Source: Primulina eburnea
Lineage: Eukaryota > Streptophyta > Magnoliopsida > Lamiales > Gesneriaceae
Direction: 5' to 3'
Assembly: GCF_022965805.1 (NCBI RefSeq)
Contig: NC_133103.1
Coordinates: 27,394,329 to 27,458,328, forward strand
DNA: 64,000 nt
A program made the translations under genes and the position numbers. Positions within the stretch are counted from its first letter, which is position 1. Each line of letters starts with the position of its first letter. The notes beneath the pieces were generated by a model, which was given only the letters and a program-made list of their open reading frames with translations, ran no database searches and was not told the origin of the DNA. This document shows, one piece after another, positions 1 to 64,000 of the stretch.

Positions 1-400
1 CTCTATTCAATTCAACACATCTACGAATCAATAATAAATATCTATACCATTCAACGGCATAACGGCGTAGTTTCTCGATATCGATCAACTCAAATATCAA
101 TACTCAATAGCAATACTCATAATTCTTATCAACATCAATTCATAAGACTGAATTCTACACCATCTCAACTCCATACATGCTGGAAATTTATAACAATCAC
201 CTATGGTATCATTTTCTCGATCCGTTTACGTTACTACGATGTCTAAACTCTTAAGAACATATAATTACAAGCATATCAGCACAAATCTGAACTCTGATTG
301 AAATTTGGATGAAAATATCTTATTATATGATCATCATTTCCATGACATAACCGAAATATATCAAGAATATTTCCAAAATAAGAGATGCAGATTTTCGGCC
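1..400 (-). repeat. Fragment of a B/E-like LTR
   Basis: No gene is seen here. Read on the minus strand, the stretch resembles the downstream half of the B and E LTRs; for example CAACGGCATAAC near 53 matches the same block near 3206 in the B solo LTR. Both ends are missing: it starts at the window edge and passes into C-type sequence at about 400. The boundary is approximate. Confidence 0.5.
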
Positions 401-2182
401 TTCCTTGTGCTCCTCACGGGTCACTTGTTTTTGATGTTTCAGGTGGATGGCTCGTGTCCAGGCTCCCTAGGCTGCTCCTAGGCATGTACTAGGACATGGT
501 AGGAACACCTTTGTCCATTGGTTTGAGGCCCATGCTAGCCGAAAGTCAGAGATTACAGCAACACTCTATTAAGTGTCATATTATGTTCGATTTGTATAGT
601 TGCTGTCAATGGAGGGAGTTTCTGATCGTGGCTGCCCTAGGGGCCTATAGCCATGGTTATAACACTTCCCTATCATGTCTAAGACGTGATCAAGTCGCCC
701 TTTTGAGGCTTGGTCCATGGTGGAATCGGTTTTAAATCAAACAACAAAAACAGCCCCTTCCCTTCCCCCTTCGGCCTTCTCATTTTACAGCAAGTGTAAC
801 TTTCGGTTTTGTGGAATGGTGTGGATCTTGGTTGGCCTATGGCCCTTAGACACGGTTCATACCATACCTCTGGATGTATAGATCGTGCCATGATCAATCA
901 AATGGCCACTGGAACGACACGAGACAGCAAACGAAGCAAAACACCAGACATATGCAAGGGTGCTCTCGGGTGGGACTTTCGGTTGATTTTTGGTGTGATG
1001 CGAATTGTGGCTGGCCTAGGGCCCTTAGCCATGGTTCAAATAATTCCTTAGGATGTTGGTAAGAGGTTCTGATTGGTGGTTCAAGCCCCAATGGCCATTA
1101 GCCTTGCAAACGATGCAAGAAAACCAAAGCACAGCTGCTGTATTTTTGTGACAGCAACTTGCTGCTTCGGTTCAGTGGCCCGTTCGAGTTCTTGGTTGTC
1201 TTTTAGCCTATAGCCTTGTACTGGACAGTGCCTCATCGAGTTGGGAAGGTCATGTTTGTCGCTGTTTGTGATTCGGATCAGTTTTGAGGTCGTACGACAA
1301 TTTACGGTGCGATGTGCCAAATTGACTCTCGAAAGAGCGTTTCATGTTTTGGCCTCCATTCACCAACATTTCGACTTGCATCATTTTAGGAGCATTATTT
1401 CATCATTTTAAGAGTATTTTAATCATGAATAAATGATGGTTCGGTGTTGGTTTGGGTTGGCATGGAGTCATGATTAAATACGAAGTAATTGGGCGTAATT
1501 GTCTCGTTTTTGGATTCAATTACAATGTTTGGTCAAGAAAATCATTTGCATAATTTCCATGTTAAATTTAGGTCACAGTGAGCCTGGGAACGATCCAATC
1601 CATGTGGTAAATTATACAGGATATTTAATTATGCCATTTAATTATATTACGTGCATAAAATTAGAAAATAGTCATTTTTGAGATTTATGCGATATAGCTT
1701 GTGGCCATTTCACTATCATGGGAGCATTGTATTATCCGGTCGCCAGTTACCGGTCAGTTCAGTTATGTGCCACCCAGTATACTGTGACATTAGTCTGATC
1801 AGACGTTCATTACTTCACCAGGTCGCCAGTTACCGGTCCAGTCAGTTCAGTTCAGTTTAGTGCGGGGACCACTTGCGTAGACCATAATCTCAACAGAAAA
1901 TTTACGACTTTCTATTTTATTACAGGGCTCCAAGGAGCAAACATTTTCACTGTGATTTTCAGTTCAATTATTCATGTATTATAATTAATCATGACACGAT
2001 ATTTTTACGTTATGCCTCATAACATATAATTTTACTCTCATGCAATTTTACTATATTATTTACTCGTTATTTACGATATATGCATGTTGAGTCTTTAGGC
2101 TCACTAGACTTGATTGTTGTAGGTACTGATAATGCCGGGGCCGAAGGCGGGGACCAGTGATCTAGCTTGGGTCGGCAGTAGT
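401..2182 (+). repeat. Family C LTR fragment, plus orientation
   Basis: This is non-coding. It shares landmarks with the minus-oriented C LTR at 41961-43883, such as a block around GGCTGCC...AACACTTCCC near 629. It ends with a block starting GAGTCTTTAGGCTCACTAGA near 2090, also found near the 3' end of family A LTRs (22985). Imperfect repeats of roughly 180-205 bp, recognisable by a GGCCTAGGGCCCTTAG-like core, occur near 627, 832, 1012 and 1195. The left end is uncertain; the right end is cut at the B solo LTR. Confidence 0.5.
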
Positions 2183-3607
2183 TATGGGGACTCGGACTCT
2201 AATCATCTTCTGAATCATTATTGGGATAATTGGATCAATACAATTAATCTGGGTCTAATTTTTTTTTAAAATATAGTGCGGAACGTAATGGAATCAATCT
2301 AATATATATATCAGTATAAAAGTATAAATCTTATACAACATACATTCATCTAAATCTAAGGTTCCACATCTAATTATCAAGTGTTCAACCCTATTTACAT
2401 CGAAGTCCGTAGTCTCCACTCTAATCACGATCTCTCCTCATCTTCTGGACCCTGATCCTGTCCCACATGTTGCCATGCACACATACAAACACGACAACAG
2501 CCGGATAACTCAGGTGAGATATATATATCCCAGTATAAACAATGTAAACATGCAGTCATATAAAAACATATATAAAAGCATGAAACACATATCAATAACA
2601 TGTATCAAATCTGCAAAACATGTATCAGTACAATCTCTGAATCACACTCTGTGACTACTAGACTCTGACTCGACTCATCCTAATCTAGGGATCCCGATCT
2701 GAATAAGAACACAATGTTTTCCAATCTAATTTACCCCAGCTAGATGGTGGTACGTTCTTAGTCCCAGACTTTGGCTGTCTATATCGAAGATCTGCAATAG
2801 GAGTCGGTCTTCTCCTCAGTCTATCAACATATATCCAAAAGTCCAGTGGCTTGGCGGTTCTGCCATGACGGTTCTGTCAAATACTAGGCGGATCTGCCCT
2901 ACTCTAACTCATGCTTTGCTATAAATCAATAGAGTAAGCATATCAATATCAAGCATTGCAAATATCAAATGCAATAATCATTCAGTATGTGGTTTTGGGA
3001 GACTCAAGTCAAATATGACTCGAGTTGTGCAATCCCGAATCAACATTTATTTATACCTTTCTTTTTGTCTTTCTGAATCTGTCGAAGTCTCGTACGCAAA
3101 GTCTGTCAATACTCAATCTGGCAATAACAATAACGAGGAATACAATATCAATATCTCAATCAATCGATACTGGATAAAATCAAAACTAAATAACATTCTG
3201 TTTCAACGGCATAACTGCCCAATTTCAATATACCCAGCAGTACAAATCTGTACATATAAATTCCTGTAACTCATGATCAATAACGATACACATCTGATAT
3301 CATATCTCAACCCAATCAACTCTGAAATTCATAACAATTCCATAATCAGACTGTTTTTCAATCTGTCTTTGATTCTACATTGTCTAACATGTCAAGAATA
3401 TCATATTTGAATCATATTCGATTCTGACAACATAATAATTTCAAGACATGACAAAATGTAACAAAACTTATGTCCAGTTGTAGCCTGCGTCGATAGGAAC
3501 ACAGTATCGCGGTCGGATTCAAAATCAGACGAACGGATTGCAATATACAGGCGTAAGGATTTTATTCCCCCAAACTTCAACCCTTTCTCGTTTCCTGAAG
3601 GAAGGAT

Positions 3608-3635
3608 TATATATATATATATATATAAATATATA

Positions 3636-3691
<56 letters not shown>
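3608..3691. repeat. TA microsatellite in B LTR core promoter
   Basis: An almost uninterrupted (TA)n run. In the 5' LTR copy of B the same place is a short TATA-like run (23850-23863), so the tract lies where the core promoter TATA box would be. Confidence 0.9.
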
Positions 3692-3709
3692 ATCCTTGAG
3701 CTAACACGT

Positions 3710-4091
3710 CTCGCGCATATGCGCCACCCTCTTCGGCGCATATGCGCGAGACATAATGTCTCGGCGCGTTTGTCTCACGGTAGCTCGCGCATATGCGCGC
3801 CCTCATTCGGCGCATATGCGCGATGCCCTTGCTCATTTTCCCCAACTCTCGGGTACCCTCGTGCATGTGCGCCTATCCTTGTCGCGCAGATGCGCGAGGT
3901 GTTCTGCCTATTCCGCGCATTTGCGCCCGGTCTAGTCGCGCATCGATGCATATGCGCCGCCCTCTCTGGACCTCTCGTGCATGTGCGCGTATACAGGTCG
4001 CGCATGTGCGCGCAAGGTTCGATCCTAACTCCCTGGCTTCCGCACAGCTCGCGCATATGCGCGCCTACTCTTCGCGCATATGCGCGAGACC
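3710..4091. repeat. CGCGCATATGCGCG palindrome array (B solo LTR)
   Basis: Repeated copies of the palindrome CGCGCATATGCGCG and variants (GTGCATGTGCGC, CGCGCAGATGCGCG) spaced 15-50 bp apart, upstream of the TA tract in LTR orientation. This copy is more diverged than those at 23564 and 37190. Confidence 0.9.
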
Positions 4092-4218
4092 TTCGGCTCT
4101 CGCACCAATAATCTAACATGCAAAATGTTAATTCGTGTCTCGGTTAGCCCTTTAATAATCATCTTGATTAAAAATCAATAATCTTAATTTAACACGATAT
4201 AAAATCTTGGGCATTACA

Positions 4219-4641
4219 CCATTATTGTGGTTTGTCTGATCAGTCATTTATTATGTTATGGGTCACTTGCTTTGAAACATGCCTCTACGCAAAATGATGA
4301 AGTTATGTATGTTCTAGTATGCAGTGTGTTTATGACAAGTTTTCACGTTACAGCACGTCTATGTTATGTACGCATGTTCAAGTTTTAGTACTCAAATTCG
4401 AGTTCAAGTATGTATGTTCTGTTTAAAAGTTGCATGCGGTTTTATTATGTAGTACTCGCTATTTCCCAGTTTATACGTGTTGAGTCTTTAGACACACTAG
4501 ACTTGATCGATGCAGGTGAGTATGTTGATGAGGAGACAGGATGTGGCGACCAAGGGGCAGGCTTGGACTGAGCGGGAGGCTAACCCGAGGACCGCAATGT
4601 TTATGTTTTTATGCAAATGTTAATTTACTCTGATTTCATGT
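4219..4641 (+). repeat. A(+) 5' LTR, left part
   Basis: Matches the A 3' LTR from about 22726 to 23140. It begins in the middle of the LTR and ends in TCATG (4637-4641), the duplicated Copia target. Confidence 0.85.
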
Positions 4642-5591
4642 GAAAGGATCGGTGAATCGGGTGAAGAGTGTTTAGAAGGGGGGTTGAATAAACACTGCTC
4701 AATTAAAATAATTCATCGACAAACTGGTTTCAGTTGTATTACAAACTGAATCTAAAAATATTCTTTCGGTCAACAACAATCTGTTAAACTGAGTAAACAG
4801 TTGCGAAAAAACTAACTGACTGAAGGATAGAATAGCTAACTGAAAATAATAACTGAAGGTAATAACAACACAATTTGTTTCTGGATGTTCGGAGATTTGA
4901 ACAACTCCTACGTACCCCTTCTATCACGCAGATAGGATTTTCACTAAAAGACTTTGATCAAATACAAATCAGTGTACTGACCCACTTCAGTTTGGACTTA
5001 TCACTTTGCCAATAATGAAACTCTTAGCATACAACACTTTTACAGATCGTAACTGATCTTAGCACGATTTAGGAATTCTATCAATCTATTACAATGTGCT
5101 ATGAAAGCTCAAGAACGTAGTCTAGAATACTACTGATAAACTGATAAGCGTGAGCTTGATTTTCTGAGTGTGAACGGATATTTTAGCAGCGTAACAGCAA
5201 GTAAGATAACTGAGAATGCGATAGTGCTTCAGCTGCTGCCTTCGACTATTTATAGGCTTCCCTTTCAACGGTAACATTAAAGATATTTGAATATTCTAAC
5301 CGTTGATTGCCACGTCGATATATCCTGACAATAGTACACTGTTCATTTCTGAAATGCGGCGAGCCACTACCAGTTGCAGATGGCTGTACTATATGTCGGT
5401 TGTCGCTGTCAGCTGATGACGTGTACAGCTGAGAGATCAGCTAGTAAAGATCAGTTGACGAAGAAACATACTTTAGTTGAAGCGGTCAGTTGACTGATGA
5501 CGTGTTCAGTTACGCCGATCAGTTGGTCCAATTCAGTTGCTAGAATCAGTTGGTCAATCTTTTGTCAAACGCCGGAATTTCGTTTCCAACA
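4642..5591 (-). repeat. Copia 3' LTR
   Basis: 950 bp, near-identical by eye to 14793-15732. It contains many CAGTTG/CAACTG hexamers, at least five between 5440 and 5570, on the transcribed-strand side of the LTR start. Confidence 0.92.
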
Positions 5592-5604
5592 ATTTTCCCC
5601 TTTA
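5592..5604 (-). other. Copia polypurine tract
   Basis: On the minus strand AAAGGGGAAAATT directly precedes the 3' LTR, where plus-strand DNA synthesis would be primed. Confidence 0.8.
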
Positions 5605-5732
5605 TGGTGTTTGACAAAACTATAGAGAAAATACTTGACTGAATTCAAAGTAGATAAAATAATATGGCGGTTAACTGATGAATCAACTGAATTCTTATTT
5701 CTTCAAAATAAATACAATAGATACTGCGTCTA

Positions 5733-8322
5733 TTAGTGCTTCTTCTGCTGCTCTAAAATCTCCTTTATTTCTTCCCCCTTTTTGTCAAACTGTTCCATCT
5801 TGAGAGATATCTTCCCAACATCAGTAGAAAGGAGCTTGACAGAGGTTAAGATGTTATCGATAGCAGTAGTCATAGAGAGTTGTAGCAGTTCGACTTTTCT
5901 TGACATAATTGACTCCATGCTGTCGACCCGTCGGTTAATAGAGTTTTGAGTAGCAGTCAAGCTTGAAATAATTCTTCTATTTTTCTGAATGTCGTTGACG
6001 GCGAAAGAGAGAGCGGAAACAGCAGATTTAATATCCTTCAGACTTTTTAACGATTCCTGATTATCTTCCAACTTCAGAGTATGCGAATGTTGAGTGTTCT
6101 GAATCTTCGAGATGGCAGAAATCAATTGACTCATACTGTCTTGCATATTTTGAACCTATTAAAAAATAAGATCAAAATCTCCGGAGGATGGAGGATGAGA
6201 TTGTCGAGAAGTGCTGGGTTCACTTGTAGTGTGTTCAGAAATAATCAAGGCTTGATCAGTCGAGATTGTTTCAGCAGCGTCTCGAACTGAAGTATCAGCA
6301 GTAGTAAGTTCTCCTTGATCCCGTGGTGGTGAAGGGGGGTTTGGTTCAGCAGATGGTGACACATCAGAAACTGGTGCCTCTAAAGGTTGATCAATGGAAT
6401 TGACTGGCACATCAGTTGAAGGAATAGAAGAATCAACTGGCACATCAGTTGAAATAACTTGATCAGTCGAGGGATCTGACTGAACATGTTCTTCGGTAGA
6501 AAAAAGTGCTTCGGGATGGATTTGATCAGCAGATGGATCAACTTTGTCAGAGATGGGGGCGCTGATCTGTGATTCTTCCACAACTGCCTGAATGACTTCA
6601 TCAATGTGTGCGAAGGAAAGCTCAGCATCAGTATACATTTGTTGTTCAACAGTGGGTGAAAGAGGCTTATCATGAGCTGTCTCTTCAGTTGGAACAAGAG
6701 CTAAGGCTGATGATGGTTCTGTTCTTTCAGAGGGAGCTTCCTCCAATATTTCCTCTTCATCATCATCAGAATCTTCTTGATAGAGAACCAGTTCTTGATC
6801 CATTTCCCAGAACTTGATTTGGGAAAGCAGTCCTATGAGATCAGTGTCGAGCTGAGTGATTACAGCTTGATCAGCGTAGGCAGTAGGACTGGTAGGCAAG
6901 TAGTTGGCCTTCAGCTTGGCAACAATTTGAGCCAACTTCTTCGCTCTGGTCTGATCAAACAGATAATTTTTCCTCTCCATGGCTTGAGCAATCGAGGCAG
7001 CTTTAACTGTCCTAAGCACAAAGGCCTCCAGCTTGATGAATTTGCTCAGTTCAGATTTCTTTCTCAGTTGCTTGGCGAAGACTTCGGTGCGGTAAGCTGT
7101 CCAAGCCTCATAGGACTTGATTTTGGAGGCAGCAAAACTGTTAACTTTCGCCCAAACAAGATCAATATGAGTCTGAATCGAATTAGAGGGTCTGGACTCT
7201 GCAATCAACTTTCCTTTCCCTTTATCAGTACTCAAGAGATGAGGAATTTCCAGTCCTGTTCGAGTGGATTCCACCTGCTCTACAAATTTGATGCCTTTAG
7301 GTCTAGCAGGTGCCACAACAGGAGGACGAGATATCTGGATTAGAGGAGCTTTGATCCTAACTGATTTCTTTGAGGTATTAATTGAAGCTTCTTGTGGAAT
7401 GACCTGCAGAGGAACTGCTTCTATAGGCTGCTGATCAGTCGAAGAAATCAGTGCGTCAATGGGAATGGAGACCTCCGAAGTAGTTTTCACCCTTTGGGTT
7501 CTTGGTTTCTTTGTAATCTGTGGAGATGGAGTCTTTTCTGACTCAGATGTACTCAATACTAATTTTCTTTTGGTGGCCTTCAGTTGACCCAAGGTTTTGG
7601 CCTTTTTAACTGATTTGGGAGCTTCTAACTGAGTCCCAATCTCCTGTTTGATTTGCACAAACTGACCAGGAGTTATATCCATTCTGGTTTTGGGTGGCAT
7701 TGTATTCTTTGCATTGAACACTTTAAATCTTGATGACCTTTCAGAATCATCAGCCACAAATCCCTTGACTTTCAATAGATAACTGATTTGAACAGCAAAT
7801 CCTTTGGACTGTTTTGAGGATAGAAACATATTCTTCAGAATGGTAAAGATAAGGTGCTTCCAGTTAAGCTTGCGGTCAGCCATAATAGCAGAAATGGCTT
7901 GAAATTTTTCCAAGGTAAGAGCAGCAAATGATCCAGCTTTTGCCAAAAGCCCCTTGGCAACTATATCAGCAAGCAACTGAATTTCATGCTTCAGTTCCTT
8001 CTTAGGATCGGAAACTTTAATCTTCCGTCCATCAGCAGATAGAAGAGTTTGCATCTCTTCAATATCAGATGCCTTAACATCCGAGAGTTGTGCTACACCA
8101 TCAGAGGGTAAAGAAAATACATCCCCAAGAAAATATTCAGAGATGGTCAGACTGAAGTTCTTTGGGATAAATGTCCTGCGAGGATTGCCCTAAAAATGTT
8201 TTGAGTCCAGCAGCTTCGAGTTTCTGAAACACCTTCTTTACTTCAGCATCGCCGAAGGATAAGATGGAACCAAAATTAATGGCCATAGCGTTCAGCATAT
8301 AAGCGGGAATTTGGGTTGCCAT
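5733..8322 (-). pseudogene. Copia env-position ORF with C-terminal coiled coil
   Basis: Reading starts at ATG 8322 (MATQIPAYML). The frame shifts near 8180-8195, then stays open for over 600 codons to TAA TAG at 6161-6156, and continues in the same frame from ATG 6146 for 137 codons. The first third is hydrophobic/helical and resembles the N-terminal domain of hypothetical proteins I recall from Gesneriaceae. The middle is basic and Pro/Ser/Lys rich; the later part is acidic, rich in Asp/Ser/Thr-Asp-Gln. The last segment has heptad-like Leu/Ile spacing typical of a coiled coil. No signal peptide or membrane helix is obvious, so envelope function is not supported. Role unknown. Confidence 0.6.
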
Positions 8323-8871
8323 TAAAAACTGATTGAGTTCCTGAGAGAAAATTCGAAGGATGAAATAGTTCTTGCTCTCAAAAGATTGTGGATAAATGTA
8401 AGGTGAAACTGAATCAAGGCGGGTAATGGTACATATGTACGTGACTATTCGAAATCTGGACACGTGTCAGTCCATAGAAATTTTGAAAAAGTAGAGTGTG
8501 TACGTGTGCTATAAGCATGTGTACAATTTGAGCGGTAAAAATTGAGTCCACGTCATAGACTGAAATTCATCATGAGATTAGCAGACAGTCACGTCATTGA
8601 TTTGGAATAAAATAGATTTAATTAGTTAACTTATATGAGAAGATTAGTGAAGGATTCAACTGAATGATCAGTTAGTACAAACTGAGTGTTTTCAGTTGAA
8701 AATACACTAACAACTGTCTTCTCAGTTAACCTCTTAGACCATTATTCCCCCTTAATAAATGCAAAAGAAAACAAAATGACGGTAATAGACAGAAATGATT
8801 AAAGGAGAGCCTGGTGCTTGGCAGATTAATCGTCACTTAAGAAATGTCCTTTCATTTCCCTCATCTTGGCC

Positions 8872-8879
8872 TATAAATA
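8872..8879 (+). promoter_or_regulatory. TATA box of the antisense gene
   Basis: TATAAATA on the plus strand, 56 bp before the ATG at 8935, antisense to the Copia genome. Spacing suits a transcription start near 8905. Confidence 0.6.
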
Positions 8880-8934
8880 AGAGTAAGAAGGTTAGTCACA
8901 GCTATCTCAGCAAATAGTTTCAAAGAGAAGAACA

Positions 8935-9312
8935 ATGGCCGGTGCTGGAAGCTCAAGCGTCTCTCCGTTGTCACTGCAGGTCAAAAAGGAGGCCATAGAA
9001 GACGAAGTCTTTTACTCAAGCCTTTCCTACTGGGAGGAATTGCAGGAGTTGGAGTTCCGGTACTACTCTGGACAGGTCACCACCTTCAAACGGATGGCCC
9101 AACTAAGAGAGGTGCGGGAGCTCTTGAATATTCCTGCAGGGGTGAACGTCTTCAAGGATGGGCATCTCTATCAACTCTTTCTTCTGAAGGAGCTGGAGCT
9201 CCTCCACCGCATCGCTTCCTCCCACAGTTTCTGCAAAACCTCTTTTTCAGCACTAGCTGCTTGGTTGAGTATGTGGATTGCTGATGTGGAGGAAAAAATT
9301 ATGAGAATGTAA
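8935..9312 (+). CDS. Antisense 125-codon gene inside Copia
   Basis: Uninterrupted reading frame from ATG 8935 (context ACAATGGCC, good for a plant start) to TAA 9310-9312. It is preceded by TATAAATA and followed by AATAAA at 9325-9330, so it has the parts of a complete small gene. It lies between the Copia RT and the env-position ORF, on the opposite strand to both. The protein starts with a Ser-rich stretch (about residues 1-15), then is largely helical and charged (Glu/Leu/Arg), with two Cys/Trp-containing helices near the end. No domain is recognised. Intactness stands out because gag, pol and the env-position ORF are all broken. It could be a captured host gene, or an accessory ORF of this lineage. 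Function not assigned. Confidence 0.65.
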   Translation: MAGAGSSSVSPLSLQVKKEAIEDEVFYSSLSYWEELQELEFRYYSGQVTTFKRMAQLREVRELLNIPAGVNVFKDGHLYQLFLLKELELLHRIASSHSFCKTSFSALAAWLSMWIADVEEKIMRM

Positions 9313-9324
9313 ATCGCTCCTATT

Positions 9325-9330
9325 AATAAA
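9325..9330 (+). promoter_or_regulatory. Possible poly(A) signal of the antisense gene
   Basis: AATAAA 13 bases after the stop codon, followed by T-rich sequence. Confidence 0.45.
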
Positions 9331-9518
9331 ATGGTTATTTTGTTTTATCATTGTTCTCCTTTATTCCTGCTTGCAATGTTTTGTTTGAGATAAAAGCACA
9401 AGAACTACTGAGACGCTAACTGACATCAGTTAAAAATTCATAAAAATAAGCAACTCACTTAAGCAATTAGTAAGAAGCCAGTAAGGCTAACATATGAATT
9501 ATAAACAATGATAATTAA

Positions 9519-12500
9519 TTAGGATAAGTCAATTAATCCAAGTATATTGCGAATATGAGAAAACTTAGTCTCAGCCAGTGGTTTGGTGAAGATGTCAGCC
9601 GCTTGTTGTTCAGTTGAGACGTATTCCAATTTGATATTCTTCTTTAAACCATGATCTCTGATGAAGTGATGTCTAACATCAATGTGCTTGGTCCTGGAGT
9701 GAAGAACTGGATTATACGTGATAGCGATTGTACTCGTGTTGTCACAGAAGATTGGTGATTCCTTTGCTTCAACACCATAATCCTTCAGTTGTTGCTGAAT
9801 CCAGAGCAGTTGGGCACAGCAGCTTCCAGCAGCAAGATATTCTGCTTCAGTTGTGGAAGTTGTTATGGATGTTTGCTTCTTACTGAACCAAGAAATCAGT
9901 TTGTCTCCTAGAAACTGACATGATCCACTTGTGCTTTTTCGATCAAGCTTACATCCTGCATAGTCTGCATCTGAATAGCCAACTAAATTAAACGATGAAT
10001 CTTTAGAGTACCATAAACCAACATTTTGCGTGCCTTTAAGATATTTCAAGATACGTTTGGCAGCAGAAAAATGTGATTGTTTAGGGTTAGCTTGAAATCT
10101 CGCACACATACATACAGCAAACACAATATCAGGACGACTAGTAGTTAGGTACAGTAATGAACCTATTAAACCTCTGTAAAATGTCGTCTCAACTGACATT
10201 CCCCCTTGATCAGTGTCTAATTTAACTGATGAGCTCATAGGGGTGTTTGCAGCTGAACATGATTCCATGCCAAATTTCTTCAGCAATTCCTTCGTGTATT
10301 TAGTTTGACTGATAAAAGTTCCTGAATCCAGTTGTTTCACTTGTAGACCGAGGAAGAATGTTAGTTCACCCATCATGCTCATCTTGAATTTTTCCTGCAT
10401 TAACTTGGAAAACTTCTCGCATAATTTGGGGTTAGTTGACCCAAAGATAATATCATCAACATAGATTTGAACAAGTATGATATGATCATTCTTGGAAAAT
10501 TTGAACAATGTCTTATCAACTGATCCAACTGAAAAGTCATGATCAGTTAGAAATTTTGAAAGAGTTTCGTACCAAGCTCTTGGAGCTTGTTTAAGACCGT
10601 ATAAGGCTTTGTTCAAATGATAGACATGATCAGGAAAGTGATGATTGACAAAACCTGGGGGTTGTTCAACGTAGACTTCTTCCTGTAACGGGCCGTTCAG
10701 AAATGCACTTTTTACGTCCATTTGGTAGACTTTGAAGTTTTTGAATGAGGCGTAGGCTAGGAATATTCTGATTGCCTCCAGTCTTACAACTGGTGCATAA
10801 GTCTCATCGTAATCAATTCCTTCTTCCTGCCTATATCCTTGTGCTACCAACCTTGCTTTATTGCGCACAACTGATCCATCTTCGTTTAGTTTGTTCCTGT
10901 ATACCCACTTTGTACATATCACAGTTTTTGAGAGTGGTCTTGGAACTAAGTTCCAGACATTGTTATGGATAAACTGATTTAGCTCTTATTGCATTGCATT
11001 TATCCAGTTAGGATCGGCAAGAGTTTCATCAGTTTTCTTTGGCTCCAGTTGAGACACAAAAGCTGCATGTATAAATAAATTAAGCATTTGATTTCTTGTT
11101 CTTACCGGATCAGATGGTTTACCTATCACTAATTCTGGAGGATGTGACTTCTTCCATCTGAGTTCAGAATGTGTTTCTTCTGTATCAGCAATTTCCTCAG
11201 TAGGCAACTGAATGTTTTCAGTTTCAGTTGGAGCTAATTCAGTTGGAAACTGATTCTCATTAGTATGCTCCACCAACTGATTGTCAATATTTGCTTCAAA
11301 TTCAGCTGATTGATCCAATATGTCAGGTTCGGGTGTTTGTAGATTGTTTTGGTTATTGTGGATATCTTCTTCATCATCATCATCATCTAAGCTTATATCT
11401 GTAAATCTATCAGCTAGCTCAACTGTATCAGTTGGCTTAGAAGTTAGTGTAGACTCATCAAATACAACATGAATAGATTCTTCAACATTCAAAGTATTTT
11501 TGTTGAAGACTCTATAAGCTTTACTTACTGAAGAGTAACCAAGAAATATTCCTTCTGCAGATTTAGCATCAAAGGCTGTTAAATGGGTTTTACCATTGAC
11601 AAGTATAAAACATCTGCAGCCGAATATTTTGAAGTAAGAAACCACACTTTTTCTTCCATGCCAGATCTCATAAGGTGTTTTCATATGATTCTTATTAATC
11701 ATTGATCTGTTTGAGTATAACACGCAGTGTTCACTGCCTCTGCCCAAAACCTTTGAGAGATAGAGGAATCAGCAAGCATTGTTCTAGCAGCCTCCTTGAG
11801 GGTCCGATTTCTCCTTTCAGCTACACCATTTTGCTGAGGAGTTCTGGCTGCTGAGAGCTCATGCTTGATTCCGGTATTCTCTAAATAATTTGAAAGAATT
11901 TGATTGATAAATTCAGTTCCTCGATCGGACCTGATTCTATCAATTCCAACTGATTTTTCATTTAATAATCTTTTGAAAAGCTTAATCAGTTGAGCAGCAG
12001 TTTGGTCTTTGGACTTGAGAAATAAAACCCAAGTGAATCTCGAAAAATCGTCTACAACCACCAAGGTGTATTTCATTCCCCCTAAGCTCATGACTGGTAT
12101 AGGACCAAATAGATCCATATGTAACAGTTCTAAGCATCGGGAAGAATATTTACGACCCTTGTTCTTAAAAGAGGATTTGATTTGTTTACCAAACTGACAT
12201 GTTGAGCAAATTTTGTCCTTGATAAAATCCATTTTGGGCAATCCAGTAACAAGATCGTGGTTACTCAAATATGCAATAGATTTGAAATTTAGGTGGTTCA
12301 ATCTCTTATGCCACAACCAGTTTTTAGAAGATTTTGAGGCAATAAAACATACTGGTGCATAAGGCTGATCATTCCAACTAACTTTATAAGTGTTTCCACA
12401 CCTTTTGCCAGTTAGGATGATCTCTTCAGTTAAGTTTCTGACTGAACAAGAATGTTTGTCAAACTGAACTGAGAATCCATTATCGCATAACTGACTAATG

Positions 12501-12735
12501 CTGATCAGATTATACTTGAGATCTCAACTAATAAAACATCATTAATGGTGAAATTACCATGGATAAGCTTACCCTTACCCACAGTTTTACCTTTAGAGTT
12601 ATCTCCAAAACTGATGTTTGGTCCAGTATACTTAGTCAGTTGAGATAATAAATTTGAATCTCCAGTCATGTGGCGTGAACATCCACTGTCCAAATACCAT
12701 ATAGATCCAATGCTTGTTCCTGTTACCTGCAATTA
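9519..12735 (-). pseudogene. Copia pol (protease, integrase, RT, RNase H)
   Basis: Read on the minus strand in Copia order. Protease: DSGCSRHMTG near 12680. Integrase: HKRLNHL and CSTCQFGKQ zinc-binding residues near 12310-12190, then the DDE core with MDLFGPIP near 12115 and SDRGTEF near 11920. A GAG-polyprotein-like linker follows. RT has YVDDIIFGS near 10460. RNase H has DADYAG near 9975 and TEAEYLA near 9835. The frame breaks at about 12518 (one base lost after VLLVE) and between 11750 and 11700, and a TAA replaces a sense codon at 10988 (INAMQ then stop). The RT-RNase H part from 10985 to 9519 is otherwise open. It would copy and integrate the element if intact; as it stands it cannot make a full polyprotein. 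Confidence 0.92.
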
Positions 12736-12817
12736 AACACAAGATAAGATTGTGGTACCCCTTTTTATTTGGGTCCAAAGTTGATTAGTCCTTTAGGAAT
12801 CCAAACTTGGATCAGTC

Positions 12818-14742
12818 TTACTGACTGTCCAGTTGCTGTATTCCAAATTGTCTTTCCCGACCTGTGTGTGTGTGTGATGTATGGCATGTAGAAGATACAG
12901 CATGTGATTTGCCCTTTTTCGACTGATTGTTCAGCCAGTATCTTTTCTGAACTGGCCTGCTGTTATAGTAAATTGAATAGCCACTTGAATGGTTTTTGCT
13001 GAAAAATTTTGTTGGTTGACTTCGTGAGTCAGTCACAACTCTTGGACTATAACCAATACCACATCTTTTTCCCTTGCTCATATTATGAGTCGGCTGTTCA
13101 ATCAGTTTACTCGGCTCAACTTGTTCTTGTACCGTAACTGATTTGACATATTGAATATATTTCCCTTTGTCCATGTTCAGTTTTGGTTGAATATCTTTGG
13201 AGGGTATTTCATCCTGGTTACTGAACCCTAAGCCATTTTTATCAGTAAATGATTTCTGAGAGTTCTGTATATCAGTTAATGCAACGGATGATTTATTCCA
13301 AGCCTGAATGAGCTCAGTTTGCTTTGCATTTTCAAGCATTAACTTTTGAATCATTAATTGATTCTTGCTCCTTTCAGTATTGAGTTCGGCAATCTCCCTT
13401 TTTAGACTCAACATTTCAACTGATACATCAGTTGTTATCTTATTGTCAGAGGGATCAGTTTGCTCTACTCTGGCCTTTTCAAATGATAAAGCAAGCTTTT
13501 GATATTCACTAACCATGTCATGAAGAGTCGAGATAAGTTCTTCTCTTGTGAAATCAGTTGAACTAAAGTCAAATACCTGTTGGCTGCTTGAATGAACTTC
13601 TGTATCATCAGCCATCAAGCACTTCACTTCTTCCTCATCTTCACTAGAGCTACAAGAGGTTTCTGGTTCTGACTCTTCGCTGTCAGTCTCTGCCCATTTG
13701 TCTTTGCTATCCTCAGCTAGGAGTACTTCATGCTTCTTTCTGTAAGGCTTCTTGTCGTCCTTAGATCTCCTCTTATGCTCATACACTTTCTTCTTTCTTT
13801 CAGTCGAAGCTTGACTATCCTTTTTAGGTTTTGGACAGTCAGCAATAAAATGACCAGGTTTGCCACAGTTGTAGCATGCATTGGACTCTTCTCTGGGATT
13901 GTTTCTTTGGTACTGCTTCTGAAAGTTTCCTTGATTCTTCCTCATGAATCTTCCGAATTTCCTGATGAACAATGACATGGCGTCATTGCTTAATTGATCT
14001 GCGGCTTTCTCAACTGAACTAGTTGGTTCTGATCTCACTGCAGCTAAGGCAGTAGTTGCTGCTGGGGTAGATGGTTCTCCTTCTCGAGTGTGCAGTTCAA
14101 ACTCATATGCTTTTAAGTCAGCAAACAATTCATGGAGTTCAACTTTGTTCAGGTCTTTAGATTCCCTCATAGCCATGGTTTTCACATCCCATTCTTTGGG
14201 AAGACTTCTGATAACCTTCAGTGCTACTTCTTTATTGGTATACACCTTTCCAAGTGCATTCAGTTCGTTGATGATGCAGCTAGTTCTCTCTTCATATTCA
14301 TGCATCGTTTCTCCAATTTTCATTCTGATGTTATCGAACTTTTGTACAGCAACAGATAGCTTGTTTTGTTTGGTTTGTTCATTGCCTTCGCAAAGCTGTA
14401 TTAATTTCTCCCAAATCTCTTTGGCTGTTTTGCACGTCTTGATTTTACTGAACGTCACTTTGTCCAGTGTTTTGTACAATATGTCTTTAGCTACATTATC
14501 CAAATTTGCTTTCTCTTGTCTTCGGCAGTCCATTCATCTCTGGGCTTTTCAATAAGGTGAGGTGCCCCATCTGTGATTGCGACTGCTGTGTTGGCTTTCA
14601 AAATCTTCATGGGTCCGTCAGTTATTACGTACCACATGTCATCATCCTGTGCAGCTAGGTGAGCCTGCATCCTGATCTTCCAGTCGTCAAAATCTTCTCT
14701 GGAGAACATGGGGATCTTGTTGAATGAAGACATAATGAGCAA
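12818..14742 (-). pseudogene. Copia gag
   Basis: Starts at MLIMSSFNKIPMF (14742), 50 bases after the LTR. It holds the Copia gag core (YEERTSCIINELNAL, ELFADLKAYE) and one zinc knuckle, CYNCGKPGHFIADC, near 13870. One base is missing near 14515, so the first 80 codons are out of frame with the rest. The part from 14533 to 12818 is open and unusually long after the zinc knuckle, with an acidic stretch (EESEPETSCSSSEDEEE) and Gln/Asn-rich helices. It would form the nucleocapsid. The gag-protease junction also changes frame between 12818 and 12735. Confidence 0.9.
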
Positions 14743-14770
14743 TTTGAGTATAGATATTCTTTTGAAAGGA

Positions 14771-14790
14771 TATGACTTGCTCTGATACCA
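14771..14790 (-). other. Copia primer binding site (initiator Met tRNA type)
   Basis: On the minus strand TGGTATCAGAGCAAGTCATA begins two bases after the 5' LTR. TGGTATCAGAGC is the usual match to the 3' end of plant initiator tRNA-Met. Confidence 0.9.
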
Positions 14791-14792
14791 CT

Positions 14793-15732
14793 TGAAAGGA
14801 TCGGTGAATCGGGTGAAGAGTGTTTAGAAGGGGGGGTTGAATAAACACTGCTCAATTAAAATAATTCTTCGAAAAACTGGTTTCAGTTGTATTACAAACT
14901 GAATCTAAAAATATTCTTTCGGTCAACAACAATCAGTTAAACTGAGTAAACAGTTGCGGAAAAACTAACTGACTGAAGGATAGAGTAGCTAACTGAAAAT
15001 AATAACTGAAGGTAATAACAACACAATTTGTTTCTGGATGTTCGGAGATTTGAACAACTCCTACGTCACCCCTTCTATCACGCAGATAGGATTTTCACTA
15101 AAAGACTTTGATCAAATACAAATCAGTGTACTGACCGACTTCAGTTTGGACTTATCACTTTGGCAATACTGAAACTCTTAGCATACAACACTTTTACAGA
15201 TCGTAACTGATCTTAGCACGATTTAGGAATTCTATCAATCTATTACAATGTGCTATGAAAGCTCAAGAACGTAGTCTAGAATACTACTGATAAACTGATA
15301 AGCGTGAGCTTGATTTTCTGAGTGTGAACGGAAATTTTAGCAGTGTAACAGCAAGTAAGATAACTGAGAATACGATAGTGCTTCAGCTGCTGCCTTCGAC
15401 TATTTATAGGCTTCCCTTTCAACGGTAACATTAAAGATATTTGAATATTCTAACCGTTGATTGCCACGTCGATATATCCTGACAATAGTACACTGTTCAT
15501 TTCTGAAATGCCGCGAGCCACTACCAGTTGCAGATGGTTGTACTATATGTTGGTTGTCGCTGTCAGCTGATGACGTGTACAGCTGAGAGATCAGCTAGTA
15601 AAGATCAGTTGACGAAGAAACATACTTTAGTTAAAGCGATCAGTTGACTGATGACGTGTTCAGTTACGCCGATCAGTTGGTCCAATTCAGTTAGTCAATC
15701 TTTTGTCAAACGCCGGAATTTTGTTTCCAACA
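14793..15732 (-). repeat. Copia 5' LTR
   Basis: 940 bp, pair of 4642-5591. It differs by scattered substitutions and small deletions, for example a shorter block near 15690 where the other LTR has CAGTTGCTAGAAT. Confidence 0.92.
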
Positions 15733-15737
15733 TCATG

Positions 15738-15920
15738 TTTTGAGGGAAACACATTGAGCAAACCTTTTGTGAGCAAATTATATTGTAGTTATTTTGAACA
15801 ACCATGTCTTATGAGGGACTTGGTTGAGATATTTTATGGCAAACTTTGAATGTTATTTTATGTTTAAGAAAATTTTAAATTTTCCGCAAATTTTGAGTAT
15901 GAAAAGTACGGTACGTTACA
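15738..15920 (+). repeat. A(+) 5' LTR, right part
   Basis: Continues the LTR after the Copia insertion and ends ...GTACGTTACA at 15920, matching the end of the 3' LTR at 23327. Confidence 0.85.
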
Positions 15921-15922
15921 GT

Positions 15923-15934
15923 TGGTATCAAAGC
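15923..15934 (+). other. A(+) primer binding site (initiator Met tRNA type)
   Basis: TGGTATCAAAGC, one base different from the consensus TGGTATCAGAGC, two bases after the LTR. The leader to the gag ATG at 16158 is non-coding. Confidence 0.85.
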
Positions 15935-16157
15935 GGTGTTCTTGTAAAGGGTTACGCCTACCGTCAGTCGCAAGAAGCTCACAAAGTCACACCTCAAGTC
16001 TGTAAGTTTTAAAGTTTCAAAACTTTATGCTATGTAATATGCATTAAGCCATGATTTCAGCATGTTCATGTTTAAGTTCAAATTTCGTGCATCGTATGTC
16101 ATTTATATCATATTCATGCATGTTGGGTTTACGTGTTGGGTAATTCATTGAAACAGT

Positions 16158-17745
16158 ATGCCTCCTAGACGTATGATTAACCAGGAAGCTAGGGAGGAGG
16201 ACAGAGAGCCTCGAGATGAGGGAAGAGCCAATCCTCCACCACCACCACCTCCAGATATGCAGGAGCAGATGCTTGCGGGTATGACGCAGTTCTTCGCACA
16301 GTTTGCGGGGAACCAGGCTGCAGCAGTAGGTGCAGGGGCGAGGCCCCAACTAGAGGCAGTGTATGAACGGTTTAGGAGGATGAGCCCAAAGGAGTTCTCG
16401 GGGACCACTGACCCGATGGTAGCTGAAGGATGGATCAAGTCTATTGAGGTAATATTCGACTTTATGGAACTGATTGATGCAGATAGAGTCAGGTGCCACG
16501 TTCCTTCTGTCAGGAGATGCTAGATTATGGTGGGAGAGTGCATCAGTGGCAGTGGACTTGCAGGTGCTGCCTTGGAATGGTTTCAAGGAGGTCTTTTACT
16601 CCAAGTACTTCACTGAGGAAGTACGCTCGCGTCTAACCAACGAGTTTATGACGCTACGGCAGGGTGACAATAGTGTTGCAAAATTTGTTAGGAAGTTTGA
16701 GAGAGGGTGTCACTTCGTACCCCTCATTGCGAATGATGCCCAGGCAAAATTGAGGCATTTTCTGAATGGGTTGCGGCCGATCTTTCGCCGTGACGTCCGA
16801 GTAGCTGGTCCTACTAGCTATGCAGTCGCCGTATCTAGGGCCTTGGCGGCAGAACAAGACCAGCGGGACATTGAGGCAGACAGGCAGGGCAAGAGGCCCT
16901 ATCAAGCTCCACCGCAGCAGCAACAGCATCAGAGGCCCCAGTTTAAGAAGCCGTTCCAGGGGCCACCAGGGAAGAAACCTTATCAGGGACCGCCGAAGGG
17001 CAAAGGTCTAGTTCAGCAGCAAGGGGTACCCCAGAAGCCCGTTAATTTCCCGGTATGTCCTAAGTGCAATCGCCAGCATCCAGGGAAATGCTTATATGGA
17101 ACAGGCAAGTGCTTCAAGTGTGAAGCTAGCGACCACATGCTGAAGGAGTGTCCGCAGTGGAAGCAACCAACGCAAGGAAGAGTTTTCGCCATGCATGCTC
17201 AAGAGGCGAACCCAGACACTACCCTTTTGACTGGGAATATTTTCATTAAAAGAATAGCTACTCAGGCCCTGATAGATTCAGGAGCCTACCATTCTTTTAT
17301 CTCGGAAACGTTCGCTCGTCACTTGGATATCAAGACCATTGGACTCGACGTAAATTATTCAGTAACCGTCCCATCAGGGGAAGAGCTGTCAGCTACTAGC
17401 ATGGTTAGAGATATTGATCTAGAATTGCACGGCCACCTGGTATATGCTGATTTGATCGTCTTGCCGATGCCAGAGTTCGACATTATTTTGGGAATGGACT
17501 GGCTGACAAAGAACAGAGTTCTGTTTGATTTTCAGAAGAGGTCAATATTGGTTAGACCGCCGGGCATGGAGCAGTTTCTTTTTGAGCCAGCCAGATGGAG
17601 GAGTTTCCCGCGCATGATCTCTTGCATGCAGGCACGGAGACTCATTTCCAAGGGATGTCAGGCGTTCTTGGCCAGCATCATCTCAGCACCTGACATGCCC
17701 ACTCCGTCACTATCAGATGCCAATAGTCAGAGACTTCCCAAACGT
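16158..17745 (+). pseudogene. A(+) gag-protease
   Basis: Starts MPPRRMINQE at ATG 16158, followed by a proline run. The gag core (WWESASVAV, YSKYFTEEVR, KFVRKFERG) is followed by a basic, Gln/Pro-rich linker, a zinc knuckle CFKCEASDHMLKEC near 17115, and the retropepsin motif LIDSGAYHSFI near 17275 with LGMDWL near 17490. A one-base loss near 16493 shifts the frame. The reading is again out of frame by about 17715-17775, at the protease-RT junction. Gag and protease are fused in one frame, as in chromoviruses. Confidence 0.9.
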
Positions 17746-20609
17746 CTTTCATGACGACGTCACAGGTCTTCCACTAGAGAGAAGTGGAGTTTGCAATCGA
17801 TCTCATGCCAGGCACAGTGCCAATCTCTAAGGCACCGTATAGATTAGCTCCAGCTGAAATGTTAGAACTCAAGCAGCAGATCCAGGAGCTTCTCGACAAG
17901 GAATTCATCCGCTCCAGTTTCTCACCGTGGGGCGCACCGATGCAGTTTGTGAAGAAGAATGATGGGAGTATGAGGCTGTGCATCGATTACCGTGAGTTGA
18001 ACAAGGTAACGATAAAGAATAAGTACCCGTTGCCTAGAATCGAAGACTTGTTCGATCAGTTGCAGGGAGCTACCGTGTTCTCTAAGATAGATCTTCGATC
18101 AGGGTACCATCAGCTGAAAGTGAAGGATGCAGATATCCACAAAACAGCCTTCAGAACCAGATATGGGCATTACGAGTTCTTAGTAATGTCATTTGGATTG
18201 ACGAATGCTCCAGCAATTTTCATGGACCTCATGAACCGAGTATTTCAGCTCTAACTTGATCACTTCGTCATCGTGTTTATTGATGACATTCTCATATACT
18301 CGAAGAGCCATGAGGAGCATAGCCAACACTTGAGGACAGTTTTACAGATTCTGCAGAGTCGCAAGTTGTTTGCGAAGTTCAGTAAGTGCAAGTTTTGGTT
18401 GCAGAAAGTAGCGTTTTTGGGGCATATAGTATCTAGCAGTGGAATCGAGGTGGATCCAGCGAAAGTAGCAGCTGTCAAGGAATGGGTTGAGCCAAAGAAT
18501 GCATCTGAAATCCGCAGCTTTTTGGGTTTAGATGGTTACTACCGTAAGTTTATTAAGGGGTTTTCATCTACAGCAGTGCCACTCACTTCACTAACCAAGA
18601 AAAATGCAAAATTTGTGTGGAGTGATGAATGTCAGAGGAGCTTCGATACGTTGAAGCAAGCTCTCATCTCGGCGCCAGTGCTAGCCATGCCGACAGGACA
18701 AGGTGATTTTGTGCTATACACCGATGCATCTAAGCTCGGGTTAGGCGCAATATTGATGCAGCAGGGTCTGGTTATAGCTTATGCTTCCAGAAAGTTGAAG
18801 ATGCATGAGAAGAATTACCCGACGCATGACTTAGAATTAGCCGCCGTTGTCTTTGCATTGAAGATTTGGAGACATTACTTGTACGGCAAGAAATGCCAGA
18901 TATTTACCGATCACAAAAGCCTGAAGTACTTCTTCACGCAAAAAGAACTGAATATGAGACAGAGGCGATGGTTAGAGTTGGTGAAAGACTACGACTGTGA
19001 GATTAGCTACCATCCGGGAAAGGCTAATGTGGTCGCAGACGCTTTGAGCAGAAAAGTTGCAGTCATAGATCAGTTATCAGCGCAGAGACCTCTTCAGTTT
19101 GAAATTCAGAAGTTTGGTCAGTAGATTTATCGGGAGGGCAGAGCTCCTAGACTGTCTAATCTGACAGTCAAATCTGACTTGCTAGACCGGATCCGAGCAG
19201 GACAGTCTTTAGATGAGCAGTTACAGAATTGGAGACTGAAAGATGAAGCCAAGGACAGTGTTCTTTATACAGTGTCAGATGGAATTGTGAGATACAGAGG
19301 CAGAATGTGGTTGCCAAATGTTGATGTGATCAGACAGGATATTATGACAGAGGCACACGCATCTCCGTATTCTATCCACCAAGGAGGTACCAAGATGTTT
19401 AAGGACCTTCAGATTCTGTATTGGTGGCCAGGGATGAAGAGAGACATCCGCAGGTTTGTGTCTGAATGCCTCACTTGTCAGCAAGTGAAGACAGAACATC
19501 AGAGGCCAGCGGGATTGGTTAAGCCACTCCCCATCCCAGAGTGGAAATGGGAGAACATCACGATGGACTTTGTCGTTGGATTGCCGAGGTCAGTCAGAGG
19601 ATCGAATTCTATTTGGGTTATAGTGGACCGACTCACTAAGTCAGCGCATTTTCTACCAGTGAAGACGACTTTCTCCATGATGCAGTATGCGGAGCTTTAT
19701 ATCAGGGAGATAGTCCGTCTACATGGATTCCCAGTTTCAATTGTGTCCGACAGGGATCCGAGATTCACATCGTCCTTCTGGAAGAGCTTACATGCATCCA
19801 TGGGAACGAAGTTGCTTTTCAGTACAGCTTTTCACCCGCAGACAGATGGTCAGTCTGAGCAAGTGATTCAGATTTTAGAGGATTTGCGGAGAGCCTGCAT
19901 GATTGATTTTCAAGGAACGTGGGAGTCTAGACTACCTCTAGTGGAGTTCACATACAACAACAGCTTCCAATCATCAATTGGTATGGCCCCCTATGAGACG
20001 TTGTATGGGAGGAAGTGCAGATCACCAGTTCATTGGGTTGAAGTTGGTGAGAGAGCGGAACTTGGTCCAGAAATAGTTCAGCAGACTGCAGATGTGGTGG
20101 TCAAGATTCGTGATAGAATGAAGATCGCCCAGAGTCGTCAGAAGAGTTATGCTGATAAGAGAAGGAGAGATCTCGAATTTGCCGTTGGTGATCACGTATT
20201 CGTCAAGATAGCACCTATGAAAGGTGTTATGAGATTTGGGAAGAGAGGCAAGCTGAGTCCGAGGTTTATTGGACCATTCGAGATTTTGGAAAGAGTTGGA
20301 ACATTAGGTTATCGTGTTGCCCTTCCGCCGAATCTGGCCAGGGTACACAATGTGTTCCATGTCTCGATGCTGAGGAAATATCTGCCTAATCCTTCGCACA
20401 TTCTGAGCTATGAGCCGTTGCAGCTGACTCCAGACTTGTCTTACGAGGAAAAACCAGCCCAAATCCTAGACAGGCAAGAGCGTAGGCTCCGGAACAAAGT
20501 GACTAAGCTAGTCAAAGTTCGGTGGCTAAACCAATCAGTGGAAGAAGCCACGTGAGAGTCAGAGGCAGAAATGAGACTTCGCTACCCGGAGTTGTTCGGT
20601 AAGACTTAA
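17746..20609 (+). pseudogene. A(+) pol (RT, RNase H, integrase, chromodomain-like tail)
   Basis: [18 protein letters not shown] near 17960, [12 protein letters not shown] near 18080, [11 protein letters not shown] near 18270. RNase [13 protein letters not shown] near 18715, [12 protein letters not shown] near 18830, [10 protein letters not shown] near 18905. Integrase: Cys-x2-Cys (CLTCQQ) near 19470, TMDFVVGLP near 19560, SDRDPRFTS near 19750, FHPQTDGQSE near 19835. The C-terminus (QILDRQERRLRNKVTKLVKV to YPELF) is chromodomain-like. Three in-frame stops break it: TAA at 18252-18254 just before the catalytic IDD, TAG at 19122-19124 between RNase H and integrase, and TGA at 20553-20555 where a Trp is expected. 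Defective. Confidence 0.92.
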
Positions 20610-20625
20610 TTTCGAGGACGAAATT
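20608..20625 (+). other. Hairpin next to the A(+) polypurine tract
   Basis: Arms AATTTCG and CGAAATT around the loop AGGA. The polypurine tract AAAGTGGGGGAGGAA starts four bases later (20629-20643). The same architecture with different arms occurs in B, D, E and F. Confidence 0.7.
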
Positions 20626-22061
20626 TTTAAAGTGGGGGAGGAACTGTAGTGCCCAAATTCAGTACACATATAACCCATGCATTTATTTAATTAGTAAATC
20701 ATTTAATTAATTTTAAAATGAGTTTTAAGCCATGCATGATTTATTTGAATGCATTATTTTAAATTATTTATGTTTATGTGATGCACGTTAAAATGTTTTT
20801 CGAGTTTCATGTTTCAGGCGTTTATTCGAGGCGGGATCGAGGAAGAGACCGGTGACGATTTTGGAAATTTTAGGCGGTATTTTATTTTAAGTCAGGAATG
20901 GGGCGTTTTAAATAATTTATTGAGAGCATTGTCAAGCTTAAATCACTTATTTAGTAATTTTGAGAGTTTAAGACTTTTAAACTTTTTATTTTGTGGGTGT
21001 TATTTTAATTAAGGAGCTATTTAAAATTAATGTGTATTTTCTTTAATTAGGGGAGTATTAGCATTTTTAAATTAGCATGTTAATTATTGAATTAAGCATA
21101 ATTTATTCCCTAATTACTACCTTAACACACACACACACTTTTACACACACTAAAAATCTCTTAACACACACACTTTAACAAATCAGATTTTTATTATTTG
21201 GAGAGAAAAGAAACCTAGGGTTCCTACTCCTTCAAGCAGCCACCCCCTTCCCCTTATTTTTCCATCAAGTTTTTGGGGGATTTTATTGCAAGACAATCGA
21301 GCCACGATCGTCCCGGATCAACCTCGCTTCCATCTCCGCTTCGGTGACTTCGTTTCGGTAAAGTTTGATATCAAAAAGACATGTATATTCTGTTCTTGAT
21401 GCATCGATCATATCATATTATGCGTGCGTTGTTATTTATGCATAAAATCCACGTATGATGTGTAGTAGTTTGAGCAGGAAATTTATCGATGCGTTTTGAA
21501 AGAGTTTTTAGATCTGAAATCCCGTTTTCACTGTATTTTGAGTTACTGCAAATTTTCGGTCAAGATTTTGAGAAAACTATCACGTAGAAAATTGTAGAAC
21601 TTTTTGATGCCTTCGATTTGATATAAAATTCGAGATTTTTGGGTGAAAATTGAGTGATTTATGGCGTTTTTCGTGGGACTGCTCAAACTGCGACTTTTAC
21701 GAAAATTGTGTTCTTGAAGTTAATTTGTTGCAGGCTTCGTTGGGGGTCGACGGGCGATCGTTACTGCGTTTAGGTATGGTTAGCATGTTGTTAAGACGAT
21801 TATTGCGGTTTCGTTTCGTGTCGTTAGGCACTTGAGAGATTGAATGGGCGCATAAATCGTGTTGTTGTCAAAAGTCGCGCTCACAGGTTTCTTGGGTTGC
21901 TTGTGACATGTGGGTTTTTTTGGGCAATAGTATAGGCTTGATTCAAGGACATAGTAGCCTAAGATGGTCTCGTTGTGTCGATTCTCAGTCCGGGTAAGCG
22001 AGCCTAGAGTGTAAGGCATAACATGTACAGAAACCTTCGTAAGTTCGCGGTCACAGCAGGT

Positions 22062-22247
22062 ACACGGACCCTTACACGGACCCAAGCACGGGGTCCGTCC
22101 CTATGCTTCTTTTCGGTGTCATTTTATAGAGTCTAGATGGACCATCAGACGGGCCCTGACACGGGGTCCGTGTCCACCCTTCTTTCCGAGCCTTCTCACC
22201 AGAGCCTACACGGACCCATACATGGAGGTAGGCACGGGGTCCGTGTC
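22062..22247. repeat. Inverted-pair array in the A(+) LTR
   Basis: Alternating copies of ACACGGACCC and its near-complement CACGGGGTCCGTG (22100, 22160, 22233). A TTATAG run follows at 22271. The block sits about 1.4-1.6 kb from the LTR start. Confidence 0.85.
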
Positions 22248-22560
22248 CTTTACATTTTTTGGCAAAAATTTTATAGTATGCTTTGAGGATTGATGTCGTG
22301 GCTTAGTTCAATGGTTTACAAGGTCGAGTCACGGGAATTTTAGAACGTCCTAAGGTATTAAATGAGCTCGTAAGTAGGTTTGACTAATACGTCTAAGTTA
22401 TGCAGGTTAAGTTTGTAAATTTAAGATAGTTGTACAGCAGCGACGGCCCCGATAGAAGTCCAACGAATCCCTCAACGCCAAGTAAGTATGTGTGACGTGC
22501 AAGAAAATGTTTTAAGTTTTTGAGGTATGCTAAATGTCTTGTGACCAAATTATGTTTAGG

Positions 22561-22687
22561 ATTGGAAAGCGTTAAATTATGAACGGGGACCAATCCGCCC
22601 GTTAAATTATGAACGAGTTAGATCGAGGTTGGAAAGCATTAAATTATGAACGGGGACCAACCAGCCCGTTAAATTATGAACGGGGAT
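22561..22687. repeat. Two-copy tandem repeat in the A(+) LTR
   Basis: Repeats of about 65 bp built from GTTAAATTATGAACGGGGAC. A degenerate version is in A(-) at 39911-40033. Confidence 0.8.
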
Positions 22688-23327
22688 CTCATGTATGTGG
22701 CAGTGGATACGTCCCTGTCAGCCCAGTACTGTGTTTTGTCTGATAAGGCATTTATTATGTTATGGGTCACTTGCTTTGAAACATGCCTCTACGCATAATG
22801 ATGAAGTTATGTATGTTCTAGTATGCAGTATGTTTATGACAAGTTTTCACGTTATTGCACGTCTATGTTATGTACGCATGTTCAAGTTTTAGTACGCAAA
22901 TTCGAGTTCAAGTATGTATGTTCTATTTAAAAGTTGCATGCGGTTTTATTATGTAGTACTCGCTATTTCCCAGTTTATACGTGTTGAGTCTTTAGACTCA
23001 CTAGACTTGATCGATGGAGGTGAGTATGTTGATGAGGAGACAGGAGGTGACAACCAAGGGGCAGGCTTGGACTGAGCGGGAGGCTAACCCGAGGACCGCA
23101 ATGTTTATGTTTTTATGCAAATGTTAATTTACTCTAATTTCATATTTTGAGGGAAACACTTCGAGCAAACCTTTTGTGAGAAAATTATATTGTAGTTATT
23201 TTGAACAACCATGTCTTATGGGGGACTTGGTTGAGATATTTTATGGCAAACTTTGAATGTTATTTTATGTTTAAGAAAATTTTAAATTTTCCGCAAATTT
23301 TGAGTATGAAAAGTACGATAAGTTACA

Positions 23328-23436
23328 GAAGTACTTGGAGTAGAATATCTCCTTAAAGACGTCCCATGAAAGGGTCTGCAAATTCACTGATACAGACGCG
23401 CTCTCCCACCACAGTCTGGCTTCCCTGGTCAGTAGA
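23328..23436 (-). pseudogene. A(-) gag, distal fragment
   Basis: On the minus strand this reads in the gag frame (RLWWESASVSV, FKEIFYSKYF), homologous to 16520-16615 of A(+). It continues the gag started at 39035-38690, the two parts being separated by element B with the duplicated target GTAGA. It is cut at 23328 by the A(+) 3' LTR. Confidence 0.85.
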
Positions 23437-23960
23437 TGTAATGCCCATGATTTTTATTTGATAATTTGCAATTATTGATTTATAATTTTTTATAATTATG
23501 GACGGAAAGGATCGTACCGGGAAAGACGAGGAAATACATGGGATGTGTGCGAGTAAAATACCCCTCGCGCATATGCGCGGCACTGATGCGCGCATATGCG
23601 CGAGGCAGGCAGAGGACCTCGCGCATATGCGCGAGACAGGGCGCGCATATGCGCGAGGAGGTGCATTGACGAATACTATGTCTAGAGAACCTCGCGCATA
23701 TGCGCGACGATGGTGCGCGCATATGCGCGAGATGCTGAAGGGAAGACTGCCAAGACCAGTAGGTCTCGCGCATATGCGCCGGTTGAGGTCGCGCATATGC
23801 GCGAGACGTGCAGTGCATACATGAAGCCACTTGCCCCTAGCCATGCATGATATATATATATAACAGGACTTCATCCGCAATTCAGAAGGGAGAAACGAAA
23901 GCTTCAAGGGAAAACTTCAAGTTCTTGATACTAGAATTCAATTGGCGAGAAATCCGTCCA
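23437..23960 (+). repeat. B 5' LTR, first 524 bp
   Basis: Aligns with 37063-37675 of the 3' LTR, except that it has a short TATA run (23850-23863) where the 3' LTR has about 100 bp of TA. Homology stops after AAATCCGTCC; integrase sequence follows at once. Confidence 0.88.
23564..23805. repeat. Four double-palindrome units (B 5' LTR)
   Basis: Units at 23564-23604, 23618-23657, 23691-23731 and 23765-23805. Each is 40-41 bp and holds two CGCGCATATGCGCG-type palindromes, starting CTCGCG and ending CGCGAG, so the unit is itself an inverted repeat. The TATA run starts 45 bp after the last unit. Confidence 0.92.
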
Positions 23961-24092
23961 TTTTCTGGTCAGATTGCACGGAGTGCCGAAGTCGATTGTA
24001 TCAGACTGTGATCCTCGGTTTACTTCACACTTCTGGCAGAGTTTACAGCAAGCTCTAGGTACGAAGTTACATCTGAGTACCGCATATCATCC
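23961..24092 (+). pseudogene. B integrase, left fragment
   Basis: Reads [19 protein letters not shown] and [13 protein letters not shown] in frame, the second Asp region of the integrase core. It ends in CATCC, the target copied by D, and resumes in frame at 36195-36200. Confidence 0.88.
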
Positions 24093-24283
24093 TGATAAGA
24101 CTCGTTTTTACGTGTTTTTAGTGTGGTTTTGAGTCGCGTTCATGCATCATATTAGTTTGTTTTAGTTGAATTTTGCATTTTTTTAGCATTATTTAGCATT
24201 TGACTGATCTCGTGTATTCTGTCGTTATTTTGTAGGAATTGAACCAAAAAGTGGGAGAAACTTTGGCATAATATCGAAGAGGT

Positions 24284-24402
24284 CTCGCTAGGGCGGTCAA
24301 AAGTGACCGCCCCAGCGAGCATTGTGGTCTGGCCGAGGATTATTTTGTGCAAGTGTCTCGCTAGGGCGGTCAAAAGTGACCTCTTTTGACCGCCCCAGCG
24401 AA
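24284..24402. repeat. Hairpins of D 5' LTR (GGGCGGTCA...TGACCGCCC)
   Basis: Inverted repeats with arms CTCGCTAGGGCGGTCA and TGACCGCCCCAGCGAG at 24284-24319 and 24357-24402 (arms CTCGCTAGGGCGGTCA and TGACCGCCCCAGCGA). A third is at 25192-25227, the place where the foreign insert entered. Confidence 0.92.
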
Positions 24403-25205
24403 ACCAGGGACATGCTCGAGGAAGCTTATTCGAGGACCTCTCGCTAGGGCGGTGCTCATTTCTTTCTTCTATCTTTCAGTCCTTCCTCTATTAATAGTTG
24501 TTTTATAAAGAGTTATTCATGAAGGTATTCTCAATCGGCGAAGCCTCACGCAGGGGGCCCCATTAAGGGGCTCCCCCTAGCAACCAGTTACAAGAGAGCT
24601 ACCTTCAACAAGTAAAATTCATATTATCGTATAATGAATATCGAGATTACCTGAAGGAATTCTTGAATGTATCACGAATCTTCAGGCGACAAGAAGGCGG
24701 TATTTATTCAATTCCTATTCAGGAGAGGTTGAACCTTGGGGTAGCTACGAGCTACCTGTTTAGGAAGGAGTTTGAGGGAGAATAAAAGCGAACTCCCCCA
24801 TATGCTATACTCGATCGACGGTCGGCTCCATACTGGGTACAAACTACCAGAATGTCTTGAGAAAGAGGCCCTTTAAGTCTTTTTTCTCTCCATTCTGGTA
24901 CCCAGGAGGTGAGATCAGAGAGAGAGGCAGCCCTCGTTCGAGCGTTCCTTGTGTCCGTGGTCCGGGGCTAGTATGTTACCATTAACTAGCCCCTTAACTA
25001 CTCCTCTTATAGCCCTATAGTAGCTCTATCAAGTCCTTTAAAGCCCCTTAAGAGGTCCATAAGGTAGTAGCTCCTCTATACCATTAGGTATAGTTAAAGT
25101 CGAGCTGTTCTATTCCTTCCTTTGTCAGGAATAGCAGCTCGTTGCTAGTACCAAACCAGGGACATGCTCGAGGAAGCTTATTCGAGGACCTCTCGCTAGG
25201 GCGGT
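24401..25205. repeat. 53-bp direct duplication around the foreign insert
   Basis: 24401-24453 and 25153-25205 are identical over 53 bp, from AAACCAGGGACATG to CTAGGGCGGT. The 3' LTR has this sequence once, from 35082. Confidence 0.95.
24454..25152. other. Foreign 699-bp insert, possibly mitochondrial DNA
   Basis: Absent from the 3' LTR. It is richer in G+C than its surroundings and has no terminal repeats and no poly(A). It has the look of plant mitochondrial intergenic DNA, with runs such as CACGCAGGGGGCCCC and short purine/pyrimidine blocks. A reading frame stays open for about 60 codons to TAA near 24785 (for example KEFLNVSRIFRRQEGG). A hairpin with arms like GAGCTG...ATTCCT and AGGAATAGCAGCTC lies near 25102-25141. 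The organellar origin is an impression from composition; no gene is recognised. Confidence 0.45.
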
Positions 25206-26271
25206 CAAAATATACCGCCCTAGCGAGAAGCGAGATTCGGGAAGTTTTGTTTCCAACTTTTTATGGACTCTATCCTACACCAAAACCTAAGACACGAGAT
25301 CAGCCGTTTTTGTCAGACTTTTTATCATATTTTCATCACTTTTTCTTGGAGAGGAGGCTAGGAGCAAAGGAGATTTCGAAGACCTCGAGATTTCCACGCG
25401 TCGTGGCCGTCATCCATCGTCATCTTTAGTATTTTCATTATTCAGTATTTTATTTCTTACATTGATTGTTGATTTTTATCATGAATTTCAGTAGCTAAAC
25501 TCTAGATTTGTTGGGATTTGAGGGGATCCTACCCCGTACTCGGTGTTTAACATTATTTCTCGACGTTTTTATTAGTGATTTGTTTATGCTATTGTTCGTT
25601 CTTGTTTCAATCGAAGCCTAGCTAACTTCCTTTGATTATTTCATGTTGTTGATGATTTCGATAGAATAATCAACAATAGAAGCAAATATTATAAACCACG
25701 GATTTACAATTTTAGTAGATATACGGAATTGGGTACGTGTCGATAGTGATAGTTCGCCCGAATGAAAGCTAGTGGATTCCATAGAATGTAATGCAATCTT
25801 GAACTGTTAAATATTTGAGGACACTTGAGTACTGCATGTTTATGATTAGTATTAATATAGCTCGACAGAGTATATTAATTAGTCTAGGGAATTCCGTCGA
25901 ATGCACGAGTAAAATTCAAGTGTAATTATTTAAACACGAGTGGTAGGTGAACTGCTAATTCCCAACAAATTCATTTCTCATTTGATTTAATCCAAATTAA
26001 TCATTGCTTTCTTGAATACGTTTTCTTTGCATTTTAATTAGTTTAGTTGTTTAATTTACATTAGATTTATCATCAACTCATTTTATCGTTGCTAAAGAAA
26101 TTTTACTTGAAAATAAAAATAGTGTAACGCAGTCCTTGTGGAACGATACTCGTATTCACTTACGTTTATTATAACTTGACTATCGTGCACTTGCGATATT
26201 TAAATCGAGCTTTCATTTATAAAATAAATTTTGGGACTATTCACTGTGCAAGTTTTGCTCGATCAAGTTTT

Positions 26272-26289
26272 TGGCGCCGTTGCCGGGGA
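26272..26289 (+). other. D primer binding site (tRNA-Asp type)
   Basis: TGGCGCCGTTGCCGGGGA, six bases after the LTR. Athila-like elements use this match to tRNA-Asp. Confidence 0.9.
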
Positions 26290-26391
26290 CTGTTGATTCA
26301 CAAATTTTTATTTTTCATTTAAATTCTTTAGTATTATTTATTTTATTGTTATTTGATACTCTCATTGTGTTGCAGATTTTTCTTGTGGTGC

Positions 26392-27944
26392 ATGCGAAGA
26401 TCACTCGAGTGTAAGCTTGAGCCTTTTGACCCCGAGATCGAACGCACAGCTAGACGTCGACTACAGCAGCAAAGAGCGAAGGAAAGAATGGAAGGCGATC
26501 AACAAAGAGAGGAGCCAAGGCGTATACCGATGTTGGATTATGCGCAGCCGTCTCTTGATGGAGCACGTCCAAGCATCGTAAGACCAGTCATTCGAGTTAA
26601 TCAGTTTGAGATCAAGCCAGCTATCATTCAGATGATTCAGAACACTGTCCAATTTGGGGGAAGTGCACTTGACGACCCTAATTCTCATATAGCTGACTTT
26701 CTTGAAATTTGTGATACTTTTAAGTTTAATGGCGTGTATGATGATGCTGTTCGTTTGCGTTTATTTCCATTTTCACTGAGAGATAAAGCTAAGTCGTGGT
26801 TAAACTGTTTGCCTGTAGGGTCTATTACTACATGGGAGGATATGGCAAAGGCATTCCTAATCAAGTACTTTCCTCCGTCGAAGACTATGAAGCTTAGAGC
26901 CGACATTACTACTTTTGCTCAATATGAGCAAGAGTCACTTTACGAGGCATGGGATCGCTACAAGGACTTGTTGAGGAGATGTCCACACCATGAGCTGCCT
27001 CTTGGGTTAGTTGTTCAAACTTTCTACTACGGTCTGCTTACTCCTAACCGTACTATGATAGATGCTGCTGCCTGTGGTAACTTACTGAGAAAGACGGCGG
27101 AGGAAGGATATGAGTTATTGGAGGAGATGGCTGCTAGTAGCTATCATCCTCAGTCTGATAGGCAGAGACGAGGTGCTGAAGTTAATCAAGTTAATGATTT
27201 GTCGGCGGTTTCAGTACAGTTAGAGGCTTTGAATAGAAAGATTGATGGAATGAGCATGATGGGTCGGCTATGCGTCTGCAAGAAATTTTCTGTGATAAGT
27301 GTGGGGGTGAGCATGATGTGCAGGATTGCCAAGATGGCAATCCATTCTATGTGCCTGAGGGAGCACCGGTAAAACAAGTGGGATTCCAGAACCGTCCTAG
27401 AAATGACCCTTATTCGAACACATATAATCCGGGATGGAGGAATCACCCAAACTTTTCATGGGGAGGTCAAAACAACCAAAATCGCCAACAAAGAGGTCCA
27501 CCATATGGGATGCACCAAGGATTCAAGCCAGAACCGTCTCGGGAGGAGAAGTCCAATTTAGAGCAGATGATGACTAAATTTATTTCTGCAACAGAGACGA
27601 GATTTCAGAACCAAGATGCATCCATAAAGGAGTTAGAGAATCAAATTGGACAATTGGCTAAGTTGATTGCTAATAGGGAGCAAGGAGCTTTGCCAAGCAA
27701 CATGGAAACTAACCCAAGAGAACATGTGAAGGCGGTGGAATTGCGTAGTGGAAAAACACTCGAGTCTAATAAGGAAAAGACCAAGCACGGTGAGGATGAG
27801 GTGGAAAATCGAGGAGGTAAATATTTTAACTCTACATCTACACCTATTGCACAGAATAAAATTGTTATCCCTCCACCTTTTCCTGCAGCAATGAAGAAAG
27901 CTAAATTAGATGCACAATTTGGTAAATTTCTTGAGATATATTAA
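26392..27944 (+). pseudogene. D gag
   Basis: Likely start ATG 26392 (MRRSLECKLEPFDPE); the frame is open upstream but without an ATG. The core includes FGGSALDDPNSHIADF, RLFPFSLRDKAKSWL and YEAWDRYKDLLRRCP, typical of Athila gag. The zinc-binding part CDKCGGEHDVQDC near 27297 is in another frame, so one indel lies near 27260. A Gln/Asn-rich tail and a charged helical segment follow. The frame breaks again near 27935, where it should run into protease. Confidence 0.88.
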
Positions 27945-30900
27945 CATTCCTTTTGCTGATGCTTTATTGAATATGCCAAGTTATGCAAAATTCTTGAAAG
28001 ATATCTTAGAAAATAAGCGGAAGCTAGAAGATCATATGACGGTGAATTTGACCGAAAATTGCTCCGCTTTAGTTCAAAACAAGATGCCTCCTAAACAAAA
28101 AGATCCAGGGAGTTTCTCTATACCTTGCATTATTGGTGACATTAATTTTCATAAAGCTCTATGTGATCTTGGTGCGAGTATTAATCTGATGCCTTTTTCT
28201 GTGTTTAGGAGACTGGGATTAGGTGAACCCAAGCCAACCGGGATTTCGTTGCAGCTGGCTGACAGATCTGTCAAGTATCCACGTGGGATTATCGAAGATT
28301 TTTTGGTGAAAGTGGATAAGTTCATTTTTCCTGCAGATTTTGTGATACTTGACATGGAAGAAGATTTAGAGATGCCTTTAATCCTAGGGAGACCGTTTCT
28401 GGCTACAGGGAAAGCGCTGATTGATGTTGAAGAGGGGAAATTGAGACTGAGAGTTGGAGAAGAAGAAATTATTTTTGATGTCTTTAATACTCTCAAGCAC
28501 ACAATGCACAATGATAGTTGTTTTCGTATTGATGTCTTGGATTCTCTCGTTTGTAATTTTATGCAGGATGGATTGAAAGAACCATTGGAGGCCACTCTCA
28601 CTACTGAAAAGCAGGAGGACGAGCTAGACGAGGAAAAGATGGAGATGGTAGCTCACTTGAATGTCATCCCACCTTGGAGAAAGCAAGTGAGGCTTAGACT
28701 AGAGGAATTGGGAGACAGACAAGATTTAATGCCTCAAAAGTCAAGCCTAGAGGAGCCACCTACTTTGGAGCTCAAATCACTACCTCCACATCTCAAGTAC
28801 GTATATTTAGGAGAAAATAATAAATTGCCTGTTATTATTTCCTCTTCTTTGACAGATGATATGGAGAGTAAGCTCTTGGGAGTCCTTAAGGAGCATAAAG
28901 GAGCATTCGCTTGGAAGGTTTCGGACATAAAAGAGATAAGTCCTTCGATCTGCATGCACAAAATTCTGATGGAAGATAAATACTCACCTCTAGCACAACC
29001 ACAAAGGAGACTCAATCCAAAGATGCAAGAGGTAGTAAAAGCTGAAACAATTAAACTTCTGGATGCAGGTATTATCTATCCTATCTCTGATAGTGCGTGG
29101 GTAAGTCCTGTACAATGTGTGCCTAAAAAGGGTGGGATTACTGTTATAACTAATGAAAAAAATGAGTTGATTCCCACTAGAACTGTTACGGGTTGGCGTG
29201 TGTGCATAGATTATAGGAAATTGAATGATGCAACCCGTAAAGATCACTTTCCCTTGCCATTTATCGATCAAATGATTGAACGATTAGCAGGTCATGAATT
29301 TTATTGCTTTTTAGATGGATATTCGGGATACAATCAAATCACAATTGCACCTGAGGACCAAGAGAAAACTACTTTCACTTTCCCTTATGGTAACTTTTGC
29401 GTTTAGGCGTATGTCCTTTGGTTTATACAATGCACCTGCAACATTTCAAAGATGCATGACCGCTATCTTTCACGACATGACTGAAAATTTCCTTGAAAAT
29501 TTTATGGATGATTTCTCTATTTTTGACTCCTCATTTAATGAATGTTTAGAGAATTTGAAGATGTGAAGAGAGCAATTTGGTGTTAAATTGAGAGAAGTGT
29601 CATTTTATGGTTCAAGAGGGGATTGTGTTAGGACACAAGGTATCAGAGAATGGAATTGAGGTCGACAAGGCCAAGGTGGAAGTAATCAAAAACTTACCAC
29701 CACCTTCATCAATAAAAGGAGTTAGAAGTTTCCTAGGGCATGCGGGTTTTTATAGGCGCTTTATTAAAGATTTTTCTAAAATTGCTAAACCTTTATCCTC
29801 TTTGTTGATGAAAGATGTTGAATTTAATTTTGATTCTGCTTGTCTGCATGCATTCGAGATACTCAAGGAAAGCTTGGTGACAGCACCTGTTCTGACTGCC
29901 CCTGATTGGGAGTTACCGTTTGAGGTGATGTGCGATGCTAGTGATACAGCTGTTGGTGCGGTGCTGGGTCAAAGGAAGAACAAGGTATTTCATACCATCT
30001 ACTATGCAAGTAAGACTTTAAATGATGCTCAATTGAATTACGCTACTACTGAAAAGGAATTACTTGCTATAGTATTTGCTTTCGATAAATTTCATTCATA
30101 CCTTGTTCTGTCTAAAGTAACTGTGTATACAGATCATTCTGCCCTCAAATACTTATTTGCTAAGAAAGATGCGAAACCTAGGTTAATTAGGTGGATTTTA
30201 TTATTGCAAGAATTTGATCTCGAGATTCGAGATAAAAAAGGTGTGGAAAATGTAGTTGCTGATCATCTGTCTAGGCTTGAGCATGTTAGAATTAAGGGCA
30301 GTGACGATGATATAGATGACTGGTTTCCGGATGAACAATTGCTTGAGATGAAACTTTGTCCATGGTATGCAAATTTCGCTAACTTTCTTGTCACATGCAC
30401 ACCTCCACCAAACCTATCGTTTCACCAACGAAAGAAATTCTTTTCTGACGTGAAATACTATTTTTGGGAGGAACCGTTTTTGTTTAAAATTTGTGCAGAT
30501 TCCATGATAAGACGGTGTGTTGCGGAGGAAGAGTTTGATCGAATTCTGAACCATTGCCATGACCGTGAGGTAGGTGGTCACTTCGGACCAATAAGGACAG
30601 CATCCAAGGTACTTGAAAGCGGCTTTTATTGGCCAACTCTCTTTAAAGATGCTCGCTCTTTAGTGCTACATTGTGATAAATGCCAGCGGACAGGTAACAT
30701 CTCTAACCGTCATGAAATGCCTTTAAATAATATCATTGAGTGTGAGGTTTCTGATGTGTGGGGGATAGACTTTATGGGACCGTTTCCTAGTTCTTTCACG
30801 AAAAAATATATTTTGGTGGCAGTGGAGTATGTATCTAAATGGGTGGAGGCAGAGGCTTGTGCCACTAATGATGCACAAGTGGTGTTAAAATTTTTGAAGA

Positions 30901-31644
30901 AACATATTTTTAATCGATTTGGTGCACCACGTGCAATCATAAGTGTGATGGTGGCACCCATTTTTGCAACAAAATTTTTGATAAACTGTTGGGAAAATAT
31001 GATGTCACCCACAAGGTTTCCACTCCATACCATCCCCAAACTAGTGGACAAGTTGAAGTATCCAATCGAGAAATTAAGAGGATTTTAGAGAAGACGGTTA
31101 ATGTGAGTAGAAAGGACTGGTCCATTCGGTTAGATGATGCTTTGTGGGCTTATCGTACTGCTTTTAAAACACCTATAGGCACTACACCAGGTTGCTTTTT
31201 GGTAAAGCATGTCATCTACCAGTAGAATTAGAGCATAGAGCATATTGGGCGACCAAAGCACTAAACTTTGATTTTGCTCTTGCAGGTGAAAAACGATTGC
31301 TGCAGTTGAATCAGTTAGATGAGTTTCGAGGAAAAGCTTATGATCTTGCACTATCTTACAAGGAACGCACCAAACGAGCCCATGATAAACACATCATAAG
31401 AAGGGAATTCAAAGTGGGTGAAGCGGTGTTGTTATACAATTCTCGCTTACGAATCTTTCCGGGCAAGCTAAAGTCAAGGTGGTCAGGACCATTCACTATA
31501 TCCAAGGTGTTCCCATCGGGTGCAGTGGTGTTGCATGATAGCAAGGAAGGGACATTTACTGTGAACGCTCAAAGATTAAAGCACTATATCGGTGGCACAA
31601 TTGAGCCACACATTGGAGCCACTCGGCTCCATGACAGTCATTGA
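27945..31644 (+). pseudogene. D pol (protease, RT, RNase H, integrase)
   Basis: Protease: CDLGASINLMP near 28165. RT: WRVCIDYRKLND near 29195, FLDGYSGYNQI near 29310, ENFMDDFSIF near 29495. RNase [14 protein letters not shown] near 29932, [13 protein letters not shown] near 30045, [10 protein letters not shown] near 30125. Integrase: HCDKCQRTG near 30670, WGIDFMGPF near 30760, [10 protein letters not shown] near 31025. Breaks: one base extra near 29390, frame and stop damage at 29566-29607, a doubled GT at 30943-30946 just before the second integrase Asp, and an indel near 31188. The final segment to 31644 is open. Confidence 0.92.
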
Positions 31645-31796
31645 GGACATGGGTGAAAATTCGAGCTCTAGACTATAAATTGAGAACTACTTCTCCTCCT
31701 TATATTGATTTTAATTATATTTTCTTTATTTTTCAATCGCATCATTTACATTTAGGTAGTTGCATGGCATTGCATTCATTTTAAAAACGAGACTGT
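31645..31796. other. D pol-to-hairpin spacer
   Basis: Short AT-rich non-coding sequence after the integrase stop; nothing recognised. Confidence 0.5.
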
Positions 31797-32112
31797 CTCG
31801 CTTGGGCGGTCAAAACTGACCGCCCCAGCGGGCACTCGCATTTTTCAAATACATAGTCGCCGCAAACTCCACGCTAGGGCGGTCATAATTGACCGCCCCC
31901 GCGAGAGATACGTTTTTTTTAAAAGGTTTTAAGTCGAGAACTCCTCGCTAGGGCGGTCAAAGGTGACCGCCCCAGCGAGAACTCGTATTTTTCAAACACT
32001 TTTTTCCGAAAACTTCTCGCTAAACTGACCGCCCTAGCGAGTCGCGCAGATAATCAAATTTTTTTTCCGAAAACTTCTCGCTCGGGCGGTCAGTTTTGAC
32101 CGCCCTAGCGAG
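31797..32112. repeat. Five LTR-type hairpins upstream of the env-position ORF
   Basis: Copies of the same hairpin as in the D LTR at 31797-31832, 31869-31905, 31944-31979, 32016-32041 (left arm mostly lost) and 32077-32112. Arms contain GGGCGGTCA and TGACCGCCC. They alternate with T-rich spacers of about 40 bp. Confidence 0.92.
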
Positions 32113-32123
32113 TCGCGCAGATT

Positions 32124-32129
32124 ATAAAA
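32124..32129 (+). promoter_or_regulatory. Candidate internal TATA box of D
   Basis: TATAAA 11 bases after the last hairpin, followed by a long C/T-rich stretch (32133-32210), as around plant transcription starts. The env-position ATG is 293 bp downstream. Confidence 0.55.
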
Positions 32130-32416
32130 ACTTTCCTCTTCTCTTTTCTTCTCCACTTCGAAACCCTCACCCCCCTTCCCGATTTTTTCGCTCCCAATCT
32201 CTCGATCTCACTCAATTCATCTCTTCTCACAAAATTTCATGTACAATCATGCACCCTCACCTTCACCAAGTATCAAGACGCGATTTTTCCGGTCAAGAAC
32301 TCAACTCTCCGGCGAACCCAAGTTTTCCTGCCGCCTCTTCCGTTCCCGACTGACACCAAGTTCCGGAAAACAACCTCCTACTATGGGCTACTTGTGCTCT
32401 TCTCCAATTTTCCACA

Positions 32417-33565
32417 ATGGCACCCAAAAGATCTAAGGTAACTCATGGTGCTTCTAGTTCTCGTTCCACTCCATCTATGTTTGTGAATGAAAAAGCTAGG
32501 GAGAGATTTGAGCATGCTAGACTACATAGGAAACCAATCCCTGAGCGTGGATTTAGCTCGTTTCTTATCGGTCAATTTTCGGAGTCCCAAATAGAAAGAA
32601 GAGGGTGGAATACCTTTGTAGCACAACCGAATGCAGTAGTGGTTCCGGTTGTGCGTGAATTTTATGCCAATGCTCCGGAGGGGAATGAGTATAAGGCATT
32701 TGTGAGGGGACATCTAGTCCCGTATGATTCCGAGACGATCAATGCAATGTTGGGTTTACCGTCGGTGGACGATTCGGTGTTTCAGGCGTGGGTGCTTAAC
32801 CCGGATTATGATTTGATCATTCGCACACTCTGTTATCCGGGCACCACGTGGAAACAACCGGGGACTTATACGGTCTTTCTTGAAAAATTTTTGAAAGAGG
32901 AGGAGGCATTGTGGTACGCATTCTTGTCTAAGAGATTGATGCCGGTCGGCCATACGAGTGATGTGCAGCGTGAGCGGGCGGTTGTTCTTTATGCCATCTG
33001 TACTGGGATGGTGATTGATGTGGGCAAGCTCATTTTCGGACAGCTTAACATGTGTATTAATAGCAGCAATTTGGCTTTTTACTTCCCGACGATAGTGACT
33101 GAGCTATGTGCCCGAGCGGGGGTGACATTCGCAGATGATGATGAGTGGTTACCGCCGATGAGAGCCATTGATGAGGCTCTTTATAAATCCAAGAGGGAGA
33201 AGCGACAGGCTGAGCTGCCCGAGGAGGTATTTTTCGAGTATGGGAGAGCAGCTCAACCTCCTCCGGCCTTAGGACAGGCACCACCACCTCCGCAGCCACG
33301 CCGCCGTGCCATGCGAGATCGCGTCGACGAATTGGGCGCTTGGGCCACTTATCAGACGCAGTACCAGGCCGTTAATCAGGCTCACATTCAGAACATCGAA
33401 TACTTGGTACAGGGGATCTCGACTCATTTGGGCATCGACACTTCCGGACGGCCACCTACACCCGCATACCCGCCACCCTTCCAGTTTCAGTACCATTATC
33501 CTATGCCCCAAGCAGCTGAAGAGGGAGTTCCACCGCCTGAGAATGAGGAGGAGGACGATTTATGA
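32417..33565 (+). CDS. D env-position ORF (plant transposon-protein domain type)
   Basis: 382 codons from ATG 32417 (context CACAATGGCA) to TGA, with no break, unlike D gag and pol. The first 40 residues are basic and Ser-rich. A globular region (about residues 40-275; ERGFSSFLIG, YKAFVRGHLVPYDSETIN, LCYPGTTWK, FLSKRLMPVGHTSDV) is the type often annotated as a putative plant transposon protein domain in Athila elements. The tail is Pro-rich (PPPALGQAPPPPQPRRR) and acidic at the end. No signal peptide or membrane helix is seen, so it is unlikely to be a true envelope. It may be made from the internal promoter upstream or from a spliced RNA. Role unknown. Confidence 0.8.
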   Translation: MAPKRSKVTHGASSSRSTPSMFVNEKARERFEHARLHRKPIPERGFSSFLIGQFSESQIERRGWNTFVAQPNAVVVPVVREFYANAPEGNEYKAFVRGHLVPYDSETINAMLGLPSVDDSVFQAWVLNPDYDLIIRTLCYPGTTWKQPGTYTVFLEKFLKEEEALWYAFLSKRLMPVGHTSDVQRERAVVLYAICTGMVIDVGKLIFGQLNMCINSSNLAFYFPTIVTELCARAGVTFADDDEWLPPMRAIDEALYKSKREKRQAELPEEVFFEYGRAAQPPPALGQAPPPPQPRRRAMRDRVDELGAWATYQTQYQAVNQAHIQNIEYLVQGISTHLGIDTSGRPPTPAYPPPFQFQYHYPMPQAAEEGVPPPENEEEDDL

Positions 33566-34809
33566 TCAGGGGAGTTTACTGTTTCCTCTTTCTTTTTATT
33601 TTTCATATTCTGTGTTTGCATTTACATTCATGAGTTTTTATGTTTTTAGTGTCTGTTTCGTTTTGTGCAATGAGGGCATTGCACAACTCTAGTATGAGGG
33701 GGGTAGATTGTTATGTTTGCTTAGTTATTCGTTGCATTTCTTTTGTTTGGTGTCGTTTATGGTGAGAAGACATAGTTTATGAGCCAATGATGATATTGAA
33801 TTGATAGCATACAAAAGTATTGATTGGGTCACTTCATGAATGGTACTCTTGATTGTTAAAGCATGAATTTTAGTACAAAGTTTGAACTTTTTGAGCACAT
33901 ATGTGTGGGGACTATAATTTTGTAGGAATAATGGTGAAATCTGAAGGTTTTGTGTGGTTAACTTGAAAGGCATCATTTATGAGTTGATTTAGCATGTAAA
34001 CCCGTGGAAATAAGTCACTAATTGGGACCTTGAATGAGAACATGTGATTTGCCTTGAACTTTACATATACCCCTTTTTTCAATGCACTGAATAAAAATAT
34101 CATAGCCCTAACCAGCTGTAATCCAAAGTTATATATTCTTAGCCTAGGGAGTACATGTGTGAAAATTGTGCATTCAAAAAAAAAAAAAAAGAGAGAGAGA
34201 GAGAAAAAATGTTGGAGATGTAAGGTGAGGGGGAGCCGAAATAAAAGGAATGAAATTCTATTCCTGGGCTAAACGTTGGAGATGTAAGGATACGAGGAAA
34301 GTCAGACGAAAAGTCTTGACGATTGCACAATGAAAATGATCGGTGTACTCCCGAATTTTAGCCACTTGAGCTTATTTTCCTTCTTTTCGACACCCTTATC
34401 TGCACTTAGGAATTGAATAAAGTTCAATCTATGGTTAGTGATGAATGGACGCGGAGGTGCATGCTAGTGAGACTTGTATTGAAATGTTAATTGAGTGACA
34501 CGCATGATTTGATGATTGATCTATTTGAAGTACGAATGACTAGACCCATCATGACACACATGCGTTCAAATTAGTGTCAAGATTTATGTGTAGATGAGAA
34601 TGAGTATTTGTTTGTGATTTGACTTGATTATGATTTGTATGTGAGAAAGTTCACTGAGGCATGAGCATAAAAGTTGTTAACTCACCATTGACATTTACTT
34701 GTGTCGATTATTTTCTTGTTTGAGTATTTTATGTTTGTTGTGTTTGTTTAGAATCTCGTGCTTTAACCTATTTTGCTCGAGGGCGAGCAAAAGGTTAGTA
34801 TGAGAGGGT
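33566..34809 (+). other. D 3' non-coding region
   Basis: No gene. It holds an internal purine run, AGTATGAGGGGGGTAG (33691-33706), preceded by AATGAGGGCATTGCA; F has the same pair of motifs near 46752-46790. An A-run followed by (GA)n lies at 34177-34208. The 3' end has a hairpin (34771-34792) and the polypurine tract AGTATGAGAGGGT next to the LTR. Confidence 0.75.
34771..34792 (+). other. Hairpin next to the D polypurine tract
   Basis: Arms TTTTGCTCG and CGAGCAAAA around the loop AGGG, ending 17 bases before the 3' LTR. Confidence 0.7.
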
Positions 34810-36194
34810 TGATAGGACTCGTTTTTACGTGTTTTTAGTGTGGTTTTGAGTCGCGTTCATGCATCATATTAGTTTGTTTTAGTTGAATTTTGCATTTTTT
34901 TAGCATTATTTAGCATTTGACTGATCTCGTGTATTCTGTCGTTATTTTGTAAGAATTGAACCAAAAAGTGGGAGAAACTTTGGCATAATATCGAAGAGGT
35001 CTCGCTGACCGCCCCAGCGAGCATTGTGGTCTGGCCGAGGATTATTTTTCGCAAGTGTCTCGCTAGTTGACCGCCCCAGCGAAACCAGGGACATGCTCGA
35101 GGAAGCTTATTCGAGGACCTCTCGCTAGGGCGGTCAAAATATACCGCCCTAGCGAGAAGCGAGATTCGGGAAGATTTGTTTCCAACTTTTTATGGACTCT
35201 ATCCTACACCAAAACCTAAGACACGAGATCAGCCGTTTTTGTCAGACTTTTTATCATATTTTCATCACTTTTTCTTGGAGAGTAGGCTAGGAGCAAAGGA
35301 GATTTCGAAGACCTCGAGATTTCCACGCGTCGTGGCCGTCATCCATCGTCATCTTTAGTATTTTCATTATTCAGTATTTTATTTCTTACATTGATTGTTG
35401 GTTTTTATCATGAATTTCAGTAGCTAAACTCTAGATTTGTTGGGATTTGAGGGGATCCTACCCCGTACTCGGTGTTTAACATTATTTCTCGACGTTTTTA
35501 TTAGTGATTTGTTTATGCTATTGTTCGTTCTTGTTTCAATCGAAGCCTAGCTAACTTCCTTTGATTATTTCATGTTGTTGATGATTTCGATAGAATAATC
35601 AACAATAGAAGCAAATAGTATAAACCACGGATTTACAATTTTAGTAGATATACGGAATTGGGTACGTGTCGATAGTGATAGTTCACCCGAATGAAAGCTA
35701 GTGAATTCCATAGAATGTAATGCAATCTTGAAATGTTAAATATTTGAGGACACTTGAGTACTGCATGTTTATGATTAGTATTAATATAGCTCGACAGAGT
35801 ATATTAATTAGTCTAGGGAATTCCGTCGAATGCACGAGTAAAAGTCGAGTGTAATTATTTAAACACGAGTGGTAGGTGAACTGCTAATTCTCAACAAATT
35901 CATTTCTCATTTGATTTAATCCAAATTAATCATTGCTTTCTTGAATACGTTTTCTTTGCATTTTAATTAGTTTAGTTGTTTAATTTACATTAGATTAATC
36001 ATCAACTCATTTTATCGTTGCTAAAGAAATTTTACTTGAAAATAAAAATAGTGTAACGCAGTCCTTGTGGAACGATACTCGTATTTACTTACGTTTATTA
36101 TAACTTGACTATCGTGCACTTGCGATATTTAAATCGAGCTTTCATTTATAAAATAAATTTTGGGACTATTCACTGTGCAAGTTTTGCTCGATCA
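34810..36194 (+). repeat. D 3' LTR
   Basis: 1385 bp, near-identical to the 5' LTR outside the insert. Two of its hairpins have lost most or all of the inner left arm (35002-35022 and 35058-35081); the third (35122-35157) is intact. Confidence 0.92.
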
Positions 36195-36965
36195 CATCCA
36201 CAGACCGACGGACAGTCAGAGCGGACTATCCAGACACTGGAAGATATGCTTAGAGTTGTAGTGCTTGATTTTAGCACTAGTTGGCAGGATTCATTGCCAC
36301 TTTGTGAGTTTTCGTTAAACAACATCTATCAAACGAGTATTGAGATGGCACCGTTTGAAGCGTTGTGCGATAAGAAGTGCAGATCCTCTCTGTATTGGGA
36401 TGATATCTCTGAGGTACCTGAGATTTAACCTGATATGATCAGAGATATGACAGATAAAGTGAAGGTGATTCAGAAAAGAATGAAGGAAGCTCAAGAAAGA
36501 CAGGACAAATATGTCAATGTTCGACGTAGACCGTTGGTATTTGAGGCAGGAGACCGAGTATTCTTGAAGATTTCACCTTTCAGAGGAGTTGTCAGATTTG
36601 TCAAGAAAGGGAAACTGTCTCCACGTTACATTGGGCCGTATGAGATTCTCGAGAAGATAAGAGATCGTGCCTATCGACTCGCATTACCGCCTTCCCTATC
36701 TGGAATACATGATGTCTTCAATGTATCGTTGTTTCGGAAATATCTTCCTGATGCTTTACATATTATTCAGCCAGACGAGGCCGAACTTGACGAGACATTG
36801 AGCTATTTCGAAAAGCCGATCCAGATTCTTGATCGTAAAGAAAAGCAACTCAGAACGAAGGCAATTCCGGCTGTGAAAGTTCAGTGGAGTCGTCATGGCA
36901 TTGAAGAAGCTCCATGGGAGACTAAGTCATATATGAGACAGAGATTCCCAGAGTTATTTCACTGA
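36195..36965 (+). pseudogene. B integrase C-terminus and chromodomain-like tail
   Basis: Resumes the integrase frame interrupted at 24092 (HPQTDGQSERTIQTLED). Further blocks are FEALCDKKCRSSLYWDD, FLKISPFRGVVRF and the tail QILDRKEKQLRTKAIPAVKV to FPELFH. One stop, TAA at 36426-36428, breaks it. The final TGA is at 36963-36965. Confidence 0.9.
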
Positions 36966-37024
36966 TGTAAGTTTTCTGTTTAGCTTCTGTTATACCTTCT
37001 TATTGATATGATTTGATTGCCTGT

Positions 37025-37042
37025 GATTTCGGGGACGAAATC
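37025..37042 (+). other. Hairpin next to the B polypurine tract
   Basis: Arms GATTTCG and CGAAATC around the loop GGGA. The polypurine tract GGGGGAGAGAAA follows at 37051-37062. Confidence 0.7.
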
Positions 37043-37050
37043 GTATCTTA

Positions 37051-37062
37051 GGGGGAGAGAAA
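37051..37062 (+). other. B polypurine tract
   Basis: GGGGGAGAGAAA directly before the LTR start TGTAATGCCC at 37063. Confidence 0.88.
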
Positions 37063-37189
37063 TGTAATGCCCGGGATTTTTATTTGATAATTTGTGATTA
37101 TTGATTTATAATTTGCTGTAATTATGGACAGAAAGGATCGGACAGGGAAAGACGAGAAACTACATGAGATGTGTGCGAGGACAGTACCC

Positions 37190-37431
37190 CTCGTGCATAT
37201 GCGCGGCACTGATTTGCGCATATGTGCGAGGCAAGCAGAGGACCTCGCGCATATGCGCGAGACAGGGCGCGCATATGCGCGAGGAGGTGCATTGACGAAT
37301 ACTATGTCCAGAGAACCTCGCGCATATACGCGATGATGGTGCGCGCATATGCGCGAGATGCTGAAGGGAAGACTGCCGAGACCAGTAGGTCTCGCGCATA
37401 TGCGCCGGTTGAGGTCGTGCATATGCGCGAG
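37190..37431. repeat. Palindrome array in the B 3' LTR
   Basis: Same four double units as in the 5' LTR. C-to-T or G-to-A changes break several copies (CGTGCATATGCGCG, CGCGCATATACGCG). Confidence 0.92.
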
Positions 37432-37473
37432 ACGTGCAGTGCATACATGAAGCCACATGCCCCTAGCCATGCA

Positions 37474-37576
<103 letters not shown>

Positions 37577-38689
37577 ACAACACTTTATCCGCAATTCAGA
37601 AGGGAGAAACGAAAGCTTCAAGGGAAAACTTCAAGTTCTTGATATTAGAATTCAATTGGCGAGAAATCCGTCCGTTTGATTTTGAATCTGACTTCAGCAC
37701 CGTGTTCCTATCGGCAAGAGCTTGAATCGGACGTAAGTTTTTTTATGTTTTGATATGAATTTAAATTATGATATTGAAGGAATCGAATAGGATTCATATA
37801 TGATGTTCTTGACATGTTAGACATCGTATAATCGAAATTAGATTGAAGAATAGACACTGTCTGAAATTGTTATGAATTTCAGAATAGATATGATTGAGAT
37901 TTGATATCAGATTTGTATTGTTAATGATTATGAGTTGAGATTGATATCGTTTGATATTTGTATTGCTGGGTATATTGAGATTGTATAGTTATGCCACTGA
38001 AACATAAGTTGATTGAGTTCTGATGTTATCCAGTATTGATTGACTGGTGTATTGATATTATACTACTTGATATTGTCATTGCCAGATTGAGTATTGACAG
38101 ATTTGAATCAGAGACTTCGACAGAGCCAGGTTGACAGAAAGAAATGTATAAATCAATGTTAACCAGGAGATCGACTGGAGTCAGATTGGACTCGAGTTTC
38201 CCAAAAACCACATACTTATTTATTGCATTGATGTTTGCAATTCATGATATTGATATGCTTAGTATATTGAGTTATAACAAAACGTGTACTGAGTCATAGG
38301 CGGAGATGCCTAGTCATTGGCGGATATGCCAAGTCTTTGACGGATATACAGAGACACTGGATGATTGAATTATATCGATGTTGCTTAAGAGTAGATCAAC
38401 TCATATCGCTGAGATTTGATATATGAGACAATGTCCAGAAACCGGGATCCCTAGATTAGAGATGAGTCGAGTCTGAGATGATGAGTCACTAGTTATTTAC
38501 AGTTTTATATCAATTCATGTTTCGGGACTTGTACTTAGATCTGGATATTGATCTTATAAATGAAATAAGATTTATTTCATATGTTGTGTACTCTTGTATT
38601 TTTTAAAAAAATTTAGACCCTATTTATTATAATTGATCAAATTGTTCCCAAAGATGATTTAGAAATGAATTAGCATCTGGGTCCCCACA

Positions 38690-39035
38690 GTAGAAATGTG
38701 GCACACCTGACCCTACTTGCAACTTGCAGCTCCATAAAGACAAAAATCACCTCGATGGACTTAATCCATCCCTTGGCTATCATCGGATCAGTGGTTCCGG
38801 AAAACTCCTTTGGGCTCATCCACCTGAACCTCTCGTACACTGCCTCTAGTCTGGGCCTAGCCCCCGTATCAACTGCAGCCTGGTTCCCCGCAAATTGTGC
38901 GAAAAACTGAGTCATACCTACATGCATCTGTGCCTGCATATCTGGCGGTGGAGGAGGTGGTGCGTCTCTCCCCTCCTCTCGAGCCTCTCTATCTTCATCC
39001 CTAGCTTTGCGGTTAACCATACGCCTAGGAGGCAT
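38690..39035 (-). pseudogene. A(-) gag, proximal part
   Basis: Minus-strand ATG at 39035 (MPPRRMVNRKARDEDRE), a proline run, then MTQFFAQFAGNQ and FRWMSPKEFSGTTDP, homologous to A(+) gag from 16158. It runs to the B insertion at 38690 and continues at 23436. Confidence 0.9.
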
Positions 39036-39251
39036 ACTGTTCCAAAATTTACCCAACACGTAAACCCAACATGCATGAATATAATATCAATAGCATAAGA
39101 TGCACGTAATTTGTACTTGAAACATGGACATGCTGAAATCATAACTTAATGCTTAATACATGGAAAAATTCAAAAACTTACAACTTGCAAACTTGAGGTG
39201 TGACTCCGTAAGCTTCTCGCAACTGGCAGTAGGCATAACCCTTTACAAGAA

Positions 39252-39267
39252 CACCGCTCTGATACCA
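39252..39267 (-). other. A(-) primer binding site
   Basis: TGGTATCAGAGCGGTG on the minus strand, two bases from the LTR; a perfect TGGTATCAGAGC core. Confidence 0.9.
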
Positions 39268-39269
39268 AC

Positions 39270-41960
39270 TGTCACGTATCGTACTTTTTACTACTTAAAA
39301 TTTGCGGAAAAATAAAAATTTTCTTGATTATAAAATAGCTCTCAATTTCGATTTAAAATAAACTGTACGTCTCCAAAATTGGTTGCAACAAAAGATCTAA
39401 AAATGTAAAGTTCACCAAAAGCATCTGATTAAAATCTCATAACCAGTAACATAAATCAGAGTATCTTGATCATTTCAAAAAGCTTAAAACATGGAGGTCC
39501 TCAGGTTTAGCCTCCTGCTCAGTCCAAGCCAGCTCCTTGGTCACCACCCCTAGTTTCCTCCAATCATCCTCACCTGCATCGAACAAGTCTAGTGATTCTA
39601 AAGACTCAACACGTATAAATTGGAAGTAATGAGTAATAAGTAACAAAACCACATGCAACTTTAAAATAGAGCGTACATACTTGACTTGAACTTGCACTTA
39701 AACTTGAACATACGTACATACATAGACGTGTCATAAACATAAAACTTTACATAAACATGCTTGCATCGTATATACATGAGCATACATATCACATTTTGCG
39801 TAGAGGCATGTTTCAAAGCAAGTGACCCATACATAAATACGTCTGATCAGACTAAACCACAGTACTGGACTGACAGGGAAAATTCACTGCCACATACATG
39901 AGATCCTCGTTCATGTTTTAATGGGTGGATTGGTCCCTGGTCATGATTTAACGATTTCCAATCCCGATCTAAACCCCTTCATGCTTTAACAGGGTGGATT
40001 GGTCCCTGGTCATGCTTTACCGCTTTCCAATCTCATACATAATTTGGTCACAAGACATTTAGCATACCTCAAAAAATTAAAAGTACTTTCTTTGCACGTC
40101 GAACATACTTACTTGGCGTTGAGGGATTCGTTGGATTTCGCTTGGGGCCACTGCTGGACATACTAACATGAATTTCAAGCACTTAATTTCCATACTTAGA
40201 CATAATAATCGTGCTCACCACACAAAATGAATATTTTCTTATGACATTATAAATCGCTCGGGACTTGAACTCGTTTAATCATTGTACTAAACCATAACAT
40301 CAATCCCCAAAAAAAATCCTACAATGACGTGTGAACATTTCCCAAATATAGAAGACATGATCCTAAAATAGTGTTTTATAAAGTCATGGACGAGCGCCTA
40401 GGCGCTGGACGATGTTGCGTTGCGGCACTGTCTAGCGCCTAGGCGCTAGGCACTAGCGCTGTGGCACCGCAGCGCCAGGCTTGCGCAAAACGGGCGTTGC
40501 GGCGCTCCCTGGCGAGCGCTGCGGCGCTAATCCTGCGCACAACAAACCCAAAATAACGCATTTTGATGCAATTTTAAAAGTCACGCTCAAACGACTCGAC
40601 CCAATGCAACGAGACTTATCTTAGGATGCTATGTCAAGGATTCATTCAACACAAACAAATGTCCCCAAAACAATGACGCACAACAACTAAGCAACATTAT
40701 CCGTAAACATGAATTTTGACATGCAACAATATACTTTCTACGATTTCTAATGCAACCATGTGCCTATCGACCCGAGATGAAGCACCAAACATCAACCCCA
40801 CATCATACTCACAATAATTAAAGGTAGCAGCAGTCACCCAACGTTTCCCAACGAAGCCTGCAACAGATAACTTCAAAATACATCAATAACGTAATTTTCA
40901 AAAATACAATTTGAGAAGTCCCACGAAAAATACCATAACTTACTCAATATTTATCCAAATATTTCGAATCTTATATCAAATCGAAGGTATCAAAAAGTTC
41001 TACGTTTCATATGTTGAAAGTTTTCCCAAATTCGCGACCAAAAATTCGCAGTTTTTACAATACAGTGAAAAACGAAATTTTAGATCTAAATATTATTCCA
41101 AAACTGATCCAACCAATTTTCTGCTCAAACTATGAACATCATACCTGAATTTTACGTATAATAAACATCAACATAAATACTATGACAAGATCGACGCAGG
41201 AAAAACAGAATATACGTGCTTATGATGTTAAAGTTTACCGAACTAATGGTATGGTACCGAATCGGGAACGGAGCGAGGGTTGATCCGAGACGAACGTGGC
41301 AAGGTTTTATTGCAATAAAATCACCGAAAACTTGCTAGAAAAAGAAGGGGAGATGCGGCTGCTCTTTACTCTCAAGAACCCTAAGTTTTCTCCTCTCAAA
41401 ATGATAAAAATCTGAATGGAAACTTGTGTGTGTGTTTTACGATTTCAGTGTGTGTAAAATGTGTAAGTGTGTGTGTCTAGCGTGAGTTAGTGGGATAATT
41501 TATGGAATTGATTTGCTTAATTACCCAATTAACAACTAATCAAAACACTAACTCTCCCTTAACTTTAAATAAAAATCCTTAATTTGAAATAAAATGTGCA
41601 AGTGAAAATTCTTTAAAATTTTAAAATCATAAAATTACCTAATAATTAAATTAGGCTTTTAAAATGCTAAAAAAATTAAATAAAACATTTAAAATGCTCC
41701 ATCCTAAAATTAAAAATAAAATACCACATTTTAAAATTGCCAAAGTCGACACCGGTCTCTTTTCCTCAATCTCGCATCGAATAATAGCCTGAAACATGAA
41801 ACTCAAGAAAACGTTTAATGTGCATCACATAAACATAAATAATTAAAAAATAATGTAATTTCATAAAACATGCCTCACTAAAAATTATTTAAAATTAAAT
41901 AAATGATTTAAATATTAAATAAATGCATGAGTTTTACGTGTCTGATTTTCGGGCTCTACA
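39270..41960 (-). repeat. A(-) 5' LTR
   Basis: 2691 bp, from TGTAGAGCCC (41960) to ATACGTGACA (39270) on the minus strand. It aligns with 20645-23327 except at the palindrome block. It is inserted in a C LTR, which continues from 41961. Confidence 0.9.
40389..40530. repeat. Palindrome array in the A(-) LTR (GCGCCTAGGCGC type)
   Basis: Contains AGCGCCTAGGCGCT at 40393-40406 and 40434-40447, plus partial copies (AGCGCT, GGCGCT). On the minus strand TATAAA (40375-40380) lies 12 bases downstream of the proximal palindrome. The offset from the LTR start equals that of the different array in A(+). Confidence 0.88.
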
Positions 41961-43883
41961 TAACATAAACCTCAACCTTTTCCTTTTCCTCATTTCATAA
42001 CATATATCCTTTCATCATAATCATAAACATTTTTCTTTTTTTTTTTGAATTTAGATCGTTAATTGTGACTTTACTCATCATCAAAAGGTCGATGGTTCCA
42101 TCTACATGTAACCACTGTACTGGGCGGTGGGGACATCAGCAAAACTCTCTCGTCAACTGAGCATTGGCCTATCCTAATCGAATGGAAGTACGATCGTCGG
42201 GCTCCCTCTGGGGCCTTCTCCCACAAATGGGCTCCTTCTGGGGCCTTTTCCCTCACGATATCCCCGTTCTTATCAACATATCCTCGTATCCTCAATAGTC
42301 ACAATTACTTCACTTCCTTCAACGTTGAACATTTTCATCACTTTATAAAAGTCATGCATTTAGTATCCTTTTTCCTTTAAAAACAAGCATGCAACATATC
42401 CTTTTTCCTTTATCGTTCATCATAAATTCCATCATTGAATCATAAAATTCCATAAACCTTTAACATAACCCTGTGTGAATATAAAAATCCTTAACCATTT
42501 AAAAATAATCATAATAGCATATAAAACAGCATTCAGAGCGCTGCTATGGAATTTACTAATTTTCGGGTGTAAAATTACCGTTTTACCCCTTTTTGAATTT
42601 TTCTTAATTTTATTGACTCTAACATGTCCCAAATAATTATTTAGGCTTAAATTAATTTTCCCATAATTTTATTTAGCTTAATTACAAGCCTTTTTAATTA
42701 ATCATTAATTATTCGTTTTTAATGCGTTTTAATCCCGAATAATTTCAATCTTTAAATTAAAATTCCTAAATTTAAAACTTAACTTTTAATAATTATTTGG
42801 CCCTCGTGAACCATGACTCGACCCTCGTGAGCCATGTTTCAATTATTTTTAACAAAGAAAATCCTAATCCCCTTGAACCCTTCACCCTCGAGCCATCTTG
42901 CTAAATCATCGAGCCAAGCTCGAGCCGGCCTGAGCCAACACTGAGCCAACCCTTCCCTAGACCATACTGGACCATAAAAACCAAAGGAACATGTCCCTAA
43001 GTTACAAACTGAATATCCCCACCCTGCACAAGCATGGCCGAGAACTCCTCAAGTTAGAGGACTCGAAGTTTGTGCGCCTAGGACTAAACCAACGAGCCCA
43101 GCCCCTGAACCAGCCTCTCAATCATCCTCCTAGGACCTGAGCCCAGCCCCTGAACCAGCCTCTCAATCACCCTCCTAGGATCCTAACCCATTGACCTAGC
43201 CCAGCCAAAACCCTCTGGTCATGCCCCTTAGTCCCTTGTGCGCCTGCTGCTATGAAGCACACAAGTTATGCCCGCTTGGGTTGTAATCCTAGCTTTCTAG
43301 GACTCCTTCCCAGCCCTAGTGGTCGAGTCCTAGCATGGCTAGAACTCCTTCCCTGACCCCTCATGTGACTCTAGACTCCCCTGGTCCCGGCTGTGCCCAG
43401 CCGTGCCTCCAAAAGAACTCAACCCGAGCCCTTCCTTTGTGCACAGCCGCGGATGGTTCCAGCTTGGTTCAATTCTCGTTGCATCGTTTGTGTGCGTTTT
43501 CTAGGGCCCTAACACTTGTATAAAACTCCCTTGATCATTTCCTAATCATGGCAGCCTCTAGAACAACATAAAACATGAATTTGGAACATAAAATCATAGG
43601 TTTTTCACATGTATATGCAATATTCCGAAATAATCATAAGGATCTCATGCTTTTCATGAAAACGTGTTTTTAAAACGATAATACGATGTCATAGAAGAGA
43701 AAAGGAGATGTATAGCGTGTCTTTGCGTTTTAAACGCTCGATTTTACGTTGACGATGAAGAACGACAACGAGGAGGGCCTAGGCTGGAATTCTTTTGAAA
43801 GCTTCGAAATTCCTCTCAAGCTTTGGTGGGTGTATGTCGTGAATTGTGGAGAGATTTTTGGTGAGGAAATTCTGAAAAGTGAC
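41961..43883 (-). repeat. C LTR (minus), larger part
   Basis: Non-coding, shares blocks with 401-2182. It is cut at 41961 by A(-) and split at 43883 by F (target GTGAC). It continues at 49530. Confidence 0.65.
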
Positions 43884-45244
43884 TGATTAGCTCATAATAG
43901 TTTGTATTTTTATTGTCATATCTCTCATTGTTACCCTTTTCAACGTGCTTAATTGACACATTTTTGTGTGATTTTATTGTAGGGTGAAGTTTTCTGTTCT
44001 TGCGATAAATTTGGGCTAAAAAGGGTGATTTTATATCATAATTAAAGTTGCCGATATGATCTTAGTGGAAGACGTTGAGCAGAAAAATTCAGAAGATGTT
44101 TTTGCATAAGGCGTGATCACGCCTTGTGACGGTTCCTTGGCTGCCTAGTGAGATAAGAAATTTTTATATCAAGTTAGAAATAGAAGATAGAGTTTTTTTC
44201 CATAAAAAAACTCTATATTATTGGAGGATATTTTCTAGTATATTTTAATCTTTAGGTATTAGGTTTTTATTTTTAGTTTAATGGGCTTTTATTCTTTTGC
44301 ACCCATTATTTCCTTTTTCTTTCCAACCTAATTCACGTAAAAAAAAAAAAAAACAAGAGGCTGCAGATTTTTCTAATTCAATTCTCCAACCAATCTCCAA
44401 CAGCTCTCGTGAAGTGAAGAAAAAAGGGGCGCAAGGCTAAGTTTCATTTTTATTCAAGGGATAATTTTACTATTTCGATTTATCACTATGAGGTTTTTTG
44501 CACTTTAATTTATTATTTTTGTTTGCCCAGGTATTTGTTGATTTATTATTTAATTATATGAATGTTATATGTCAATTAATCTGACAATTTAATTTGATGT
44601 ATGATTTTCTACTGCTATCCATGAATTCAGTTATCCGTAATTGTCATGAACGATTGGTACATGAGTAGCGATAGATTAGGTGTGTTGTGCTATCATAGCA
44701 TATTTAATCTAAATAAATCAACGAAACTCGATCTATCAATTGCAGCTATCTCGGTTGTTAGATTTAGGATTAACTGTTTTCACAAAACGAAAATGCTATC
44801 TTTAATTAATATGGAACGCTATCGTGCCCAGTTAATTTTTAATAAGTTTTGACTGGAAGCTGGGTTCGGTCAATTATTTTAGGAAAACACAAGAATTTTA
44901 GTGTCTATCCCTATAATTCTAAAGTTAATTGCTTGTAATTACATGAATAAATATAGGTTAGCCGATGAACAGTGATACAATTGAATAGTAGAAATCCCTT
45001 GAATCGAGCTTGGTAATATTAATTTACATTTAATTAGTTTTTCATCTTGATTTGTTATTTCTTCTTGCATGTTAAATTAGTTCTAGTATTTTATTTAATT
45101 CATATCCAAAATCCCCCCTTTATTTGCATTTTGCTCGAAAGAAATAAATCTCCCGTTCCCTGTGGATTCGACCCTGCTCATCATTACGCTAATTTTATTT
45201 AGAGAGTAGGAATTTAAGTTTGGTGGCACAACGACAGCACACCA
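43884..45244 (+). repeat. F 5' LTR
   Basis: Near-identical to 48167-49524. It holds the 18-bp palindrome AAGGCGTGATCACGCCTT at 44108-44125, with a TTTATATC run at 44163. Confidence 0.93.
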
Positions 45245-45249
45245 AATTT

Positions 45250-45267
45250 TGGCGCCGTTGCCGGGGA
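45250..45267 (+). other. F primer binding site (tRNA-Asp type)
   Basis: TGGCGCCGTTGCCGGGGA, identical to D, five bases after the LTR. Confidence 0.92.
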
Positions 45268-45321
45268 ACGGTGCAAGGTTAATTTTTTTCGAGTTTCGTT
45301 ATTTTTTGTCTCATTCTTCTT

Positions 45322-46182
45322 GTGCAGGTGATTTTATCAAGAAAAGAAGAATTTGAGAATTTTTTTGTTGTGAAATACTTCGAGATGTTTCATCGACAAG
45401 TATTCACAAGTTTTTCCCAACAAACCGAAGAGCCATTCTACGCAACATGGGAGAGATTCAATAATTTAATAACAACATTCAGGAATCATGATTTTTCTAA
45501 CTATGTTCTTATTCGAATTTTTCTTAAAGGTTTGGATGCAGTTACAAGAAGATGGGTATTTAATGGAGCACTGACAACTGGTAGTCCACTACTTAGTCGA
45601 CATGAAGATAGTGTGATATATTTGCTAAATGATATGGCCGACTTTGACTACCATCAGTATTGGGTTCCTTCGCTGCAGAGTTGGAGCCACCAATACACTC
45701 CAGAAATTAGCCAATCTGATTTTACAGGCCAACCTTTCGAGCATCAAGAAGATGAGGGATATAGTCTTGAAAAAATCATAAGTCAATTGAATGATATGGT
45801 AAACAAGCGTGTGGCATTGAATGGGGAAACTGTTGAGCCTCAGTCTGAAAAAGTTTTGGAAGAAATATCAAACGAAGATGAGGCACCAATAAAGTTGAGA
45901 GATGAACAAGCTCCTGAGACTATCGATTTGAGCTCGTCGATAATATTATCATACATACATCTAGGAGATCCTTGTCTTTCTCTATTACCGATTTCAACAG
46001 ATTTTGTTCTTCAAGAGCCAACGATGATACTCTCATCTCATGCCTATTATTCAAAGTCACGTTTTGTTGAGGAGACGAGCTTACATTGCATACATCAAGC
46101 CAAACTTGAGGGCACATGGAACCAAGACCCATATATGGTGTCATATGACACGTACTTTGGGCGTCAGCCGCTCTTTGAATGA
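45322..46182 (+). pseudogene. F partial gag
   Basis: Open frame of 286 codons without an ATG at its head; the first ATG in frame is FEMFHRQ at 45385. The segment EPFYATWERFNNLI, LIRIFLKGLDAVTRRW and YLLNDMADFDYHQY corresponds to the middle of Athila gag (compare YEAWDRYKDLL in D). The N-terminal third is missing and there is no zinc knuckle. The acidic C-terminal half (EVLEEISNEDEAPIK-like) is not recognised. It may still be translated from the ATG at 45385. Confidence 0.65.
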
Positions 46183-46301
46183 GAGTTTTTGAGGGTCAAG
46201 CCGACGACTGAAAATCAAGCGCTTTTGGGAGGCAACCCAAATTTTTTGTTCTTATTATTTTTTTTTTTTCAAATAGTAGAATTTTTGTTACCTTTGTGCA
46301 G

Positions 46302-46513
46302 AAGATGTCTTCTCACAAGGCGTGATCACGCCTTGTCCGAAAACATCTTCTGAAAAAAAAAAAAAAAAAAAATTTCTTACACACAGTAGATGTTTTCTAG
46401 CAAGGCGTGATCACGCATTGTGAGAAAACATCTTCTGATTTTGAAAAATTTTGGCCCTATATGCAAAAGTTGTCTCTTAACAGCGCGTGATCACGCCTTA
46501 TAAGAAAACATCT
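46302..46513. repeat. Three long hairpins around GGCGTGATCACGCC (F interior)
   Basis: Palindromes at 46317-46334, 46402-46419 and 46482-46500, each inside a longer inverted repeat with outer arms AGATGT and ACATCT. They are about 82 bp apart and lie just after the gag stop. The F LTRs have the palindrome with only the left outer arm. Confidence 0.88.
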
Positions 46514-48166
46514 ACGGATTTGTCTCAAGGGCAAATAAAAGTATTATTATTATTTAAAAAAAAAAGAATTTACGTTTCTTTTATTTATTCTATTTGTTCT
46601 CACCCCTTTCACATCTTCTCTCGCAGGCTTCTTCAACACCGCCACGACAATAGAAAGCTTTGCTCTATGATGCCCAACAATTTTCAGGGGAGTTCTCTAA
46701 CTTCTCTTGCTTGCTTTTACTGTCTATGTTGCGCATCTAAATTTTGTGTCATTGAGGACATTGCCACATATAGGTATGGGAGGGGGTATATAGCCTTATT
46801 TCTCGTTTCAAGTTCTATTTTTTTCAAAAAATTTTTGCATGTTTATTCGAGAAAAAAAATAAAGAAGAAAGAGAGGAGAGAGTCCGGCAAAATGAATTTG
46901 TTTGATCCATAAAGCATCTAGTGTTTATTCGCTATCTCTCTCATTTGAATCTTGAATGCCTCTGATGCGAGTATATGAAAAAAAAAAAAAAACTGATGTA
47001 TTCTCTGTGTGCAACTGATTTTGCATTCTTCCTGCTACATTTATGAGAAATTGCTTTTGATGATGTGTTGAAATGACAAGTGTATGGGGTCTAGCACACA
47101 TACCCTTTTTTTTGTAAGCTTTGAGCCATGAGCAATCATCATATCATGCTCCAATTTTTTCTTGATTGTGTGTTAGTCATACATTGATGATTTTTCTAGA
47201 ACTTGCTTTGTTATACATGTCTTTGTTGATACCTTGTGATGGATTAGGTGCATAAACAAAGTAAAAGGCATTAGGTTCAAACCATTTTCTTTCGCGTCAT
47301 CTTAGCCGTTCTTTGAGCCTACCCTGATTCATTAACCCTTAGTGAGCCAAGTTCGAGCCTGAGCCTATTTGTTGAAAAATAACCACGTTACAAGCCATGA
47401 TAAATCCTTTTTGTTGGTTATCCCTCTATTTGAACCTTGAATTGGAGAATCATACAAACTTTTCGCATTTAACAACGCTTTGAGCCAAGAAAGTGCAAAT
47501 TGTTGAGATCGAGGATTAATGCTCGAAATTGTTGTCTCAAAAACTCCTTATGAAAAAAAAACAAAAAAAAAAGAGAAAAAATATTTGAAAAAAATATATG
47601 TAAGAAAAAAAAAGGGAGTGAGAAGGAAAATAAGAGCAACGAAAAAGAAAATGCTCTTGGATGTTATAATGAGATTGAAAATGTTATTGTTAGATGGATG
47701 CAATTGTTTCTGTGGAAAGTGTGTATGTGTTCTTCAGTTCCATAAACCGTTGTACTTATTTCCTACCTGACCTCTAGCCACGGTACAACCCATTTACAGC
47801 CCTTGTTTGTGCATTTTAATTCATTCACTTGGTAGAGGATATGATATATTTGCAAGCTTATGGTAAAAATTTTCAGTGTTTTGACAAGAGAGCTCCTTGA
47901 TACATACCTAGACACTTACGAGTGAAATGGGCGAATCTTGTGAGGAGTGTTTGGACTCTATGCGTTTTTATTTCTACACATTCGGATGGAAGCAATTGCT
48001 CATGATGTTGGTAGTCGGATGCCCAACAATTACATTTCTTTGGTGCATGAAAAAAATATATATATTTTACGGACAAGTAAATGAAGCAGAAAGAGGATAA
48101 TGAGTTGAGATAATGAATTGAACTCTATTATGCTTGAGGGCAAGCATGGTTTAGGTGTGGGAGATT
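46514..48166 (+). other. F 3' non-coding region
   Basis: No supportable gene. A C/T-rich run ends in CTCTCGCAG (46618-46626), which looks like a splice acceptor. The pair ATTGAGGACATTGCC (46752) and ATGGGAGGGGGTA (46777) matches the internal purine-run region of D. A- and GA-rich low complexity is at 46850-46885 and 47545-47660. Confidence 0.6.
48130..48147 (+). other. Hairpin next to the F polypurine tract
   Basis: Arms ATGCTTG and CAAGCAT around the loop AGGG. The purine-rich tract GGTTTAGGTGTGGGAGA follows directly, up to the LTR. Confidence 0.7.
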
Positions 48167-49524
48167 TGATTAGCTCATAATAGTTTGTATTTTTATTGTC
48201 ATATCTCTCATTGTTACCACTTTCAACGTGCTTAATTGACACATTTTTGTGTGATTTTATTGTAGGGTGAAGTTTTCTGTTCTTGCGATAAATTTGGGCT
48301 AAAAAGGGTGATTTTATATCATAATTAAAGTTGCCGATATGATCTTAGTGGAAGACGTGGAGCAGAAAAATTCAGAAGATGTTTTTGCATAAGGCGTGAT
48401 CACGCCTTGTGACGGTTCCTTGGCTGCCTAGTGAGATAAGAAATTTTTATATCAAGGGAGAAATAGAAGATAAAGTTTTTTTCCATAAAAAAACTCTATA
48501 TTATTGGAGGATATTTTCTAGTATATTTTAATCTTTAGGTATTAGGTATTTATTTTTAGTTTATTGGGCTTTTATTCTTTTGAACCCATTATTTCCTTTT
48601 TCTTTCCAACCTAATTCACGTAAAAAAAAAAACAAGAGGCTGCAGATTTTTCTAATTCAATTCTCCAACCAATCTCCAACAGCTCTCGTGAAGTGAAGAA
48701 AAAAGGGGCGCAAGGCTAAGTTTCATTTTTATTCAAGGGATAATTTTACTATTTCGATTTATCACTATGAGGCTTTTTTGCACTTTAATTTATTATTTTT
48801 GTTTGCCCAGGTATTTGTTGATTTATTATTTAATTATATGAATGTTATATGTCAATTAATCTGACAATTTAATTTGATGTATGATTTTCTACTGCTATCC
48901 ATGAATTCAGTTATCCGTAATTGTCATGAACGATTGGTACATGAGTAGCGATAGATTAGGTGTGTTGTGCTATCATAGCATATTTAATCTAAATAAATCA
49001 ACGAAACTCGATCTATCAATTGTAGCTATCTCGGTTGTTAGATTTAGGATTAACTGTTTTCACAAAACGAAAATGATATCTTTAATTAATATGGAACGCT
49101 ATCGTGCCCAGTTAATTATTAATAAGTTTTGACTGGATGCTGGGTTCGGTCAATTATTTTAGGAAAACACAAGAATTTTAGTGGCTATCCCTATAATTCT
49201 AAAGTTAATTGCTTGTAATTACATGAATAAATATAGGTTAGCCGATGAACAGTGATACAATTGAATAGTAGAAATCCCTTGAATCGAGCTTGGTAATATT
49301 AATTTACATTTAATTAGTTTTTCATCTTAATTTGTTATTTCTTCTTGCATGTTAAATTAGTTCTAGTATTTTATTTAATTCATATCCAAAATCCCCCCTT
49401 TATTTGCATTTTGCTCGAAAGAAATAAATCTCCCGTTCCCTGTGGATTCGACCCTGCTCATCATTATGCTAATTTTATTTAGAGAGTAGGAATTTAAGTT
49501 TGGTGGCACAACGACAGCACACCA
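48167..49524 (+). repeat. F 3' LTR
   Basis: 1358 bp. Carries the palindrome at 48391-48408. A few substitutions separate it from the 5' LTR, so the insertion is fairly recent. Confidence 0.93.
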
Positions 49525-49529
49525 GTGAC

Positions 49530-50059
49530 ATGTACCATCAAGGGTTATGGGGTGGATTTGAATATTATATACTTTTAATTATTCACTAATAAGGCTCAGG
49601 CCCATTAAGTAGGTAACTAGTCCCATTAGTGCTTAATTAAAGTTTTAAAAATAATTTTGTTTAAATAAGTTTGTGAATTTATTAGCCGAGTTACTAAAAC
49701 GTTGGTATTTTTTTTGAAAAACTAACACCGATAAAATTTACGTCCCGGCATATAAAATCACATCAAAACCCCTAATTTTCAAAAATATGAAAAAACATCA
49801 ACCGTATTTTAAATAATAAAAAATAATTATATAATAAAAACATTTTCTATTTTTCAGCTCTCGGTCTCCGTTCCTCGATCGCAACTCGAATAATCCTTAA
49901 AATATAGTTTTATGCATAACGACAATAAAATCCTATTTAACATATAATCATGCATGTCACATAATCAATTAAACGATTAAATTCAATTAATTAGTCATTT
50001 TTCTTACTTCCTAGATTTGCATGCAGTTGAATTACGTCGTCTTAATTTTGGACTTTACA
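49530..50059 (-). repeat. C LTR (minus), start
   Basis: On the minus strand this begins TGTAAAGTCC at 50059 and runs into the part at 43883. It shares a block (GCGATCGAGGAACGGAGACC) with the A LTR. It lies in the oxygenase gene's last intron. Confidence 0.7.
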
Positions 50060-50291
50060 ATACTGGATATTGCAACTCACACATGCTATACGCTACCAAA
50101 ATAAAACAAAAAGCAAAAAATATCAACTTAGTGCACTAAGAGCGAATTTTGACTTAATTAATAAGCCAAGTTATTGGCAAATTTGGTTATTTTTGTTGAT
50201 GCAAGGATTTATATGGATTTTACGAAGGGTGTATGAATGTGCCAAAATCATAATGTTTGATTCATATAACATAGTTTGATAATTTTTTCAG
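50060..50291 (+). other. 3' end of the oxygenase gene's last intron
   Basis: AT-rich, ending AATTTTTTCAG at 50291, a good plant splice acceptor, directly before coding sequence of the oxygenase. Confidence 0.65.
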
Positions 50292-50312
50292 CCCATCTCA
50301 GATGATGAATTC

Positions 50313-52501
50313 TGTAATGCCCCAGAATTGTCGTAGAATTGATCAGACAAGATTAATGTAATGCCCAAGACTTGTAGAATTAATCAGATAAGATTATGAG
50401 ATGTTACAAGGGTTAAAAATGGAAATTTCGAAGGTGAGGCCGAAGCATCATCGCACCCGCGGTGCAACCAAGACCGCACCCGCGGTGCATGGACAGTAAG
50501 TTGGCAAGAAATTCCGAAGCATCACCGCACCCGCGGTGCTAGCCAGAGCGCACCCGCGGTGAAGATACCGCACCCGCGGTCTTGCACACACCGCACCCGC
50601 GGTCAAGACACCGCACCCGCGCTCGTTGCACTACCGCACCCGCGGTCATGCGTGTCGCATGAAAAATGATGCCACGTTTTATGATTTGCATGCAGTATAT
50701 ATATAGAAGAATTACACGTAAAATCCCTCAGAAATTCAGACAGAAGTCGAGATTTTGGAGAGAATATCCTTACGCCTTTTAGATTTGCGATTGTGGAAGA
50801 TCCGTCCATTAGAATTCAAATCCGACTTCAGTTTTGAGCTTCTTTCAACTTGAGCTACACAAGGACGTAAGTTTCGTTACGTTTTGAGATGTTTTGAGAA
50901 TACGATGTTGTTAGAATTGAATATGATTCAGATATGGTGTTTATGCTACAGTAGGTATTGTATAATCGACGTCAGATTTAAGAACAGACTGTTTATACAA
51001 TTGTTATGATTTTCAGAAGATATTGATTGAGATTAAACACTAGATTTGTATTGTTCTTGATTGAAGAATAGAGAGATTATTATTTTTATGTGTTCTGGAT
51101 AGATTATTCAGTATATATGTGAAGTCAGATCGAAGAAATCATACCGTATGCCTATGTTATGAATCTCAGCATATCTTGAGTTGCATTTGATAGATATTGA
51201 TATGCTGGAATTAGAAGAATGATAATATGGTATTGATTACGAGTTCTGATATGATATTTGTGATGTTGACATCGACGGGGTTATTCAGATTGTATGGTTA
51301 TACCGTCGAAACATCAGTTGATTTAGATTGATCAATTCAGATATGATTTCGATTAGATTGTGATATTATTGATATGACTCAGATGGTATCTTGTTCAAAC
51401 ATTGATCAGATTGTATACTGAATTGAGTATTGATCAGAACAGATTGTATAATGAGTTATTCACTGATACAGCGTATTCGATGTTGTCTTTTCAGATTGAG
51501 ATGGACAGAGTTGAATACAGATCATCGTCTTCGTCAGACCGGGACGACAAAGGTATGATTCATGTGATATTCGGGAAGAAACAACTCAATTGAGATCCCC
51601 ACTTGAGTTGCCCAATAAATCACATACTATATTCTTGTTTATGATTTATATGATTATGCTTTGTTTACTGATTGTATTCATGCATTTAAGATAGGACAGT
51701 TTGGAGATCAGCCAGACTGCTAGACGTTCGGCGATATCACAGCTTAGGGGAAGATCACCTCCCTTATTGTAGATGTGGATACAGATCAGGCCGAAGTTTA
51801 GGAATAAGACGTACAGCACCTCGATTGGGAGGGTAGGTGACAGCCAGTGACGTCTTATTCACCCCGGGATCCCTAGAGTTATAGATCGAGTCAAGTCTAG
51901 ACATGATTTGATTAGGAATTCATGCTTATATGGATGTGGCTCCTAGATCATGGGACCCATCGTTATTGCATTCAGTTGTGCTAGCATGTTTTTATGATTT
52001 AGATTGTTTATATGCATGTTTATCTGATTTGAGTTGCATGCTTAATTCCATAGATTATGAAATATATTGTGTTTATACATGATCGCATGTTTTATGAATT
52101 AGTTTGTTTATATACATGCTTACCATGTTTTATACTGGGATTTATTCTCACCGGAGTTATCCGGCTGTTGTCGTGTTTTGTATGTGTGCATGACAACAGG
52201 TGGGGCTGGATCAGGGTCGAGAAGATGATGAGAGAAGACGAGTTTAGCATGGTGATTCCGGACTTACAGTAGATTGGATTTTACTACTAGAACTTTAGTA
52301 GTGAATCTTAGATTAGAATGTTGTACATTATTGTATTTTAATACTGAATTTGTATTTTTATATACAGACATGTATAGTATTTAGATTCCATTACCTTCCG
52401 CAGTTATAATTTAAAAAGAAAAATTTTTGACCCTGTTTATCAGAACAGATAAATAAATCCCAACGGTGATTAAGAAGATGATTAGCGTCCGGGTCCCCAC
52501 A
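50313..52501 (+). repeat. E 5' LTR
   Basis: 2189 bp. Its first 44 bp are tandemly repeated with changes (50313-50356 and 50357-50398, both starting TGTAATGCCC). Holds eight GC-rich hairpin units and a TATATATATA run at 50696-50705. Confidence 0.93.
50451..50646. repeat. ACCGC-ACCC-GCGGT units, E 5' LTR (8 copies)
   Basis: Eight copies of CCGCACCCGCGGT or close variants. Each has arms ACCGC and GCGGT around the loop ACCC. The array ends about 50 bp before the TATA run. Confidence 0.92.
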
Positions 52502-52506
52502 ACAGG

Positions 52507-52518
52507 TGGTATCAGAGC
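52507..52518 (+). other. E primer binding site (initiator Met tRNA type)
   Basis: TGGTATCAGAGC, five bases after the LTR. Confidence 0.92.
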
Positions 52519-52877
52519 TTTAGGTTCCAGAACTGAAGGGTCCTTTAGCGATAGATCCTTTAGATTGAGATAGTCAGAATTGATAGATCCTTTAGATTGA
52601 GATAGAAGAGAATGAGCAAAGTAGATGAATTTTCTTTCCTTGCATGTGTGTGCTAGCATGAGATTGATTTAATGTTGATTGACATTATGTGCTGGCATGA
52701 GACTATGTGTTACTGCTTTAAGATACATGTTTACCTGATTATGTGATTGGAATTGGTATTATGTATTCTTAAGTATGAATCAGATCAGATTCATGATTAG
52801 CAGTAAGATGATCATGATCAGAGAAAGATTGGTACAGATTTGTAGTACTAGATTACTAAGGTTTTTGGTAATCAGAT

Positions 52878-53798
52878 ATACCGCCTCGGAGAATTCCAGA
52901 AAGGGGTAGTACTTCGACTGAACAGATAGGTGTATCAGAAACTCAGATCGAAGTAAAGTTAGCAGAATTTCAGTTATTTCAGCCGCCGATGTTTAGTGGT
53001 ATGGAGACATCTGAAGATTGTCAGAACTGGTTAGATAACATAGAAATATTGTTGAACCTAATCGACTGCACATATGAACAGAAAGTCAAATTAGTACTCC
53101 ACCAGTTACGAGAAGCTGCCAGAAGTTGGTGGATTACAATCAAAGGAGTATTAGCACAACGTGGTACTGTGATCACGTGGGAAGTCTTCAAAGCTGAATT
53201 CTATCAAAGATTTTTCTCAGTTTCCTATCGGGAGGACAAAAGAGCAGAATTTGAGAATTTGAGCCAAAGACAACTGAATGTTGATGAATATGCTGCAAAG
53301 TTCTCTACTTTATTGCATTTTGCTCCTCATTTAGCTGGGAATGATGAAGCTGTAGTGAATCAGTTCATCAGAGGATTGAATTCAGAGGTAGTTGCATTGA
53401 TGAATTTGCAGCGACCTTACCATTTTGATGATATCTTGAGTAGAGCAAAGAGAGCGGAAGCGAGTCTGATTAGACAGCTAGGGAGGTTGTGTGTGAAGCA
53501 ACCCCAGACGCAGCAATCCCCTCTTCGAATTGAGCGTGGTAGTACGAGTGGAAAGCAAGATTTGCTGAAAGCTCAAAGGAAACCGTTCAAGAAATTAGGA
53601 GGTGGTTCCTCTAGTTCCAGTGGTTCCAGCCCGAGCTATGCTGGGGTGTATTGCAGGACTTGTGGGGGGAGACATCCCACAGAGCAATGCCAGGGAGTGA
53701 CTGGTAGTTGCCATATTTGTAGACAACCGGGACACTTTGCTAGAGTCTGTCCCCAGAAAGGTTTCGAAGATCTTAAAGCACAGAGTCATTGGTGGTAA
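52878..53798 (+). pseudogene. E gag with lost start codon
   Basis: The frame is open from 52878, where it reads ATA-CCG-CCT-CGG-AGA; related elements begin Met-Pro-Pro-Arg-Arg, so the start appears to have changed from ATG to ATA. The first in-frame ATG is 52989. The gag core is complete (DCQNWLDNIEILLNL, AARSWWITIKG, EFYQRFFSVSYRED, QFIRGLNSEV). Two zinc-binding boxes follow, CRTCGGRHPTEQC and CHICRQPGHFARVC, near 53650 and 53710. Stop TAA at 53796. If translation starts at 52989 the protein lacks about 37 residues. Confidence 0.8.
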
Positions 53799-56390
53799 TG
53801 ACTAAAGAACAGACTCAGAATTCACAACAGGTACTATTTCTTGTATGATTATATGCATAGGTATTGATATGTACTAATGCATTATTTATGAGAATCTGTG
53901 ATTGAGTAGCATGGAGATATGCTATATCTGTTGGATCTGGGTATACTGTAGTATTGATTCCTTGGTTGTTGAGGAATATATTGATATCAGAAATTTCTAT
54001 GACATATGATATACTACGGTTAGATAAGAATGAGAGTGAACTAGATTGCGATGTACTTGTGTTATATGATTCCGATTGCATTATTGACATGTATATGCTA
54101 AACAAGTACAGAAATATCGTAGAATGTGTGCCAGAAACGGTAAGATTCAGACCAGATCTGGCTGATAAACGGAGATTTTCCGGTAAGGATTCTAGATCCA
54201 GAATTCTTTAGATCATTATATTGTTTATGACTCGATTATTACAAAAAGGAACAGATGGTATCCTTATGTATTCAATAGATCCATTGAAATCGAGTCTAGC
54301 AGTGACAAAGTTGCTAGTAATATAATAGTTGACTGGTGTTTGCCTAGATAAGATTTCAGATGTGTTTGATATCAGAAAGGTAGATTTCAGAATTGAATCA
54401 ATACCGAGTATTGCTGGTATATTAGAACAAAGTACAGAATGACTGACAGAATTGATATAATTGACAGATAAAAGAACATTAGCTGAGAAATCCAGTTGAT
54501 TGAGTGTTTCTCTGGAAGATATTTCAGTTCTGTTTCTAAATTGATAGCGTTTAGGTTGCAGAAGTATTCTGAAAATTATGCTTGGTATATCTATGATTTA
54601 TTGATATATTGCGGCATTTGATTGATTATATTGAATATTCGAAGACCGTGTTAAATATTCAGAGAACTATGATCATTGTATACAGAAATGGGTCAGGTAT
54701 GAATCCAATATGCAGTTATGGATACAGTGTTTATTCAGAATATGCAGTATCTGAAGATCGATTGATTTAGATAGTTAAGACAGAAAGATCAGGAATTCCA
54801 GAATGTCAGAAATTTATTATCTGCAGATTATCTTATTCTGATTATTTTATTCTCTCATTGTTATATATCTGTTGAGTATTGTTATTGTTCTACATCAGTA
54901 TTTGTGCGATATCTTATATTGTTGGGAGCATATGTTATTTGCAGATAAGATATAGCAGTTGATATGGGCAGTATGAGGATTGGTCAGATAGCCAGAATTT
55001 ACAGTTGCTTGATTTTGTTATTTTATGAGTTTTCTTAAACTCACTAGATCTGTGTAGGTTCTTTCTGTTCTGAATCTGTGTAATATTACTGTTATTGTGA
55101 ATCAGTGTTGATACAGTTTATTGTAACCAGTTGAGTGTACATCAGTTCAGAAATCAGAGGGTTCAGAATTGTATTTTGCTACTCAGAACAGAACATTAAT
55201 CAGATTAACAGATATGTGATTTGGTGTTGTCTCAGATTGATTATTTTATGATATCAGATGTTTCAGAATTGGTTACAGATTTTGCTATTGATAGTCAGAG
55301 CCGAATACCATGTAGGTATTTCTTCTTTAATTTATGATTATTCACTGATTTGTTTATACAGGATAGTTCGAATCTGAATTCACGGATAACATCAGAACCG
55401 AACAGTTATGGATTCAGTTTTCATTCAGATAGTTATGAATGTACGTTATTCGAACAGACAGTTGTGATATAAACAGATTAGATCAGTTGTAACAGAATTT
55501 GTACAGAAATATTGGCAGAAAGTGTACTGATAAGTCTGAATTGCTAACAGAAGAAGACAAAGAGATAGAAATCAGAAGCTTATTACAGATTTTGTATATT
55601 TCTGAATAGAAATGGGAGTACATTTCTATGGCTTTCGTAATAAAATTACCGCCATTTTCTTTAGATTATGATATGATATGATTATGATTGACAGATTATT
55701 CAATCTATATCTATCAGTTTGTATCAGATTACGTACAAACAGAACCAGATGGCATAGATCAATGTCAAAGAAATAGTCAAATTGACGAGAATGCAAGAAT
55801 TAGATGATATCAGATTGTGATTTTGACGGAGTTGTACTTGTGATAGATTATATCATAAGCTCTCTTGTGCAGATTTATTACAGATTGACAGATAGTCAGA
55901 GTATATTACCAGATATTGACAGATAATTGTAGAGCTTTAGTACTGGATGTTAGTACTAGTTGATATAGATTATTGTCATTGTGTAACTTACTGTATGACA
56001 ATAGCTATCAAGATAGTTCAGAATGGATAGATTTAAGAAACCAATGTCGGATGATGACGATTGGTATTGGAATATGAAGATTGATTATGTCCTAGATTGG
56101 GATAAACAGATAGGATAACAACTACAGATGGTATTGTTTTGTTATAGATTACAGGTTGGTATATACGGATGTTGTATAACCAATATTGTGAGATGAATTC
56201 AGTCAAAAGGATTGTGAGAAGTATTGTGATAGGATACTTCTTGACTTTGTATTCCTGATTAGAATCAAAAATGGATACAAGGGAGATATTGCCGAATGAT
56301 GTTATTAAAAGGAGTTTGGATGGTAAACTCTGTTTGCCTCTATTAGATTGGGATTGATTAGTTGCGAGTTCGAGGACGAACTCAGTTCTA
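53799..56390 (+). pseudogene. E pol, heavily decayed
   Basis: No frame is open for long, and the DNA is AT-rich with many TGATAT/CAGAAT strings. Remnants remain. Protease-like: DSDCIIDMYMLNKYR near 54075, where Gly-Met-Asp would be expected, and VRFRPDLADKRRF near 54140. Integrase-like: a block near 55931-56045 resembling the region after HPQTDGQ in B, with a stop where Trp is expected. RT and RNase H motifs are not recognisable. Confidence 0.65.
56366..56383 (+). other. Hairpin next to the E polypurine tract
   Basis: Arms GAGTTCG and CGAACTC around the loop AGGA. The polypurine tract AGAGGGGGAGAAA follows at 56391-56403. Confidence 0.72.
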
Positions 56391-56403
56391 AGAGGGGGAG
56401 AAA
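56391..56403 (+). other. E polypurine tract
   Basis: AGAGGGGGAGAAA directly before the 3' LTR. Confidence 0.9.
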
Positions 56404-58573
56404 TGTAATGCCCCAGAATTGTCGTAGAATTGATCAGACAAGATTAATGTAATGCCCAAGACTTGTAGAATTAATCAGATAAGATTATGAGATGTTACAA
56501 GGGTTAAAAATGGAAATTTCGAAGGTGAGGCCGAAGCATCATCGCACCCGCGGTGCAACCAAGACCGCACCCGCGGTGCATGGACAGTAAGTTGGCAAGA
56601 AATTCCGAAGCATCACCGCACCCGCGGTTCTAGCCAGAGCGCACCCGCGGTGAAGATACCGCACCCGCGGTCTTGCACACACCGCACCCGCGCTCCTTGC
56701 ACTACCGCACCCGCGGTCATGCGTGTCGCATGAAAAATGATGCCACGTTTTATGATTTGCATGCAGTATATATATAGAAGAATTACACGTAAAATCCCTC
56801 AGAAATTCAGACAGAAGTCGAGATTTTGGAGAGAATATCCTTACGCCTTTTAGATTTGCGATTGTGGAAGATCCGTCCATTAGAATTCAAATCCGACTTC
56901 AGTTTTGAGCTTCTTTCAACTTGAGCTACACAAGGACGTAAGTTTCGTTACGTTTTGAGATGTTTTGAGAATACGATGTTGTTAGAATTGAATATGATTC
57001 AGATATGGTGTTTATGCTACAGTAGGTATTGTATAATCGACGTCAGATTTAAGAACAGACTGTTTATACAATTGTTATGATTTTCAGAAGATATTGATTG
57101 AGATTAAACACTAGATTTGTATTGTTCTTGATTGAAGAATAGAGAGATGATTATTTTTATGTGTTCTGGATAGATTATTCAGTATATATGTGAAGTCAGA
57201 TCGAAGAAATCATACCGTATGCCTATGTTATGAATCTCAGCATATCTTGAGTTGCATTTGATAGATATTGATATGCTGGAATTAGAAGAATGATAATATG
57301 GTATTGATTACGAGTTCTGATATGATATTTGTGATGTTGACATCGACGGGGTTATTCAGATTGTATGGTTATACCGTCGAAACATCAGTTGATTTAGATT
57401 GATCAGATTCAGATATGATTTCGATTAGATTGTGATATTATTGATATGACTCAGATGGTATCTTGTTCAGACATTGATCAGATTGTATATTGAATTGAGT
57501 ATTGATCAGAACAGATTGTATAATGAGTTATTCACTGATACAGCGTATTCGATTTTGTCTTTTCAGATTGAGATGGACAGAGTTGAATACAGATAATCGT
57601 CTTCGTCAGACCGGGACGACAAAGGTATGATTCATGTGATATTCGGGAAGAAACAACTCAATTGAGTTCCCCACTTGAGTTGCCCAATAAATCACATACT
57701 ATATTCTTGTTTATGATTTATATGATTATGTTTTGTTTACTGATTGTATTCATGCATTTAAGATAGGACAGTTTGGAGATCAGCCAGACTGCTAGACGTT
57801 CGGCGATATCACAGCTTAGGGGAAGATCACCTCCCTTATTGTAGATGTGGATACAGATCAGGCCGAAGTCTAGGAATAAGACGTACAGCACCTCGATTGG
57901 GAGGGTAGGTGACAGCCAGTGACGTCTTATTCACCCCGGGATCCTAAGAGTTATAGATCGAGTCAAGTCTAGACATGATTTGATTAGGACTTCATGCTTA
58001 TATGGATGTGGCTCCTAGATCATGGGACCCATCGTTATTGCTTTCAGTTGTGCTAGCATGTTTTTATAATTTAGATTGTTTATATGCATGTTTATCTGAT
58101 TTGAGTTGCATGCTTAATTCCATAGATTATGAAATATATTGTGTTTATACATGATCGCATGTTTTATGAATTAGTTTGTTTATATACATGCTTACCATGT
58201 TTTATACTGAGATTTATTCTCACCGGAGTTATCCGGCTGTTGTCGTGTTTTGTATGTGTGCATGACAACAGGTGGGGCTGGATCAGGGTCGAGAAGATGA
58301 TGAGAGAAGACGAGTTTAGCGTGTTGATTTCGGACTTACAGTGGATTGGATTTTACTACTAGAACTTTAGTAGTGAACCTTAGATTAGAATGTTGTACAT
58401 TATTGTATTTTAATACTGAATTTGTATTTTTATATACAGACATGTATAGTATTTAGATTACATTACCTTCCGCAGTTATAATTTAAAAAGAAAAATTTTA
58501 GACCCTGTTTATCAGAACAGATAATTAAATCCCAACGGTGATTAAGAAGATGATTAGCGTCCGGGTCCCCACA
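56404..58573 (+). repeat. E 3' LTR
   Basis: 2170 bp, near-identical to the 5' LTR. The main difference is one hairpin unit fewer. Ends GGGTCCCCACA at 58573. Confidence 0.93.
56542..56718. repeat. ACCGC-ACCC-GCGGT units, E 3' LTR (7 copies)
   Basis: Seven copies. Relative to the 5' LTR one unit and its spacer (about 20 bp, near 50596-50620) is missing. Confidence 0.92.
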
Positions 58574-58806
58574 AATTCAAAAGTGTCGATCACATGGTGT
58601 GGGCTAGCAGTACAGGACCAAGGATCTCGGTGGCTAGCTTCTTCGGTAGGGACTCCATGACGATTATGAATGTGTATGTTCCGATTGATGAGTTGCTATC
58701 GGAAGACGATCCACCAAAATATCGTGGAACCACAGCGTCCGGCTATGCTGAATTTGACGAAACAAGGGGCTTGATGGCTCTTCTCACGGCTTCATTTCAG
58801 ACTTGA

Positions 58807-59639
58807 GCTCCGTCTGGATTTAAATACTTTATACTTTTAAAAGTGGTTAAATTGGCTTTTAAAAGTGGTTTTTTAATTAAAAGTTAAGTTATTTTTACGT
58901 TTACTAAAAAGCCATCGAAACACATATCTAATTATAAAAGCATTTTTTTCTATATAAAAAAATGTTTTTAATCAAAACATTTACAATCCAAAGGCACCCT
59001 TAGTTGAAGATTAAAGGGAAGGGATGAGACGGGTGAATTTTATTATTATAATTGAATGAGATATTTCTATTTGATTTAGTCCTGAAATTTTTAAATTTCA
59101 ACATAATGTAGCAGAAATCATAACTACCAACAAAAACTGACAGAAGAATCTTGATCTTTAAATTGTTAGTTTGGAAGAAACAGAGATTGGCTTTTCCAAC
59201 CAAAACTGTAATTCCATTTCGAAACAGCAAAATCGAGGCCAACTAAAAGAATCAGGCAAAGACAGATTAAGTGGGTCAATCTTATCTGCAAGCTTTAGCT
59301 GTGGTATCAACAGCTTGAAGACAAAGGACCCTATTCAAAAGTTACCGGGGTACTCTAAAGGTTACAATTCATAAATCTTCTCCAGAGCATCTCATTATCA
59401 AATAGTTACCAGTTAATATGAATTAAACGTAAAGCTTCACATAAAGTTAAAAAGGTTCGATTTAATAAGAAACCTGTCGGCAAAAAAGTGCTGTAAAAAC
59501 ATATACCTCCCAAAAGGGCCATAGGCTAGGTGTATACTCGGCTAATTAAGGTATTGGAGTGATGCAAAAGATACAATCCTACAAAATCCAATTCATAGGA
59601 TAATCAGGATAACATGTTGATGCTAATCGATGTGTAGTC
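58807..59639. other. Intergenic region between convergent host genes
   Basis: Holds the 3' flanks of the oxygenase (+) and the HR-like lesion gene (-). 58830-59000 is AT-rich with runs like TTTTAAAAGTGGTT and ends near CAAAGGCACCC, reminiscent of a small hAT-type MITE; I could not match two ends. Nothing else recognised. Confidence 0.4.
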
Positions 59640-62600
59640 TTAATTCGTCTTTGCTTTGGGAACCTTCTTCTTCGGTGATCTGTTAGGTATAGAGTTTTTC
59701 ATGCCAATGAAGAAGAGTAGCGCACCGAGTAATGCCAAACTCTGGTTAAGAGATTAAGCAAAAAACGGTCGATTATCAATGCTAAGAATAAGAAATTATC
59801 ATCAGAGAAAAATAAATGAAGTAGACACTCCGGTAAATTTATATAAAGTACAAAAAATAACCTTGGGTTGAAGGTTGAATTTGTACCTGTGTAAATTTGA
59901 CAAATAGTTGATTAAATTCTTTCTTCTCAGCTTCGTAATTGTAGAAGTCATACAAGATCGGTGCTGAGATCGCTTGATGCAAAAGCTATAAGAGCAAGAA
60001 ACAGGAAGAACCGATGAGATAATCAAGTTTTCATGATAAAAACTAAATGAACAAAGATTGGATAAATGGGCATACAAGGATGATGGCCCCAAAAGTGCTC
60101 CCAAACACGAAGAGCAGGCTCCCCAGCGACTTCATCACGATGGCACCCATGATCAAATGTTTCATCTGACATAAAGTTCACAAGTCATAAGAATGCTTGT
60201 TTGATCTTTTTAAAACATAGGATTGTTACCAGTCCACTTTCCAAAATTAGATTAGAGAAGTTTGGGAAAGCAATTCTTACTTCCACTCGCGGCACTTGGA
60301 TCCCGGTCTGGGTTGCAACATGCTTCGAGAATATATTGAACTTAGGCTTCAAAGCCTTTACTGCTGGCCCTCCATCAGCTCCGAACTCATTGAACCTAGA
60401 TAAAGAAATATATAAATTGAATTCACAAAAAAATTCAAATTAGGGCAACTGTCCCCATCAATGAAAAAATGTAAAATAGATAAATGTTGAACTTATTTTC
60501 TAGCACTAGCAAGTATTCATTGTTTAAAGGTCAATCCATTGGCTTGTCTGGATAACAATTTCCTTGTCAATTCACAGATCGACTCATTAAATCTTTCTAT
60601 GATCAATTTGATAATTGATCCCCAAATTGGATTTGGGTGTACAAGTCAAACGTCGTCGCATGCCAATCAAGACCATCCTTTATGTAGTAAACATTCGAAG
60701 GATCAAAATTTTTGACAGGGAGGATAGATCAGCGCCAACCATTTACTTATTATTTGACACAAAAACATCCCTACAATATATTTCATTTTCTTTTCTAAAT
60801 ATTAATTATCACCTCCCAACATGATCATTATTCTTAATTAAACTTTTCAACCTTTCCGAGAAACAACCTACTGTTATTTTAAACTTTAACACGAAATAAT
60901 GCTTTTTAAAATTTATAAATTATAAATACCCAATGTCAAAAGAGACAAAAACTTAAAACCACTTTACAAATTTTGTTTTTTTCCCCCAAAAATAGATTCC
61001 ATTGCCAATTACATTTTGGGAAAAGTAACATAACCAAACAAAGCCTCCATGTTTCAGAAAACTAAATACGAAATTTGAAGATTTTAAACTCGAGTGCCAG
61101 CCCTTAATCACGAACATCAAAGAATTTAAAGCAGAATTGATGGAATTATTAGAGTAGGTGCCTGACAAACCAACTTGTTGCTCAGAAGTTTATTGACTCT
61201 AATGTAAAACAATATTTATTTTAACAATATTTTACGATTTCATTCGATCATGATATAATACTTTATCTGTATACCTATGCAAGCTGCATAGATAGTTTTT
61301 TAATATACAATAGGTACCATGAGGTCTGTCTCGCAACGTAATATCATGAAATTCGTTAGGACGTGTACCGTATATTCTAAACAGGTTCTTAGTCGAATCA
61401 ACTGCCTAAAACAAGGATAAAAGTCTCTCGAGCTCGAGACTAGTACATGTAATGTAAACGCGATGTCTCAATGGCAAGGGCATGAAGATGTCCATTCACA
61501 CAGATGGATGATCATATGATGCACTGAACAACTCTCCCTCGAATTGTCCAAGTGGTTCTCACATATCGAGTAGAATAGTCTGCGGTTATGGTTGTACACC
61601 ATTAGTCCTTTGACCCAGGACAACGTATTATCATGCAGTTTAATCCGTTTATCGACTCCATTGAGGGTCATCAGGTGAGAGGTTGGGTATAGTTTCGAAA
61701 TACATAGGAGCAAATGTATTATAATCGGGGATTCACCGTTTTCCTATGGGTTAAGATATTCTATATGATATGATGAGTTAATAGTGCAAGGAGTCTCTGG
61801 TCAGAGCAAAAATGCACTTTAGGGAAATGTGTTTTCCTAGTTGCACATATCATACCACTGGTAGTACTCAAAGATAAATCGCATCGTTATCGAATTCAAA
61901 TGCAACTCTCAATATACCAATGGTTGCAGATTTAATCGTGATATATGTGTTGAAGGAACTGTACGGTACGCTAACCATGACCAAAGGTTCTGGCAGGCAC
62001 TATTGATGATACTTAGGGGATCATGAGACCATACTACTAGACGCTCTTACCATGATCCGATGGATGCAATCAGAAATGAGTTCTGATATTCTTGATCAAG
62101 AAGTTGATGAAAAAAATGGGACTAACTAGGTTAAACCCTAATAAGAATAAATGTTATTCTGAATCACATGAAGATATGGACCCACGGCTATTTGTATCTA
62201 TGGACCATTGAGGGTCACACAAGTATCGGATTTTGTGTTCCCATTGAGAAAATCAAAATTCAAGGAGTTGAAATTTGGTAACTATAGTTTGTTGGAGACC
62301 AAACATGAAGCTTATAAAGGTATTTATGAGTTGATTCCATAAGATGGAAGAAATAGAAGTTAACTTAATTGCTAATTAAGGAAGGAGAGTGGAGCTGCCT
62401 TTTTTGTGATGGAGTTTACCAAACTGGCAGTCGCCCACCCAATATGGTATGTGAAAATTTTGATGTTCGAAATGTTCAATTTTTTCATTATATGAACAAG
62501 ACTTATATCCTTGATGCATCGTCACTCTCGGATCGTCGATCAGGACTATAATGAGTTCAGAATCATTTATTTAGTGAATTTTGAATTTACTAATTAAATG

Positions 62601-64000
62601 TTTGTATTAGTAGTGGTGACTACCAACATATAAATATATATCATGTGTCATCAAAAGTTGACAAACAAATATTATAATGAATAACAATATAAGAATTTAA
62701 AATAATAAAAAATTGTAGAGTCCTAGTACCACAAGGATTAGGAAGTCCTTTTGGGAAAGGCACTCCTATTCCAACCTCTATATATACACCATGAGGGGCC
62801 ATAAATCTAATAACAAGTTTGCACACAAAAACACAACAAAGCTCTCTCATTTCCTCACATCAAGTTTCGGCCACCTTGATTTTCAAGGTAAAATTTTTAG
62901 CCACTTGTTCTTCCACCGCCACCGTCGCACTGTCCCCGGATTTTGGAAATTCAGAGGTCCTAGTCGCATTGCACAAATCGTTTGCGATTTTTAGTGCAAT
63001 CCAGGCAAGGAGGACAGTCTTCGATGTGGACTTAATTAAGTGATCAAGGTTGAAGAGCCGTTTGTAGAGATTTACAAGAATGACTATTTCTGATTAAAAA
63101 TAGGAATAGTTTGGAGTCCAGCGTTGTATAAGTGCAGGTATAAACCCTTGCACCCTAAGAATGAAATTTTAAACACACGATGCCCAAGCAACGTTTCGAT
63201 TGTCGAAATGAAAATTTTAAACTTCTGCTGCATATTGGGTACGAGAATACTATGTCCCAATAGGAATAAAACAGAAGCAATCTAGCAAGGGAGCAAGAGG
63301 AGCAGTTCCCAAACATTAAAAAAAAAAAAAAAAATTACGCATGACTTGCTCTCGAAAAATGTTAGAAATTACATGTAGCGCACCCTCAACCTGGGACAAC
63401 CAGTGATTTAGTAACCATCAAATTCAATTCATGCAACCCAACTCTTATTTACATGTTTAAAGATCACATCTATTCACTCAACCAAAAAAGGACAAAATAA
63501 CAAATGGGGAGCTTGAAGAAAGGCAGCACAAACATAGAAATACACCTAAATAGAATCCCAAAATATTTCAACCGAGAAAAATTATTCATTCAACACGTAT
63601 TAAACTGAAAAGAAAATATATTTATATCAGAACCAAATCTGTGTACTGTAGCACAACTTTTAACCCTCAGCGGTTCATAGTCAGAAGGCAAAAATCAGGC
63701 AAAAAACCATCAGATCCAATCAATCTGAATTTCCCACTCGAAGCCAAGTAGAGCAAACCCACGTCTCCTTTAAGCAAATACCTCACTAAAACCCACATAA
63801 ACTGGAAACACAACCATCAAATACATGCACACAAGATATACTTAAACCCACTAAGAATCAAGAGATGTATGCACAGAGTGAGCGCGAAGGAAGCGCAGAT
63901 CTGAGTAAAAGAGAGGAGTAGAAGCTGAGGTCTTACTCCTGGTAAGCGGAGAGAATGAAGACCGAGACAAATAGGAGTCTCCCGAGGAAAGACAGGAAAG
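59640..64000 (-). CDS. HR-like lesion-inducing protein (DoxX-like membrane protein)
   Basis: Five exons on the minus strand: 63937-64000 (5' end beyond the window), 60281-60395, 60165-60076, 59985-59887, 59741-59640. Donors GTAAGA, GTAAGA, GTATGC and GTACAA, and AG acceptors, keep frame throughout. The visible part is about 155 residues; only the first one or two should be missing. Order: FLGRLLFVSVFILSAYQE (helix 1), FNEFGADGGPAVKALKPKF, SLGSLLFVFGSTFGAIIL (helix), LHQAISAPILYDFYNYE, SLALLGALLFFIGMKNS (helix), then a Lys-rich tail ending KTN. This matches the plant HR-like lesion-inducing family. These are small multi-pass membrane proteins linked to lesion formation; the biochemical role is unclear. 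All residues read look intact. Intron 1 (about 3.5 kb) is swollen by a solo LTR. Confidence 0.9.
60396..61137 (-). other. Intron 1 of the HR-like lesion gene, distal part
   Basis: AT-rich, no gene seen. With 63263-63936 it makes up the original intron of about 1.4 kb. Confidence 0.6.
61138..63262 (+). mobile_element. Probable solo LTR in intron 1
   Basis: Starts TGATGGAATT and ends GTCCCAATA, a degraded TG...CA pair. The flanks AGAAT (61133-61137) and GGAAT (63263-63267) differ in one base, compatible with an old target duplication. A TATATATA box lies at about 62779 on the plus strand, antisense to the host gene. No coding sequence. The style resembles a long Copia LTR; family not identified. 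Confidence 0.55.
63263..63936 (-). other. Intron 1 of the HR-like lesion gene, proximal part
   Basis: Non-coding, with an A-run at 63317-63334. The donor GTAAGA (plus strand TCTTAC, 63931-63936) borders exon 1. Confidence 0.6.

What the first reader, a model, noticed from the sequence alone, without database searches (positions are those of the whole stretch)
3710..56718. Each Ty3 LTR family carries its own GC-rich palindrome array, usually just upstream of a TATA-like box
Seen: B has CGCGCATATGCGCG (3710, 23564, 37190); A(+) has ACGGACCC/GGGTCCGT pairs (22062); A(-) has AGCGCCTAGGCGCT (40389); D has GGGCGGTCA/TGACCGCCC (24284, 31797); E has ACCGC-ACCC-GCGGT (50451, 56542); F has AAGGCGTGATCACGCCTT (44108, 48391). 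The sequences are unrelated, yet each is a dyad, most are multi-copy, and in A, B, E, F and the D interior the last copy lies about 11-50 bp before a TATA-like run. Inference: convergent promoter-proximal modules, for example sites for dimeric host factors, CpG-rich methylation-sensitive switches, or structured RNA if transcribed. I know repeated enhancers in plant LTRs (Tnt1, Tto1), but not this palindromic theme across many families.
Basis: partly seen in the sequence, partly recalled or inferred. Interest (0 to 1): 0.86.

Follow-up and report, generated by a model that had tools for sequence, protein, structure and literature searches.

The report
Palindrome arrays at retrotransposon promoters
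In this stretch of plant DNA, the Ty3-type jumping-gene families each carry a private mirror-image DNA word, usually repeated and just before a promoter-like site, spaced to fall on one face of the double helix; these look like docking arrays for sequence-specific proteins, one of which an element may make itself.

Summary
The window has 45 GC-rich dyads against 6.3 on average (max 12) in local dinucleotide shuffles: 33 in Ty3 LTRs, 6 in the D interior, none in the two Ty1/copia LTRs. Words are family-private (61 of 62 sites). TATAWW follows within 10-49 bp in 6 of 8 distinct arrays.

Best reading: promoter-proximal arrays for sequence-specific DNA-binding proteins. Sirevirus LTRs have this architecture in print (PMC2829016), so this is a new variant of a known kind. 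The self-encoded, VANC-like version is the bold case.

The parts
3710..4088 (-). B(-) LTR array: 11 dyads of CTCGCGCATATGCGCGAG, spacings 23/51/23/62/31/23/51/23/51/23; (TA)n TATA run begins at 3691 and runs down to ~3608
23564..23805 (+). B 5' LTR fragment array: 8 dyads, spacings 23/31/22/51/23/51/23; TATA at 23851
37190..37431 (+). B 3' LTR array (LTR starts 37063): 8 dyads in the same register; TATA run from 37477
22062..22246 (+). A(+) 3' LTR (20645-23331) array: ACACGGACCC and GGGTCCGTGT half-words, 73-bp period; TATAGT about 25 bp on
40391..40530 (-). A(-) 5' LTR (39268-41960) array: AGCGCCTAGGCGCT words, spacings 81/41; TATAAAAC at 40380. Homologous position to the A(+) array, unrelated word
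24285..24399 (+). D 5' LTR (24093-26265) proximal dyads TCGCTAGGGCGGTCA-N4-TGACCGCCCCAGCGA; TATAAAGA at 24504; a further dyad at 25193-25226
35001..35157 (+). D 3' LTR (34810-36194) counterparts: two dyads lacking one arm (15 and 21 bp gaps against the 5' LTR), one two-armed dyad at 35122-35155
31798..32111 (+). D interior array: 4 full dyads plus 1 partial of the same word; right arms spaced 73/74/62/71
32123..32130 (+). TATAAAAA 11 bp after the last interior dyad, followed by a C/T-rich leader (internal promoter, inferred)
32417..33565 (+). PF20167 (Transposase_32) ORF, 382 aa, env position of D; model core pLDDT 94; one unreplicated structural match to VANC21
50448..50648 (+). E 5' LTR (50313-52501) array: 8 copies of ACCGC-ACCC-GCGGT, spacings 23/51/23/20/23/20/23; TATATATA at 50696
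56539..56719 (+). E 3' LTR (56404-58573) array: 7 copies (20-bp unit absent relative to the 5' LTR); TATATATA at 56767
44106..44127 (+). F 5' LTR single dyad AAGGCGTGATCACGCCTT
48389..48410 (+). F 3' LTR single dyad
46315..46501 (+). F interior array: 3 dyads of the F LTR word, spacings 85/80, downstream of the gag-like ORF 45283-46182
4641..15732 (-). Ty1/copia element used as in-window control: no GC-rich dyad in either LTR; its U3 holds CAACTGA repeats instead

Best explanation
The palindromes are arrays of binding sites for sequence-specific, probably dimeric or multimeric, DNA-binding proteins. They sit just upstream of the LTR promoter and, in D, of a second, internal promoter. Each family has its own word. 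New arrays arise by tandem duplication of a unit of about 73-74 bp (seven helical turns), so sites stay on one face of the helix; afterwards selection keeps the dyads and their phase while spacer sequence drifts. The word can be swapped in place while flanking LTR sequence is conserved, as expected if recognition escapes or follows a changing partner. Shown here: presence, privacy, position, spacing, phase and replacement. Inferred: protein binding, promoter activity, the duplication history, and the effect (activation or protection from silencing).
For: 33 of 45 GC-rich dyads in Ty3 LTRs and 6 in the D interior, none in the copia LTRs. 61 of 62 word occurrences lie in their own family. TATAWW 10-49 bp on in 6 of 8 arrays. 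D's LTR word recurs before TATAAAAA, a C/T-rich leader and the ATG of a separate gene. Lag 73 or 74 leads the autocorrelation in A+, B, B(-) and E3, is third in E5, and second after 147 in the D interior. Five B spacers of exactly 33 bp are 9-45% identical, and eight inner spacers of exactly 5 bp all differ. 10.5 bp is the best of 240 periods; 41 of 10,000 in the strictest null, 27 and 46 of 10,000 with arrays first left out added back. A+/A- identity is lowest, 31-38%, over the array and the 75 bp or so before it. B1a/B1b differ at 10 of 243 array sites against 16 of 127 before the array. Dyad-breaking pairs show no RNA-sense bias.
Against: A- (41/81), F (85/80) and the D 5' LTR (lag 83 first) depart from the 73-74 grid. 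A+, A- and F are not individually significant for phase, and the D interior is at 7%. Within the B1a/B1b arrays, dyads are no better kept than spacers (7 of 144 against 3 of 99 sites differ), so recent copies show no purifying selection on dyads as such. F LTRs have one dyad. No transcription start, binding or methylation data. Only one window was examined; the own-genome search did not complete. The period of 73-74 was noticed, not predicted, and A, B and E may share descent (B and E LTRs align in part), so the families are not independent draws.
Confidence: 0.62

Rival explanations
1. Self-encoded version for D: the PF20167 protein made from the internal promoter is a VANC-like anti-silencing factor that binds D's own palindromes in LTR and interior, keeps them unmethylated and drives its own and the LTR promoter.
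Confidence: 0.25
2. The arrays act mainly as RNA: transcribed hairpins feed small-RNA production, as argued for maize Sirevirus palindromes.
For: 10 of 11 arrays fold below -40 kcal/mol per 110 nt on at least one strand, the copia U3 does not; the same cut-off defines the small-RNA-like regions of a maize study (PMC10760457 passages).
Against: It does not predict 10.5-bp phasing, TATA proximity or an internal-promoter copy. 11 G.T against 10 A.C non-complementary pairs. About half of the 40 merged low-energy stretches of the window lie outside the arrays. It would be harmful to the element, so it explains a cost rather than maintenance. Maize Ty3 elements generally lacked a peak of such structure.
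Confidence: 0.25
3. Neutral repeat dynamics: the arrays are by-products of slippage and palindrome-driven rearrangement with no selected role.
For: Arrays are indel hot spots: a 20-bp unit differs between E LTRs, and two D dyads lack an arm in the 3' LTR. A+ and D interior spacers, and weakly E's, still show tandem-duplication similarity. Dyads are no better kept than spacers between B1a and B1b.
Against: Across B and B(-) the spacers lost similarity while dyads and exact spacing stayed. Words recur at distant internal sites in D and F. Position before TATA and phase are not expected.
Confidence: 0.15

Closest known systems
Sirevirus repeated-motif (RM) boxes of Ty1/copia LTRs (Bousios 2010, PMC2829016)
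   Same: [quoted passage not shown] 10-49 bp after the last dyad in 6 of 8 arrays here), extra copies upstream of the env-position gene.
   Different: Here the hosts are Ty3 elements of two PBS types; B, A- and F words lack a CGG..CCG core and E has it inverted; a shared 73-74 bp grid, 10.5-bp phasing and in-place word replacement are described here (sections 8-11 and 19 of that paper, the ones I read, do not mention them).
VANC / VANDAL anti-silencing systems of Arabidopsis Mu-like transposons (PMC5735166)
   Same: Private short motifs in noncoding tandem arrays that change fast between relatives; a TE-encoded protein beside them; D's PF20167 protein aligns best with VANC21 in one structural comparison.
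   Different: DNA transposon against LTR retrotransposon; VANC21 motifs are short direct words, these are dyads; no binding or methylation data here; no VANC sequence similarity found.
Tandem enhancer repeats in plant Ty1/copia U3 (Tnt1, Tto1; recalled)
   Same: Repeated motif upstream of TATA.
   Different: As I recall, those boxes are short repeats in single families; here dyads in several families, four on a common grid. The copia element of this window, with CAACTGA repeats, resembles them more.

Membership tests
Sirevirus RM boxes | element is a Ty1/copia Sirevirus | tested here: not met
   A, D and E encode Retrotrans_gag (PF03732) proteins; A and D also RVT_1, RNase H and Integrase_H2C2; A and B SH3_Tf2-1; F's match to Retrotrans_gag is weak (E 0.0011)
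Sirevirus RM boxes | multi-copy palindromic word in the LTR | tested here: met
   B 8-11, E 7-8 copies; fewer in A and D; a single dyad in F LTRs, so not met by F
Sirevirus RM boxes | CGG-CCG core in the word | tested here: not met
   CGG..CCG in A+ and D, CCG..CGG in E, absent in B, A- and F: 2 of 6 words
Sirevirus RM boxes | CpG-rich cluster shortly before a TATA box | tested here: met
   CpG o/e 0.81-1.52 against 0.77 for the window, A+ and D 5' LTR only 0.81 and 0.85; TATAWW at 10-49 bp in 6 of 8 arrays
Sirevirus RM boxes | extra copies upstream of the env-position gene | tested here: met
   D interior array 31798-32111 before ORF 32417-33565; only D has such a gene among the Ty3 families here
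VANC/VANDAL anti-silencing | TE-encoded protein with the VANC fold | tested here: inconclusive
   [not shown]
VANC/VANDAL anti-silencing | private motif array in noncoding DNA | tested here: met
   61 of 62 word sites lie in their own family; D 17 of 17
VANC/VANDAL anti-silencing | protein binds the motif and removes methylation | not testable with these tools
   needs EMSA, ChIP or bisulfite data
VANC/VANDAL anti-silencing | carried by a Mu-like DNA transposon | tested here: not met
   D has LTRs, PBS, gag and pol
Athila-like Ty3 (D, F) | GGCGCCGTTGCC primer-binding site and, in D, a 3' extra ORF with PF20167 (as in sunflower Athila 14, PMC11728184 passages) | tested here: met
   PBS at 26273 and 45251; PF20167 E 2.1e-43; the PBS assignment is recalled
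Athila-like Ty3 (D, F) | placement in a reverse-transcriptase tree | not tested
   no tree was built
Tekay-like chromovirus (A, B, E) | chromodomain at the integrase end | tested here: inconclusive
   SH3_Tf2-1 found in A and B, no chromodomain model reported; no pol ORF of E was submitted; Tekay label recalled from LTR start TGTA-TGCCC and the initiator-Met PBS seen in A- and E

The most novel reading that the evidence does not exclude
Plant Ty3 retrotransposons run VANC-like anti-silencing systems. The 'env-like' PF20167 gene of Athila-type elements encodes a sequence-specific DNA-binding protein, not an envelope. Its targets are the private, helically phased palindrome arrays in the LTR and at its own promoter. 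Rapid in-place replacement of the word is the signature of co-evolution between protein and array, and Sirevirus palindromes next to 'env' genes would be a parallel case.
Probability: 0.2. Interest if true: 0.92.

Novelty: new variant of a known kind. Interest (0 to 1): 0.65.

Why it matters
[quoted passage not shown] Here one such ORF sits behind a TATA box with the same private dyads as its LTR, and a first structural comparison points to a known anti-silencing DNA-binding protein. That makes a specific protein-DNA pair directly testable. The 73-74 bp, 10.5-bp-phased grid under unrelated words also gives a quantitative rule to test across plant LTR families.
Full report
Setting. The window is a nest of LTR retrotransposons in a plant. 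Of 16 homologues of the E gag, 12 are named Primulina, 2 Dorcoceras and 2 are unnamed, so the host is probably a Gesneriaceae or near relative. Self-comparison and LTR ends give: A(+) 3' LTR 20645-23331; A(-) 5' LTR 39268-41960 on the minus strand; B LTRs 23437-23963 (fragment), 37063 to about 38660, and 2181-4218 (minus); D 24093-26265 and 34810-36194; E 50313-52501 and 56404-58573; F 43884-45244 and 48167-49524; and a Ty1/copia element 4641-15732 on the minus strand. A, D and E carry Retrotrans_gag; A and B carry SH3_Tf2-1; D carries Ty3-order pol domains and a PF20167 ORF. Primer-binding sites are of the initiator-Met type in A- and E and GGCGCCGTTGCC in D and F (the tRNA assignments are recalled).

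Observation. Every quoted word is there. The window holds 45 GC-rich dyads against 6.3 on average (maximum 12) in 100 local dinucleotide shuffles. Of these, 33 lie in the eleven Ty3 LTRs and 6 in the D interior (two of the six are not the D word); both copia LTRs have none. Of the other eleven non-LTR stretches six have none and five have one or two. Not every family passes on dyads alone: E (29 and 22 of 200 shuffles reach its count of one, which is a neighbouring dyad, not the E word) and the F LTRs (7 and 8 of 200) do not or barely do. For E the evidence is 7-8 near-identical copies of one word in 200 bp. Words are private: 61 of 62 occurrences of six words are in their own family; the exception is one 8-mer at 14611.

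Position. TATAWW follows the last copy within 10-49 bp in 6 of 8 distinct arrays; the chance for a random site in the same sequence is 10-27% for those six. A+ and F have a weaker TATA at 25 and 37 bp, and the D 3' LTR has none nearby. In A+, A-, the B 3' LTR and E a GTAAGT lies roughly 170-270 bp after that TATA; B(-) has none. This fits a spliced leader but was not tested.

Internal promoter. D repeats its LTR word 4-5 times at 31798-32111, 11 bp before TATAAAAA at 32123; a C/T-rich stretch and the ATG of the PF20167 ORF at 32417 follow. F also repeats its LTR word three times in the interior (46315-46501). Reuse of the LTR word before a second TATA and gene argues that the array serves promoters rather than the 3' end of the RNA or reverse transcription.

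Spacing. Lag 73 or 74 is the strongest autocorrelation in A+, B, B(-) and E3, third in E5 (after 43 and 23), and second after its double (147) in the D interior. B and E share the finer pattern 23 + 51 = 74 although their words are unrelated. A- (41/81) and F (85/80) do not fit, and the D 5' LTR shows 83 first. In B the five 33-bp spacers are 9-45% identical to each other and the eight 5-bp spacers all differ, while 14-bp dyad cores match the consensus at 11-14 positions. Dyads and distances are kept; spacer letters are not. Positions are phased at 10.5 bp, the best of 240 periods from 6 to 30 bp. A null that jitters each distinct spacing once for all families reaches the observed value in 41 of 10,000 trials. 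B, B(-) and E are each at 1.5-3.5%, the D interior at 7%, and A+, A- and F are not individually significant. Scoring the D interior by right arms with its partial copy gives 27 of 10,000; adding the left-out B 3', E 3' and D 5' LTRs gives 46 of 10,000 with the best period at 10.6 bp.

Turnover. A+ and A- LTRs align at 60-85% over much of their length, with stretches at 49-58%, but at 31-38% in the four 100-column windows starting at A+ 1342-1492 and at 33 identical of 82 aligned columns in the next; the array spans 1418-1602, so the break begins some 75-100 bp before it. E and B align at 67-77% from about 160 bp downstream of the E array, and poorly with many gaps within it. Arrays are also unstable: the only indel longer than 1 bp between the E LTRs is a 20-bp array unit, and two D dyads in the 3' LTR lack one arm, as 15- and 21-bp gaps in otherwise nearly identical sequence. 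Against strong selection on dyads in recent copies, B1a and B1b differ at 7 of 144 dyad sites and 3 of 99 spacer sites; the whole array differs less than the 127 bp before it (16 differences).

RNA or DNA. Ten of 11 arrays fold below -40 kcal/mol per 110 nt on at least one strand (F 5' LTR and the copia U3 control do not), so they could template small RNAs as argued for Sireviruses (PMC10760457 passages). But the window has 40 merged stretches under that value, about half of them outside arrays, and non-complementary pairs in dyads split 11 G.T, 10 A.C, 21 other, giving no sign that the sense RNA stem is kept. Helical phase has no meaning for RNA.

Comparison with what is known. The architecture was described in 2010 for Sireviruses: palindromic repeated motifs, CpG islands, a TATA on average 37 bp on, and extra copies before the env gene (PMC2829016). 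New here, as far as the papers seen go, are its presence in two kinds of Ty3 element, the common grid and phase, the in-place word replacement, and the possible self-encoded reader.

Noticed in passing
20608-20625, 37025-37042, 34771-34792, 56366-56383, 48130-48147, 33663-33686: Six perfect hairpins with a 4-base RGGR loop (AGGA, GGGA, AGGG): the only six such among 141 loop-4 dyads of arm 7 or more (most of the 141 are TA runs). Five end 17-20 nt before the 3' LTR of A, B, D, E and F; the sixth precedes a second polypurine run inside D. Stem sequences differ between families but are fully paired. One paper search for it (listing only) and passages of three papers showed no description; a 2013 paper calls for a systematic search for PPT hairpins (PMC3601003).
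   Followed up: partly
4641-15732 (-): The Ty1/copia element holds 38 of the window's 47 CAACTGA sites; CAACTG/CAGTTG reaches 12-18 per kb in its U3 against 0.5 per kb in 15733-64000.
   Followed up: partly
8600-9312 (+): Inside that element, on the opposite strand, a TATAAATA at 8872 lies before an ORF (8896-9312, stop to stop), with three CAACTG/CAGTTG sites upstream: perhaps an antisense gene with its own promoter.
   Followed up: partly
26890-26996 (-): Rfam snoR71 match at 41.2 bits (cut-off 40) lying within the D gag ORF on the opposite strand.
   Followed up: no
23851, 37477-37576, 3608-3691: The TATA box of family B is a (TA)n microsatellite of very different length in the three LTRs.
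   Followed up: no
24402-25150: The D 5' LTR holds roughly 750 bp, between two copies of a direct repeat ending in the dyad arm, that the 3' LTR lacks; it includes the only nearby TATA.
   Followed up: partly
22570-22686: A second tandem array in the A LTR, a 30-bp unit CGTTAAATTATGAACGGGGACCAATCAGCC, also recognisable by eye in A(-).
   Followed up: no
44187-44216, 48474-48495: A 13-bp-armed AT-rich hairpin in the F 5' LTR, of which a 9-bp-armed counterpart remains in the 3' LTR.
   Followed up: no
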